The notes below the pieces were generated by a model. That model was not told the DNA's origin and made no database searches. It saw nothing but the letters and a program-made list of their open reading frames with translations. Positions 1 to 64,000 of a stretch of 64,000 nt of DNA are shown here, piece after piece. The stretch is from Cordylochernes scorpioides (lineage: Eukaryota > Arthropoda > Arachnida > Pseudoscorpiones > Chernetidae): assembly GCA_030710605.1 (NCBI GenBank), contig CP092865.1:35316244-35380243 (forward strand), in the 5' to 3' direction. Each line of letters starts with the position of its first letter. Within the stretch, counting starts at the first letter, position 1. Position numbers and translations under genes: made by a program.

Positions 1-1325
1 AATTATCATAAGAAACCTATTACCAGAAATAATAGTTATAATAATAGTAATAATATAATCTTATATATTTATACATTTTGAAGACTATGAATTACCACAT
101 TCACAATCTCTTCATCTCTCTTATTTCTTCCTAAGAACTTCTTCAAATTCATTAAATCCACCGAAAACAAAAGCGACAATTTATGCAGACATTTTGTTTT
201 CCAAACTTCAAAAGAAGCTGGTGTTATTTTAATTAAATTTAAAACAGTTACACAATTTGGACATTAATCTCTCCCACCAGACTCATTTCACCTTGTAAGA
301 AATGTGGTAGACTCAACTGGGTGTTACAGCCCTAAAATCTATTTTCCCTCACCGAGGGAATTAATAATACCAAATATCCTTCCTTGAATGAATCTCAACC
401 TTACTTCAGGTACTTATGAGCTATATATTGATCACAAATATAGGACACACTTCATTTAATGTCCATTACTTAAATAAGATCAAACATCTTTACATTCACA
501 TATTTCAACTTTCCCGCACATATGACCTTCTCACCATTCTTTACGTTTCATTTAATTGAACTCTGCAGTTTTCTCACTTGTCTCTCCGCAATCCTTGACT
601 CCACCTTAAGCAGAAAAATTATCTTTTTCCCCTGCAAGAACTTCCAATTGCTTTTGTCAGGTTTCTATCTATCTTTCCGGTTCCCTCTTTGATTCTAGCT
701 TCGCCGTAAAACAGGCTTGGTGTTGCTATAATTGTTTTCAACCTCTACCTATCCATGTCTAAACGTTCAACACACAATATCTGTGATGTAATTTTATATA
801 TCAGCTTTCTCTATGCTAAGCGCATATTACTACATGTTCCAAGATATAACATATATCGTGACAATTTTATCTTAGTCACCTAAACTCTGATTTTTATTAT
901 ATTTGCTACACAGACGCTAGTTCTGAATTATCAAGAAGGAGAAACTCTAGAGGTACAAGCATGGTACTCGAAACATCCATCCTCCTTCGAAACATACAAC
1001 CCCCTTTTATTAGTACTTAGCCAAGGAACTAGATCAATCCATTCAAGCTAATCATTAAGACCCATTCTATCCCTTCTCTACTGAGTCCGAAAATTCCATC
1101 TCACCTCTTGCCCTATGATGACAATAATTAAACATGGATTTTGGGTGCAAAATTTGTATTTAAAAAAAAGTTTCAGGAAATACAAAAGGATGATTTTTTT
1201 TAATTCACCTGAAATAATCCGAAGACATACAAATTGCCTATACATTTACAATTTGAAATATTATATATTGTTATGTATATCTTAATGATTATATGTAAGT
1301 TATAAAGCAGATTAATTCGTGCTCC
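1..1325. other. AT-rich DNA, no gene seen
   Basis: I find no convincing coding region, RNA gene or transposon terminus here. The stretch is AT-rich with short A and T runs and scattered stops in all frames. It could be intergenic, intronic or old transposon sequence. Confidence 0.5.
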
Positions 1326-1450
1326 GATTGGCTGTTCACTGCAACCTGAACCTAATCAACTAATTACCGTTAGTTATATTAGCCAATCTGAGTGTAGTGT
1401 TTAATTCGGAATTCGAATCGAATAAATAAATTCATATTATATAAAAGGTT
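1326..1450 (+). promoter_or_regulatory. Promoter-like patch: CCAAT boxes and TATA box
   Basis: GATTGGCT near 1326 and AGCCAATC near 1381 form an inverted pair of CCAAT-type motifs. A TATATAAAAGG motif follows near 1438, and about 40 bp later a locally CpG-rich stretch begins (1470-1510). This order resembles a Pol II core promoter or the U3/R region of an LTR. No intact product follows, because a mariner lies at 1775. The call rests on motifs only. Confidence 0.25.
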
Positions 1451-1774
1451 TAATTCTAAGAAGTTCTCTCTCTGGGCCGTGCGGCCACGCGACGCGCGAG
1501 CTCCTCGTTTGTCGCCGATGAAGGCGAGGGATATTGAGCTGACCAACCAATATGCTTTATTGACGGAATGGTCGGCTCATGAGCTGTTGACCCATAGGTA
1601 GGTCTTGTTGATAAACACCAAGTAATGACCGAGTTATCGTATAATTTTAAAAATTCGAAAATAATTGTTAGCGATAAAAGAAACAATGAGCCAAGAAAAT
1701 ATGCAAATTTTGCATCAAATGCCTTTGCATTAGCAATGAAAATTGGACTGACCGCGTTGAGGCTTCAGAAAATA

Positions 1775-3103
1775 TACAAGGTATGTCCCATAACTTCCCG
1801 GACTGGGTCAATAAAAAAAAAAAGATATTCAAAAAAAAAATATTAAAACTTTTCAAAGTAATCCCCCCTTGCTTCAACGTATCAGCGCTATCGTTTCTCC
1901 CAATTGCCGAAATAGTTTTTATAGACCTCTTTTGGAATGCTCTTCAATTCCAACAGCGAATTTTCTATTATGTCATCCCTGTTGTCAAAATATATTCCTT
2001 TTGGAACTGCTTTAAGTTTGGGGAACAGGAAAAAGTCATTTGGTGCGATGTCTGGGAATAGGGTGGTTGAGGTAGGATTTGTGTCCCGTTTTTCGCCAAA
2101 AAAAGTCGTCACCAAGTGCGCTGTGTGAGGGCGGGCATTGACATGGTGTAGGATCCAGTCACCATTAGTCCATTTTTCTGCTCTTTTTTTTTCGAATCGC
2201 TTCCCTTAGAAGGCGAAGAATGCCCAAATATACATTTCCTTAATAACTGTTTGGCCTGCAGGAAGATACTCGTGATGAATAATGGCCTTGTTATTCAAAA
2301 AGCGACCAGCAACACCTTGTTTCTGGATTTCAATATCCTGGATTTTTTGGGTCTAGGCTCACCCTGACCTCTCCACTCGGTAGATTGACGCTTGGTTTCA
2401 GGGTCATAGCCATAGACCCATGTCTCGTCGCCTGTGATTATCTTGTCTTTCCATTCCGGATCCGTTCTTGTCATTTCCAACATGTCCTTTCAGATTGCAA
2501 GCCGACAGAGTTTTTGCTCATTAGTTAGGAATCTTGGGATGAATTTTGAAAGAGTCTTTTTGAGCTTCAAATCATCGGTAACGATCCTTCAAATCGTTGT
2601 TTTAGAGATGCCTGTCTTGCTCTAGCTCCAGCAAAGTGGTTCGAGGATTTTCTTTTATCAAATCGGTGATTTTATTTTTGCACATTTTCATCAGTCCTTT
2701 GAAATTTTGGGCGTCCTTGACGAGGATCATCTTCAATGGAAATTCTGCCAGCTTTAAATCTAGAATACCATTCAAAAACAGTTGTTCACTTTGGGGCGTC
2801 ATTGGGGAATGCTTTATTAAGCCTTTCAAAAATTTCGGTTGCTGATATTTGAAGTTTCACACAAATTTCTATGCAAATCCTCTGCTTCAATTTTTGTTCC
2901 AAGTATAATAAAATCGCCGCAGCGCTAGGTTTAACCTTTAAATAAATTAGAATGACCTTGGCGCGCGCGCACGTACCGCCTCGATATTGGTACCACCGTG
3001 TTGCCAGATAATATTTCTATAATAAACAGTCAAATTTATTCACATTTTTCATTTATTTATTTTTTATGGACCCAGTCCGGGAACTTATGGGACATACCTT
3101 GTA
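1775..3103 (-). mobile_element. Mariner element M1 (dead, full length)
   Basis: The two ends are inverted copies: ACAAGGTATGTCCCATAA at the left is matched at the right by its complement, and the match extends inward about 35 bp through the CCCGGACTGGGTC block. TA dinucleotides flank both ends, as expected for mariner. The length of about 1.33 kb is normal for the family. The transposase gene inside is on the minus strand and broken. The insertion lies just upstream of a LINE ORF1 remnant. Confidence 0.85.
1888..2829 (-). pseudogene. Mariner transposase pseudogene (M1)
   Basis: Minus-strand pieces at 2602-2829 (helix-turn-helix region), 2295-2483 and 1888-2115 line up as one mariner transposase split by frameshifts and stops. 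The first catalytic aspartate is present in a GDETW motif, followed by GYDPETKRQS. The third is present in APNDFFLF. At the second site, where mariners have HHDNA, the codon reads valine (HHVNARPH, near 2135-2160), so the DD34D triad is broken. The protein would cut and paste mariner DNA at TA sites; this copy cannot make it. Confidence 0.85.
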
Positions 3104-3117
3104 TATCTATTTCCGAA

Positions 3118-4350
3118 GGTTACGCGCTAAAAGAAAGGACCGGGATCCCGAAGGCAACCCAGCTAAAGTCCCAAAGGCTGATAACATCGAAGCAAGGACG
3201 ACTCAGTCATCAAAAAGGGTGATAAGAGACGCTGTGACACAGCTGAAGAACAACCGACAGCAGCAGGCTCTGAGCAAGGACAGGTCAGCTGCAGCGTCAT
3301 TCGACCAATGCTGCTACATCGTATACTGTGCTGGCTTCAGCCCTGTGCAGTACATCAAGGCACTGGAGGAAATACTGAGAGAAGGCGCGGTCTTCCAGTT
3401 AATGAATATGTCCGGCCAGATTCTGATCAGGCTGGAAAGCATCGAGAAGGCGGAGCGTCTATCCGAGGAGGGCCTCACCCACGGGAACGCTTTTCTCAAA
3501 TTGTTCACCTACCGGAAACGCGCAGAAAAGATAGTGATTGGGAACCTCTCAATCGCTATAAGGGACGAAGACCCTGCGACTGCGGCTCTACTTCAGGGTT
3601 GTCTCCCTGACCCATGAGGTAGTGGCGAGTGGTGGCTACACCTAGACCACCGGCAACTGGGAGGCCTTCCTCCTTCGTAATGAAGGATTGAAACTACACC
3701 AGCTGCCTGTAAAGCTGTTAATCGTCACGAAAGTCGAATCGCCGCCTGCATACACTACCTACGGCCATAAGTGTAGCAAATGCCACCGTCAAGGGCTCCT
3801 CCATGCCCTCCAGCAATTCCGCTCTTCCTACATCAGCCGCGGAACTATTTGCGCCAATCAGGCAGACCCCGTTAATACCTTCTAACCCTGCCGCGTCGTC
3901 GCCCATCGTCCATCCCCAAGAGACACCAACCTCTGAGCCTTCTGTTCCAGCACCGAGCAACAGCCGGTTGCATTACGACCAGAGCCCTCCTACGAAAGAG
4001 ACCCAAAACAAATGACCCAACCCATGCAGCCTATTGAGACCTCTCAGTAGGAGCTCGTGGAGAAGATAAACATACTTTTTGAATAACTAAACGCTGATTC
4101 TTTTCTAACTCCCCTCTATGAAGAGGTTTATAAGGATAAGTAGTGGACGCGGTATTATACCGTCATAAGAGGGAAGGACTCCTCAGACAGCTCTCGCCTG
4201 AAGTCAAGACCAATCTGTGCGAATTCCCCAACAATGCAATTGAGCATATAGGGGACAAAACTCCGTTATAAGAAAGGGCCTGTACAAACAAAGGGCGACT
4301 TGTAAAATTTGACATAGTCCAGTCGTCCTTCATAGAAGGCTTCGTCTGAT
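3118..4350 (+). pseudogene. LINE ORF1 remnant (Tx1/L1-like RNA-binding protein)
   Basis: An open frame to 3617 continues in broken form to about 4350. It reads like the nucleic-acid-binding ORF1 of Tx1-type LINEs: a basic start, then an RRM-like stretch (FDQCCYIVYCAGF, then ILREGAVFQLMNMSG), then a region ending in a zinc-knuckle start (KCSKCHRQG, near 3770-3800). The knuckle is cut short by a frameshift. A proline/serine-rich tail follows near 3803-4015, then a degraded end with stops. The first 17 codons of the open frame come from the mariner terminus, so the original start is lost. GC content is clearly higher than in the surroundings. It differs in sequence from the ORF1 of the LINE at 50-54 kb, so it is probably another family. 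Confidence 0.6.
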
Positions 4351-4565
4351 GTAAATATTTATGTATATCATGTTTTTATTTTTATAACTTTAATCGTAAT
4401 GAAATTTATTAAACTGTTGACTAGAGGTCAATAAAATTAGTTTCAATCTTAATATCTTTTTCTATTTATTGGTTATTATAAAACCTTTATCATTTTTTAT
4501 CTTTCCATATCTATACTTTTTTTTTTTGAAAAAAGATACCTCGGCCAGTATAAATCTTTGTATTA

Positions 4566-4606
4566 CCTCGACGTTTCGACAAAAAGTTTTTGTCTTCGTC
4601 AGGAGC
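4566..4606 (-). ncRNA. Hammerhead-like hairpin at the PLE-1 3' end
   Basis: Read on the minus strand: GCTC, then CTGACGA, one extra A, a 7-bp stem (GACAAAA/TTTTGTC), GAAAC, GTC and GAGG. This is the order of a type I hammerhead (CUGANGA, stem II, GAAA, very short stem III, cleavage triplet, stem I). The extra A before stem II and a stem I of only about 3 bp are deviations. Hammerheads of this minimal kind are known from PLEs. Activity is uncertain. Confidence 0.55.
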
Positions 4607-4892
4607 AAACAAAAATTAAAACATTTAGCAAGGAGTTAAAATTATTCTAAGGCTCTAAGGGCGTTCTCACGCGATATTCGAAATTTTGTACAACATCTAA
4701 AGCACGAGTCAAAAATAAATATTTAACTCACAAAAGACTATGATCTTTGAAATAAAATTATGATATACATATATATATTAAGAAATTATAAACAAAAATA
4801 AATATTAAAAATAATAATAACATTTAAAATATTTCACAATAGTATATATTAATCGATATCTATTATGTACAATTTATACTTACCCTTTATAA

Positions 4893-6168
4893 CTACTTTT
4901 TAAAATTTAAAAACAAATTGTATTGTAGCGGAATATCTTCATATACATTTAAAGTTCTTTTCCCAATTTCCCGTGATATCCACCCCTCTAAAAATAATAT
5001 TTCTTTTTTAAATTTTATATTCCTATGAAATATCTCAATATCATTCCAATCTGGCCTATGTCCTGAATATAATGCATGTTCCCCAATTTTGCTTAACGCC
5101 CTTCTCCCCATTAAACCCTGTTGGTGTTCTTTAATCCTAGTCTCTAAATTACGGCCTGTTTCTCCTACATATATTTTGTCACGTTGTGTGCATTTAATCC
5201 CATAAATTACATTACTTGGTTTTGATGTGCCTATGTTATCCTTCATCATGCTATTTCTAGTTAAGAATTCCCTTTTTGTCCCCGTACTATACCAAATATT
5301 ATATTTACATTTTCTCAAAATTCTAGATATTTCGTTATCTATATCTCTAAAATATGGAATAATTATATTATTGAAATCATCTTTATTCCTATTTAAATTT
5401 TGCCTATCTATTTCATATCTTCTAATCCATTTATTTGTGAAACCAACTGGATAATCAGATTGTTCTAGTTCTGCTCTAATTTTCATTATCTCTTTTTTAT
5501 AAATATCTCGGTCTGTGCATATCTGTTTGGCTCTTTGTACAAGAGATTTTATCTCCTGTCTTTTATGTATTATAGGATTATTGGAATTAAAATTTAGATG
5601 TATACCACAGTCTGTTGGCTTTCTGAAAACGCTGGTTAAAATAGAACCATCTTCTTTGCGAGTTAGTCCTACATCTAAGAATGATAAAAATCCCTCCTTT
5701 TCTGTTTCACACAACCGTGAATTCTATTAGATTATTATTAAGATTTTCTTTGCGGATCACTGCAAAAACATCATCTATATTACGACCCCATATTCTTATT
5801 CCCTCAATCAAGATTGCCTTTTTATCTACCGATGCCATTACGATGTCAGCAATGATCATGCTTGTAGGTCAGCCCATAGCAGTGTCGTCTTTTTGCCTGT
5901 AAAATTTATCCCCATATCTGAAGTAAATATTATCTAAACATAACCTACAGCCTTCTATCATTTCGTTGATTTCTAATCCCTTGTTTTCGCAATCTTGTCT
6001 CTTCACCTCAAAATTTTCCCTTATTTCTTTTAGAGCTAGAGTTCTATTGATATTGGTGAAAAGTGATTTGACATCAAAGGATACCATTATTTCATTGTCA
6101 TTTAACTTCAAATTTTTAGCGATATCTAATAGCTCATTCCTATTTCTTATCTCTAACCCCGAAATTTT
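4893..6168 (-). pseudogene. PLE reverse transcriptase/GIY-YIG pseudogene (copy 1)
   Basis: The 5869-6111 piece carries reverse transcriptase motifs VSFDVKSLFTNI and the YRQKDDTAMG start of the next motif. A frame break near 5710 separates it from the 273-codon piece 4893-5714. That piece begins with the palm/thumb (FLSFLDVG) and ends with a GIY-YIG endonuclease (NVIYGIKC, then IYVGETGRNLETRIKEHQ). The first Cys pair before the nuclease is damaged (KCTQRD here, KCTQCD in copy 2). Known PLE proteins combine reverse transcription with GIY-YIG target cleavage. A short deletion near 5725-5735 relative to copy 2 removes part of the segment after the YIDD region. Confidence 0.85.
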
Positions 6169-6171
6169 GAA

Positions 6172-7697
6172 ATTACTCTCAACGATAATAATACATACGG
6201 AGAAATTCGCGAAGACCCTACTAAAAAGATAAAATTCAAAATATCAAAATTAATCAAAAACATGAAGTCTAAGGGCATCGATAAAAGAAAAATGAAGCTA
6301 GAAGATGTTGCCGCACCTCTCTTCAAAGGACTACCAAAGATCCATAAAGAAGGAGTTCCCCTACGGCCCATTGTGTCAGGATTCAAGGCCCCACCAGAGG
6401 TTTGGCGGACTGGATAAAAAGCCAAGTTCCAAGTACAAGTAAAATTTCCGGGTTAGAGATAAGAAATAGGAAAGACCTATTAAATATCGCTAAATATTTG
6501 AAGTTAAATGACCATGAAATAATGGTATCCTTTGATGTCAAATCACTTTTCACCAATATCAATAGAACTCTTGCTCAAAAAGAAATAACGGAAAATTTTG
6601 AGGTGAAGAGACAAGATTGCGAAAACAAGGGATTAGAAATCAACGAAATGATAGAAGGCTTTAGGTTATGTTTAGATAATATTTACTTCAGATATTGGGG
6701 GATAAATTTTACAGGCAAAAAGACGGCACTGCTATGGGTTGCCCTACAAGCAAGATCATTGCTGACATCGTAATGGCATCGGTAGATAAAAAGGCAATCT
6801 TGATTGAGGGAATAAGAATCTGGGGCCGATATATAGATGATGATTTTGCAGTGATCCGCAAAGAAAATCTTAATGGAAACATGGTCATTTTGAATAATTT
6901 AGAAAGAGGAATATAATTCACGGTTGAAGCAGAAAAGGAGGGATTTTTATCATTCTTAGATGTAGGACTAACTCGCAAAGAAGATGGTTCTATTTTAACC
7001 AGCGTTTTCAGAAAGCCAACAGACTGTGGTATACATCTAAATTTTAATTCCAATAATCCTAAAATACATAAAAGACAGGTGATAAAATCTCTTGTATAAA
7101 GAGCCAAACAGGTATGCACAGACCGAGATATTTATAAAAAAAGATATAATGAAAATTAGAGCAGAACTAGAACAATCTGATTATCCAGTTGGTTTCACAA
7201 ACAAATGGTTTAGAAGATATGAAATAGATAGGCCAAATTCAAATAGGAATAAAGATGATTGCAATTATATAATTATTCCATATTTTAGAGATATAGATAA
7301 CGAAATATCTAGAATTTTGAGAAAACTTAAATATAATATTTGGTATAGTACAGGGACAAAAAGGGAATTCTTAACTAGAAATAGCATAATGAAGGATAAC
7401 ATAGGCACATCAAAACCAAGTAATATAATTTATGGAATTAAATGCACACAATGTGACAAAATATATGTAGGAGAAACAGGCCGTAATTTAGAGACTAGGA
7501 TTAAAGAACACCAACAGGGTTTAATGGAGAGAAGGGCGTTAAGCAAAATTGGGGAACATGCATTATATTCAGGACATAGGCCAGATTGGAATGATATTGA
7601 GATATTTCATAGGAATATAAAATTTAAAAAAAGAAAGATTATTTTTAGAGGGGTTGGTATCACGGGAAACGGGGAAAAGAACTTTAAATGTATATGA
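6172..7697 (+). pseudogene. PLE reverse transcriptase/GIY-YIG pseudogene (copy 2)
   Basis: Reading across frames gives, in order: LFKGLPKIHKEGVPLRPIVS (6330-6390, typical PLE reverse transcriptase motifs), VSFDVKSLFTNI (6520-6560), QKDGTAMGCPTSKI (6715-6757), the catalytic RYIDDDFAVI (6825-6855), FLSFLDVG (6950), and the GIY-YIG domain with KCTQCDKIYVGETGRNL (7440-7490) and RIKEHQQG. At least four frame breaks or stops (near 6395, 6700, 6915 and 7098) prevent one protein. All key motifs remain legible, so the parent element was a complete GIY-YIG PLE. Confidence 0.9.
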
Positions 7698-8030
7698 ATA
7701 TATTCCGCTACAATACAATTTGTTTTTAAATTTAAAAAAGTAGTTATAAAGGGTAAGTATAAATTGTACATAATAGATATCGATTAATATATACTATTGT
7801 AAAATCTTTTGAATGGTATTATTATTTTTAATATTTATTTTTGTTTATAATTTCTTAATATATATATGTATATCATAATTTTATTTCAAAGATCATAGTC
7901 TTCTGTGAGTTAAATATTTATTTTTGACTCGTGCTTCAGATGTTGTACAAAATTTCGAATATCGCTTGAAAACGCCCTTAGAGCCTTAGAATAATTTTTA
8001 ACGCCTTGCTAAATGTTTTAATTTTTGTTT

Positions 8031-8071
8031 GCTCCTGACGAGGACAAAAGCTTTTTGTCGAAACCTCGAGG
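8031..8071 (+). ncRNA. Hammerhead-like hairpin at the PLE-2 3' end
   Basis: Same structure as the PLE-1 hairpin but on the plus strand: CTGACGA, one extra base (G), 7-bp stem GACAAAA/TTTTGTC, then GAAAC. The short stem III/cleavage segment reads CCTC where copy 1 has CGTC, which loses the expected cleavage triplet. Probably an inactive relic. Confidence 0.5.
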
Positions 8072-8279
8072 CAATAAAAAGATTTATACTGGCCGAAGTA
8101 TCTTTTTTCAAGAAATATGAATGCCGTCCAGGCAGCGCCTCTATCTTCATCTCTATACTTATTAAATTTATTTCAAAGTCATATATATATATATATATTA
8201 CAAAAAATAAATATATGCTATTTTCTGGTTCCATTGAGTACATTGGTACTAAATGGTATTGATATGCAGTCGTGGAAAA

Positions 8280-8874
8280 TCTTGAAAATATAAATAAAAA
8301 CAGTTTAGATCGGAATTAGCTTTAATTAAGCTTATGTAATATAAATATATAATTTGATAAAGTACTGCCTGAATTAAGGCATAAGAATAAATAAAAAAAC
8401 TTATTTACATTATTACAAAAGGTTTGAGCCTGCCAACGGGAAACAACAACAATAGGTTATATAAAGGTAAGTCGCACATCTGGTGGTAGACTTAATAGAA
8501 TAGTTTATTCTATTAAATATAATTTGATATGAAATAATATTTTTATATAACATATGTATACAACAACAGCCAATTATTGAGCCCCTACACGGGATTCTCC
8601 CAGGTGCATAATTGATGAATTAATTATTTACAGGAGATCGTCATTTACATATCTATTTACATAGGGCTCCCTTTTCTCGATGTTTATTCTCGTGCGCAGC
8701 CCTGTAAAATTTGTACAGGATTAATGCATTGGATTTATTCTTTGTCTTCCTATAGACAACAGAGCCTGCTCAGTAAGATGATTTGATCCACTTGTGGCAA
8801 AAGAAGTTCGCTTTGTACATAAATAAAATTGTCGAATAAACCGAACGGACTTTCTTTAAAACCCAATATATATA
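8280..8874. other. Unassigned AT-rich region with one arm of an inverted repeat
   Basis: No coding evidence. Bases 8822-8862 (AAATAAAATTGTCGAATAAA and onward to ACTTTCTTT) match the complement of 14638-14677 on the far side of the LTR element. The LTR element therefore landed in the TATA-rich centre between two facing copies of one sequence. The right-hand copy is next to a mariner fragment, so the repeat may be a mariner terminus. Confidence 0.4.
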
Positions 8875-9656
8875 TGTGATATCTTGGGACCTCTGGGACC
8901 AGTGTTACCTGATGCTAGACGAACCTCGATGTCAACTCTACCGTGCAGTCGTGGTGGAAGGCGACACAGCTGGGCCAAAGGTGAAATAAACAAACAGAGA
9001 TTCCACTAAGAAGCGTCTGACGTCAAGAAGGAATGGGATGAGGGGAGAAAGAGATCTTTAGAGCAAGTGTTACCGTTGGGATCCAAGCGCAGACTGCCTA
9101 ACCTAGGTTCTCGATTTAACACCAAGACCTTTCTTCTTTCTAATTGGTAGGAAGCTGTCACATGACCGTTTTCTATTGGTTGACCTATTTAGGTGATTCT
9201 TTCCTAATTGGTGGGACTATGTCACGTGGCCGTTGGCTATTGGTTGACCTACTTAGGTATTGTCTTCTAATTGGTCTTTGCTGCTGCCTTTGACGGAAGA
9301 TATCCGGCCTTGCCCAGGAAATACTGGCCGTTAAACTTAGCTTTTATGGTTTCCGCAATCGTAAAATTGGCTGTAAATTTATTAATAGTGGTTCTAACTT
9401 TAAGCCTCTTTGCGAGGCCTTACTTCTACTCTCACCTAAGCCTGATTAGTTTTAACCTTAATTTTCTCCTGTTAGTCTCCATTCCTTCTATCTGTACAGT
9501 TGCTATACTTTATTAGATTCTTACGCGGTACAGATTGATGTTAGTTGAGGCTTGCTATTTGCAGTACATAAGAAGTTATATACAGTCATGGGGTGGAACA
9601 TGTGGTAGTAGATATCTAGACTATTTACAACAATTCCATGGTCTTAAATCATCACA
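8875..9656 (-). repeat. LTR (3' LTR in the minus-strand reading)
   Basis: 782 bp with TG...CA ends. Aligned by eye to the other LTR it differs at only two positions: the AGAAAG/AGAGAG site near 9048 and the TGTTAG/TGCTAG site near 9472. Inside are two diverged copies of a block of about 65 bp (9145-9260), each with ATTGG motifs (CCAAT on the minus strand) and an E-box-like CACATG or CACGTG. This is a plausible U3 enhancer array. Confidence 0.9.
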
Positions 9657-11880
9657 GATGGCCCCGGATGTGAGAGGGTTCATATGGAGGGATTTAAGAG
9701 AGCGGAATAGGAAGACTGTTATTAAGGAAGTAATTTTTTAAAAATTAATTAAAATGAGTTGGTATATAACATGGGGTTGATGTCTGTATATCCATAAGAG
9801 GTAATAAAGCATAAACAACTAATACTAAACATACAAGTAAAAATAAAAATATGAATAAAATATTTAATAGAGAACATATAATATTATAGGTGAAAATAAA
9901 AACGATTGGATGGGAAAATCATGATCTCTTCGTGATGGGCGTTAGAAAGGGTTGAGGGGTTAGTTATTACTTTGTTGAGGCAATGTCACTTTGACTCAAG
10001 TCCCAAACCATTTAATGTGCACGGCGCGGAAAACCTAGGCCATGTTTCACATGTAAATTTAAGGACCTAATAAAGTTACAGTACCACAATTAAATAGTAA
10101 GATAAGGGTGATTGTTATGGGTTTTAATAATTAGTCGTTAAGACGTGCGCATGCAGGATAAATGAGGGCGAAGATCAGTGACCAGAAATCAAAGTTTTAA
10201 TTGGAGTCGTCAGGGGCTTAGCGAGAAAAAGAGTAAAATAAAAAAAGATGTGCCAGCGTGTGGCATGAGAGTGCCCTGGAATATATAAAAAAAATACAAT
10301 TTGCACGTATCCAAGCCAGAAGTAGGGATAGGTAAGTCTGGGGGACGGTGTGTCAATATTGTTAATTACGAAATCAAAGTAGGTCAAGTCTAGCCTGCGA
10401 AGGAGTTAAAAGTTCCTGCGGAAAAGGGAAAGGAAAGGAAAAGTGGTTGTTTAAGCGGTTATTGAAGATTGCCCTGTTTTTAGATCATGATTTTTAGTTT
10501 GATTATAAAAGAATATATCATTGAGATATGAAATTGCGAAATTAAGGCTTTGCATATAGCGTTAAAGGATTTGAAAAATCGAAAATAGAATTGCGAAGTT
10601 AAATGCAAAGTGATCTTTAAAAAAAGTAAAAATAGTGATGATATGATACAAAGATTAACACACTACAGCAGTATATAAGGGGTAATAGAAAGTGAAAATA
10701 TTAAATGAAAATTAATAATGAGCAATAATATACTCGATAGCATTGACATGGTAGCGGAAGATTAAACAATGTAAATAACATCTAATTTATAAAGTGAGAG
10801 AAAATATAAAATGACAAATGCAAATTAGTCATATAAGCATGAAATATAACTTGAGATTATTAGATATGAAAGATTAAATATAAAGTTGATTATAGAATAG
10901 AGTCATAAAGCAAAAGTAAATAAGTTTTGGTAAAGAAAAATAAAATCAAATGACACTCATCTAAACTGATTGGTGAGGTAAATAAAATATAAGAGCTAGA
11001 TAATGATTATATACAAGATATTAAAATGAAAATTTAAAAAAAAAATGTTCATCGAGAAGGAAAAGCAAGTAAGATTATACATAGAAATTATATATCGTGA
11101 AAGAATGGAAAGTTGTAGGCCAAATGAATGTTCCTGTTTTTTTAGGATGGGTAGAAAGAGCTTTAAATTGTCCTCGATTGATATCTTTGGTCTTGTTGGC
11201 CTAAGTTTTTCTAACTTATCGAATTTGTTTTATGTTTGACGTGACTCGTGGATCATATTGTTTCCAACTGTGAAACTAACTGAGTCCTAATGTTGTCGAT
11301 TTTTTGTTCCCTGCGCCACGTTCAGGTGAAAACGTGATTCTTCCTAAAGCGGCATTTATTCTGTGTGTGCAGGAGAAACACGGCGATCTATTCTAACCGA
11401 TAAAGGGTTGTTGTTGTTGTTGTTGTTTTTTTTTTTTCTTTTTTTTTTTTAAATGTGTGGGTGTGTGTGATTTTTAGGTAAAATGTTGTCCTTGGTTCTA
11501 AGTGTCGATGTTAAGTGGACAAGTTAATCGAGGGCGAGAGAATCTAGACCTGGGGTTTAGAACTGTATATAGTAAAAGGCATGCACTAATGTTTGATTTC
11601 ATAGCTGGTAATCGTTCATTAGAGACACGGGGTTGCGACGGGCCGTAACAAGATGTCGGGTGTTTGTTTGTCCATCTCCCCTCGAATTTATTATTAGCTA
11701 GTTCCGGCGGTGGCGGGCATATTTATTTGGGTCAGAGGCCCTTTGTGGGGGCAGCTTGCTTGGTGGTTGTCTCCCACCTTTGTAAACGCGGTTCTTGCCT
11801 GGTTTTCTGATGGCTATGTATTCGCGACATCTTTTTTATTTAGGGGTCGATTGGGTCTGTTAATTGGGACTACCTTCGGA
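9657..11880. other. Unrecognised interior of the LTR element
   Basis: This should hold RNase H and integrase if the element were complete, but I cannot identify either. The sequence is A- or T-rich with many stops on both strands. A (TTG)n run passes into poly-T at 11407-11450. A 70-codon minus-strand frame at 10175-10387 (SPRLTYPYFWLGY) has no identifiable homology. Confidence 0.4.
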
Positions 11881-12346
11881 GATATTATTTCTATAATTGT
11901 AAACACAAAAGCGTTTTGATTTGTCACGTTTGGTGACAAGCGTTATGGGATTGACATAGGGAGATACAGAGGTTGTAATTATCCTGTGTTCAAGCATTTG
12001 TTCGATTTGTGTTTGTATTTCGAAAATCCGGTTATTGTATCTATTGATATTAAATCGAATGGTTTTTGGCGGACTTAGTAAAAATGTTATTCAATGATAT
12101 CAGGTTAGAATTGATTGAAATTGCGACTATCGACGTGAACAATGTATGGTTAAATGTGTCACAGGCGTGATGAAGGCGTCTTTGGCCTGAAAAGTTAAAG
12201 AGTTTTGTGGTGTGGCTCTGTGACACGAAGCGAAAAAATTGTAAATGAAAAGGTGTCACGAGAAGTCTTTGTTTGGTACAAAATCTAACCTGTTTTACTA
12301 TGAATAACAAATTTACTAAAGTCATGGGTGCTGGTTGTACGAACAT
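11880..12346 (-). pseudogene. Reverse transcriptase N-terminal remnant (Ty3/gypsy type)
   Basis: Reading the minus strand across two frames, 12080-11890 gives TIRFNINRYNNRIFEIQTQI, then EQMLEHRIITTSVSPYVNPI and LVTKRDKSKRFCV followed by YNYRNN. This is the classic start of a gypsy reverse transcriptase: linker helix, the SPYxxPI-type block, the lysine-rich KRD/KDGS position and a decayed VDYRxLN. The upstream frame (12050-12346) ends in a stop at the entry to this motif. The catalytic YxDD region is not visible further on. Confidence 0.7.
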
Positions 12347-12497
12347 ATCGATAATTTTTATATTGTTAGTGGATATGACACGTTTAATGTGAAAAAAATA
12401 TTTTGTGTGTGTGTGTTTAGTAGGGCGACGTAATGGAGCTTGTGTGGTTCGAACTTGGATTTGGGTGTTAAGTCGCGCACTAAAAATTTGTTGCCAA

Positions 12498-12809
12498 TTA
12501 GAAAAAGTGATGTGAGAGGGTGTTGTTTATTTTGTTAAGAGCGATTTGTCGATATTTAACTATGCATGTAAAAGGAAGGAGTGTAGTTATGTGGGAATTT
12601 AACGATTGGAATAGTTTTGGAAGGCTGTGACTTAGGTTATTTCTGTCCAAAGATATGAAAGAAAAGGACATAGGGGCGTTGAAAATGGGATTAAGAACAT
12701 TACAATAAGACCGAATAAGAGCGTTGGTGTTCACCACGTGTGAGCAACCCGTTCCAGGAGGGGAAAATTTAGTAAATGGGACAGTTGTATTAACCTGTCC
12801 ATGGGACAC
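12498..12809 (-). pseudogene. Probable pol linker between protease and RT
   Basis: A 103-codon minus-strand frame lies between the protease and reverse transcriptase remnants in the expected position. It has no motif I can name. Its assignment rests on position and strand only. Confidence 0.3.
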
Positions 12810-12821
12810 GTGTTGCTTGCA

Positions 12822-13225
12822 CTAGGTGAATTTGTATAAGGTAGTTGGTAGAGGTACATTATCTTGATACAGGAGTAGCTGAGAACAGTTTATAATTAGT
12901 AGAAATCGTTTTATAGAGTTAAGGGATAATATGATAAAAGGCAAGGGTGTATCGATGATATGGAATTTTAGATTCCGCGTTATGTTACTTATTTTTAAGA
13001 TCAAAAAGATATAATCTATGATGAAAATATTGTTAGCTATGGCATTAATAGTTAAGTTAAATGGGTGGACAGGCATTTTTCTTTTACAAACTGATTTCTA
13101 TTATTTTAACAGTATTCTGCCTAATTATAGCGATAGATGCTCTTGTATCAAGTAGTAGAGGTAGGTTTACATTATTGGACAGTTCTGCTCGAACGAGCAA
13201 TAGTTCAACAAAAATTATAGAAGAA
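12822..13225 (-). pseudogene. Retroviral-type aspartic protease remnant
   Basis: On the minus strand, 13200-13085 reads ELSNNVNLPLLLDTRASIAI, an aspartic protease active-site strand in which DTGAS has become DTRAS. After a stop, 13076-12822 continues with DTPLPFIILSLNSIKRFLLI and YQDNVPL. This resembles the C-terminal half of a gypsy protease, where a hydrophobic ILGxDFI-type motif precedes the end. The glycine-to-arginine change in the active loop would inactivate it. Confidence 0.65.
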
Positions 13226-13309
13226 GGAACCTACTGTGGTGCTGCTTTGTATGTCGGGACAGTCCTGGTCTTGCGCCATGGTTGGAGGTTCCTTGGGACA
13301 GTTAAGAGT

Positions 13310-13747
13310 TCACTGCTTGCGCTGGGCTCGTGGTTTAGAGATGGTCGGGGGACAGGTAACATACGCTCGCGTGTTGGTAACTCGGAGGGGCGCTTGCAGG
13401 AGGTTTGGTGGCTTTCTCAGTTTTGTAGAGTATTGTAGTTGGGCCCGATCTGCTTGGGCGTCGTAGTTGGTGAAGAAGCTCTGCGCCTCGTACGAACCAT
13501 CGTAGCGCGGTGGCTCCACATTTCGCGATAGTCCGTTCACGGCAGAAAACTGATGTCGCGTCCTGGTCAACCTCCCCAGGACATCTGACACCGGCGGCGG
13601 GGGCGTGACGTCCTGCTGGCTGGGGGCGATTTCCTGCGTCCTACCGAGGGTGGTTTCTTTCTTTGGAAAAGTGGTGTTTTCGCCACTTTCGGAGTCGGGA
13701 TCGGACTCCATTGGTTCCTTTGGATCCTCCTCTCTTCCCTGTTCCAT
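13310..13747 (-). pseudogene. Gag (capsid start) of the LTR element, truncated
   Basis: 145 codons from a methionine 80 bp inside the 5' LTR. The N-terminal half is acidic, Pro/Ser/Thr-rich and low complexity. The second half reads VEPPRYDGSYEAQSFFTNYD and AQADRAQLQYSTKLRKPPNL, the usual beginning of a Ty3/gypsy capsid (P-x-YDG, then an FF/F-aromatic helix). The frame then drifts and stops, with no Cys-His knuckle. Gag would package the element RNA; this product is incomplete. GC content is far higher than in the pol part. Confidence 0.75.
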
Positions 13748-13827
13748 CTTTCTGTACAGACAGTGGTCTATTTGCTTACTTGTACCTTGGCGTTCACTAT
13801 CCTGTCGACTCTTCGGACGGGGGAGTC

Positions 13828-14609
13828 TGTGATATCTTGGGACCTCTGGGACCAGTGTTACCTGATGCTAGACGAACCTCGATGTCAACTCTACCGTGCA
13901 GTCGTGGTGGAAGGCGACACAGCTGGGCCAAAGGTGAAATAAACAAACAGAGATTCCACTAAGAAGCGTCTGACGTCAAGAAGGAATGGGATGAGGGGAG
14001 AGAGAGATCTTTAGAGCAAGTGTTACCGTTGGGATCCAAGCGCAGACTGCCTAACCTAGGTTCTCGATTTAACACCAAGACCTTTCTTCTTTCTAATTGG
14101 TAGGAAGCTGTCACATGACCGTTTTCTATTGGTTGACCTATTTAGGTGATTCTTTCCTAATTGGTGGGACTATGTCACGTGGCCGTTGGCTATTGGTTGA
14201 CCTACTTAGGTATTGTCTTCTAATTGGTCTTTGCTGCTGCCTTTGACGGAAGATATCCGGCCTTGCCCAGGAAATACTGGCCGTTAAACTTAGCTTTTAT
14301 GGTTTCCGCAATCGTAAAATTGGCTGTAAATTTATTAATAGTGGTTCTAACTTTAAGCCTCTTTGCGAGGCCTTACTTCTACTCTCACCTAAGCCTGATT
14401 AGTTTTAACCTTAATTTTCTCCTGCTAGTCTCCATTCCTTCTATCTGTACAGTTGCTATACTTTATTAGATTCTTACGCGGTACAGATTGATGTTAGTTG
14501 AGGCTTGCTATTTGCAGTACATAAGAAGTTATATACAGTCATGGGGTGGAACATGTGGTAGTAGATATCTAGACTATTTACAACAATTCCATGGTCTTAA
14601 ATCATCACA
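13828..14609 (-). repeat. LTR (5' LTR in the minus-strand reading)
   Basis: Second 782-bp LTR, near identical to 8875-9656. On its gag side it abuts GACGGGGGAGTC (13816-13827, plus strand). Minus-strand CCAAT motifs in U3 fit transcription toward gag. Confidence 0.9.
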
Positions 14610-14716
14610 TATATATATGTTTATATATATATTTGTAAAGAAAGTTCGTTTGGTTTTATTCGACAATTTTATTTAGACAAAAAAAGCATTAATTATAACA
14701 ATTAATTAATAAATTA

Positions 14717-15005
14717 TGTATTCTCCGTCTTTATATACGACATCCTCCCAACCTTCGACTACTTTGTTGATGCCGTTCCGCCAAAAATCGCCCGGTCTGG
14801 TGTCGAAGAAGTTGTTGAGCCAGGTTTGAGGTCCTCTTCATCATCGATTGGTAGTGCCTCTCATATGGTTTGACACGGAGCGGAAAATGTGGTAATCGGT
14901 TGGTGCAAGGTCCGGAGAGTACGGCGTGTACTGTAGAACTTCCCATTCGAGTTCTTGTAGGACGGCTTTGACGAATTGTGTAACATGCGGGCTAGCGTTG
15001 TTGCG
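14717..15005 (-). pseudogene. Mariner transposase C-terminal fragment
   Basis: Reading the minus strand across frames gives a NARPH-like NNASPHVTQFVKAVLQELEW, then YSPDLAPTDYHIFRS (third catalytic aspartate region), then FFDTRPGDFWRNGINKVVEG and WEDVVYKDGEY. This is the C-terminal third of a mariner transposase of the Mos1/SETMAR sort, a different lineage from M1-M3. The upstream two-thirds are absent, replaced by an AT-rich join near 15005. Confidence 0.75.
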
Positions 15006-15061
15006 GCGTTATTAATTAATATATCAGTTATATACTGCTTTTGTTGCGATGTAAAAATATT

Positions 15062-15130
15062 TGGAGAGCCTGACTTCAGCAATTTGAACCCTTTCAATGG
15101 TTCCGCCAGTTTAATCAATCATACCGCTCT
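15062..15130 (+). repeat. Dispersed repeat E, diverged copy
   Basis: Shares GAACCCT, a GGTTCCGCCA block and TTTAATC spacing with the better copies at 18885-18997, 24809-24905 (complement) and 60103-60225 (complement). Strongly diverged. Confidence 0.4.
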
Positions 15131-16147
15131 ACTATTGTATTTTGCTGTTCTGCTTAAATATCCTCTGGCAATATAGAGGAATGCTTGGTAAAGGTTTTCT
15201 AGAGTAACTAGAATTTTTAATGGATTTGTGGAAATATTTTTGTTTAAATTCCTAAAAATAATCATAAAAGGACAATTTATAATTTTATAGGTATCATCTA
15301 CCTGTGAAAGAGCTCGTTCCTTTTTCTCTGTATTGAATATCTAAGGCGCACAAGTATTTCTTTGAATATTTGTATTTATTGATATAATTCACTCTGGAAT
15401 AAACTCATACTGTACAACTCCTTGGAAGTAAAATAACAATAAACATTTTCTTTTTAATCTAACAAGACAAACTTTTTTCTTCCAAGGAGAATTCGGAGTG
15501 TGCCATTTAAGTGATTTTTTCTTTGTGGATAATAAAGATAGCATCAAGTTTCACCACAGTTATTATAATTTTAAAAAATCTCGGTTATAAATTGCACTTT
15601 CAATTAAATCACAAAAATTACTCATCTGTTATGTTTTTGTTGTAAGGATAGATGTGATGGAACAAAGTAACTACAAAGTTTTTTTTTTACGTTTAAATGT
15701 TCATAAATTATGCATTGGCAGCTACTATATGAAATTCCAAATATTTCCGATTTCGTTTCAATAGTTATTTTACTATCAGTATAAATTAAATCACTAACCT
15801 GCTGGATGTGGTTCTCCATGGTCGAAGTTGAGTGGCTCCCTGACCATGATCGTTCTCGATACTCTGACAGCCATCTTTAAATCTATTGTTCCTGGAAATG
15901 TGTGTGTGTGTACTTGAGTATTGAAATTGTTCCACCCCATACGCTTCCTTTAACAGTTCTAATATCTCAAAGTAAAATATTTATTTAATAAAAAAAAAAA
16001 CATTATGTTGGCTTTTTGTTCAAAAGCCAACAATACAAATCCGACGTGAGCGATGAACAAAGAACCTTTATCTTCCTTCAATGAGATTTACGCATACGTT
16101 ATTACCAGTGTTGCCAGTCTTATATGTTGTTTACTCTTCATTTTAAA
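15131..16147. other. AT-rich DNA, no gene seen
   Basis: No motif or convincing frame. A 65-codon minus-strand frame at 15622-15819 has no recognisable features. Confidence 0.4.
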
Positions 16148-16369
16148 CTAGCCGAATGACCCGGGAAACGCCCGGGTTTTATCCGATTAAATGTATTTAT
16201 TCAAATACTATTCGTTACAATTATAAATTGGATGTCACTCTCGTGGAACGTCTCGCTCCAAACTTTGTGTGTTTTTAAAATATAAAAATGAAAATGTAAA
16301 TTTTCACAACGACATTTGAAAATTGTATTATTCAGGTTTATTTATATGAATATGGTAATTTAAGCCAAC

Positions 16370-17285
16370 AACACCATATTGTATATAACTTATAACAGGA
16401 TTTTCATGTTGTATAATAGAAACACATCTGTAAATAATTATACGCATGATTGACATGTGTCCTTACATCATCATATGTAATGTACTTTGTACAAACTGAG
16501 GTTAAATAAATAAAACTCTAAGAAAAAGTCATCTCCTTATCGTGCAACTGAAAGTTGCTGATGGCTGGCGCCATCTATCGGAATAAATATCAACTATTCT
16601 CGTTGATATTTATTCCGATGGATGGCGCCAGCCATCAGCAACTTTCAGTTGCACGATAAGGAGATGCCTTTTTCTTAATTTATGCACCTTATCCCAGTAC
16701 AATATTACATTTGTACTATTTTTTCAAATAAAACTCTGTAATAGATTAAGAGTTGAGCTAAAGAGATAGAAGTCAAAAAAACGTCTAAATTCGATATAGA
16801 TGGAAGTCACAAAACAATATCTAAAGATAGATTGGAAACTGTCAGGACGGCGCCAGTTTAGAATTTTGCCAGACGATCCACACTCGTCACATCTGGTGAA
16901 CTTGACAGTCACTACACCATCTGCGTTAGTCCTCGTCGGTTGTACCCCAGGTCCACCTCATCCACCATGTAGACCAGTAAGAATTCATCTATCTCTCCAT
17001 CTTTCGCTCCTAGCTCAACTTTTATCTGTTCACGGAACTTTCTTAGTGCAACTGTGTCTTCGTTTTTTGTGTATGGACATTCCCAAGCTTTCCACTCTGC
17101 CTCGACCACGACTGCCTGTACTTTGTGAGAACTGCAAAAGGTCTTACAAGGTGCAGAGAGGTACTGGAAAACTCCTTATCCTGACTGTTCCTCTAGGTCA
17201 ACACAGTATAGAGAGAGTCAACAGGATCTCACCACATTTTAAGTGGACAGGATTCTACAAGAGGCTACCAGACCTCATCACATGA
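16370..17285 (-). repeat. Dispersed element D, copy 1
   Basis: Shares long blocks with 57236-57960: TTGTATATAA, GTACTTTGTACAAACTGAGG, a run through GATTAAGAGTTGAGCTAAAG, and a coding-like part. On the minus strand 16912-17109 reads EAEWKAWECPYTKNEDTVAL, then KFREQIKVELGAKDGEIDEF and LLVYMVDEVDL. The second copy has recognisably the same peptide with breaks. I do not recognise the protein. It may come from the gag or an accessory frame of a retroelement. A ribozyme repeat sits inside this copy. Confidence 0.5.
16520..16724. mobile_element. Fold-back ribozyme-family A insertion
   Basis: Arms of about 60 bp (16530-16595 and 16602-16668, sharing GTTGCTGATGGCTGGCGCCA and its complement) make a near-perfect palindrome around TATTCTC. 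The right side continues with the family A block (GGAGATGCCTTTTTCTTAAT and CAGTACAATATTACATTTG) seen at 27401-27480 and 54680-54745. The host sequence AATAAAACTCT occurs on both sides (16508-16519, 16725-16736) but once in the homologous D copy at 57370, so it is an 11-12 bp target duplication. No hammerhead core remains. Confidence 0.65.
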
Positions 17286-17709
17286 ATATATTTAAAATTT
17301 GATATATATACAAAAAATGATAGCAAGTGATTTCTTGCCCCTACGCTTTCATTACGTCACTCAAGGTCACTATCCAATCCCCGTCGCGCCGTGGAGGTCT
17401 CCACGTGGCCGTTTACTTCTCGAAGTTTCTGCAGTGAGGCGCTTGTTGCAAGTGAAATAGGGAAAATTTGTTATCAACTCCAAGGATATTCGAGGTAGAA
17501 GCATGAAAATTTGCCTATAAGTTTTTCCAGATTCAACTCTATATACTGTTAAAATATCAGCTAGATTAGTTACGTATTGTGGAGGTGTATAGCCGACAAA
17601 CATACATACACTGACTTTTATAAATATGGAGATTATCTACATAAGGTGTTTACAGCTATTTGTATGCAGACTTAACGCGGGCTTTCACGACCTCTGAATA
17701 GAAAAATAA

Positions 17710-17851
17710 CTGTAAGAACCCTATGTATTTGATTTTAACTCTAGTACTGTTGGCGAACTGTAAGAACCCTATGTATTTGATTTTAACTCTAGTACTGTTG
17801 GCGAACTGTAAGAACCCTATGCATTTGATTTTAACTCTAATACTGTTGGCG
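17710..17851 (+). repeat. 48-bp tandem repeat, three units
   Basis: Units start at 17710, 17758 and 17806 with CTGTAAGAACCCTATG. Units 1 and 2 are identical; unit 3 has two changes and a different end. Because 48 is a multiple of three the array stays open in one frame and gives a repeated hydrophobic peptide, which I take to be accidental. Confidence 0.9.
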
Positions 17852-17990
17852 ATTTATTATAGAGTATTTTCTCTCGTAAAAGGACTCTCATGCCAGAAAC
17901 TAGAGATTTATAAATTAATTTTTTCTTAAAGAAACTTATCCCCAGAAGCTGATATTTTCAACTTGATAAAAAGTTTTATTTAGTAACATA
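17852..17990 (+). repeat. Dispersed repeat shared with 40560-40690
   Basis: AAACTAGAGATTTATAAATT, then AAAGAAACTTATCCCC and CTGATATT correspond to the block at 40600-40660 (AATCTAGAGATTTGTGAATT, AAAGAAACGTATCCCC). Unknown family; no coding sequence. Confidence 0.4.
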
Positions 17991-18884
17991 TCGACGCACT
18001 GGTTAGATCGCAGTTGTAAAGTGTGTGCGTCGTGCTTGTGTATTGTGTGCGATTTTCATAGTTTTATTCGATTTATTTCCACATTTGAGAAACATTTTGC
18101 TGCTCCAGCCATTGGAAATTTCTTTATTTCTCATTATTATATTACTTATTGAGAATTTTTAAAGATTATTGTTTCTTTGCATATTTTAATTATCCGCGAA
18201 TAAGAGAAATTCTTTATCGAAAGTAAAATAAAAACCTTTAACAAAATACAAGATTTTTAGAATGTTTTTATTTTATAGTTCAACATTTATTCAAAATAAT
18301 TCTAAAAGTATGTGGCGCGCGTATGAATAATAATAATTTGAAAATGAAATACCGGCCAACGTTCATATTATAAGGAATTGTTATTTCAAAAGTGAACCCC
18401 TTTTACATATGCCGAAATATTAATACATAGAGCTAATGAGATAAATGTAGGCACGAAACAAGATTCAACCCAGCACAACTTTCGAACATATTTATTCCAG
18501 CGAATGCGTTGGTGTCAATTGACCTAATCTTTCTTTTTTTTGGTTAGGTTCTAATATACCTTATTACGTATATCAGTTATGTTATAGTAAACGACTAAGT
18601 AAATTTCTATTTTCATGTTAACAAATATTTTATTTCTATTTGAAATTACCCCTCGAACAGATAAAAATGACTTCTTTACTTTTAAATATTTTGTGCCTTT
18701 TACGCGTTTAATGTGTGTCAATTCTGACAAATTAAATTACCGATTCATCATGAAAATAAGAATTTTCGTCTGACCGAGATGTTAAGTTGAAATGTGAATT
18801 CTGGACAAGTAACGTCCATATTTAATACCTTTATAAGGCAATAATGCGACTTCTATAGATAAGAAATCAAATTATTAAAGCACG
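17991..18884. other. AT-rich DNA, no gene seen
   Basis: No coding frame, RNA gene or transposon end recognised. Confidence 0.4.
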
Positions 18885-18997
18885 AACTATTCTTTTACAC
18901 ATAAAACAAATTTATACTATCCTTACTGCGATGAAAAAAAATTGAGAGAGCTTGGCTCATCAGTAGTGAACCCTCCCAGCGGTTTCGCTAATTTAAT
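18885..18997 (-). repeat. Dispersed repeat E (good copy)
   Basis: Matches the complement of 60103-60225 over about 110 bp, through ATCCTTACTGCGATGAAAAA and CCCTCCCAGCGGTTTCGC. On the minus strand it contains AGCGAAACCGCTGGGAGG followed by GTTCACTACTGATGAGCC. That places hammerhead-like GAAAC and CTGATGA boxes in permuted order (see findings). Confidence 0.6.
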
Positions 18998-19002
18998 CTA
19001 CT

Positions 19003-19150
19003 GTTGGCTTCCGTAGGCGTCTCTTACTGGGAAAAAGAAAAAAGGGATTCAATTTAATTATAAACTAATACATGCATTTATTTAAGCAGCGACCCGCTCC
19101 AACACAATAGTTACAAAAGAAACAAGCGAGTGGGGGGAACAACAAAAACA
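19003..19150 (+). repeat. Dispersed repeat R, copy 1
   Basis: TTGGCTTCCGTAGGCGTCTC, ACTGGGAAAAAGAAA and GCGACCCGCTCCAACACAAT are repeated at 48398-48545 in the same order. Both copies end in a G-run inside GCGAGTGGGG. Unknown family; no coding evidence. Confidence 0.6.
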
Positions 19151-20807
19151 AAGTCCGCAGCGTAGTGGTGGTGTGACGTCAGCGTCGGTGTATCCCTTTT
19201 TTTCTGGGGAGCTCGGCTTCCATATTCTGTTTATTATATTCCGTTTGTCTGCGGCTCTCTGGTCGGGATGGCGTCTACACTACCAGATACACTTTTTAAA
19301 GACCTTTATACCAATAGTATATATTATCATATAAAGATGCATATAGATTCTCGTTCTATGCCAATTTTCCTTAATATTCTGTTCGTTTCAGTTCAGTGGC
19401 TAAATTTACATTTGTTTCATTTTTGAAATTGAAGGAATTGTTATATTTAATATAGATATATAGACATTTGCCTATATATTATTAAATTAAGTGTGTCCCG
19501 TCAAAATAATTAGATTATTTAACAAAAATAATTAAATTTATTAGTTTCTAAAATTATTTTATATATGTTCATAAACACACAAACGCCTTTGTAATTAATT
19601 TATAAACAGAAGAAATACATTTAGCACTATCTGTTTTGACGTCTATCAAAAACTATTGAAATAATATCTATGCTCATATTTTTATAATATTCATTAATAT
19701 AATAAATGTCTAAATGGTATTAGTCAATGTGTGGTGGGTGTAAAACTGTTTATTTTTATCTCAAACGATCAATGCTATCAACATTTTTATAAAATAAAAT
19801 CCTTAAATTATAGAGCGAGACGATGTTTAAAGATGGCGGTGTACGGGTGTGTGACAGACGATGAATAAATAGGAGTAGAGTAGTTTAAATTGGAATGAAA
19901 TCAATCCGGCCAAGAATTGCAGCAGGGCAGATTAATTGCAAACATTCCTGCCAAGTGGAAGTGGTGCGCCGTCTGATGAAGTCCCATGGGGGAGGGGGGG
20001 GGGGGGGGGGATGAATGCATTATTAACCAATTAAGGACCACACGAACTGCATGCGTGCTTCGCCTCGTTCTCCTTGCCTCATTAGACTAAAAGGAATCCT
20101 AAAATTAATAAAGTACGGAGTTCAAGATTGACCCCCACACTGCCATTTTCTAGAAATTCGCGACAGTTTAAGTGCCAAGATTCAATTTTTATTTTTACAA
20201 TGTGGTGTCGATTTAGGTAGCCAATACTTAGTTTAGGATTAATTTGCCTAGCCAGTTTTAAAATATATTTTGAACTTCCTCTCTACATATACAATCCCTA
20301 ATTATACACCTCATCCAGTAGTTTCGTCGAAGACCCCCAAACAATGTTCCAATCATCTCCGCTATCATAAATAAATGTTTAAATAGGATTTTTCTCTCAA
20401 AATTTTAGGATGGGGAAAATGCAATGCTTCATTAAAGGTGAATCTGGGATCCATTTTCTGACCAACTCGACCATGATGATGGAAAATTAAAAGAATCCAC
20501 TTTCAAGGTAGCAATTTAAGTGTCTTGGGTCTATTTATTTTCCATATAGAGAGATAAAATGGTATCATTTATTATATATATATATTTATATGATGAATAT
20601 ATTTTGTGTTTAGTATTATTTGGAAGATTTAGGTTTCAAAAGTAAACATTTTTATAAATTTAAATCGTAATTACTATTCGGATGTTATTGATTTTATACA
20701 TTTTATCATTTTTGCACAAGTTCATCAGGGCTCACAGGTAACAAAAAGTGTTCCGTGAAATTTCAATAGTTTTATTTGCGCTCTTATTTGTTGCCCTCAA
20801 ATGTTAC
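19151..20807. other. Gene-free region with a G17 tract
   Basis: No coding or transposon motif recognised. Bases 19994-20010 are a pure run of 17 G preceded by GGGGGA. A (TA)n run is at 20570-20590. Confidence 0.45.
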
Positions 20808-21038
20808 TTAGTTTTTACCACTACGCGAAGTATCTTCGCACTTGATTTCGAGAGTGTCACCTTCGGGTAAAACGATGCCGTATATGCAATCTGTTACGCA
20901 TCACCAAACCCATGAAGTATCAACTTTATATAATTCGCTATAGCCACACATTTTGGGATCCAAATGTTCTCCAACGATAGAAGAACCTGGTTTATCAAAT
21001 ACCATTTTATAAACCAAACCTTCACCGTTCTTAAAATT
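20808..21038 (-). pseudogene. Unrecognised Cys-containing coding remnant or exon
   Basis: On the minus strand a single frame from 21038 to a TAA at 20808-20810 reads with protein-like composition and one internal TGA: NDNFKNGEGLVYKMVFDKPG, then GEHLDPKMCGYSELYKVD, then TSWVW, stop, CVTDCIYGIVLPEGDTLEIK and CEDTSRSGKN. Four cysteines are spaced as C, about 17 residues, C-x3-C, then about 15 residues, C. The stop is one transition from an arginine codon (CGA to TGA). The frame begins right after a TAG, which could be a splice acceptor (GGGTAG/AAC), but no clear pyrimidine tract precedes it. This could be the last exon of a small extracellular-type protein, or a processed pseudogene. Confidence 0.5.
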
Positions 21039-24000
21039 ATCGTTCTACCCTCATCCAACTATTTATATATATAATTATATTTTCATGGGGCATGGCGACT
21101 TTAACACATTCTTGTATAAAATTGGTAGAATTAATTCTTAAATTGCTTATGCAACCATAATATTCAAATGTAGAATTGATGTTTATTATGCTTATGCAAT
21201 CAATATAATATAACAGAATATATTTTAAAGTGGTGCCCACTCGTTATGATATGAAAGAACAATGTCAAATGAACAGTTTGTGTATAATCAAATGGTTTCC
21301 ATTAAAGAAGAATATTCAAAATTGTAAAAATAAGGTATGCAGATTCTATATCAACTTTACTAAAATTTCAGCTTCAATTTGTCTTATTTATTATTTTTAA
21401 ATATAATCTATATTTCAATTATATTATAATATTTACTGTGTAAATATAATAATTTATTTAATACTATTGATTGATTAAAAATTAAAAAATATAATTAAAA
21501 ATTTATATAATATGTAAATAATCAATACTCTCTTTCTTGTGTATAAATATTTCCATAAAATGTAAATTGAAATAATTTTAACTCTTTCCCTAATACTCGA
21601 AAATAATTATATTTATATTTTGAAAATATGTATAATAAAAGGTTTAACCTTTTACACGCAAGTATCTACATGGGCTATAGCGTGCTTTGTAAAATAAATA
21701 AAATAAATCCAATAGTTTAAACATTAGAGTGGGAGTTTCCTTTATGATAGTCAAGATATTTCTAGCAATTTTCTATTTGAGAAAAATGAAATCCTTTGAA
21801 GGTTTGAATCTTTTAAGAAGTGTTTTGAAACTTCATTGTAGTTATTAATTGATATTGGAAATATATCGACTATCCTTTAGACCTTACCTCTCTTTCTTAG
21901 GCTTTATAGAGGTTGAGCCAATTGCAGAAAGAGATATATATTCAAATGAAAGACATAATTTTAACCTACCATCACAGTCGGTGAATCAAGATTTGGTAAT
22001 CCTGAATGTAGCTAGACACAGCTTCTTTATAATCATTGATGTATTTTTATTTTCATCTATTAAATCTATTTCAACCATTAATATGAGGAAATCTATGCTA
22101 AGTTCGGCGACATCAACCAAATTTATTTTTTCAAGAAGTTCTATAAAGGTCTATTTAATCTTCATAAGTTGATCGTTTGTCGAAACTTCACAATTGTATT
22201 AACTTCTAATTGAGGAAAAAAAATCCAAGATTATCTTTATCTCTCATTAGTTCTTATAGACTTTGCAACCCTATTCAATTTCTTCCCTAGCGTTTTAACA
22301 TCCATCATGATAACAATTGCAAGTTTATAATTGCTCTTAGCAGAAACTATCTTAGATTTTACTTACGTTAATGTGAGTTAAGCTGACAAACGTTTCGTGA
22401 TGATAAATCACTTTTTCATAAATTTATATAATAGTTTTTTTATCTGAAAATATAGACAAGATAGTTGATTATGATTCCCACCCCCTCTATTAATGCATTA
22501 TAATTTATAAAAATAATATTTACAAAGAAACTAAACAAACAAAAATGATTAAAATAATTATAAACTTCTAAAAATAATAATCGTTCACTAAAATAAATAG
22601 AAGTGTGGCGAACATCTTCATATTATATTATAATATAAATATATATAAACCTGCTATAATTTAAATTTGAAGTTGGAAAGGTAAATATTGAATTTTGAAG
22701 CGCTTTAAAACATAATACTACTTCTCTTCAGAGCTAGCATTAGAGAAGGCTAGCTATATCATTCGTTATGATATTGGCTTTAGTTGTTAAGCACGCATCT
22801 CATAACCTGGCTAGATACGCCAACACACATGTTCTAATTTTTTTTAACTATTGTTATAAATTCATACAAACTTGTTCGACTAGAGACGTCGAGAATTACT
22901 GCCAAGATGTCTAATAATTGCATTCAATGCATCAATAGATGAGCAAAATATATATAATAAATCTAACTGATACATAAAAATAAATCTAGGCTTAAATATG
23001 TCAGACATATTTTTGTAACCTGCCCTTCACAAACCATACATCAAAAGATGCGAGGACCACAGGCTGAGAAAAATTTACCAGAATGTTATTAAATGGTAAA
23101 TAATTAAAAGAGCTTGCATAAAAAGTAATATAATTTTCTTTCCAATTACCACCAGGTTGGTTAAAGAGCCTAATGAATTTTCCAATTATAATTACATATT
23201 GATTATAGAAGAGACAAATCACTCCTTAATCTAATTATTCTAAACGAAATTATCAATTTGAAGATTAGTTCCCTCTTTTTAAGTTTTCCTATTTCAAAAT
23301 TAAAAAACACTTGAAAAATAATATTTTTAGAGGTTTGAAAATATTCCTAGGAAAATAAAATTCTGATGGCTGATGCGAAATAAATCTTGAGAAAAACTAT
23401 ATTTCAAAAGGTTTTCATATCTTTTGTATTTCGTAAAAATTGAGTACATATATACGTACATAATCGGTATTTTTCTTAATTTACCTGATACCAATAAAAT
23501 ATAACTTTTATACATTTTTTTCACCAAGTTTAGCGTTTTACAAATTTTGGCCGTAAATACCAGTTTCGTGATTTTTCAGGATTCCTAAAAGACCTTTTTT
23601 TTTGGTTATTTCCTAAATTATCCACCTGATTCCAGTTAAATTTCACCTTTGTACCATTTTTCACATTTATATACATACATTTTTGATATTATTAAAAATA
23701 TTAAAGATATTTTATTTAAGCAAGTACCTTTATATTTGATAACTACGTTTTTTTTTTTTTAATTTAATAAAATGTATTTTTGATTTCGTGTTTGATAGTT
23801 TCTCAATTCTTCTAGGGGCATTGTAATATTTTATTTATATATAAGTTTTTTACTTTAATGACAGTATTTGAGACTTTATCACCAACATTTTACATATGAT
23901 AACATCTCTCCTTGCATAACAACGTATTACACTTTAATAATAACAATCTTATTATCGTTATTTTAAATTTTAACAATTTTATTTAGATAATTTTTACTTA

Positions 24001-24808
24001 AAGGTGAAAATAATATTTTTTAGTTGAAATTATAAATACTGATAATATAAAATAATTTTGACATTTTATATTCGTTTTAATAAAGCATTAGAGGACGAAC
24101 AAAGACGTTTAATATTATTCCAAATAAAAATTTAATTACTATTTATTATGCCCTTGAATCTTCTCTATATTCCCAGTACAAAATGCTTACCAGCTTAACA
24201 GAGAGCGAGGAATATATATATTTATAACCCAGGTTCCTGGAGCGCAGAGCGCCAACTACCCGGGGAGTCCAGCTAACTATATGGACTTGAGTTGAGCGCT
24301 TTTTACTCGCGTCCTGTTTTGATTGCTGAGTTGAACCAGTTGACCAGAAATTTCTATGCTGAGGTTGAGTGTGGGAGGCTGGCCATAGATCTAAGATTGA
24401 GGTGGGTCAATCCGAGCAGGCAGCTTAACATTTAGCCATTTTCATAAATAGGTTTTTTAAATTGGTTTTTATAGGTTCAAAGTACACATCACGTGAATTA
24501 GCATTTCCCTCGAGTGCCTCGATATTCATTCAAGAATATGAACCAAAATCACCATTTGAAAACAAAGAATATATTTAACTCTGAGTGAAAGATTAACTAG
24601 AACAGTAGCTAGTTACACATGCGATAAAGAAATAACTAAGCGAAAATGCTATAATCTCTCTGATGTTTCAATTTATCATAAAAACAACAGTTATGAAAAC
24701 AAACGAAGTTCAAGCCGGGAAGCAGCTTGTAGTGGGAATATATGAAAACGTCAAATTAAATAGTAATTAACTTTACTTGAGAGAAATCTCGAGTCCACTA
24801 TTTCTATG
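21039..24808. other. Long AT-rich desert
   Basis: About 3.8 kb with no gene I can support. A 107-codon frame at 21849-22172 (plus) overlaps a nearly open minus frame; neither is recognisable. Near 22391-22440, read on the minus strand, a short stem GTGAT/ATCAC is followed by GAAACG, which recalls a very decayed hammerhead. A somewhat GC-richer patch lies at 24225-24425. Confidence 0.4.
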
Positions 24809-24905
24809 TGAAGTTAAACTAGCGAAAACGCTGGGATAATTCGCCAATGATGATCCAGAGCTTCCTAATACATTTCATTGCAGTGTAAGGACAGTTACAC
24901 ATTTC
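24809..24905 (+). repeat. Dispersed repeat E, third copy
   Basis: AGTTAAACTAGCGAAAACGC, TGGGATAATTCGCC, ATGATGATCC and CATTGCAGTGTAAGGACAG line up with 60103-60180 in the same order. More diverged than the 18885 and 60103 copies. Confidence 0.5.
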
Positions 24906-24940
24906 TATAAAATAAAAGTCACCCCTCTCCCGTGAAAATA

Positions 24941-26271
24941 TACAAAGTGTGTCCAATAAATAATGAGACCGGTCAAAAACAAAGAAAAAATTAAATGATA
25001 ATTTTTTTTAAAAGTCTATTAAAAGAATAGAGAGCTTCACAGCTACACTGCGGTATATTACATCACGTGATTGCGCGCGCAGTAGATAAACTGTATGCTT
25101 GTAGAAAGAACGCTTTGCATAACAACTTCTAATTTGTAATGAATAGAAAATTCGAACAACGAATTTGTATTAAATTTTCCTAAAAAATTGGGATATCGGC
25201 TTCAGAAACTTTAGATTTGTTGAAATTGGCATTTGGAAATGAAAAATGTAAATAAGCCCACCACATTTAGATGGTTTTCACGATTTAAAAATGAAATGGA
25301 ATTGGGGAAAGATGAGAAGCGTGTTGGACGTCCAATTCTGCACAGGAACCCTGAAAAGGTGAGCCAGATTTCAAATTTGATATAAGAAAATCCACGAATA
25401 GGGTTACGGGACATTAAGGAAGAAACAGGGATACCAAAATCATTAGTTGGATCGATAATTAAAGAAGACTTGCAGTTAAAGAAGACACCTTCAAAATTTG
25501 CCACTAAAATGCTCACAATCCAACAAAAGGAGAATCGCGTTGAAGTTGCCAAAAAAATGCTTGAAATGGTGGAAGAAAACCCTAATTGGAAGGAAAAGGT
25601 AATAACTGGAGACGAGACATGGGTTTACGGGTATGACCCGGAAACAAAACGCCAATCCATGGAGTGGAAAGGAAAAGATGAAACAAGAACGAAGAAATCC
25701 CGACTTTGCAAGTCAAAAAACAAAGTCTTATTGGTCACGTTCTTTGACATAAATGGAATTGTGCATTATGAATATCTAGAGGAAGGTCAAAAAATCAAAA
25801 TAAGGAGTCTTATTTAAACATTATGAGACGTGTACGTGAATCAATTCGTCTTAAAAGAAGTGAAATGTGGAGTTCCAAAAATTTGATTATCCATCATGAT
25901 AATGCACCACCACACACCGCTACATCTGTACTGACTTATTTGGCTAAACACGGCATCCAAATACTTCAACAACCTCTTTATTCCCCAGACCTAGCTCCAA
26001 ATGATTTTATTCTCTTTTCAAAACTCAAAATGGCTCTAAAAGGAAGGAGATTTGACACTAGAGAGTCCATCATAGCGGATTCGTAAAAGGTCTTGAAGAA
26101 CATTCCGAAAGATGCCTTTTCTAAATGTTTTAAATCATGGGATAAGAGATGGAAATTATGCATAGATGCGGGAGGAGACTATTTTGAAAAATACTAATAA
26201 AAATATTTTTAATCATTCTATTTTTTTCTTTATTTTTGACCAGTCTCATTATTTATTGGACACACCTTGTA
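24941..26271 (+). mobile_element. Mariner element M2 (full length)
   Basis: Inverted ends: ACAAAGTGTGTCCAATAAAT at the left, complement of ATTTATTGGACACACCTTGT at the right. The match continues through AATGAGACC and beyond, and TA lies at both tips. Length about 1.33 kb. The same family as the truncated M3 at 45918-47030. Confidence 0.9.
25139..26197 (+). pseudogene. Mariner transposase pseudogene, catalytic triad kept (M2)
   Basis: ATG at 25139 opens MNRKFEQRICIKF and is soon broken by stops. Clear frames follow at 25470-25817 and 25823-26086. All three catalytic aspartates of DD34D are readable: VITGDETWVYGYDPETKRQS, HHDNAPPHTA and YSPDLAPNDFILF. A one-base deletion near 25800 splits the two frames, and a premature TAA ends the second near 26085. 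The end, DYFEKY then TAA at 26195-26197, is restored in another frame. This is the least damaged mariner in the window but still not translatable as one protein. Confidence 0.9.
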
Positions 26272-27394
26272 CATCAAAACAAGACACCATATTTTGACCG
26301 TCGCCGCAAACTAATGGGCTCGGGACGGTGACAAAGCCACTAATCAGGTTTGGCGAACTGAGAAGCAGGAAATAATGGAGACACATTGTTCTTTCATGTC
26401 CCTGTTGTAGAAAATTTGAATCAATAAGAGAAGATGTTCCAGAAACTCGTTCGCTTCAACACTGAATTCGAGATTTGAAGTAACAGGAGTTATCTAGGAA
26501 ATCTTCGCTACTTAACAGAAATATTGATTTGTCGCGTTCTTCCGCGCTTCTCGTTCTTCTGCCCATTAAAGGGCATCGTTCTGCCCTCCTTGCAAAATGT
26601 TCCTCAATCATGTTTCTAAATAATGAGAGCAAGAAACTAGTTCTTTAGGACAAACTTGATCTGCCTTCATGGTGAGTGATTTGAGCCAATCTTACAACTT
26701 ATAAAGAATTTGATCCTTAGACATCTTGGAAGAGGAGTGGTGAATTTTGACAAATTGAGAAAATGTGACAATTTTGGATAATTATACGCTAATCACCAAT
26801 TCACGTCTTCTGTCGAAGATGAAGGAGACCTGATACCTCTTTGACCTTACTTGTACTTTCTAGGGCTTACAATGGACGGCGAAATCGACCTGATGATCTG
26901 AAGTGCTTTGGAGCAAAGTATAAAAACAGGAAATAAATCCTGAAGGAATTTAAAAGAAGAGAACGTAACGAGTACGTTGGTTTATTGGTGCACCGAGATA
27001 ATCGGAAGAAGTGGCGGTAGTTTAAAATTAGATATATTGTGCTAGTAGAACAATATAGTAAGAAGTGATATAACGGATCCACCCCCTCCAATTTGAAAAA
27101 TAATAAACTGATATAAATATTTTTCTAAATAAAACTTTTATTAAAAATAATTAAAAAGGACAATATATTTATATAAATATATAAATATTTCAGCTTTCAT
27201 CATTAAACAATTTGATTCATATAAGTCCAAATAAAATTGGCGGGAAACGATCGTCGTATATTAAGAATAGAGGCAAAATATTTAGTGAAACATAAAAAAA
27301 GTTGCATAATCAGTTTCTCAATATTAAATTATATTAAGTTCCAAAATGTTGATTATCGATCTTCGTCTCTTTTATTTTGAATAATATAAATCTA
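26272..27394. other. Gene-free region with a scrap of a hairpin repeat
   Basis: Bases 26288-26335 (CCATATTTTGACCGTCGCCG, GGGCTCGGGACGGTGACAAA) resemble the hairpin repeat at 59495-59560. Otherwise no gene or element is recognised. Confidence 0.4.
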
Positions 27395-27765
27395 ATAGGA
27401 GATGCCTTTTTTTCTTTCCTTTTTTTAATGAACTTTATTCGAGTACAATATCACATTTATACTTTTTTTTTCACATTGATTGGCGTTCTCACGCAATTCT
27501 GGCCTTAACTACCCGTTCAATGATTTTTCAGGATGCCTAATTGGCTAGTTTTTTGACCGTTGAGGTACAGCTTGCACCACACTGACGAGGGCCAACAGCC
27601 CGAAACGCGTACGAGGTTGGCTTTTCTTGATTGATCAAGAATGAGTATTTGGCTAATTCTGGAAAAATTAAAAATCAACTAATAGTTTATATTTATACCG
27701 ATAGATGGCGCAAGCCATCAGAAACTTTCAATTGCCTGATAAAGAGTTGCCTTTATTTTTTTAAT
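27395..27765 (+). mobile_element. Hammerhead repeat family A, copy A1
   Basis: A single unit with the GATGCCTTTTTT block at both edges (27405 and about 27746, period about 341 bp). It has the family order: ACTTTATTCGAGTACAATATCACATTT-like start, CACGCAATTCTGGCCTTAAC, ribozyme, TTTTCTTGATTGATCAAGAA, AGATGGCGCAAGCCATCAG. No coding potential. The layout is that of a retrozyme-like repeat. Confidence 0.7.
27576..27617 (+). ncRNA. Hammerhead ribozyme, family A copy A1 (partly decayed)
   Basis: CTGACGA (27582-27588), stem II GGGC/GCCC with loop CAACA, GAAA, two-pair stem III (A-U, C-G closing GC), then GTA cleavage triplet and CGAGGT. Core and stem II are intact. Stem I (ACCACA against CGAGGT) has at least two mismatches, so cleavage may be weak or lost. 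Confidence 0.7.
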
Positions 27766-27879
27766 GGATCTAATTGTTCAATGGCGGAAGCTTAAATATT
27801 CATTTTATATTTTTAGTGTATTTTAATAAAAACTTTTAAAAATAATATTTTATATCAGTTAATCATGTATTTAATTTTA

Positions 27880-28141
27880 AGCCATTACTTCTAAATTTGT
27901 AAATATATTTTCCTATATTTTTATACAAAATGAAGTTGCGGGGGGATAAAATTCATGAACTAAAGAGCATATCCCACATAAATTATGCATCAGTACGACG
28001 CATACTACATATTATCACCTTAATAAAAGTCATTTACCACAACACCAGGTTTTGCCTAATTCAGACTAAAGGCCAACCTGTATACCATTGGGTTCGGGCT
28101 TTGTCCCTCATCAGTACAGGGGAGGTTTAGATTTCATAACA
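27880..28141 (-). mobile_element. Hammerhead repeat family C, copy C1 (minus)
   Basis: Minus-strand partner of C2: AAGTTGCGGG...ATTCATG at 27932-27957 is the complement of CATGAAT...CGCAACTT at 28594-28612. It carries its own hammerhead at 28077-28120. The right edge is interrupted by an insertion with a 14-bp duplication. Limits are approximate. Confidence 0.55.
28077..28120 (-). ncRNA. Hammerhead-like ribozyme, family C copy C1
   Basis: Minus strand: stem I CCTGTA paired with TACAGG (6 of 6), CTGATGA, stem II GGG/CCC with an imperfect inner pair, GAA, a short stem III with CC/GG and the triplet GTA. The position normally holding A (15.1, the last A of GAAA) is C here. An extra A in the stem III loop distinguishes it from C2. 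Confidence 0.6.
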
Positions 28142-28502
28142 ACAACAAAAAAAGCTTTATTAAGACAATTTAGTCTTATACGGATTCTCTAAGCACAGAA
28201 ATGTAGGGTACATACAATAATAACAGTAGTAACAACAACAAAAGTCCCTGTTATGACCTTTTGGTATTATACAACTTCTCCACGTAGAAGAGGGTATATA
28301 CAGGAGTAACAGAAATAGTTACAATAATTAGCAATGCTATTTACAATGTGTCAAGGGGAATAGTAGCAGGAAAGGGTCCGCTGGGGAACTAGAGTATTAA
28401 CATGGGTAGATGTTATTATATCTCTTGAGGAAAGATTACGCGACAATAAAGTTGGGATATCCAGCAGGTTAAGAAAGTATCCAAGGTGATTGGTGCGAAT
28501 GT
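28142..28502. mobile_element. 361-bp insertion flanked by a 14-bp duplication
   Basis: TAGATTTCATAACA occurs at 28128-28141 and again at 28503-28516. The 361 bp between begins ACAACAAAAAAAGC-like and contains several ACAACAACA runs. A 14-bp target duplication points to target-primed reverse transcription or a similar mechanism. There is no coding frame and I do not recognise the family. Neither end has an obvious poly-A tail in the expected direction. Confidence 0.55.
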
Positions 28503-28539
28503 ATAGATTTCATAACATCCTACGAATATTATGTACTAG

Positions 28540-28920
28540 GGTGATGCATTGTTCTGATGTGTATAATTAAAGGAAGAGTTACCTTTCTAGGTACATGAAT
28601 CTCCCGCAACTTAATGCCGTATTTTAGCCGAAAAATTGCCCCTTGCTATCTCACCAGTTTAAACCCCTGTTTGTAAATTTGACCGATTTCACAACCCCTA
28701 TCGTAGGATGCTAGGAAAACGAAGACGCCCCTGTACTGAAGAGGGCCAAAGCCCGAACCCATGGTATACAGGTTTGATTTTTGTCTGAAATTGCCTAAAC
28801 AATGTTGGGGATTATTCTTAATCAACTGTAGTAAAGGTTTTTACTGGGGCGATGTATTTAATGCATCGTTCTGATGCCTAATTAATAGGAAGATACCTCT
28901 TTTTAATAACATAAACTTTT
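28540..28920 (+). mobile_element. Hammerhead repeat family C, copy C2 (plus)
   Basis: GTTCTGATG with flanking GATGCAT and AGGAAGA blocks occurs at 28551 and again at 28868, a 317-bp direct period. One complete unit plus the start of the next is therefore present. The ribozyme lies in the middle. No coding potential. Confidence 0.65.
28730..28772 (+). ncRNA. Hammerhead-like ribozyme, family C copy C2
   Basis: Stem I CCTGTA/TACAGG is perfect. The core CTGAAGA fits CUGANGA, stem II GGGC/GCCC is perfect with loop CAAA, then come GAA, C and a CC/GG stem III with loop AT, and the triplet GTA. As in C1 the A of position 15.1 is replaced by C, giving a C-U opposition next to the cleavage site. Everything else is canonical. 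Confidence 0.65.
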
Positions 28921-30045
28921 ATTTTGTGCATATATAATATATGATGTTATATTTAACGCTTTTAAATTAGTGTAAAATTGTATTATAATTAATTTAAATT
29001 ATTATATATATTTCTAGCGATTATTTATACTTATTGTTCATATTACGTATTTATTATAAGCCACAAACAGCTACTTCTAATTTTCCTCTTATATATATAT
29101 ATACAAATACTATTCTATAGTCTATTACAGAACATCACGCTCACACATCTAGAGTTTGATCATTTTTACATTTGCGTTGTTAGCTTATAAGAGCAAGTGA
29201 ACGAAATTTTAGCCACAGACAAAGATCTGGATGTGTATGTATATTAAAAATTGTTCATAAATTTTTAAAACAAATATAGAAATTAGAGAGAGAATATAGA
29301 AAAAAAAAATTGTTTTTTTTAATATAGGTAGAAAACGAAAAATTTAATGGTCGTCTGAAATCGTAATAAATACTGTCACAGATATCTCTTGTATCAACAG
29401 GTATTAGCGTTAAACAAAAACAATTATTCGAGGTGCTGTTTTCTCTATATACTTTATCGACCTTCCTCGCCAAAAATTTACATAAAAGATTGTTAAAAGA
29501 AATTTACATAACAACTTGGAAAATGGATTTTATGAAATTAAAACTATTCAAATTTTATACAGTGACAATACTATTTATAGAATTTTAAAATAATAAGTTT
29601 TATATATATATATATAATTGTGTACACTTTTACGATATAAAACATTACTCGAACTGATATCCAGATAATTATGAATGTTTGTGATGTTTATTCCCTATAC
29701 GTTTCTAAATTATTAGACTTATCGAGATGAAATATTGACACCAAATAAAGATAGGTCTGTAAAGAGACAGTAGCAAGGTTTAGAGCTCGGAATATGTAAG
29801 TTTGCACAAAAATAGACTAATTCATACATTTCATTTCAAACGCAAGTAAAAAGCGAAACCGTTTTTCTCCCGTAATTGGCAGCCGGTATTCCCGGATATA
29901 TTTCTCACCGTAAAAAAATAGTTTTAAATTGCTTAATTTTTTTATTCCTTTACCAAATTGAAAATTTATAGCAAAATATAATTTAATATCGGAGTGGTGT
30001 CATATTTTTCTTGTGTGTGTTTTTTTTTTTTTAAGCCGAACAATT
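28921..30045. other. AT-rich DNA, no gene seen
   Basis: No coding or element ends recognised. A 72-codon minus frame at 29255-29473 lacks any motif. (TA)n runs occur at 29088-29104 and 29598-29618. The expected Tc1 5' inverted repeat upstream of 30046 is not visible. Confidence 0.4.
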
Positions 30046-31083
30046 ATGCCTCGTAGAAAACAGCGATGATCTTTTGATCAAGTATCCGAGTTCGACAGAG
30101 ATAGTGGCCTACCGAGATTGTGAATTATCTTTCAGGGAAATCGGTAGTCGTATTGGACAAACCCAAACAACTGTAATGCGGATATGTGATCGTTGGATGC
30201 AGGAAGGTACGACGGACCGACGTGTTCGATCGCATCCACTTCAGTGCCCTACTCCACGTGCTGACAGGCAAATTGTGCACATGGGAGAGACAGATCGCTC
30301 AGTCACATCACGAACCGTAGCAGAACACATTCAGTCTGCAACGCATCATCCAGCGTCTGCGCGTTCCATTCGAAGCCGTTTAGAGCAAATTGTCTGTCCG
30401 CAAGACGTCCATTAATTCGTCTACCCTTGACGCAGAACCACAGACGTCTCCGCCGCCAATGGTGCGATGAAAGAAGGAGGTGGGCGGCAGAATGGAATAA
30501 AATTGTCTTTACTGGCGAGTCATGCTTCTGTCTGCAACACTACGATGGTCGGATTCGAGTATGGAGACACCGTGGAGAGAGGATGCTGAACAGCTGAGTC
30601 ATGCACCGCCACACTGGTCTTGCACCTGGTATTATGGTATGGGGCGACATTGGATATCACTCTCTCACTCCTCTAGTACGCATTGTCGGTACTTTAAACA
30701 GCCAACGCTAAATTTCCGAAGTGTTGGAGCCAGTTGTCCTTCCTTACCTATAGGGCTTGCCCAAAGCCATATTTCAACAGGATAATGCGCGACCACACGT
30801 GGCACGCATTGTCCAAAGGTTATTCGTCAATCGCCAAATTGTATTGCTTCCCTGGCCGGCTCGCTTTCCGGACCTTTCGCCGATAGTAAACATGTGGTCC
30901 ATGGTTGCTCAACGATTGACCCAGATTACATCCCCATCTGCCACACCAGATCAACTTTGGCAACGACGTGTGGAAGCTGCTTGGTCTGCTGTACCCCAAG
31001 AACACATCCAAAGTCTCTTTGAATCAATGCCGAGGCGTGTGGCTAAGGTGATTTCCAACAATGGCGGCTACTCTGGTTACTGA
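30046..31083 (+). pseudogene. Tc1-family transposase pseudogene
   Basis: ATG at 30046 starts MPRRKQR and meets a stop at once. The frame resumes with helix-turn-helix sequence (IVAYRDCELSFREIGSRIGQ, VMRICDRWMQEGTTDRR, 30100-30230). Frameshifts at about 30400, 30600 and 30740 follow. The first catalytic aspartate (TDES) reads TGES (near 30515). The second is intact in FQQDNARPHVARIVQ (30770-30815). The final glutamate of DD34E (IENMW) is valine in SPIVNMWSM (30880-30900). Two of three catalytic residues are therefore lost. It ends with SNNGGYSGY and a stop. Confidence 0.9.
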
Positions 31084-31221
31084 TTCTGGCAGGAACCAAA
31101 CTTTGCAGAAGTCTATAAAATTAATCATTTGATACTTGGTCAACATGTTATCTACAAAATAAATTTTGTTGTGATATCTCTTGTCTTTCTTGGTGTTGCA
31201 ATTTGGGTGGCCAGCAGTTTA
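30046..31221 (+). mobile_element. Tc1-type transposon (5' terminus missing)
   Basis: The transposase gene is followed by a 3' terminal region ending GTTGCAATTTGGGTGGCCAG near 31200-31219. A matching 5' inverted terminus is not seen, so the copy is truncated or too diverged on that side. A second copy of the 3' terminus and its flank is at 33317-33560. Confidence 0.8.
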
Positions 31222-31260
31222 AATGTGCGTATATATATAATTATTACTTAATGAATAATA
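31222..31260 (+). repeat. Flank duplicated with 33500-33540
   Basis: ATGTGCGTATATAT and AATTATTACTTAAT continue the similarity beyond the Tc1 end in both copies, so more than the transposon was duplicated. Confidence 0.6.
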
Positions 31261-31580
31261 TCAACATATATAGTCACGACCGTCTTTTCACCGTCATGTC
31301 ACGGATGCGCGCGCATCATCATTATGATCATTATCATTATCTAATGATAATAATAATAATAATTATTATTATATTATTATTATTATTATCAACATATATA
31401 GTCACGACCGTCTTTCCACCGTCATGTCACGGATGCGCGCGCATCATCATTATAATCATTATCATTATCTAATGATAATAATATTAATAATTATTATAAT
31501 ATTATTATTATTAATATATATAGTCACGACCGTCTTTCCTCAATTCCTCATCGCTGTCACGGATGCGCGCGCACAGGGAG
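31261..31580 (+). repeat. Tandem 5'-end units of the Helitron (about 128/121 bp)
   Basis: ATATATAGTCACGACCGTCT recurs at about 31266, 31394 and 31514, each time followed by GTCACGGATGCGCGCGCA. Units 1 and 2 then have a long AT trinucleotide run (ATTATTATT and complement). The alternating GCGCGCGCA and AT runs should favour unusual DNA structures. Confidence 0.85.
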
Positions 31581-31793
31581 GTCACGTGCTCGCCGGCAGC
31601 CAACGGGCGCGCGCCGCCGGCATTACGTCATAGATTATAAACACAAGGTAATAAGGCCAAATAAAAAAATAGTGTGTGATAAGGCACAATTTGGATTATC
31701 TACTTATATAATTGCCTTATTCTGTCTGTGTGAAGTTCACTGTGTGAAGTTCAAGGATAGATTTTGGTCAGAATGGATAAAATAAAAAAAGTG

Positions 31794-31865
31794 TCAAGGG
31801 ATGGGAATCGAACCCACGACCTTCCGCTTACCGGGCAGATGCCATGACCACTAGGCTACCCTGGA
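31794..31865 (-). tRNA. tRNA-like gene (anticodon GGT, Thr-like), probably a pseudo-tRNA
   Basis: The minus strand folds as a 72-nt tRNA: acceptor TCCAGGG/CCCTTGA (6 of 7 pairs), D arm GCC/GGC, anticodon stem TCTGC/GCGGA with 7-base loop CCGGTAA, T arm GTGGG/CCCAT with loop TTCGATT. Pol III boxes are perfect: A box TAGCCTAGTGG, B box GGTTCGATTCC. Base 33 is C instead of the almost universal U, and the acceptor has one mismatch. It lies antisense inside a Helitron and is absent from the related Helitron at 34094-34816. It may be a captured tRNA gene or SINE head. Confidence 0.7.
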
Positions 31866-32053
31866 CATATTTTTCCGTTCACATTTTTATTTTTATATTT
31901 TCAAGACACACACAGTTTGGGGCGGGACGTTTCATAAGAGAGACATCCACGGCGCCAATTTATAATTGTAACGAATAGTATTTTAATTAAAACATTTTAA
32001 AAATATATACGCACTCGGGTAAAACCCGGGCGTTGCCCGGGCCATTCGTCTAG

Positions 32054-33316
32054 TAATTTGTATATATAAAAGAATTATACTAGCCCTCAATTAAATACGA
32101 CAAAAAAAAATTATCATCAAACTATTATTTAGTTATTATATATATACATCTTAATAAATATTGTTCGACATATTTTTTCTCTCTCTTATGTTTTAACTAT
32201 ATTGATCTTTAAAAAGCCTTTTTACTTGCAACATCAAAGTGCCTCATATAGTATCTCCACTATATTAACTTATTTTAGTTATTTCTTGTGTGTATATAGA
32301 ACGAATTATATTTTCGGAATTCAAGCCTATAAGAGTTTAAAATACTCAAAAGGTATTCAATGTGATATAATAATCATATAAAAATTTATATTAAAAATAC
32401 ACATTTCTCTGAAACTATTTCGCCGAAAAAATATTACGTTTTTATAACATATTAGATAATAAATAATTCTTCAATAGATATTTCTATCTTATTGATTGCC
32501 TAACTTTAGGTTTTACTGCAAACTAAATATATATTTTATACTCGAAATATAAGGATGAAATATTTTTTTTTCTTCATCGAAAAGCCGGTTTAATAAGTTT
32601 GAATGTTCGGCGAAGTTATAGAAAGAAACTTGGATGATCGACCTCCGAGTTAATTAAGATGTAAGATGTTTATTGATCACCAATTCCATAATCCCCATTT
32701 TAACTCCGATTGTTATCTGGAAATTTCCATTAATTTGATTCTTCATGGCTTTCCAGGGAACTCAGAGTTCCTTTATTGGATCATATTGGAGGTTCCAGCG
32801 GGAAGTGCCTTGAAAAGAATACATTTTAAAGAGGTTTGTATGAGATTGTTCTTTTCTAAATGCAGAATACTGATTTATATTATTCTCTCTAAAGTCTTTT
32901 GTTATTTAACATAAACTCTAAAAATAAAATCTACTATTATAAATAATATATATAAACAAAACGGCTTTCGAGGATTCCAAGGCTTGCTTACTAGTGTGGA
33001 ACTCATCCTCGGATATTGTAGATTTTATTTTCGATTTTACAAAAACTTAAAATGTATTAAAATTATGATGAAAGGCAAGATACTTAACCTCGGAATTCGT
33101 TTTGTTTATTATTCATAAATATTATAGAATATTTAGTTTTCGAATTTACAAAAACTTCAAATGTATTCAAATGATGAAGAAAGAAACTCATCTTTGGAAG
33201 CCATTTTTTATTATTTATATTTATCATAAACGGGTATAAAGAAAATTTCAAAAGATTATTTATTGATCACTGATTTTAAAATCCATGAAATAAAATATAA
33301 ACACAAGATATAATCG
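32054..33316. other. AT-rich spacer between duplicated segments
   Basis: The first 75 bp match 33540-33615. The rest has no recognisable gene. An 82-codon plus frame at 32666-32914 has no motif. Two related AT-rich blocks (GATTTTATTTTCGATTTTACAAAAACTT-like, near 33010 and 33130) suggest an old internal duplication. Confidence 0.4.
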
Positions 33317-33615
33317 CGTGTGGAAGCGGTGATATCCAACAATGGCGGCTACTCTGGCTACTGATTCTAGCAGGAACCACACTTCGCAGAAGTCTATAAA
33401 TTTAATCATTTGATACTTGGTCAACATGTTATCTACAAAATAAATTTTGTTGTGATATCTCTTGTCTTTCTTGGTGTTGCAATTTGGGTGGCCAGCAGTG
33501 TATATGTGCGTATATATAATTATTACTTAATTAATAATATAATTTGTATATAAAAATAATTTAACTAACCTTCTATTACATACGACAACAAAATATCATC
33601 ATCAAAGTATACACG
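33317..33615 (+). repeat. Second copy of the Tc1 3' end plus flank
   Basis: GCGTGTGG, then TCCAACAATGGCGGCTACTC through GTTGCAATTTGGGTGGCCAG, repeats 31035-31220. The flank then continues as 31222-31260 joined directly to 32054-32130. This shows the pre-insertion state of the Helitron locus. Confidence 0.8.
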
Positions 33616-33798
33616 AGAAAAAAGATTTAGAACGAATATTTTAAATATACAACTTCAGACTATATCCAATACAATGAAGAAACAATGAGAGACTTACCGA
33701 TGGTGAGCCTTTCCAGCGATTTCGCCATTATGATCACCCATACCATTCCAATATTTGTGGGGCCAATATTTCCGACATATATAGGAAATTGTGACAAT

Positions 33799-34090
33799 CC
33801 AGGATATATTTACCACATAAAGCTTCAGAATTCAGTTCATGGCTTGTGAACTGCGATGGTTTTTAAACCTTTAAACAAAAAAAGTCGTGACAAGCCAGGA
33901 TATATTCACTACGCAGAGTTTTAGAATTCAGTTCGTGGCTTGTGTGAATTGCGATGGCTTTGATGCCTTGAAACCCAAGGAGTTGTAACAAGCCAGGATA
34001 TGTTTACTACATAAAGTTTTAGAATTCAGTTCATGGCTTGTGTGAACTACGATGATTTTGAAACCTTGAACTCCAAGGAGTTGTGACCAA
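33799..34090 (+). repeat. Tandem repeat, three units of about 97 bp
   Basis: Units start CCAGGATAT at 33799, 33895 and 33993. All contain TTCAGTTCATGGCTTGTG (or one-base variants) and end near AGTTGTGAC. Units differ by scattered substitutions, so the array is not recent. It directly abuts the Helitron start at 34094. Confidence 0.85.
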
Positions 34091-34093
34091 AAC

Positions 34094-34816
34094 TCTATTA
34101 ATCCCTATTTATATAAAAGTCAGTGTATGTATGTATGTGTGTTTGTTCCTATTTCGGCTATACACGTCCACAATACGTAACTAATCTGGCTGATATTTTA
34201 AAAGTATATAGAGTAGAATCTGGAAAAACTTATAGTGAAAGTTTCAGGTCTCTATCCCGAATATTCTTCGAGTTATTTGCAAATTACGTTGCGAATTTGC
34301 ATTTTCGCTCGCAAGCAGCGCCTCTAGCGGTGAAGATGGGAAGTAATATCAGCAGACCTAATGTACATGTAAAACCTGTTTTGACAGGACATAGAGAAAA
34401 ATCTGGAAAATATATTCATCGGATTTTTAGCCAATAAAAAATAAAATTGACAGGTTCTGAGCAAAAATAGTTGTTTTTAGTCAGAAAATGATGATGACAA
34501 TATTGCTGTATCATGTTTGATTATCAGATACAAAATTATATTCGGGAAAATATTCCAAAAAGCAGAGACCACGGGTGAAACCAGTTCATTATTCTGTATG
34601 CAGGAACAAAATTCTAACAGAAAAACATTCATTCGAGCAGAAAACAAAAGCCAGATCATCTTTCTATAAAAATATCGCTTCTCAGACACAAAGTTTGGAG
34701 CGGGACGTTTCACAAGAGCGACATCCACGGCGCCAATTTATAATTGTAACGAATAGTATTTGAATAAAAACATTTAATCGGGTAAAACCTGGGCGTTGCC
34801 CGGGTCATTCGGCTAG
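34094..34816 (+). mobile_element. Non-autonomous Helitron, 723 bp
   Basis: 5' end TCTATTAATCCC followed by TATATAAAAGTCAGTGTATG; 3' end AACCTGGGCGTTGCCCGGGT, then CATTCGGCTAG at 34816, followed by T. The 5' 250 bp are shared with 17290-17646 and 60585-60915, and the 3' 130 bp with 16148-16290, 31925-32053 and 48248-48345. No coding sequence for transposition. The 104-codon frame at 34123-34437 is taken as incidental. Confidence 0.8.
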
Positions 34817-35426
34817 TTAACTATAAAATACTAACACCCTTTCAATTCTTCTACCTTGTTTGAAATAAAAGTGTATTGTCCTTTTTTTTATCCCTTTCCT
34901 ATCTTTTACTAAAAAATAAATATATCATCACTATAAATCTCTTCCTTTATTCATATATATCTATTAGAGTATGTCTAAATGACGGGTAAAAGACGATAAT
35001 AAAAGACGTTACGTTGTTAATTTTTTTTCTTGTTAAATTTTCTTTTTATTTTCAAAATTTCCTTTTTTTATTTTTAAAATAAAAACATTAATATAAACCT
35101 GATTCTAACCATTATAATAACTTTTATTACATTTTTCTCTCCTTAATAAGATATAAATATAATACATATAAACAACTATATGTTGTTTATATGTATTATA
35201 TTTAGATTTATTTATTTTTATATTTATTTATTATTTATATTTAATTTAGATTTAGCTTGCTAATCTAATAGAATTCCCTATTTATATCTAATATATTACT
35301 ATTATTACAAGTTTTAAATATAGTTCTGTCAATAAATATATCCATGTTAACTTACTCTATAATATCAACTTAATTTAAATTATATTTAAGATTTAAAATA
35401 TTTTATCGATAAACTTTATTATTTAC

Positions 35427-35481
<55 letters not shown>

Positions 35482-36700
35482 AGAAGTGATAAACAAGAAT
35501 AAATATTGCGTATCATTTAAGGTTATAGGATATTCATAGAGCAATTTATATAGCATTGTGTGCTTGTGATTTTGATCCTGTTTCCATAAATATTTTGTTT
35601 TGAAAAAAAGTACTATTACCAGAACTCGCCACAATCTTTCAGAGGTTGACCTGAAATTGAAAAAATAAGCAACTCAACATAGATCCTTGTAAACAGAAAC
35701 TGTCTTGTGTTTACATGAGGTAAATTTAAGTAAATAATTTCTATCCCAGGAATCTGAACGTTTACCCTTTATAAAAAGTGAAGTATTCACCAGTTATTGT
35801 TTTAAATCCAGCAAAACTCTCTCTCTTGCTAAGGAAGCATCACTCACTTTATTTCTCTCTGAATCACGATATTTTTATTCAAATGTTTTCTAAATCAGTG
35901 GTCTAAAACAAGGCGAACGACCATTGTGGAATAATGGACGCCGTCCAGACGGCTCGGGTGACGACTGTAAACAAACAAACCCCGGCGGCGCCAGCCGCCA
36001 ACAAAGGACTAGAACACGGCTTGGTCTCCTACCGACCAGTTGGGTGTTTTCCTCTGTCCTCTTAAGATGTATTAATGAATTTATTTAGAAGGAGACTTTT
36101 ACCCTCTCCTTTCTGCTATTTAGTGATCTTATTTAAATCCTTGCAACAGCCCACAAAGAATCATCACTGCGAATTCTTCTACCGAACTCGCACAGTGTTT
36201 TGTGAAACGACTACCCGACATTTCTACACAACCATTATGAGATTAGAACAAATTTTAATACATAAAATGACTGAGGCAATTTTATGGTCAAACCTCCCTA
36301 TCAATGTATCCTCTATTCATATTTGTTTCAAGAAAATATTAAGTTTTTTTCTAATTGCTATGAAAGGTTTTGGATTTACATAATTAAAAATACAGGCACT
36401 ATTCAGAGATCGGTTTTAATAACGAAACTTTTAATCAAAAGCCCTTCTGTTCTTACAATCATTTAATTTCAACCCCAAGAGCCTAGATATAAATATGATT
36501 AGCCAATCAATGCTGTTTTGTACCGCCGTATATTTTTTTCACATAGCCATTCTTCCATATTTCCCTGAACTTCGCAATTAATCAGAAAAACTCAATTAAT
36601 TCGAGCACACACACAAAGCATTAATTCTCAACAAACCTTTATTTCCATAACGAAGACAGAGAAAAAAAAAAGAGATCCACCGGGTGAGCTCCAATTTTCA
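34817..36700. other. AT-rich region with palindrome, (TA)n and a CpG-rich patch
   Basis: No gene is supported. 35156-35204 is an AT palindrome with 22-bp arms (ATAATACATATAAACAAC and complement around TATAT). 35432-35478 is an uninterrupted (TA)n run of about 23 units. 35905-36040 is locally GC/CpG-rich (GGCGAACGACC, CCCCGGCGGCGCCAGCCGCC) and could be a transcription start region, with no exon that I can prove. Confidence 0.45.
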
Positions 36701-39080
36701 ATTAATAACCTCCTCAGCTGTGGTTGTGAGTCACTCCTTCTCTCATTATTTATGTATGGATATTTCGGTCCCGTGCGAGGATGACCTCACTGCGACAACT
36801 TCTGACCATCTGAGGCCTTAATGGGATGGCTTGGAAATGATGTGGGGCTTTCTCATCTTCCTTTTTACACGGGGAGGTGGTCATCGATCTGGAGAAATTG
36901 GATAATAACGTAGCGCGAGGATATAACGGTGAAAGCTCTCTAGAATAGAATCGAAGGGACGTGGAATATTTCAATTATATTTATAGTGTTTATACATATA
37001 TGTCATAATTTGTATAATATCAAAGATTTATAATTTATTTTCGCCAAAATAAATATGTATATATGTTAAGCTTGTGTTAAAATGTAAATATTGAAATTCA
37101 TCCATCTATAAAAAGTGTACAATTAACGTGGCAGACATCGCGGGTGAATGCTACGGCACATCGCGAGTGCGCTACTCATTAGCTGGAACTAATTCTTGGG
37201 AATTGTGAGCATAACGGTTTCACCCTTCCATTAGATCACGACATATATATGTTATATTATTTTGTAAAGAATAGAAATTATTAGCTGTGCTTTCGGCAAA
37301 TATTAGCCTTTAGCCAATGGATTTCAGACTTTACCTTTTGAAAAAAACAAACAATAAAATCAATATAAATCACAATTTACTTTGATTGTGCTGATGAAAA
37401 TTGATAAAATATAGTTTAAGGAAAGTGTAATAACTGACTTGAGGAGTAAATAAAAACAAGATTTAATCAAGTATTTACATATTTAGAAAATGTTTTGTGC
37501 CGGCCAAAGAAAACAATAACAACGAATTTATATAATTCAAAGCGGCGCTCTCTGGTAGCCTATTATACAGGCCTGTTCTAGAACAAATACTTCGAAAGAA
37601 AATTTAGAAATTAAATATATATGTGGCCGCCGTGAGACCTAGCACTGAGCGGGCCTCTCCGAAAATATCCACTGTAACCTAACTAACTGTCAACATCCGG
37701 ACCAACGCCCCTTCTTTTTCCCTCTCTGGATCCCCCGGGTGTCCGGTGGCAAGCTGGTGTCACTTTGAGACGACTAGAAAAGACGTCTTACTTTATTACT
37801 TACATATCACATTGTTTAAATTACGATATATAATGTTTCACTATGAAAGGTTTCTTTTTAAGAAGTTTCAATTGGAGGGACTGAGAGAATTCTTTCCGTT
37901 ATTCATAATTCCCTAGAATTCTGACACAGATTCTCTGAGACCTTTGAATGAGAAATTTTTAAAATATATCTATGGGCTATAAAACGAGGTTGTTATGCGA
38001 TGCCTGTAAATAAATTTTGAAGGTACTGCTTCTTCTTTATCAATTTAATTGCATATAAAAATTGGTCAAAATATTTTTTGATGGCATACACAATCTTTAA
38101 TTAACAAATTAAAAAGAAATAACAGTTAATACTTATTTATTAGAAAAAGCGAACTCTCAAGCAAAGACGCTCTTCTACTGGCTTATCAAAGTCAAGTGTA
38201 GAAATACAGAGTGTTTGTAAAAGACAAATGTTCACCTGCACACGCACGGTACATAACGGAATCAGAACTTTAAAATCCTTTTAAAATATTCATAATCCTA
38301 CATATTTGCATTTTACAATTATAAATCGGGGTTATATGTACATATATAACAATTTCTTTGTATTACTAAATCAGGAGTAGGGATGACTTTTATGTAATGG
38401 GAACATATTTGTTCTCATAAATCTTAACACTTCAAGGTAACTTAAATTTCTTGTTAGAGCTATTGTAATTTTTGGATAGATGGGATTATATACAGTGTTA
38501 TTCTTTAGTGTGTGTATTTTCGTGTGAAATTTTCATAATGGCATCTGACGACTGACATATGGACAAACCAGCTAGATTTTCAACTGAAAAATGTTAGCGA
38601 GTTAAAGCTTGATTTTTGGAGCGAATAAACCTGTAGACCTCAATGGATGAAGAAATCCAAAGGAATAATTGAAATGTGTGTTTGTTTGGCCGCTGTCGTA
38701 GAATGATTGAAATATTTCCGCTGATCAACCTGAGTCAGATTAGCCAAATATTTTATTGCATTTTTTCAATTTTTCTGATAATATCTATATCCTGTGATGA
38801 TTCGCATGGATTCGGAAAGCAATGATATATATGTCCATTCTTAGATTATTAAACTGTCATCATTACCTTCTCCTGGTACAAATTTGGCTTCGGGAAGTGT
38901 TTGGAGCTACATCCTGGTCCAATCATTGCACTAAACGTCGCCAATTGTCATTGAGAGTCCACTTCTCGTCCTAATTTACAACAGGTTCGAGAAACTGATC
39001 GTTCTTGTTGCGTAGAAATAGCGCTTACGGAAATTTGAAAAAGGCGATTTTACTAATTTTTACTTAATTCGTGTCTTATC
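36701..39080. other. Gene-free region, no assigned element
   Basis: No intact coding frame. A 74-codon minus frame at 36750-36974 in a GC-richer patch, and a mixed patch at 37540-37760, lack recognisable motifs. 38500-39000 looks like old transposon sequence but I cannot name it. Confidence 0.4.
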
Positions 39081-39109
39081 CATTTTTCGAGATTTGTCAT
39101 CTTTATACT

Positions 39110-39290
39110 TGATTATAATAACGAAATATTTAGGGTGTTAGACGTTGAGTTCCTCGCCCTCTTTAGTATATTGTGTGTGCGTCTGCTCCGATTATTGCTT
39201 CAATTGATCGGTGTCAATTTTGATGAAACAATATTGATTGATCAAACATTCACTCCGGAAGAACCCGGGCGAAGCCGAACATTTGCCTAG
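39110..39290 (+). mobile_element. Helitron 3' end of a second type
   Basis: Sequence ending GAACCCGGGCGAAGCCGAAC, then ATTTGCCTAG at 39290. The expected hairpin (CCCGGGCGAAGCCCGGG) is damaged on its right arm. The 5' end is not located. Position and motif fit a decayed Helitron terminus. Confidence 0.45.
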
Positions 39291-39299
39291 CTTTAAATA

Positions 39300-40180
39300 T
39301 AAGGTTGGGTCAATAAGCAATGCACAATCACTCCTAGCAAAAGATATAAACAATTTATTATCATAAAATAAATGTTTCCTGGTGGATAAAACACTATACA
39401 TTTTATATCTGCAATCAGAATTGATTTATCTTTCTATTTTTCAAATATGGAGTCTAATGTGAACACAAGAATCCGACAACGGTCGGTGACCGAGTTCCTC
39501 TTTAAGTCTGACGACATTTCAGCCACAAAAATTCCTTCAAAACTTCAGCCAGTATATGGAAATGAACATTGGATAGAAGCACTAAACAGAGATGGGTTCA
39601 GCGCTTCCAGAAAAGTGACTTTGATTTTCATGACAAAAATAAGCCAGGTAAACCTTCAACTGTCACAACAGACCAAAATTTGGCTTTTGTTGAGGAATGG
39701 TTAAGAATAACAGGACAATAACGACATATAAATTGATGAAAAACTTTCAATCTCTAAAGGAAGTGTTCTTAAACTACTTTCAGATCTTGGCTATCGAAAA
39801 TTGTGCTCAAAATGGGTGCCAAAGCTTTTAACACGAGAAATGATGCAAACTCGGAAAGATTATTGTTTAAACCTCATCGAATCTTACCCAGGACCAGCTT
39901 CTGTGGCCTTTAAAGGATTCATAACGTGTGATGAGACTTGTTTTTATCATTTTGACCCTTCTTCAAAGCGCCAATCAATGCAATGGACCAATGAAATTTC
40001 TCCAGTCAAGAAAAACCAAGGCTTTTCCTTTCCAAAGATAAAATCATGATCACGGTCTTTAGGGACCAAGGTGGGCTCATATTCATGGACATTCTTGAAA
40101 AAAACAACTTACATCAACAAAGAAGGATATTGTAAATCATTAGAAAAGCTAAAAGGAGCCATTTCCACAGTTACAGTATA
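39300..40180 (+). pseudogene. Mariner-family transposase pseudogene M4 (3'-truncated)
   Basis: A mariner-like terminus (AAGGTTGGGTCAATAAGCAA, 39301) precedes ATG at 39447. The N-terminal frame has the SETMAR-type pattern (TEFLFKSDDISATKI, then YGNEHW). After stops, 39801-40049 reads KWVPKLLTREMMQTRKDYC, then the first catalytic aspartate in FITCDETCFYHFDPSSKRQS. A third frame near 40040-40100 continues with FRDQGGLIFMDILEKNN. Sequence after about 40180 is unrelated, so the second and third aspartates and the 3' terminus are missing. Confidence 0.75.
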
Positions 40181-42020
40181 AAATTCTTAAACAATGTATA
40201 CATGCTTACAATACAACATTCTCGAACTACACACATGTCCTCGCAAGAAACCTCAACTTACGGATTCCATTTTGTCAAATATACTTAAAATTGAATGAAG
40301 TTGTTTAATAAATGATCCAGCAAAAAGAATGAAAATATCTAACTTAATGATTGAAAAATTAAAAAATGAAGATTTTAATTCTAATTTCAGAGAATCATTT
40401 GAAAATTCAAAAATAACAAAATTGATATAAATACATTTTAATAATATACAATTTCCACGGGGAATGGTGACTTTACAGTAAAGAAGAATATATATAATTT
40501 AACAAGTCCAGCAGAATCTATCTCACCTATTGAGAGCCTAAACTACACTAATAAATTGAAATTTCTAGCTTTACTTTGTATAGTTTATTATTCGAACTCG
40601 AAATCTAGAGATTTGTGAATTATATTTATTTAAAGAAACGTATCCCCGGAAATCTGATATTCATTCACCTGACATTTTTACAAGGGATTATATTATTGAA
40701 TATGTAAATGTGTTACTCCCAATGTGACCAATATAATGACCTACATTTTATAAAAATTGGTAGAATTAAATTGTTTAGAGAAACGATCAAAACAAAACCA
40801 CTATATCTGGCGGTCAATAGGTACTCATGTTCGAATTCAAAACGTATTTTTTTTAAATTAAATTTTTTATTTTCAACATAGAGTCCTATTTTAGGGATAT
40901 TTATCGATTTTTCCAATGATTTAAAAATCTGACCTTTAGTACAAACAATTAATCAATACTGGGTACCCATCTGTACTACGGAATTGTTTTGAAGACCCCC
41001 TGCGTTCTCATAAATTGAACAAGCTCATCGAATCCCCACAACATAACAAAGTTCGACCGCGATGATATAAATTTTAACACGCAAGTCTCCTAAACGATTA
41101 CAATATTGTGTACACGCACCCTCGACAGATTTTCAATAAAATTAGGTCACAAAAAGGAGGTAGCCAATCGATTACATCGATTTTCAATATTTTGAAGCTA
41201 TTTCTGTGACAGACAAGTGCCTCGCTAAACACGCACAAGTTAGACCTGTCTATTACATTAGAAGGGATTATTTAAAATGTCTAAATCCCCGCATTTAGAA
41301 CTGTGTTGGGTCAACTGAAGAATTTTCGAGGTGAACTACTGCGAGAATTATTTCTACACTTTTATATATGGTTTGTTCACAGTAGTTTTATGTGAATAGC
41401 TATTTTTACATGAATTCACTTCATTATTGTTTCTTATATGCAAATTTTCAATGTTTTTTGTGGAATGATGGCCTACACAATTTGCTTCTATTTTTGGAAT
41501 ATTTCAGGTTATCGTTCGCAGACGAACAAATAACCGTTTTTAATTTATTTATATGCATACACACACACTTAGATATATTTTCTATGCATATAAACAATTC
41601 ATATAAGAAATATTAATATAAAAAATATTTTGTTGATTCTGTTGACGTTGTGTGGCGCTGAGTTTGTTGTTGACACATATAAATATATTATATAACCTTG
41701 ATAAATATTGGCGTTCAGCCAACTGAAATATTGGAAAAATAAATGATATTTTGATCTAATATATGCCTTTTTATTTAAATAAAAATATATACACATATAT
41801 AGAATATATACATGAATATAATATATACAAAATGTATACATATTTGGGTATATACAAGAATATATACACGGATATCATATCACACAAATGCATTAATATT
41901 CGTGAATCTTATGCATACCACACTAATATTTAAAAATAAAATATTGTATGTTAGAATTGTAATAGTAACATAGTGCGAAAATATAAATACATTTTTAATT
42001 CGTTCAGTTTATTTTTAATA
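40181..42020. other. AT-rich DNA, no gene seen
   Basis: Contains the 40560-40690 repeat shared with 17852-17990 and a low-complexity TATACA-rich stretch at 41760-41880. No supported coding sequence. Confidence 0.4.
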
Positions 42021-43291
42021 TACAGTGTGGCCCATAAGTCCCGAAACCCTTTATTTTTTAAATTAAAAATTAAAAGGAAAATTATAATAAGAATCTATAA
42101 CTATTTTATTTTAGGTAATTGATTAAAGTTATTTTCACAATATATTTAAATTTAATAGTTATTCAAAATGTCCTCCATTATCTCTTCAAAACTCAATCTA
42201 AGTCTTTTAGAGACACATTGACAAACACAAGCACGTAAATCCGCATCAATAAGATTGATTTCTTCTTTTAGTGCACTTTTGATTTGCACTAAAGTCTTGG
42301 TTTTTAGATGATAAACTTTATCTTTTGAATAATCCCACAAAAATAAATCTGTCGGAGTAAGATTAGGTGAACGCGTTGCCAATCAATGGGTCCACGGCGC
42401 CCCATCCATTTGTGAGGTAACCTGTCATTGAGAAATGTTCTCGGGTGGGCAGGTGCACCTTCCTACATGAAGTAAAAGTTTTTTTCCAACCAATTTTAGC
42501 TGCATAAATTCCTCCAACATTTTCAAATGATGCTCACCATTTACTTTTTCATCGAAAATGTAAGTTCCGATTATTCTTTCCGAACAAATTCCACCTCAAA
42601 TACTCAGGCCTGGGGAATTAATATCCTTCTCAATTATTACCTTTGGATTTTCTGAAGCCCAATAGACACAATTATGTCGATTTACATGACCAGTCAATTT
42701 AAAAATAGCCTCACCAGTCCTCATTATTCGATTAGGCAATTTTTCAAAATTTTTGATCATTTCAAGCATTTAAAAATAAAATTCCATTCTTCTATCCCAA
42801 TCATCTTCGTGAAGTGCATGAATTAATTAAAAAATATAGGGCTTATATAACAAGACCATTTACCATTATTTGGATGGAGTGTCTGGGTATTTTTAGCTCT
42901 TGATACATCCTCCTTGTTGATTTTTGAAAACTAGTTTCTAAAGATGTTTTTACTAGGTTTATATTAGTTTCACAGGTAGAAGAGTGTGGTCTTCCTGATC
43001 TAGGGAGATCTTCCACAGTACCGGTAGTTTCTAAATTTTCAATTATTCTTGTTACGCTCAATTTAGAAGGTGCAGAAGACTCTGAATGCTCGACATCGTA
43101 GAGTTGTGAAACTACCATGTTTTTAAAAGGTTTTGAAATTTTATTTCTTTCTTTAATATCGAGGGATGACATTTTCTGAATTAAACTTAGATGGAACCTG
43201 AACACACACATATGTCGATTATACAAATATTATAAATAATTTATTAGATTATTTTTTTAAAATGGTATGGGGACTTACGGGCTACCCTATA
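42021..43291 (-). mobile_element. Mariner-superfamily element M5 (full length)
   Basis: Left terminus CAGTGTGGCCCATAAGTCCC and right terminus GGACTTACGGGCTACCCTAT are imperfect inverted copies, with TA at both tips. Length 1.27 kb. The broken transposase is on the minus strand. This is a different lineage from M1-M4. Confidence 0.8.
42152..43226 (-). pseudogene. Mariner-superfamily transposase pseudogene (M5)
   Basis: Start probably at the MSSLDIKERN methionine near 43172. The helix-turn-helix part at 42843-43226 includes SVTRIIENLETTGTVEDLPR followed by SGRPHS, the usual linker. Minus-strand reading through 42400-42840 gives FKLTGHVNRHNCVYWASENP, a QMDGAPWTH second-aspartate motif, and then 42152-42382 with RSPNLTPTDLFLWDYSKDKV (third aspartate). 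Stops and frameshifts lie near 42770, 42590 and 42420. The motifs fit a mariner group with the PDLTPxDFFLWG signature. Inactive. Confidence 0.8.
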
Positions 43292-44582
43292 TATTTATAT
43301 ATTTTAGGAGATACAATAAAAGTTATTGATAATTTAGTGGGCTTAACAAGTTTCTCTTTTAGTGTGTTCTCCGGAAAATTCTAGATTAGCATGTGTCATA
43401 TTTTGGTCGTTTCTTCAAATCTTCTGGTCTTAGTCACATTTAAATTTCGAAAGTCAGATTTATATGTCTCAACATCATATTGCCATGTCCCGCAAGTGAC
43501 ATTTCACCCAGGAAAACACGAGTTACATATCTCACTTGCATTTTATAATCTAAGTTATGAGAGACAATAGAATATACTTTATATCTCCAATTTTGAAATC
43601 CAAATTTAATATTTAAAAGTATTATAATCCCAGAGAATCAATAAAATAAATTTAGATAAACACTTTTATATGCATCAGATAGAAGAATAACAGAGAGGTA
43701 ATAAGAGATTTATAGGAATTTCAAAATTTATTTTCACAGAAATAGTGTTAAAAAACTTTATAAAGGAGTTGTTCTGGATCTTATATGATCAGATCCTTTT
43801 TTTTTTTAATTCGTAATCTTGAAATATTGAAAATTCACCAACAGATGCTTTGAGGTTTGATCATCAAAGCCACTTAAACATCTCGAATCCTACATTACAT
43901 AAATTATTTTAAAAGCCCTTAAAGTTTCCATTATTTGTCATAATCTCTGTGCTGTCAAAATTAGGTCGAAATTATTTTGGAATACTTTATTGAAAAAAAC
44001 TTTGGAATGTGTCGTGCTATTTTTAAATATCGATATTCTGGATTTTATAAAGGTTACAATTAAGTAGAAGATATTTGAATCAAAATTTGATAAAAAGGTA
44101 AATTTTTATAACAAACCGATATATTTCTGCTTTAGATAATGGTATTATGTAACCTAGAGGATATTTCACGACAGATCTCTGAACATAAGTCCTGGCAAGA
44201 AAAATGCGCTGTAGATTAAGATAATGCCTGAAAATATTTTGTAAGGCTATTCTACAATTTCGTTTGAGAAAATTTATTTTCTATAGTTTTAATTATTTTC
44301 TTTTCACACATATTATCCAAAGACACAGTGTCTAACAAATACTCTGACAGATATCACGAGTTGTCTTTTATAAGTTTATAGAAGCTAAACATGAATACTA
44401 ACGCCGGTGTAATTTTTTCGATTCATTTTTAGGACAAATAATAGGACGCATAATAGGACAAATTTTACTGATCTCTGAATATGGCATCACCCTGAAAAAT
44501 GCCCACCTTTTTTCGTATATATTCAAATAAATTCTTATATATTTATTACCTTCATTTAAAAAAAAATAGTTTTATGGTGTTT
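43292..44582. other. AT-rich DNA, no gene seen
   Basis: No supported coding region or element end. Confidence 0.4.
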
Positions 44583-44604
44583 CTATTTGCATAAAAAAAG
44601 TATT

Positions 44605-44665
44605 ATGTAAAATGGAGCATAGATGTGTATGTGTAGCGCGATATATTTGAACGGTAGTAAACAAA
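44605..44665 (+). repeat. Short dispersed repeat, pair with 45073-45122
   Basis: GGAGCATAGATGTGTATG, then GTAGCGCG, then AACAAACATG occur here and at 45076-45120 in the same order, one on each side of the candidate exon. Confidence 0.55.
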
Positions 44666-44696
44666 CATGACACGCCATGATTACAGGGTTCCTTAA

Positions 44697-44883
44697 TGCA
44701 TCAATTATGTGAATTTGTCCATTTTCCGTCAAAACATACACAACCCTTTGCGTGCGCAATACAAGAAATTGTTTGTAGTCTGTCAGATCTGATTCAGTGA
44801 GTTGTCTACCATCAAAGCATTGGTATTTTTGAGAGAAACCAAATCCCTCGGATAAGCTGTTCATTATCCGTAAGCATCCTAGA
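44697..44883 (-). CDS. Candidate host exon, unknown protein
   Basis: Minus-strand frame with ordinary, non-repetitive protein composition: LRIMNSLSEGFGFSQKYQCF, DGRQLTESDLTDYKQF and LVLRTQRVVYVLTENGQIHI, ending IDALRNP. It is bounded upstream by TTCTAG/GATGC (possible acceptor, near 44883) and downstream by CCT/GTAATC (possible donor, near 44697). After the donor the frame runs into AT-rich sequence. I do not recognise the protein. It is not like any transposase here. It could equally be a degraded domesticated or retroelement frame. Confidence 0.35.
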
Positions 44884-45122
44884 ACTGATCAGGTTGCCCG
44901 AGATGACTCGTTGAATATTTTACATTTTTCAGAAAAGTTTTCTTACTGGAGAATGGAAGCTGGGAAAAGCGTGTGTGTGGTAACATATTTGATTTGTTAT
45001 ATTACAGAAAAAAGATGTATTTATATATTTTGCGTTTATTTTTATATGAAATTGATAATTTTTTTCCCAAAAAAGGAGCATAGATGTGTATGAGTAGCGC
45101 GGAATAGAGTGAACAAACATGG

Positions 45123-45434
45123 ATTCCCTGAATTAGCTCTGGTCAAGGAGCGCCCAACCGTGCGGGAAATAGACGGTGGTCGTCCCCGCCGAGCATTCCG
45201 AATTAGCGAGTTTTAATCAAGTTTGGCTGGTTGTTGTAAACTGGATTTTTTACCTCCCTTTGATCAATTTCCAGGCTGTGGCGCTGACAAATTACTTCTC
45301 GATAGCGCCTATGGCGGCGCGCGCGCTGAACGATTATTATTTACCAAATACTAAATTTCATATTCTTTAACAATCGTATGATTAGTACTTTATATATGTA
45401 TATTTATATATTTTAAAAAACGAAAGAAAAAAAA
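45123..45434. other. GC-mixed spacer, no gene proven
   Basis: 45130-45330 is richer in CG (CGCCCAACCGTGCGGG, GCCTATGGCGGCGCGCGCGC) than its surroundings. It has a pyrimidine-rich stretch ending in CAG near 45272, like a splice acceptor. I cannot support an exon. Confidence 0.3.
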
Positions 45435-45917
45435 TCAGGTGTTGAAATCAATATTAAAAATGGCATATCCTGACCAGGAGCATATGTGCTTTACAGAAGG
45501 CAGAGCGCCATCTGGTGGAACAGTAATCAACTAAACATTGATTTAGCCAGTTCCCTTATATTTGGCCAACCCAATTTCTTGATAAATCAAGAAAAGCCAT
45601 CCACGAGCGCGTTTCGCGCTTTTGGCGCTCGTCAGCGTGGAGTAGGCTGAACCATTGCGACCAAAAATATTTTTTGATCCCAATGGCTTCCTGAAAAACC
45701 AAGAAATGGGTATTTAAGGCCAAACTTGCGTAAATACGCTTAGCACATTAAAAAACAAAAGAAAAAATAAAATATAAAAAGATCAGGTGTTGAACTCAAT
45801 ATTAAAAATGGCATATCCTGACCAGGAGCATATGTGCTTTACAGAAGACAGAGCGCCATTTGGTGGAACAATATCAACTAAACATTGATTTAACCTGTTC
45901 CCTGATATTGGGTTGGA
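45435..45917 (-). mobile_element. Hammerhead repeat family B, tandem copy B1
   Basis: ATCAGGTGTTGAA, ATGGCATATCCTGACCAGGA and the following AGAGCGCC block recur at 45435 and 45783, a 348-bp direct period. One full unit and the start of a second are present. The second is cut at about 45917 where a mariner remnant begins. The ribozyme is on the minus strand. No coding potential. Tandem copies of a ribozyme unit of this size are the expected form of animal retrozymes. Confidence 0.75.
45600..45641 (-). ncRNA. Hammerhead ribozyme, family B copy B1
   Basis: Minus strand: stem I TCCACG/CGTGGA (6 of 6), CTGACGA, stem II GCGC/GCGC with loop CAAAA, GAAA, then CGCGCT. The U of position 16.1 is C here, giving an A-C opposition in the two-pair stem III. 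One base away from canonical. Confidence 0.75.
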
Positions 45918-46829
45918 CAAAAAGGACTTCCTTTTAGAGCCATTTTGAGTTTTGGAAAGAGAAAAAAAAATCAATTGGAGCTAGGTCTGGGGAATAGGAA
46001 TGTTGTTGAAGTATTTGGATGCCGTGTTTAGCCAAATAAGTCAGTACAGATGTAGCGGTGTGTGGTGGTCCATTATCATGATGGATAATCCAATTTTTGG
46101 AACTCCACATTTCACTTCTTTTCAGACGAATTGATTCACGTACACGTCTCATAATGTTTAAATAAGACTCCTTATTGATTTTTTTACTTTCCTTTAGATA
46201 TTCATAATGCACAATTCCCTTTATGTCAAAGAACGTGACCAATAAGACTTTGTTTTTTGACTTGCAAAGTCGGGATTTCTTCGCTCTTGGTTCATCTTTT
46301 ATTTCCAATCCATGGATTGGCGTTTTGTTTCCGGGTCATACCCGTGACCCCATGTCTCGTCTCTAGTTATTACTTTTCCCTTCCAATTAAGGGTTTCTTC
46401 CACCATTTCAAGCATTTTTTTGACAACTTCAACGTGATTCTCCTTTTGTTGGATTGTGAGCATTTTAGGGACAAATTTTGAAGGTGTCTTCTTTAACTGC
46501 AAGTCTTCTTTAATTATGGATCCAACTAATGATTTTGATATCCCTGTTTCTTCCTTAATGTCCCGTAACCCTATTCGTGGATTTTCTTTTATCAAATTTG
46601 AAATTTGGCTCACCTTTTCAGGGTTCCTGTGCGGAATTGGACGTCAAATACGCTTCTCATCTTTCACCGATTCCATTCCATTTTTAAATCGTGAAAACCA
46701 TCTAAATGTGGTCGGTTTATTTACATTTTCATTTCCAAATGCCAATTACAACAAATCTAAAGTTTCTGAAGCCGATTGCCCAATTTTGTAGCAAATTTTA
46801 ATACAAATTCGTTGTTCGAATTTTCTATC
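45918..46829 (-). pseudogene. Mariner transposase pseudogene (M3)
   Basis: The minus-strand start near 46829 (MDRKFEQRICIKF) is followed by a stop in the first 25 codons. Long frames are at 46299-46613 (SQISNLIKENPRIGLRDIKE, then VITRDETWGHGYDPETKRQS) and 45934-46308 (HHDNGPPHTA and SPDLAPIDFFF). The first catalytic motif GDETW has become RDETW, with its aspartate kept, and the second and third aspartates are present. One frameshift separates the frames. The C-terminal 70 or so residues are lost by the truncation. Confidence 0.85.
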
Positions 46830-47030
46830 CATTACAAATTAGAAGTTGTTATGCAAGGCGTTCTTTTTACAAGCTTACAATTTATCGATTGCGCGCGCAA
46901 TCACGTGATGTCATATACCGCAGTGTAGCTGAAGCCTTCTGTATTTTTTAATAGACTTAAAAATATAAATAATTTCATTTTTTCTTTGTTTTTGACAGGT
47001 CTCATTATTTATTGGACACACCTTGTATAT
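45918..47030 (-). mobile_element. Mariner element M3 (3'-truncated)
   Basis: Same family as M2. The right terminus ATTTATTGGACACACCTTGT is intact near 47010-47030. The left side breaks off inside the transposase at AAAAGGAAG (plus-strand CTTCCTTTT, 45927-45935), where M2 continues for another 230 bp, and joins a family B repeat. No left inverted terminus. Confidence 0.85.
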
Positions 47031-47039
47031 ATCCTTAGT

Positions 47040-47430
47040 TTATTTCTGTTCCACACAAGATGGAGCTCTGCCATCTAAAAAGCTCATGTGCTCGTGGTCA
47101 GAATAAGCTTTCTTTGTTTTTAATATCAACACCTGACCTTTTATTTTGTTTCTATCATTTTTACATGTTAAGCGTATTTCGCAAGTTTGGCTTTGAATAC
47201 CCATTTCTTGTTTTCTCAAGAGGCTTCTGGGATAAAACATTTTTTGGTCGCAGTGGTACAACCTGCTCCACGCTGACGAGGACCAACAACCCGAAACGCG
47301 TTCGTGGATGACTTTTTTTTTTCTAATCAAGAAAATAGGTTGACCAAATATCAGGTAACAGGCTAAATCAACGTTTAGTTGATTTATGTTCCGCTAGATG
47401 GCGCTCTGCCTTCACACGAGCAGCTTATTT
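47040..47430 (+). mobile_element. Hammerhead repeat family B, copy B2
   Basis: Plus-strand copy, opposite to B1. The block TTCC...AGATGG...GCTCTGCC occurs at about 47049 and 47390 (period about 340 bp), so slightly more than one unit is present. Contains CGCAAGTTTGGCTTTGAATA, the ribozyme, and AATCAAGAAAATAGGTTG. It begins right beside the intact end of mariner M3. Confidence 0.75.
47267..47308 (+). ncRNA. Hammerhead ribozyme, family B copy B2
   Basis: Stem I TCCACG/CGTGGA (6 of 6), CTGACGA, stem II GGA/CCC with one A-C mismatch at the third pair, GAAA, CGCG stem III and triplet GTT. All core bases are canonical; only stem II is weakened. Confidence 0.8.
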
Positions 47431-48247
47431 ACCCAAATTTGGTCAAGAGTGAAAAGATTTCAAACATGTGTTGGTCTAATGTTAGTGTCGGCTTTGATTA
47501 ATTTGGCCTTCTTGTCGTAAGTCGACACTCGATTAGTGATTTCACATAAGAGTTTCGATGGTGAAATGTATTATGATCTGTGGGTTTTTATTGTTTAGCT
47601 CTAAATGAAAATTTTGGTTTTTCTCTTCAATTTCTGAACCATGATCATTTTACAGATCATGATGGTTATTTAAGTACGTACATATGCGGATGTGCATTCC
47701 AATCGGCAAGTAATAGTAATTATACGTTATAAATGTGCACGGATCATTAAGCGGAAGAGTGTTCAGCGTGAGGCTTCAGCGGAAACTTGTTATAGATCTA
47801 ATTTTTTTAAAAAATATATGAAGCCTTTTTTGAGAATTCTGATAATATAATCTCTATATATTTTCCCTTCAACTCTCTTTACTTCTAATACCTTTTACTT
47901 CATTTATTAAAGATATAATACTACGTGAAAATATATAGATTTAGGCCATGGAAGATGTGGAAAGTATTTTTCTGTAACTGACTCCAGGATTCCACCGATT
48001 TTCTCTCCGAGTAGACGATGTCCTATAGACGATACATCGATAAATCCGCTCCTCATTCCGCAAAAAAAAAGGACGCAAAGTAAATAGATACAAACTTCCA
48101 AGGCTCCGAGGGAATTCTCGACAGAAACACGTTAGAATTAAGTCAGTAGCTCAGTGATTTCCCCTTATTGCCACTTGAGTATTTTAAATATGTTTCACAC
48201 AAAATAAACTGGTATGTAATGTCGCCTCTCTCCTATATGTATTCAAA
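47431..48247. other. Gene-free region
   Basis: No supported coding sequence or element end. Confidence 0.4.
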
Positions 48248-48345
48248 CTAGCCGAATGACCCGGGCAACGCCCGTGTTTTACCCGATTGAATGTTTTGAT
48301 TCAAATACTATTTGTTACAATTATAAATTGGCGCCTTAAATAAAT
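48248..48345 (-). mobile_element. Helitron 3' end fragment
   Basis: Read on the minus strand: TATAATTGTAACAAATAGTA, GGGTAAAACACGGGCGTTGC, then CCGGGTCATTCGGCTAG ending at 48248. The hairpin has one mismatch. Only about 100 bp of the element remain. Confidence 0.7.
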
Positions 48346-48397
48346 GCATATGTTAGTTAATAACTATAGCCTATGTGCTTTATCTGTCTATGTACTT

Positions 48398-48545
48398 TTG
48401 GCTTCCGTAGGCGTCTATTACTGGGAAAAAGAAAGAGAGGATTCCATTTGGTTATTAACTCATATGTGCACTTATTTAAGGAGCGACCCGCTCCAACACA
48501 ATAGTTACAAAAACGAAAACGCGAGTGGGGGGGGGGGGGGGGGAC
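48398..48545 (+). repeat. Dispersed repeat R, copy 2, ending in a G-tract
   Basis: Matches 19003-19150 (GGCTTCCGTAGGCGTCT, CTGGGAAAAAGAAA, GCGACCCGCTCCAACACAAT). It ends in a run of about 16 G at 48527-48543; copy 1 has a 6-base G run at the same place. Confidence 0.6.
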
Positions 48546-49989
48546 AAAGGTGGCGTGATCGTAGCCAACCAATAGGAGAGCGCCATTCCAAAATAAAAAA
48601 AAGCAAACGGTGACAGAGATGAAAACTGAAAAATTGATTAAGAACGCATGACGCTCGTAACTGTATATTGAATGGCGGTTTTGTGTCGCCCGTTGATTTA
48701 AAGGAAATAATGGACAAAAAAAACTATAATAATAATCGTCTTAATTTATAGCAGAGATCGCTAATCAACGCAAGATTACGAGCTAAATAGATCTTCGTAC
48801 ACTCTTCTACACTATGTCAGATGTCTGAAATAAATTAAGAAGAGCTATTTTGTAAGATATCCGAGGAAGAGCTATATAACTTGAATTTTGTAAAATATCT
48901 GAAGAAAAAAAGCTATGCATCTCACTCTTTATTCCATTTAGTCGAAACCTTTCCTTAATTAGCTGTCTGTGGTGAAATTTAGAAAGGTTGATGGGGTGAT
49001 ATATGCATTTAGCATTATTTTGTTCGAGAAAGAAGCAATTTGCGGTCATGAATTATGCGAACCTTACACACACATACAAAATCCACAGATAGGATGTATA
49101 TCAAAATACAGAATTGAAGAGAGCATTTAGGAAATTGGATAAAAATTTACTGCCGGAATTCTAGAGAAAGGTAAAATACGTACAACAGTTTACACCCATG
49201 ATAGCAACACATACAAAAAAAAGTATTAAATTATATTTTCCATTATTCAGATGACCTACTGTCATCGCGGTTAATACATGAGTCTTCTTTCTGAAGATTT
49301 AGTTCTTTCTTCCATATGTGCTGATGGATTAATTTTAAAGAGGTCTAGCCACATCGTCTAGAATCCTATGTGAAACAGAATCAGGACTGATCGACCAAAC
49401 CTGGCAAATGGTTCAGGTAGAAATGCCCGGGGCGGAGGAGGGAAATGAGAGATTTTGTTTATTCGGAGAGACGTTCATTAAGGGGCTGAGGAAGGATTTT
49501 TTTCTAGAAATTTGTTATTGGACAACGCATTGACAAATTAAAAAAACCGGCTAGAAACCCACTGAATATTGCTAAATTCTTCTTAGATTTTTTGTAGAAA
49601 AAATCCAAGAACTGTATTTACAGTTGCCCTTCATAATTCCTGAAGTTTCCTATTTCAAGAGTCTCAAGTGCTGTGAACTTTTTGAGATAAAGAATTCCCC
49701 TTGAAATCATCAATATATGAATCCGGCGATTCTTAAATGCCAATTTAAAAATTCCAAGAGCTTTTCGCAAATTTTTAAAGCTTGTTTTCTCTAATATGCA
49801 AGCGTATGGCTGATATTTAATGCAGATACAAAGAAATAAGCATTCAGCTATCGAATATATGGTGGTTTTATTTCTCTACAAAATATATTAAAATATAGAA
49901 ATGGCGCAATATATCAGAGAGAGAGACAATGACAATTGACACGATTTTATTGACATCTTGTCAATACAGGACACAGTCCGCACTAATTA
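48546..49989. other. Gene-free region
   Basis: No supported coding sequence. A GA dinucleotide run lies at 49917-49926, near the LINE 3' side. Confidence 0.4.
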
Positions 49990-50048
49990 TGAGAAATTAA
50001 CAATAATGAAAATGATTATAAAAACGATAAATATATATTAAAAATATG

Positions 50049-50751
50049 CTATGTACAATGACATTGTACATGCCGCCTGAGCCACCGCTGCAGAGCTTGG
50101 TGGAAGATAGCCAGCGGTCCCCAGCGATACCACGCATTTCGCGATCTACGAAGAAAACGTATATCGCATGCTTCGCCGCTGAGGAGATGGTGATGGCATG
50201 GTCCTCGAGGCCAACCACGAAGATCCAAGACTGCAGGTCCGGCTGCCCCCCGATGACTGCCGCCCGATGATGGAGAACACCTCTCGGATGAGAGGGCGGA
50301 CGGCAATGCAGGACCAGTAGCGGTGGGCCAGCGACAGGTCGCTGGAGCCGCAGAGCGATGTCCGCTGCATGACTCCCCAAGGAGCAGCGACGGAGGGATG
50401 AGAATGCTAGGCTGGTGGAGGGCACGTCGACGACAGGTTCCCAGCGACGGAGGAACCGCGAGATGGGAACAGCGGCCAGGCGGGGGCGCTCCAACATGCG
50501 ACGCGCAGTGCGTGTGCTGATACGCAGAAACGGCGTGGCCGTCCCACGCAGCACCGCGGCTTCCTCCAAGGTTCTCTCTTGATACGCGCTCCTCGCATTT
50601 TCTGCCATCAGATGCCGGCAGAAGGTACCAAGGGCGGCAGAATCGTCGCAGGTGCTTCTCGTCAGCCTGGTGGTGAGCGCCGTAGCAGGACCCGCCAGGT
50701 CGCGGACAAGTACTCCTCTCCACCTTGAAGGAGCCCGAAGCGATGAGGTCG
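50049..50751 (-). pseudogene. LINE ORF2 C-terminal region (frameshifted)
   Basis: After the reverse transcriptase frame the C-terminal part continues in other frames. 50608-50000 reads GTATPFLRISTRTARRMLER, AVPISRFLRRWEPVVD and later LQSWIFVVGLEDHAITISSA. Its RRFLRRWEP-like segment resembles the ORF2 tail of Tx1-type LINEs. The usual zinc-binding Cys pattern is damaged. Confidence 0.5.
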
Positions 50752-52632
50752 CTAGGTAGGTTTAGAAGGGTGGGAGTGGGCACCAGGCGGTGATTCAGGC
50801 CCAGGAACCTGCAGGCACCGACGAGAGGTAGGTTTAGAAGGGTGGGAGTGGGCACCAGGCGGTGATTCAGGCCCAGGATGGAGGAGGCCTGCTCCCAGAG
50901 CTCCAGTAGGGGGCGACGACGTGGCGGCAGTCAATCCCCCCAAAGACATAGGAGCCATCCAGACTCCACTCTCCACCAGCCATGAGTAGGCGTTTCGGCT
51001 TCCAGCCCTGCGTGCGGTCTGGACCCCCTTGAAGCAGGCAAGCTGAAGCTGAGTCTTGATGTCCAGTAATCCAACTCCACCGACGGACACGGGACGAACC
51101 AGAACAGTACCCGGAATCCAGGCGGCCCGATAGCAGGAGCCCCAGGCAAACCGAGTCAGCCTGGCCTGCATTTTGGTGTTGGTAGTGTCGCTGGGCAGAT
51201 AGGCGTGCAGATGGTGTAGCACTGATGCCAGCACCAGCGGGTTGGCCGCTCTCGCTCGGCCGACAAGCGAAAATCCGCGGATGTAGGGAGACCACCTGTA
51301 GATCGCTCTCTCCAAGACGCCCAGCAAATGACTTTCCTGGATCGCAGTTCCATGAGCAGTTGATATTTCACATCCCAGGACCATGATGGAGGATGATGAC
51401 CACGTGATGCCCAAAGGAGAGTCGGCGTCGTTCTTCCAGGCGCCGCACCTCAGCCCTTTGCTCTTGGAGAAGTTCACGCCAACCCTTGACGCACGACGGA
51501 AATCGTCAAAGATGGACTTGGCTTCCTCAAACTGCCAATCTTCTCGGATTAGAAGGAGTATATCATCGGCGTACACCAGGACGTTGCCTCTTCGCAGAAC
51601 TCTTTCAAGATAGCGCAGGAGTGGACCCGTAAAGATAGAGAAGAGGGCGGCACTGGTGGCACAGCCCTGCCGAAGCCCTATGTGCAGTTTGAACGGGCGG
51701 GTGTGGTTGCCATCGATTCGAACTGTTGCATCAGCCCCTCCATAAAGTAGTTCAAACCACTTTGCGAAGGCGGGAAGCAGGCCGATGAAGCGCAGCTGCA
51801 AGATCAGGATTCCACGGTCCACTTGATCAAAGGCGGAGTGCAGATCAGTAGAGATGACTGCCAGCGGCGTTTTATTCCTCGTGGCGATGGCGAGCTCGTC
51901 AGACACATAGCCGATGTTCCAAGAAAAACATCTTCCCGGAACGGCGTAAGTCTGACAATCCGCAACGATGGTAGGCAGGTGAGGGCGCAGACGACCGTGA
52001 AGGATGCCGCTGACGATTCTGTGGTCCGTTGTTGGTAACACTATTGGCCGGTATGCGCTCAGGCCCAAACCACCGGGCGCCTTGGGGACGATACAGATGA
52101 GGCTTCTCCTTGATGAATGTGGCAGAGCCCCAAGGAGCCTGGATTCCTCAAGAACTCGATGAATAGATCCTGCAAAGAAGTCATCAAAGCCCTTCATCAT
52201 CTCGCAGGGCAGGCTGTCCCAGCCAGTTGTTTTGCCTTGTGGCAGGCGGCGGATTGCAGCCTCAACTTCGTCTAAGGAGATGCTCTCTCGGTAAAGTGGG
52301 TCCATATCTTCCAGCAATATCCTTTCTGTCGCTCCTTCTAAAAATACAGCGACATTCTCTGAGGGAAGAGTTGAGCTGGCGAACCGTTCGCTGAAGGTGT
52401 CAAAGACCAGGCGTCTCAATGGCTCTCCCCCGATGAGGTTCCCCTGAGCATCGAAGACTGTCGTCGGTTCCGAGCTATGATGTCTGACACGTAGGACGCA
52501 CCCAAGCTCGGGAAGTGAAGGATGGTCGGCCTCCACGGACTCGGCTTCAAGCAGAGAGCGTAAGAACCGGCTGGCTCTAGTGACGTAGTCGTCCTCAACG
52601 CGGGCAGTAGAGAGACACTTATGTCGGAACAA
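50752..52632 (-). pseudogene. LINE reverse transcriptase (626-codon open part of ORF2)
   Basis: Open over 626 codons, but part of a longer broken ORF2. Motifs in order: LPQGKTTGWDSLPCEM (fingers), APGGLGLSAYRPIVLPTTDH, motif A ISTDLHSAFDQVDRGIL, motif B GLRQGCATSAALFSIFTGP, motif C with catalytic VYADDILLLI, then VLGCEIS (motif D/E). The C-terminal part has RFAWGSCYRAAWIPGTVLVR and PVSVGGVGLLDIKTQ, the pattern typical of the Tx1/L1 group. All catalytic aspartates are present. The enzyme would copy element RNA at a nicked target. The last about 50 codons run into a local 72-bp duplication. Confidence 0.9.
50754..50897 (-). repeat. 72-bp tandem duplication inside the LINE
   Basis: AGGTAGGTTTAGAAGGGTGG through GGTGATTCAGGCCCAGG occurs at 50754 and again at 50826. 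It duplicates 24 codons (PGPESPPGAHSHPSKPT appears twice in the frame). Local and recent. Confidence 0.9.
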
Positions 52633-53601
52633 GATTCCCCTTCACTTTGTCCCAATTTCTCCACAGTTCTCCAGGGGTTATGTCTTCGAGGTACCGCGAA
52701 GTATACTTGAGGAGAGCCGCTACTATCTAAAAGACTAGCGCCGAACGAAGAAGCGCAGAAACGGGAGTTGCTTGAATCTCAGGGGAATCCCCCACTTGGA
52801 GAAGGATGGCACGGTCTGAGGCGCGGTATTTGAGGGTCCAGTAACGGGTGATGCGTTCGGAAAGCCTTGATGGTATAGGACTCTATCCAAACGGGCAGCA
52901 TCAACCCGGCTTCCGTAGCTGGCAACCCTCGTAGGCAGATGCGCGGCTCAAAACAAAATGGCGGTATCAACGAGGTTGGTCCGGTCTAGAAATTCCGCGA
53001 GGGCTTCGAATGAACCAGATACAATGTCGCTAAGAGACTCCTCGGAGATGTTTAGGTCCCCGACGATCCACGTATCTTCTTTGATTGCTTCATCTGCGAT
53101 GACTTGCAGTTCAAAATGCCGTTTTTCAGGAGTATGAAACAAGTGACAATTGATGACACGGGTTTCGAGACCCCGGACGCTGAAGCTGACCATGGCAACC
53201 TTGCCTGGCCATAGGACGCGGTGCCAAAAGACGGTGACTCCCGGCGTAACGATGATAGCGAGACCGGATCCCCTGGGAGTCGACACTGACGCGAAGACAG
53301 CCCTGTAGCCAAGGCAGAGGTCCCGAACATTGTCCAGGGCCAGGAGGTTTGTTTCCTGGACAACTGCGAAGTCAATTGCGTGCTGCTTTAAGAAACAGCA
53401 AAGTTCCATACTCCTTTGACGAATGGCAATGCCGCGCACGTCGAGGCACGCTATGCGGAAGCTCATAGCGTGCTCTTGTTTGTTGACACCCGAAGGTTGG
53501 TGAGCCGCTTGTAGAGTGTGCATGACTTGTCCTCTACAAGGTAGATTACTGGCTGAAGAATTGGTTCTGAGTTTCCATCTGCTCAGCCGATCGGTCTTCA
53601 A
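52633..53601 (-). pseudogene. LINE apurinic-type endonuclease (N-terminal ORF2)
   Basis: 53601-52948 is open: IACLDVRGI, FAVVQETN (catalytic glutamate motif), GLAIIVTPGV, ETRVINCHLFHTPE and WIVGDLNISEE (GDxN-type motif). A stop follows right after DTAILF. In the same frame the sequence continues with AHLPTRVASYGSRVDAARLD and RVLYHQGF. This corresponds to the SR(V/I)D segment of the endonuclease end. Further stops near 52720-52660 precede the reverse transcriptase frame. The nuclease would nick target DNA to prime reverse transcription. Confidence 0.8.
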
Positions 53602-53980
53602 GAAATTTTAACTTTTGAGGACGGGAGAATATGGCTTGCATAATGTCATCCCGCTTCAAACCTACGTTTTCAGTGTTCTTGAACAAATTGATGGAGGACC
53701 GTTCAATAATTCCTTTTAGTTGTTTGAGAGCCACCGACCTCTCCAAACGCGATTCTTTAGAGGGCTCCTCCTCCTCTTTGTTCAAGGGAATTTGCTTAAT
53801 CTTGGAGCCAGGTGGCGATTTCAGGGTGGGAAGCGTAGACGTGGGCTGAATTTTCTTCTCAGTGGTTGACCGGCCAGCCACTGGTGTAGTCGCGGCTGCG
53901 ATGGGTGATATCTGTTGGGCGGGTGGAGACATCGCGGAGGTGAAAAGTTGATTTAGCCTTTTCTCTGATATTTGGCCCAC
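53546..53980 (-). pseudogene. LINE ORF1 with a chimeric N-terminus
   Basis: 144 codons. Residues from MSPPAQQ (about residue 17, 53932) onward are LINE-like: Pro/Thr-rich, then basic and acidic stretches (KSPPGSKIKQIPLNKEEEEP) and a helical C-terminus (KSRLERS-like, LKQLKGIIERS). The first dozen residues (MGQISEKRLNQLF) are encoded by the adjoining ribozyme repeat, whose other copies read the same. The genuine start is therefore more likely the internal methionine. No RRM or zinc knuckle is visible, so ORF1 appears shortened. It overlaps the start of the ORF2 frame. Confidence 0.5.
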
Positions 53981-54150
53981 CCAATTTTTGATAAATCAAC
54001 AAAACCTATCCACGACGGCGTTTCGCGATGTTGGCGCTCGTCAGCGTGGAGTAGGCTGTACCACCGCGACAATAAATATTTTTGGTCCGAGAGGCTTCTT
54101 GAGAAACAAGGAAATGGGTTTTTAAAGCCAAACTTGCGCAATACGCTTAA
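53951..54150 (-). mobile_element. Hammerhead repeat family B, copy B3
   Basis: TTGATTTAGCC, TATTTGGCCCACCCAATTTT, the ribozyme, then GCCAAACTTGCGCAATACGC match other B copies. Truncated to about 200 bp, with the LINE 5' end directly at its left edge and in the same orientation. Confidence 0.7.
54009..54050 (-). ncRNA. Hammerhead ribozyme relic, family B copy B3
   Basis: Stem I TCCACG/CGTGGA (6 of 6), CTGACGA and GAAA are intact. Stem II has lost its outer complementarity (GCGC against TCGC). Stem III reads CGCCGT, so the A15.1-U16.1 pair is gone. It lies about 75 bases upstream of the LINE ORF1 methionine, on the same strand. Confidence 0.65.
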
Positions 54151-54650
54151 AACATGCAAAACCTTTTTCTTTGAAGTCTTTCGCTTATAAAGAAATGATG
54201 TTTTATAAATCCTTCCTTAAAACATGTTTCAAAGGTATTTAAAAATACTAAGGAATAAGTCTTAGAAATGATAATTTATAATTTATAGAAACCCTACTAT
54301 ATATGGGAGTATATACTTCAATGGATTCAAGTGTATATGACAGTACTAATATCAGAGCTGTTGACATTGAGATTCTGGATAAAAGATCAGGTTAGACTAT
54401 CATTATTCTTAAGAAAATCGTAGGAGATAAAGGAGATGTTTAATATTTAAAAATTTGGCATATTTACCTTCTCCATATGATGACAATTAGATTTATTACA
54501 TTTCATGTTTTTTGGGTTCGCACAAACATGAGATAATAATATATCAGATAGTCTTCCAAAAGATATCAATTATAAAAGCTCTGTGATAGAAAATTTGAAA
54601 CCTTGATGTCATTTAAATTACTTACACTATTCTCGTTGATTTTTTATTAT
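54151..54650. other. AT-rich DNA, no gene seen
   Basis: No supported feature. Confidence 0.4.
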
Positions 54651-55095
54651 TCCAGAATTGTTCAAGTTGCAGTTGCACGATAAAGATATGCTTTTTTTTT
54701 TCATAATTTATGCACCTTATCCAAGTACAATATCACATTTGTATTATTTTTCCACATTGTGTCGCGCTCTCACGCAATTCTGGCCTTAACTACTCGTTTC
54801 ATGTTTTTCAGGATGGCTGAATGACCAGTTTTTCGGTAGTTGAGGTACAGCTTGCACCACGCTGATGAGGGCCAACATCCCGAAACCCGTACATGGTTAG
54901 CTTTTCTTGATTAATCAAGAATGGGTATCTGGCCAATTCTGGAATAATTAAAATTCAACGAGAATAGTGGATATTTATTCCGATAGATGGCCAAGCCATC
55001 AGCAACTTTAAGTTGCACGATAAGGAGGTGCCTTTTTCAGAATTTATGCACCTTATCCCAGTACAATATTGCATTTGTACTATTTTTTCATAATT
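54651..55095 (+). mobile_element. Hammerhead repeat family A, tandem copy A2
   Basis: AGTTGCACGATAA with the following GCACCTTATCC(C/A)AGTACAATAT block occurs at 54671 and 55011, a 340-bp direct period, so one whole unit plus about 85 bp of a second are present. Order inside: CACGCAATTCTGGCCTTAAC, ribozyme, TTTTCTTGATTAATCAAGAA, GATAGATGGCCAAGCCATC. The left edge has an inverted scrap (CTATTCTCGTTGAT against ATCAACGAGAATAG at 54953). Confidence 0.75.
54856..54897 (+). ncRNA. Hammerhead ribozyme, family A copy A2
   Basis: Stem I ACCACG/CATGGT (5 of 6, one C-A mismatch), CTGATGA, stem II GGG/CCC with loop CCAACAT, GAAA, stem III A-U and C-G closing CC, triplet GTA. Every core base is canonical, so this is a good candidate for an active ribozyme. 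Confidence 0.8.
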
Positions 55096-55689
55096 AATTT
55101 CGTTTATTTCATTGAGCGCAGCGCTCTGATATGGTCCAATATGCTTTTCCCCTCGGTCTCTCCTTTCAAAAATTGTCTTTCCTTGCGCCAACGTTCGAAA
55201 CGATAAGAAACGATAGTGTTTCCAAATATAAAAACGTATAATAAGAAGATAAAACATGTAAGAATAACATTGATTGAATGATGCCAAATTATAAGATTTG
55301 AAATAAATTTAAAAATAAGTTTAAAAAGAGGAGTAATAAATACACGCATCAGTTATAACACCGCAATAATATAAAAATAATTCAATAAAACCATTTCAGG
55401 GCTCTTTTGAATAAATAGAAGTATAGGTTGTTCATTAGTTCAAATTTAAATTTTGGATGGTAGAGACTCGTATTATTTACGTTTAAAGTATAAAGGTTGC
55501 AATATGTTCTCGCTCAGTATCTGTGCGTAAATTACGCTCTTAGATAACGTACTACTTGGACCTGAAGTCCTACATAGAGTGAATGATGAAAGCTTCAATT
55601 TGAAACTTTACCCTGAATTGAAGAATGCCTGCATCAAATCGGTGATCAAATATAAATATATCATTTCAATCAGCATCTTAAGTTTCTCT
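55096..55689. other. AT-rich DNA, no gene seen
   Basis: Two overlapping minus frames (54955-55287, 55104-55349) are not recognisable. The first merely runs through the A2 repeat. Confidence 0.4.
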
Positions 55690-55910
55690 ATAGAAAATAG
55701 GACATTTCATTAGAGGTTTTTATTTCATTGACAAGTTTTGAAGATATATTTTGTCATCTTCAGGATCAAATTAAAAACAAAATATTCGACAGTATATATT
55801 TGAGGTTCATAAGTATTCTTTGTATTTTGTTTCAAATTTAGCATTAGCTTTTTCTAAAGAAATATGAATTCCAGGTAGAGGTATCCTTTTATTATTAACT
55901 TTCATTAATT
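55690..55910 (-). repeat. Decayed 3' end of a Penelope-like element
   Basis: On the minus strand, CCTGAAGATGACAAAATATA, then CTTC, then AAAAC and TTGTC recall the hammerhead-like hairpin of PLE 3' ends. On the plus strand, AAAGAAATATGAATTCCAGG and TAGAGGTATC near 55857 resemble the closing block of PLE-2 at 8109-8145. No coding part is left. Confidence 0.4.
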
Positions 55911-56340
55911 ATTTTTATCATAACTCCGATAATAATTAAATATATTCCTAAAATGTTTAATCTTGAGAACTATTATAAAGAAAAAATTAAAAACACAGAT
56001 CAAACATGTTAAAATAATTAGTAATTTTTTAAAGCTTAAATAAAATTATTTTCATTATTTTTATAAAAGTCATATTTAGAAAATGTTCTGTTTAATTAGA
56101 TTTTTTTATTACTGTGTGTATGTGTAAGACCATGTGATGTATAATTTGAAGCTACTCTATATTTTATATTAATTTATATAAGAAAATTATGAATATATGT
56201 CATAATTTGTATATAATTGTATGCACCTCCGACCCACTATGCATGTACAATGTATGATTTTCAAAGATTTAATAAAGAATAAGGTAACTGGAGGAAAGAA
56301 AGTAGCAACAAAACATAGGAAATAGGTTTAAAGCGGGCAC
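55911..56340. other. AT-rich DNA, no gene seen
   Basis: No supported feature. Confidence 0.4.
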
Positions 56341-56354
56341 AATTATAAATAACT

Positions 56355-56800
56355 TGTACAGTCAATACTTCCTGACAGAAGGCCGGACGTATCTAGTGAC
56401 CGCAGAAGTTATATTAGTCGAGAAACACTCAATACTTCCTGGCAAAGCAGGACGTATCTGGTGACCAGAAGTTATAAAAGTAGAGTTTTGGCTTCCAACA
56501 AGGTGACATCGGCTCTGGACCTCTCTCCCTCTGCTCATCCCGTAGCTAAGTACAATCACCGCCATGTGATCAGATAATTAATAATCAAAACCCGCTCCGC
56601 CTTCTCAAGCTTTCTTTCCTCCAACCCAGTTGCCTTTTATTTTCAAACCCCATCACGTGTCCTGATTACTCCTAACTGTGTGCTTCACTTGCCACTCAAC
56701 GACTGCGCTTCAACCAATCCTCACCATTCAAATCGAACAACAAGAAATTCCGCAACGATATTGTCACAGAACGGTTAAGTCGACAGGATTCTACAACAGT
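56355..56800 (+). repeat. Possible solo LTR
   Basis: Starts TGTACAGTCAATACTTCC, has an internal imperfect duplication (TCAATACTTCCTG...GGACGTATCT...GTGACC twice, 56360-56470), a TATAAAAG box at 56474, a C/T-rich transcribed part, and ends CGACAGGATTCTACA. GGACAGGATTCTACA also follows element D copy 1 at 17244. No paired LTR is found, so this stays tentative. Confidence 0.35.
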
Positions 56801-56862
56801 GTAATACATCAAATATTGCAGTGTAATAACATTGGATATATTACATATATATATACACACAC

Positions 56863-57225
56863 TTGCTCTCGTGGTCAGGAAATGCCTTATTTATTTTTAA
56901 TATATATATATCAAAAATAAAAATGGCATATCCTGACTAGGAGCACATGTGCTTTACAGAAGGCAGAACGCCATCTGGTGGGACAGAAATCAACTAATCA
57001 TTGATTTAGCCTGTTCCCTGATATTTGGCCAACCCAATTTCTTGATAAATCAAGAAAAGCCATCCACGAACGCGTTTCGCGCTTTTTGGCGCTCGTCAGC
57101 GTGGAGTAAGCTGTACCACTGTGACCAAAAATATATTTTGGTCCCAGAGGCTTCTTGAAAAACCAAGAAATAGGCATTTAAGGCCAAACCTGCGTAAATA
57201 CGCTTAACAAATGGCAATATGAAAG
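56863..57225 (-). mobile_element. Hammerhead repeat family B, copy B4, with fold-back end
   Basis: Full B order on the minus strand, through CCAAACCTGCGTAAATACGC. At the left edge GCTCTCGTGGTCAGGAAATG (56862) is the rough complement of CATATCCTGACTAGGAGC (56927), making a snap-back of about 40 bp around a TA-rich centre near 56903. Similar in kind to the palindrome in the family A insertion at 16520. Confidence 0.75.
57063..57105 (-). ncRNA. Hammerhead ribozyme, family B copy B4 (canonical core)
   Basis: Minus strand: stem I TCCACG/CGTGGA (6 of 6), CTGACGA, stem II GCGC/GCGC with loop CAAAAA, GAAA, stem III of two pairs (A-U, C-G around GC), cleavage triplet GUU, total 43 nt. No core base deviates. 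This is the best-preserved ribozyme in the window. The minimal stem III is like those known from PLEs and retrozymes. GUU is a permitted but slower triplet than GUC. Confidence 0.85.
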
Positions 57226-57235
57226 AAAAAGAAAA

Positions 57236-57960
57236 GGTAATTTAAACCAACAACCTCATATTGTATATAATATAACAAGATTTCCATGTTGTATAACACA
57301 TGATTGACATATGTCATTACATCACATCATCATATGTGATGTACTTTGTACAAACTGAGGATAAATAAATAAAACTCTGTAATAGATTAAGAGTTGAGCT
57401 AAAGCAAGAGATTGAGATAGAAGTCCAAAAACGTCAAATATCGAGGCTTACACGATGTCAGGGCGTTGCCAGAGTGTACAATATATCTTCCGATCCACGA
57501 TCTTATAGCATCCGCTGAAACCCAATACTTCCTCTCGGCAAAGATACATAAGCCTCCAACAGGGCCAGGAATAAACAGTCACTTCACCATCGGTGCAAGC
57601 CCTCGTCGGTGGTTGTGTTCAAGGTCCACCTCATCGACCATGTAGAACAGTAAGAACTCTTCTATCTCCACATTTCGCTCCTAGCTCGACTTTTATCTGT
57701 TCATGGAACTTTCCTAGTACAACTGTGTCTCTTCGTTTTTTGTGTATGGACATTTTCAAGTCTTCCACTCTGCTTCGACCACGACTGCCTGCACTCTGTG
57801 AGAACTGTTAAAGGTGTTCCAAGGTGCAGAGAGGTACTGGAAAACTCTCCACGCCCTGACTGTCCCTCTCGGTTACTACAGGTTTGCCCCTCTCGGTTAC
57901 CACACCACAGCGAGAGACCCTCGGTTAACACAGTATAGCGAGAGTCGACATGATTTCACA
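57236..57960 (-). repeat. Dispersed element D, copy 2
   Basis: Uninterrupted relative of 16370-17285, including GTACTTTGTACAAACTGAGG and GATTAAGAGTTGAGCTAAAG. It holds the same minus-strand peptide region (KVELGAK, then EEFLLFYMVDEVDL, 57600-57700) with stops. It carries a single AATAAAACTCT at the point where copy 1 has the ribozyme-repeat insertion. Confidence 0.5.
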
Positions 57961-58035
57961 CCATATATATATATATTTAAAAAAGATGCATATATTGGAT
58001 TTCTAATTATTTTTATTGTTCCAATATTTCGAGGG

Positions 58036-58068
58036 GCAACTCGCCTCTCTTTATCGAGGATGTTTGTG
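58036..58068 (-). ncRNA. Decayed hammerhead-like hairpin downstream of PLE-3
   Basis: Minus strand: TCGATAAA, stem GAGAGGC/GCCCCTC (6 of 7) with loop GAGTT, then GAAATATTGG. It occupies the same place relative to PLE-3 as the hairpins of PLE-1 and PLE-2. CTGATGA is not intact, so it is at best a relic. Confidence 0.35.
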
Positions 58069-58353
58069 TTTTTCACTAGAACACGCGCGCACGCGTATAC
58101 CACTCTCGTTCTACAAGGCCAATGAAAGAACTGTATCTTTGACTCAACTATTGCCTTCAGTTTATATACAGTAAATAATTATATTTATATTTAATATTAT
58201 AGATTATTATTTTATCTATGGAAGATATAGAGATTTATATACAACACAGTGTAATTGTAAAAAATTGTGTTTACATATTAATTCTAAATTAAAAAAATTT
58301 AAAGCAAAATAAATTATTAAATAAAAGGTATATACATAGATATTTATAAATAA

Positions 58354-59105
58354 TTAAGATATGAATTCTTTATAAATTTCTGGAAAATCAATTTTTCTGT
58401 TTATACTCTGTTTATCTTCGGCAGAAGCCCAACTTTCTAAAAACAGTCTACTATGCTTTTCTGTTATGTTTTTGTATATAATTGTGGTCTGTTTGAAATC
58501 TGGTATATGGCTATTGTTTAGGGAGTGGTCTACTAGTAGGGATAATGGTTTGTAGTTTTTTAAAGCTGCTTTATGTTGATTGATACGATCTTTAAGTGAT
58601 TTACCTGTTTCTCCAATGTATGTAGCTTGACATGTCTGGCAGGGAATTTTGTAAATTACATTGGTTGTATTTTCTTGGTTTGAAATATTTTTTGTATCTG
58701 AGTGGCGTAATATTTGTCTTAGATTTTGTGCAGATTGATATGTTGTAATTATATTGTATCTCTTTAAAATTCGGGCAATTCTCTCCGAACCGTAGCTATA
58801 TGGAATAGAGCAATATCTTTTTTGAGACTGATCACGACTATTATTTGAAGGTATATCTCTCTGTTTATAAAAATGTTTTTCAATAAATTTTTTTGGATAA
58901 TTATTATTTATTAATTCTTTGAAAATTCTATTTCTTTCTTCTGTTGCACTATTTCTATTTGAATGGTGTGTTTCTATTCTTTTAGAAAGAGATTTCACTA
59001 CGGCTATTTTGTTATGTATGGGACCAAAGGAGCTAAAATTCAAATAGTTTCCGGTGTGAGTGGGTTTCCTGTAAATGCAAGTTTCGATGTTATATTGATT
59101 CCTTT
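58354..59105 (-). pseudogene. Penelope-like element PLE-3, C-terminal part
   Basis: The minus strand begins near 59105 with IETCIYRKPTHTGNYLNFSS, the thumb end of a PLE reverse transcriptase. It passes through SLSKRIETHHSNRNSATEER and IPYSYGSERIARILKRYNI, and ends with the GIY-YIG endonuclease (NVIYKIPCQTCQATYIGETG, then SLKDRINQHKAAL and NNSHIPDF). 229 codons (59043-58354) are open without a break. The catalytic reverse transcriptase part is missing by 5' truncation. The sequence differs strongly from PLE-1 and PLE-2, so a second PLE family is present. Confidence 0.85.
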
Positions 59106-59124
59106 TAAGGTATATATATTAAAA

Positions 59125-59330
59125 AGAAAGAAGCCTGATCCACGCTTACGAAGGCCTACAGCCCGAAACGCGTTCGTGGATGGCTTTTCTTGATTTATCA
59201 AGAAAATGGGTTGGTCAAATATCAAGGAACAGGCTAAATCAACGTTTACTTGATTTTTTTCCAATAGATGGCGCTCTGTCATCTAATAAGCACATGTGCT
59301 CCTGGTCAGGATATTTATTGTATTCAGTAA
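59125..59330 (+). mobile_element. Hammerhead repeat family B, copy B5
   Basis: GGCTTTTCTTGATTTATCAA, AATGGGTTGGTCAAATATCA, GGCTAAATCAACGTTTACTT and AGATGGCGCTCTGTC follow the family B order on the plus strand, ending near CTCCTGGTCAGGATATTT (59300). It directly abuts the truncated 5' side of PLE-3. Confidence 0.65.
59139..59180 (+). ncRNA. Inactivated hammerhead, family B copy B5
   Basis: Stem I TCCACG/CGTGGA (6 of 6), GAAA, CGCG stem III and GTT are intact. The core reads CTTACGA instead of CTGACGA (G5 to T), which should abolish cleavage, and stem II begins with an unpaired A. Confidence 0.65.
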
Positions 59331-59384
59331 CAAAGGTAACCCAGGCTTCTGGAGAGTTTCCATAGATCGTTGTTTTTTCACAAA

Positions 59385-59415
<31 letters not shown>

Positions 59416-59507
59416 GATGGAAAAGTTGCCGGGAGGAAATTGATCCATAGAAGCATAGGGCGCCTCTCCCGTCAAAAAAAACGTCAAAAACTGACGCCAT
59501 ATATTGA

Positions 59508-59583
59508 CCGTTGCCGCAACTAGCGGCCTCGGGTCGGTGTGTTGTGGCTTTGTCACCGACCCGAGGCCGCTAGATGCGGCGAC
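59508..59583. repeat. GC-rich hairpin with about 30-bp arms
   Basis: GCCGCAACTAGCGGCCTCGG and GTCGGTG are answered, after a short loop, by CACCGACCCGAGGCCGCTAG and TGCGGC. One mismatch. A related half-site lies at 26288-26335. Such hairpins occur as fold-back transposon termini. Confidence 0.75.
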
Positions 59584-59846
59584 AAAATTTATTTATTAAA
59601 ATACATTCAGGATTTTGGAAGAAAGACATGTATGTTTTTGTAAAATTACCATCTAGAATATATCCTGAATAAGATTTTAGTGCAAAAACATACATCTATA
59701 AGGGAATTTTTTTAAAGATCTTCATTATTCTTAAAAAAAAAATTTAATTTTCTTTTTATTTGCCATATATACATATATATTTCCTTTTAACTGCTCTTTT
59801 CTTCAATTAGAATAGAATATTATTTAATAAATTATATATAATATTG

Positions 59847-59904
59847 TTAACACAAGGCAATAACGCGCCATCTATAAATAAGGCGCGTTATTGCCTTGTG
59901 TTAA
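59847..59904. repeat. Perfect 23-bp inverted repeat with 12-bp loop
   Basis: TTAACACAAGGCAATAACGC with GCC (59847-59869) is exactly complementary to 59882-59904. The loop is ATCTATAAATAA. No coding sequence. It could be a tiny fold-back element or paired termini. Confidence 0.85.
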
Positions 59905-60102
59905 TTTATGCCTAACTGGCCTTGTGTTTATTGTTTGCTGAATAGCATTGCTCGAAGCAAATATTTGAATGTAATTCTACTGTCCTATAAGCTTATGTCC
60001 ATAGTTTACTTGAAAACCATTTCTAAGATTCCATCCTTCAGTGTAGCATATAAAAGCAGAATGATCCAATACAGTATTAGAGCTCTGAGAAGCGGTCTGG
60101 TG

Positions 60103-60225
60103 GATTAAATTGGCGAAACCGCTGGGAGGGTTCACCACTGATGAGCCAAGCCCTCCCAATATATTTTTTCATCGCAGTAAGGACAGTAGAAATTTGTATT
60201 ATGTTTAAAAGAAACATTCGCGCTT
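60103..60225 (+). repeat. Dispersed repeat E (best copy)
   Basis: GGATTAAATTGGCGAAACCG, CTGGGAGGGTTCACCA, CTGATGAGCCAAGCCCTCCC and TCATCGCAGTAAGGACAG. Complement of 18885-18997 with few differences; also 24809-24905 and 15062-15130. Confidence 0.65.
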
Positions 60226-60584
60226 TTAAGTCCTTTTATTTTATATAATATTGTAATAAGGTCTGTAGAGTTAATATTTAATTATATTATTGAAAAGAAA
60301 CACATTGCCAGTAAATTTATTTGTTACAATTATTTATGTTTCGAAAATATGTATTAATGCCATTTGCCCTTGATACTAAAAGTTAATCATGAAAATAAAA
60401 AATAAATACAAAAAGTACCCACACAATGGTTTCAATTAATATCCTAAATTTATATTACAAAGTTATTTTTAAAAATATATTTTAGCGAGTTAGATGATTA
60501 GCTAATTATATGACTAACTTTAATTCAACACTTCCTTTAATTCTGATCTCTTGGAATGTTGAATTAAAAGGTTCAATTGTAAAT
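60226..60584. other. AT-rich DNA, no gene seen
   Basis: No supported feature. Confidence 0.4.
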
Positions 60585-60915
60585 AAAATGATAGCAAGTT
60601 ATTTCTTGCCCCTACGCCATCATTACGTCACTCAAGGTCACCGTCGCCCCACATTGCTTATTCATCCTCATCTTTACTTCTCGAAGTTACCGCAGTGAGG
60701 CGCTGGTTGCGAGTGAAATAGGGAAAATTTGTTAATAATTTGTTAATAACTTAAAGGATATTCGAGACAGAACCCTGAAAATTTGCCTAACGGGTTTTTC
60801 AGATTCAACTCTATATTCTGTTATGGTTTCAGCCAGATTAATTACGTATTGTGTACGTGCATAGCCGACAAACATACATACATACATACATACACTGACT
60901 TTTATTCATATAGTG
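60585..60915 (-). mobile_element. Helitron 5' fragment
   Basis: Minus-strand relative of 17290-17646, sharing ATGATAGCAAGTTATTTCTT, GCCCCTACGC, ATTACGTCACTCAAGGTCAC, GAAATAGGGAAAATTTGTTA and, near the 5' side, the complement of ACTGACTTTTAT. CATACATACATA repeats lie at 60873-60892. No 3' terminus is attached. Confidence 0.65.
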
Positions 60916-61638
60916 AAATATATATTAGCATATATATCTTCCCTCCCAATTTCTAAATAAAGAAACTCTGTAAATTCTTAAATATTTATTTAATTCAATT
61001 ATAAATCAATCTGTAAAAATTATTTTTTTTTTTAAAAACGCTTACACACTTTTCTCTCTTTAACAATATATTTAAAATATTAGTTTCCGTTTGTAAATGC
61101 TAGGTAAATTTGGTTTGCGTTGAATTAAGTGTGAAAAACTTTGTTTTTCTAGTTTTATTGAAAATAGATATACGTGGTTATCTTTTCTTGATTAATAGAA
61201 AAGGTGTGATTGATACTTAGTAAAAAATAAGTAACGATGTTAAAAAATGGTAAAAAACAATAAGAGTATACAATACATATTTACAATTCTCTTCAGCCCA
61301 AACCTTGAGAGTGTATTCTTCTAGAAAGGGGCTACTTGATTTCTCCTTTTAAAATGGTGGTGGTGTCTTGTCCCCGTGGAAAAGGGAGGTGCCATTGCCC
61401 CGTTAGTCAGCCACATTTCAGAGTTCCCTGTTCACGGTTACCGTAGCGGCTCGGGGCTCACGACACCGTACTTCGCCCTACAGGGCAGTTTAAATGTCTT
61501 ATATAATAGAATTCTTTCTTAACATATTTTAAGGACTATTATCGTGAATAAAATTTCAAAAATATAATTACCTTTTCGTATAGAAGGAAATTAATGAATA
61601 AATCAAATGTTGAATATGCAAACCTCATATATATATAT
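60916..61638. other. Gene-free region
   Basis: No supported gene. A GC-richer patch at 61300-61490 (GTGGTGGTGTCTTGTCCCCG, CCGTAGCGGCTCGGGGCTCA) is unassigned. Confidence 0.4.
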
Positions 61639-62149
61639 TGTTGCGTTGTTGTTTGACAAAGAATAACTTCCGTGGGTACAAAGGATCTTAGGACTTTATT
61701 TAAGCCAAATCGATATAAAATGATTACAGAAGAGTCTAAAATAAAACAACAATAAAGAACACAGCAGTTACAAACTCACCAAATGCAGCACGGTGAGGGA
61801 AAGCAGGAGCAAAACAGGAGACAGAAGTTCGTAGAACCTTCTAGAATATTCCAGAAAGTACACCGGCGTCGACGGTAAGCAGCAGTCCGACCTCTAGGGA
61901 CAGCAGCTTGCTTGGAATCCACCACGTAGCTTCGTTCTTCGACTTTTTTGCAAGAGTTCTTCACCCCTATATATCCCCGAGTAGATCTTTCCAGAACGGT
62001 CATGGTTGGTTAGCCAATCAGAAAGCCGCCAGCACTGAGCATTGCGCAATCGCTATTGATTGGCCAATCAGTTGTTCTCCGATTTTTCTACATTTTCTAA
62101 GACGTTCTAAAACATTCTCTTCTAGAATGCGCCATTTTTCTACGTAACA
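61639..62149 (-). repeat. 3' LTR of the gypsy element
   Basis: Minus strand begins TGTTACGTAGAAAAATGGCG and ends CAACAACGCAACA; 511 bp with TG...CA ends. It has two CCAATCA-type motifs near 62015 and 62063, a TATATA box near 61970, and a poly-A signal-like AATAAA (plus-strand TTTATT near 61697). Confidence 0.75.
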
Positions 62150-62160
62150 CTGCCCCCTCC
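62150..62160 (-). promoter_or_regulatory. Polypurine tract
   Basis: Minus strand GGAGGGGGCAG lies immediately upstream of the 3' LTR, the expected plus-strand primer for reverse transcription. Confidence 0.75.
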
Positions 62161-63230
62161 TTAGGACTGATCGTTCCGAACAGTCCATTGTTCTGGAACA
62201 GTACCCCTGAAAGGTGCTATTCGGTTGTAGTGCACCACTTTGGGTTTAGACGTCGGGGTCTTCTGAATCCGATAGATGACATCATTGAGGCACTTGATGA
62301 TCTTGTAGGGTCCTTCCCACTGATACTGAAGTTTAGGAGAAAGTCCTTTCTTCCGTTGAGGATTATGGAGTCAAACCATTTCACTCTCTTTGAAAGTCTT
62401 GTGGGAAGTCTTGACGTTGTACCTGTCTTTCATTTTCTCGCTGGAAAACGATTCATGCTCAGCTGATCGATAGGCCATCAGGAGCATGGGAAGATGTTAA
62501 TCCCAGTCTCTTTGATTCTTGTTAACAAACATGGTCAGGTGTTGTGTAAAAGTCCTGTTAAAGCGTTCAACCATTCCATCAGATTGAGGATGCAAAGGTG
62601 TATAGTTCTTGTTTTCTCAATGCCCAGTCGTCTACACAATTATTGAAAAATATTTTATTCAAAATTTCTTCCTTGGTCGGAATGCAGAATTCTTGGCACA
62701 CCAAAAATGCAGACCCAATCTTGCAGTAGCGCCTCGGATACAGTTAAAGCCTCTTGGTCTGGAATAGGAACTGCGACAGGCCATTTAGTGAAGTAATCCA
62801 TTATTACCAGGATATATTTATTTCCTAGGTCGCTTTTTGGAAAGGGCCCCGTAACATCAATGGCAATCCGTTCATATGGGGCACCTACATTGTAGATTTT
62901 CAACTTTCCTTTGGATCTTGTTGTCGGTCCCTTTCTCGCTGAACATTGCGTACAGTTTCTGCACCATTTTTCAACATCAGCTCGACTTTCCGGCCAAATG
63001 AATCTTTCTCTAGCTTTGGCCAATGTTTTTCTGAGGCCGAAGTGACCTCCCGTGGGACTGTTATGCATCTCCTGGAGAGCCAAAGGTACATGAGATCTGG
63101 GTAAAACCAACTTCCAGGATTCATGCTTGCCATCCTCGCTCTCCCATTTCTTGTATAAGACTCCAGCTCTCAGGGTCAAAGAATTCCAGAGGGACCAGAG
63201 ACTTTTGGTTTTAGGACTGTACGGGGCCAC
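62161..63230 (-). pseudogene. Ty3/gypsy integrase
   Basis: 62655-63230 is open: zinc-binding HNSPTGGHFG and CRNCTQC (HHCC), then the core with first catalytic aspartate in YERIAIDVTGPFPKSDLGNK, and second in ILHSDQGRNFE. Downstream frames, interrupted by frameshifts near 62655 and 62500, still show the C-terminal GPY/F module (WEGPYKIIKC) and KPKVVHYNRIAPFRG near 62200. It would insert the cDNA copy into the genome. A short insertion of AT-rich bases near 62640-62660 breaks the frame right after the second aspartate. Confidence 0.85.
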
Positions 63231-63838
63231 ATCTTCCCAGGATGGTCTTTCATCTGATTACTTCCAATTTATCATTGGCAAGAGATCTCGATCTTCACGT
63301 TGAGCTTTTCTTAAAGCTTGTCCAGTCCAATGTTGCTCTTCTACTTCATCGCTTTCTTGCACTGTAACTTGCCTTACGCCATATTTGTCTTTAGCACGAG
63401 CACAATGTCCACATTGTGGAACACATGGCCTTCTTGAAAGCGCATCAGCATTCTGGTGGCGTTTTCCAGGACGATATTGAATTTTAACTTGGTATTCCTG
63501 AAGTCTTTAGATCCATCTGGCCAGCTGTCCTTCTGGATTCTTGAAATTTAAAAGCCATTGCAAGGAAGCGTGATCACTCCTGAGAATAAATTCCTGTCCA
63601 TATAGGTAGTGAGATGGAAATGTTCAATAGATTTGACGATAGCCAGCAACTCTTTTCTAGTAACACAGTAGTTTCGTTCGGGGTTAGATAGAGTCTTGCT
63701 AAAATAAGCAATTACTCTTTCGGAGCTTTCCTGCACTTGTGAGAGGACGCCACCAATTCCTGTATTACTTGCGTTTGTGTCCAGGATGAAAGAGTCTACA
63801 GGTCTAGGGAAGGCCAGAATAGGAGCAGCCACCAGCAT
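63231..63838 (-). pseudogene. Ty3/gypsy RNase H
   Basis: 63548-63838 reads ILAFPRPVDSFILDTNASNT, GIGGVLSQ, RVIAYFSKTLSNPERNYCVT, RKELLAIVKSIEHF. The usual DTDAS at the active site is DTNAS, replacing a likely catalytic aspartate. After a frameshift near 63600 the second part gives RSDHASLQWLLNFKNPEG, then YRPGKRHQNADALSRRPC and VPQCGHCARAK. One in-frame stop (ARWI, stop, RLQEY). The protein removes RNA from the RNA-DNA hybrid. Confidence 0.8.
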
Positions 63839-64000
63839 CTCTTTCAGTTATTCGCTGGCAATCGGGAGTCCAAACAAACGGCCTTATATTTTAAGTCAAA
63901 CGATGTAGAGGTCTTGCAGTATTGGAGAACCCCGGGATGAACCTTCGGTAGTAAGTGCATAATCCCAGAAAGCTTCTCAGTTGTGTCAAATCTTTAGGAG
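63839..64000 (-). pseudogene. Ty3/gypsy reverse transcriptase, C-terminal end
   Basis: The minus strand gives KDLTQLRSFLGLCTYYRRFI, then PGFSNTARPLHRLT and a stop, the thumb/connection motif of gypsy reverse transcriptases (LRSFLGLxxYYRRFI). The catalytic part lies outside the window. Confidence 0.85.

What the first reader, a model, noticed from the sequence alone, without database searches (positions are those of the whole stretch)
27395..59330. Three families of retrozyme-like elements (A, B, C) in one window
Families A (period 340-341 bp), B (340-348 bp) and C (317 bp) are short, non-coding, partly tandem, and each carries one hammerhead per period: A at 27576 and 54856; B at 45600, 47267, 54009, 57063 and 59139; C at 28077 and 28730. 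A and B share layout (ribozyme, then a TTTTCTTGATT-like motif with TCAAGAA, then an AGATGGCGC block). Unit-length direct periods around a self-cleaving motif are what circular-RNA-mediated retrotransposition would leave. I have not seen this set described together, but I cannot search.
Basis: partly seen in the sequence, partly recalled or inferred. Interest (0 to 1): 0.9.

Follow-up and report, generated by a model that had tools for sequence, protein, structure and literature searches.

The report
Small ribozyme elements with Penelope-type insertion scars
This stretch of animal-like DNA holds old copies of small non-coding mobile elements that carry self-cutting hammerhead RNAs, a known kind called retrozymes, and the way several of them sit in the DNA points to Penelope-type retrotransposons as the machinery that copied them.

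Summary
In detail: all nine listed hammerhead-like motifs are there, with periods near 340, 340-348 and 317 bp. The interpretation needs correcting. A and B are related subfamilies; C is separate and weaker. Copies are 0.3-1.5 units long, not arrays. The ribozymes are minimal, Penelope-type: stem III is a palindrome (ACGCGU) too short to close in one strand but able to pair in an RNA dimer. Most are decayed; only B4 fits my full descriptor.

Copy A3 has a 12-bp target duplication (empty site in the window), head-to-head arms and a tail on one arm only, the published Penelope arrangement. D, C, A2 and the E/B5 boundary also show head-to-head order.

Best reading: non-autonomous, ORF-less retrozyme-like units copied by Penelope-type machinery from circular or uncut multimeric RNA. 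Retrozymes, minimal Penelope hammerheads and the idea of PLE mobilisation are in print. Possibly new is the physical evidence: Penelope scars on an ORF-less ribozyme unit and a possible PLE/unit chimera. One clean TSD only; no RNA data; host genome unreachable.

The parts
27399..27760 (+). A1: 1.05 units of family A, hammerhead core at 27582; a looser alignment to B runs on to 27827, so the 3' end is uncertain
54663..55090 (+). A2: 1.27 units of family A, period 340, hammerhead core at 54862, ends with the tail
54625..54660 (-). A2L: short inverted arm, head-to-head with A2
   Evidence: 94% over 36 bp
16520..16729 (.). A3: head-to-head fold-back of two 5'-truncated A pieces (left arm -, right arm +), ribozyme part absent; right arm 58 unit positions longer (tail)
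16508..16519 (+). Left copy of the 12-bp target-site duplication AAATAAAACTCT of A3
   Evidence: empty site in the related repeat at 57236-57444
16726..16737 (+). Right copy of the 12-bp target-site duplication of A3 (its first bases also match the A unit)
45413..45912 (-). B1: about 1.4 units of family B, period 347-348, hammerhead core at 45635
47035..47413 (+). B2: 1.1 units of family B, hammerhead core at 47273; inverted relative to B1, with a left-truncated mariner between them
53943..54161 (-). B3: 0.64 unit of family B, hammerhead core at 54044; ends just before the first ATG of the ORF upstream of a LINE, same strand
56910..57230 (-). B4: 0.92 unit of family B with the only hammerhead that meets every descriptor rule (core at 57099)
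56860..56951 (.). Tail-to-tail inverted repeat at the 3' side of B4
   Evidence: 80% over 92 bp
59132..59314 (+). B5: 0.53 unit of family B, mutated core at 59145, starts where PLE fragment E begins in the opposite direction
27923..28141 (-). C1: left arm of the C fold-back, hammerhead-like motif (core 28114, GAAC); resumes for about 8 bp beyond an insertion
28524..28915 (+). C2: right arm of the C fold-back, period about 317, hammerhead-like motif (core 28736, GAAC)
4522..6168 (-). D, left copy: 5'-truncated PLE with GIY-YIG ORF 4893-5723 and hammerhead-like motif at 4602 downstream of it
6169..8115 (+). D, right copy: PLE with GIY-YIG ORF 7086-7697 and hammerhead-like motif at 8035 downstream; inverted repeat of the left copy from 6441 on; 6169-6440 read by eye as its upstream coding part
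58354..59133 (-). E: 5'-truncated fragment of another PLE (GIY-YIG), 32% identical to D over 262 columns

Best explanation
A, B and probably C are old copies of non-autonomous, ORF-less, retrozyme-like elements with a unit of about 317-348 nt. Proposed cycle: a multimeric RNA is transcribed; two minimal hammerheads pair through the palindromic stem III and through stem I in trans and cut it to unit length; a ligase closes the unit. Alternatively the multimer stays uncut. The RT and GIY-YIG endonuclease of a Penelope-like element open an AT-rich target and start copying at T-rich sites inside the unit, in some events from both DNA ends. This leaves 5'-truncated arms head-to-head, a tail on one arm and a target duplication of about 12 bp. 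Shown here: the units, the ribozyme folds with compensatory changes, head-to-head arms, one tail, one TSD with its empty site, and PLE relics in the same window. Inferred: cleavage in cells, circularisation, and PLE as the source of the enzyme.
For: Ribozyme stems: 87.4% of cells paired against 36.6-45.7% for slid structures, and 7 cells changed on both sides against 0-1; of 500 column shuffles 0 reach the paired percentage, the double-change cells or the covariation score. The unconstrained two-strand fold of B4 (-42.7 kcal/mol; two separate strands 2 x -18.2 = -36.4) has stem I and the palindromic stem III between the strands and stem II within each. All 7 of 7 A/B copies that reach the ribozyme run through the predicted cut site, 4 of 7 cover every unit position, and the nearest copy end is 40 nt from the cut. 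A3: 12-bp TSD with empty site, head-to-head arms, one-sided tail, as in Penelope copies with an inverted pLTR, 8-10-bp TSDs in the cases cited and an optional 31-bp tail on one inverted pLTR (PMC3846280 passages). PLEs D and E lie in the window. E homology ends at 59133 and B5 begins at 59132.
Against: A clean TSD was found for 1 of 11 end definitions tested, none for E/B5. The shuffle control is less clear for pairs with double changes (9 of 500 reach it) and fails for pair types (218 of 500); the structure was drawn on one of the seven sequences, which favours it over the slid versions. The B4 dimer MFE also pairs A14 with U17, and the strict double hammerhead that I drew, without the outer helix, has -34.5, weaker than two monomers. 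A 3' ends form two clusters (4 of 5, random 0.5-0.7%) only if A1 ends at 27760; with A1 moved or dropped the random rate is 19% or 12%. B 3' ends do not cluster (0 of 5). B4 has a tail-to-tail repeat. A3, the cleanest insertion, lacks the ribozyme segment, and its tail of 58 positions is longer than the 30-40 bp in print. No partner PLE is identified: D and A2 share 11 of 13 bases near their 3' ends, no more. PMC11167929 found that ribozyme mutants insert normally in vitro, that the ribozyme cut only with protein added, and no RNA-seq reads ending at its cut site. Circular folds are unusual for B1 (z -6.4) and A2 (z -3.0), not for A1, B2 and C2 (z -0.6, -1.0, +1.5; 60 shuffles each).
Confidence: 0.65

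Rival explanations
1. A, B and C are solo or fragmentary pseudo-LTRs of autonomous Penelope elements whose ORF copies lie elsewhere in the genome.
For: PLE pLTRs carry minimal hammerheads (PMC7761336, PMC6155905 passages), occur inverted with tails and TSDs, and solo pLTRs exist (PMC3846280 passages). E lies directly beside B5.
Against: A1, A2, B1 and B2 run from unit to unit with no break at any position, which leaves no fixed place for an ORF. Between the E ORF and the next repeat no B match appears at E 5 or better.
Confidence: 0.22
2. The units are SINE-like elements or satellites mobilised by a LINE, such as the one at 50-54 kb.
For: B3 lies directly upstream of the LINE coding region on the same strand. 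Its RT matches PDB chain 8c8j_A best and human-type LINE-1 ORF2 chains next.
Against: Head-to-head arms with a one-sided tail are a Penelope trait; the A3 ends are T-rich, without poly(A). Sharing of 3' ends with this LINE was not tested. One adjacency may be a template jump or chance.
Confidence: 0.08
3. The motifs are chance or degenerate look-alikes with no ribozyme history (credible only for C).
For: C has a C-U mismatch at 15.1-16.1 in both arms, model scores no better than unrelated places (C1) or slightly better (C2), and no unusual circular fold.
Against: Shuffle controls and compensatory changes for A and B. By eye the two C arms, 81% alike, keep stem I, stem II and the order of the core.
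Confidence: 0.04

Closest known systems
Metazoan non-LTR retrozymes (Cervera and de la Pena 2020, PMC7229834; abstract, one part, two sections and passages read)
   Same: Non-coding units of 170-400 nt with a type I hammerhead in each, GC below 50%, TSDs longer than 4 bp when present, PLEs with minimal hammerheads in the same genomes
   Different: Here the ribozyme is of the minimal type that the paper assigns to PLEs and Terminons; copies are at most 1.5 units; circular RNA is untested
Penelope-like elements with minimal hammerheads (PMC7761336, PMC6155905 and PMC3846280 passages; PMC11167929 main text)
   Same: Minimal hammerhead, head-to-head inverted arms, tail on one arm, short TSD, partial tandems
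   Different: A and B have no recognisable ORF and close on themselves at about 340 nt; D in this window is a true PLE relic
Small hammerhead variants linked to PLEs that cleave RNA as dimers (a title seen only as phrases counted in papers that cite it; not held; authors recalled as Lunse, Weinberg and Breaker)
   Same: By its title, PLE-linked small hammerheads acting as dimers
   Different: Cannot be compared in detail
Plant LTR retrozymes (PMC4918200, listing only)
   Same: Non-autonomous elements with hammerheads, thought to spread as circular RNA
   Different: Plant ones have LTRs, 4-bp TSDs and type III hammerheads (as stated in PMC7229834)

Membership tests
Metazoan non-LTR retrozyme | Unit of about 150-450 bp without ORF | tested here: met
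   Units about 340, 340-348 and 317; A1, A2, B1, B2 close on themselves, C2 also runs past one unit. Stop-to-stop frames of up to 117 aa overlap some copies; four of them were searched and match no Pfam family
Metazoan non-LTR retrozyme | Type I hammerhead in each unit | tested here: met
   A and B: 7 copies with compensatory stems, 1 of 7 meets every rule; C weak
Metazoan non-LTR retrozyme | Stable stem III within one strand (reported for most invertebrate retrozymes) | tested here: not met
   2 bp with a 2-nt gap in one strand; the palindrome pairs in a dimer. Amphibian retrozymes are also said to need dimers (PMC7229834 abstract)
Metazoan non-LTR retrozyme | Loop-loop contacts between stems I and II | not tested
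   Stem I has an internal loop; contacts not examined
Metazoan non-LTR retrozyme | Tandem copies | tested here: inconclusive
   Partial tandems only, A1 1.05, A2 1.27, B1 about 1.4, B2 1.11 units; no arrays
Metazoan non-LTR retrozyme | GC below 50% | tested here: met
   37.6-40.1% for five units
Metazoan non-LTR retrozyme | TSD longer than 4 bp when present | tested here: met
   12 bp for A3, 1 of 11 end definitions, empty site
Metazoan non-LTR retrozyme | Unit-length circular RNA in tissue | not testable with these tools
   No RNA data
Penelope-like element (D) | GIY-YIG endonuclease ORF | tested here: met
   PF01541, E 1.4e-7 and 3.9e-7
Penelope-like element (D) | Telomerase-like RT in the same ORF | tested here: inconclusive
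   Upstream ORF pieces reach no Pfam RT model; an open frame at 6169-6417 has RT-like motifs by eye and recall only
Penelope-like element (D) | Hammerhead and inverted arrangement | tested here: met
   Core motifs at 4602- and 8035+, not meeting the strict descriptor; 94% inverted repeat 4522-6168 / 6441-8115
Penelope-like element (A, B, C) | RT and GIY-YIG ORF between pLTRs | tested here: not met
   No break for an ORF in A1, A2, B1, B2
Penelope-type integration (A3) | Head-to-head arms, tail on one arm, short TSD | tested here: met
   searches compared with PMC3846280 passages; tail longer than in print

The most novel reading that the evidence does not exclude
The E/B5 boundary is one chimeric integration: Penelope machinery extended one DNA end on a PLE RNA and the other on a retrozyme-like RNA. 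That would be a genomic fossil showing that PLEs mobilise hammerhead units in trans. Because the A3 and A2 3' ends lie downstream of the cut, the long copies also imply a circular or uncut template.
Probability: 0.32. Interest if true: 0.65.

Novelty: new variant of a known kind. Interest (0 to 1): 0.48.

Why it matters
Which enzyme spreads animal retrozymes is open: PMC7229834 calls PLEs a strong candidate, on shared traits and co-occurrence. Penelope-type insertion scars on an ORF-less hammerhead unit, and a junction between a PLE and such a unit, give a physical signature that can be counted in any assembled genome. They also bear on the form of the template, since copying that starts downstream of the cut can only give long copies from an uncut or circular RNA. 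If the pattern fails genome-wide, the candidate weakens.

Tried and rejected
Shared 3' end between PLE D and the units (the SINE-LINE kind of evidence): A2 shares 11 of 13 bases near the D end; the highest-scoring match, to C2 (11 of 12), lies inside the D ribozyme stem, not at its end. Not claimed. TSDs for A1, A2, B1/B2, B4, B5, C and D: only 6-8-bp matches in AT-rich flanks; B3 none. TSD for E/B5: longest match 9 bp, partly inside B5. Remainder of B3 beyond the LINE, which would show a LINE insertion into B: none found. Relatives of the B ribozyme in IMG/VR: 0 matches for two patterns; the tool warns that records of the window's own genome may be left out. The MIR1919 and MIR390 Rfam matches at 16539-16657 lie on the A3 palindrome and are read as an artefact of it. 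B1/B2 as a clean fold-back interrupted by a mariner: downgraded, because that mariner lacks its left end. Clustering of A 3' ends: kept only as a hint, since it depends on A1. My notebook gives 28131 for the C1 core; 28114 is right.

Not in print: I found no held paper describing Penelope-type fold-back scars on retrozymes in searches (25 of 41 listed; 14 of 14; 15 of 15; 25 of 28; 15 of 16; 7 of 7; 15 of 226). These cover open-licence PMC papers only; apart from five papers read in part I saw listings.
Full report
What was checked. The window looks like animal DNA and is crowded with transposons: GIY-YIG ORFs of Penelope-like elements, a LINE, a gypsy-type element and mariners. The endonuclease part of the LINE was recognised by eye only; Pfam found nothing in it.

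The motifs. All nine listed hammerhead-like motifs are present. CTGACGA...GAAAC occurs 7 times against 0.035 expected from shuffles. That count misses A2 (CTGATGA), B5 (CTTACGA) and both C motifs (GAAC), and includes two new ones, 4602- and 8035+, which belong to a Penelope-like element here called D. The alignment of the seven A/B ribozymes shows stem I of 6 bp plus an outer 3 bp beyond an internal loop, stem II of 4 bp, and stem III reduced to 2 bp with 2 nt between. Four pairs changed on both sides: 22-64 in stem I (A-U in A, U-A in B), 36-47 in stem II (G-C in four copies, C-G in three), and two in the hairpin after the ribozyme, both in B2 alone, where the alignment is uncertain. Slid controls give 0 or 1. 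Column shuffles are exceeded on three of five measures outright, marginally on one (9 of 500) and not on pair types (218 of 500). The set is seven related sequences, and the structure was drawn on one of them.

Decay. Only B4 meets every rule of the strict descriptor. Mismatches: stem I in A1 and A2; its outer part in B2 and B3; stem II in A2, B2, B3 and B5; stem III in B1 and B3; core in B5. C1 and C2 share a C at 15.1. D fails the descriptor too; on my reading stem I has 3 bp before a bulge. Copies of B differ by about 10-21%. These are old copies; present activity is not shown.

Dimer form. The stem III strand of B4 is the palindrome ACGCGU. The unconstrained two-strand fold of B4 has -42.7 kcal/mol against -36.4 for two separate strands. 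It pairs stem I and stem III between strands and stem II within each, with stem III one pair longer at each end (A14-U17) than in an active hammerhead. The strict double hammerhead that I drew, without the outer helix, has only -34.5. So the dimer is plausible, not proven. Passages in PMC6155905 and PMC7761336 describe Penelope hammerheads as minimal, usually lacking helix III and possibly acting as dimers.

Units. A1 spans 1.05 units, A2 1.27, B1 about 1.4, B2 1.11, B3 0.64, B4 0.92 and B5 0.53 (one search prints 1.48 for B1 because its alignment includes a gap). A1, A2, B1 and B2 cover every unit position, so no ORF fits between units. Four stop-to-stop frames that overlap copies match no Pfam family. 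A and B align over nearly the whole unit at 63-66% and are best seen as subfamilies. GC is 37.6-40.1%.

Insertion anatomy. A3 is a 94% inverted repeat over 159 bp, two A pieces head-to-head. A related repeat at 57236-57444 lacks it, and the 12-bp AAATAAAACTCT flanks A3. The right arm runs 58 unit positions further than the left. PMC3846280 (passages) describes Penelope copies completed by an inverted pLTR, with TSDs of 8-10 bp in the cases it cites (others have none), an optional 31-bp tail on one of the inverted pLTRs, and head-to-head as the most frequent order. PMC11167929 (main text) shows two RT start sites that explain the tail, and cleavage and extension of both strands. The A 3' ends hint at two such sites, at unit positions 37-39 and 92-95, but only if A1 ends at 27760 (4 of 5 ends, random 0.5-0.7%; otherwise 12-19%). 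B 3' ends do not cluster.

Other junctions. The D copies form a 94% inverted repeat, 4522-6168 against 6441-8115. The 272 bp between contain an open frame that I read, by eye and recall, as the upstream coding part of the right copy, which would put the junction at 6168/6169. The C arms meet near 28525 once an insertion of about 375 bp, flanked by the 13-mer TAGATTTCATAAC, is set aside; the gain in alignment is only about 8 bp (score 155 to 166). A2 has a 36-bp inverted arm on its 5' side. E is homologous to D up to 59133, and B5 starts at 59132 in the opposite sense. Three PLE fragments of this window, used as queries, found no PLE sequence beyond B5; they do not cover a whole PLE. Either one integration used two RNAs or B5 landed at the edge of E by chance; no TSD decides it. 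B1 and B2 are inverted around a mariner that has lost one end, so their original junction is unclear. B4 is the exception, with a tail-to-tail repeat.

Template. All 7 A/B copies that reach the ribozyme continue through the cut site, and the nearest copy end is 40 nt away from it. A linear unit cut at both ends would not give that. A circle or an uncut multimer would; the window cannot tell these apart.

Verdict. Retrozyme-like units inserted in the Penelope way is the best reading (0.65). As a class they are known. The minimal ribozyme in an ORF-less closed unit, with Penelope scars, is a variant that I did not find in the searches named in Tried and rejected. PLE mobilisation is proposed in PMC7229834 from shared traits and co-occurrence; the scars and the E/B5 boundary are a different kind of evidence, from few copies in one window.

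Noticed in passing
53943-54161 and 50752-53995: The end of B3 lies about 15 nt before the first ATG of the coding region of a LINE on the same strand, so a hammerhead-bearing piece sits where a 5' UTR would be. One copy only: template jump, chance or a true 5' UTR.
   Followed up: partly
8875-9659 and 13828-14612: Two 785-bp direct repeats, 99.6% identical, about 4.2 kb apart: look like the LTRs of a recent LTR retrotransposon.
   Followed up: no
28141-28516: Insertion of about 375 bp inside the C left arm, with the 13-mer TAGATTTCATAAC at both sides; no relative of 60 bp or more in the window at E 1e-6.
   Followed up: partly
23470-23667: Degenerate A/B-like direct repeat in which no hammerhead was found (69-78% identity), perhaps an older relative.
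   Followed up: partly
61171-61205: Isolated match of 35 bp to the hairpin region of A (84%), no hammerhead found beside it.
   Followed up: partly
59512-59581: GC-rich inverted repeat that triggers weak microRNA models.
   Followed up: no
24938-26274 and 45927-47030: Two mariner copies 93% alike over 1113 columns; the second lacks its left end and separates B1 from B2.
   Followed up: partly
31258-31539: AT-rich tandem array of period 128 bp not far from a tRNA gene at 31793-31865.
   Followed up: no
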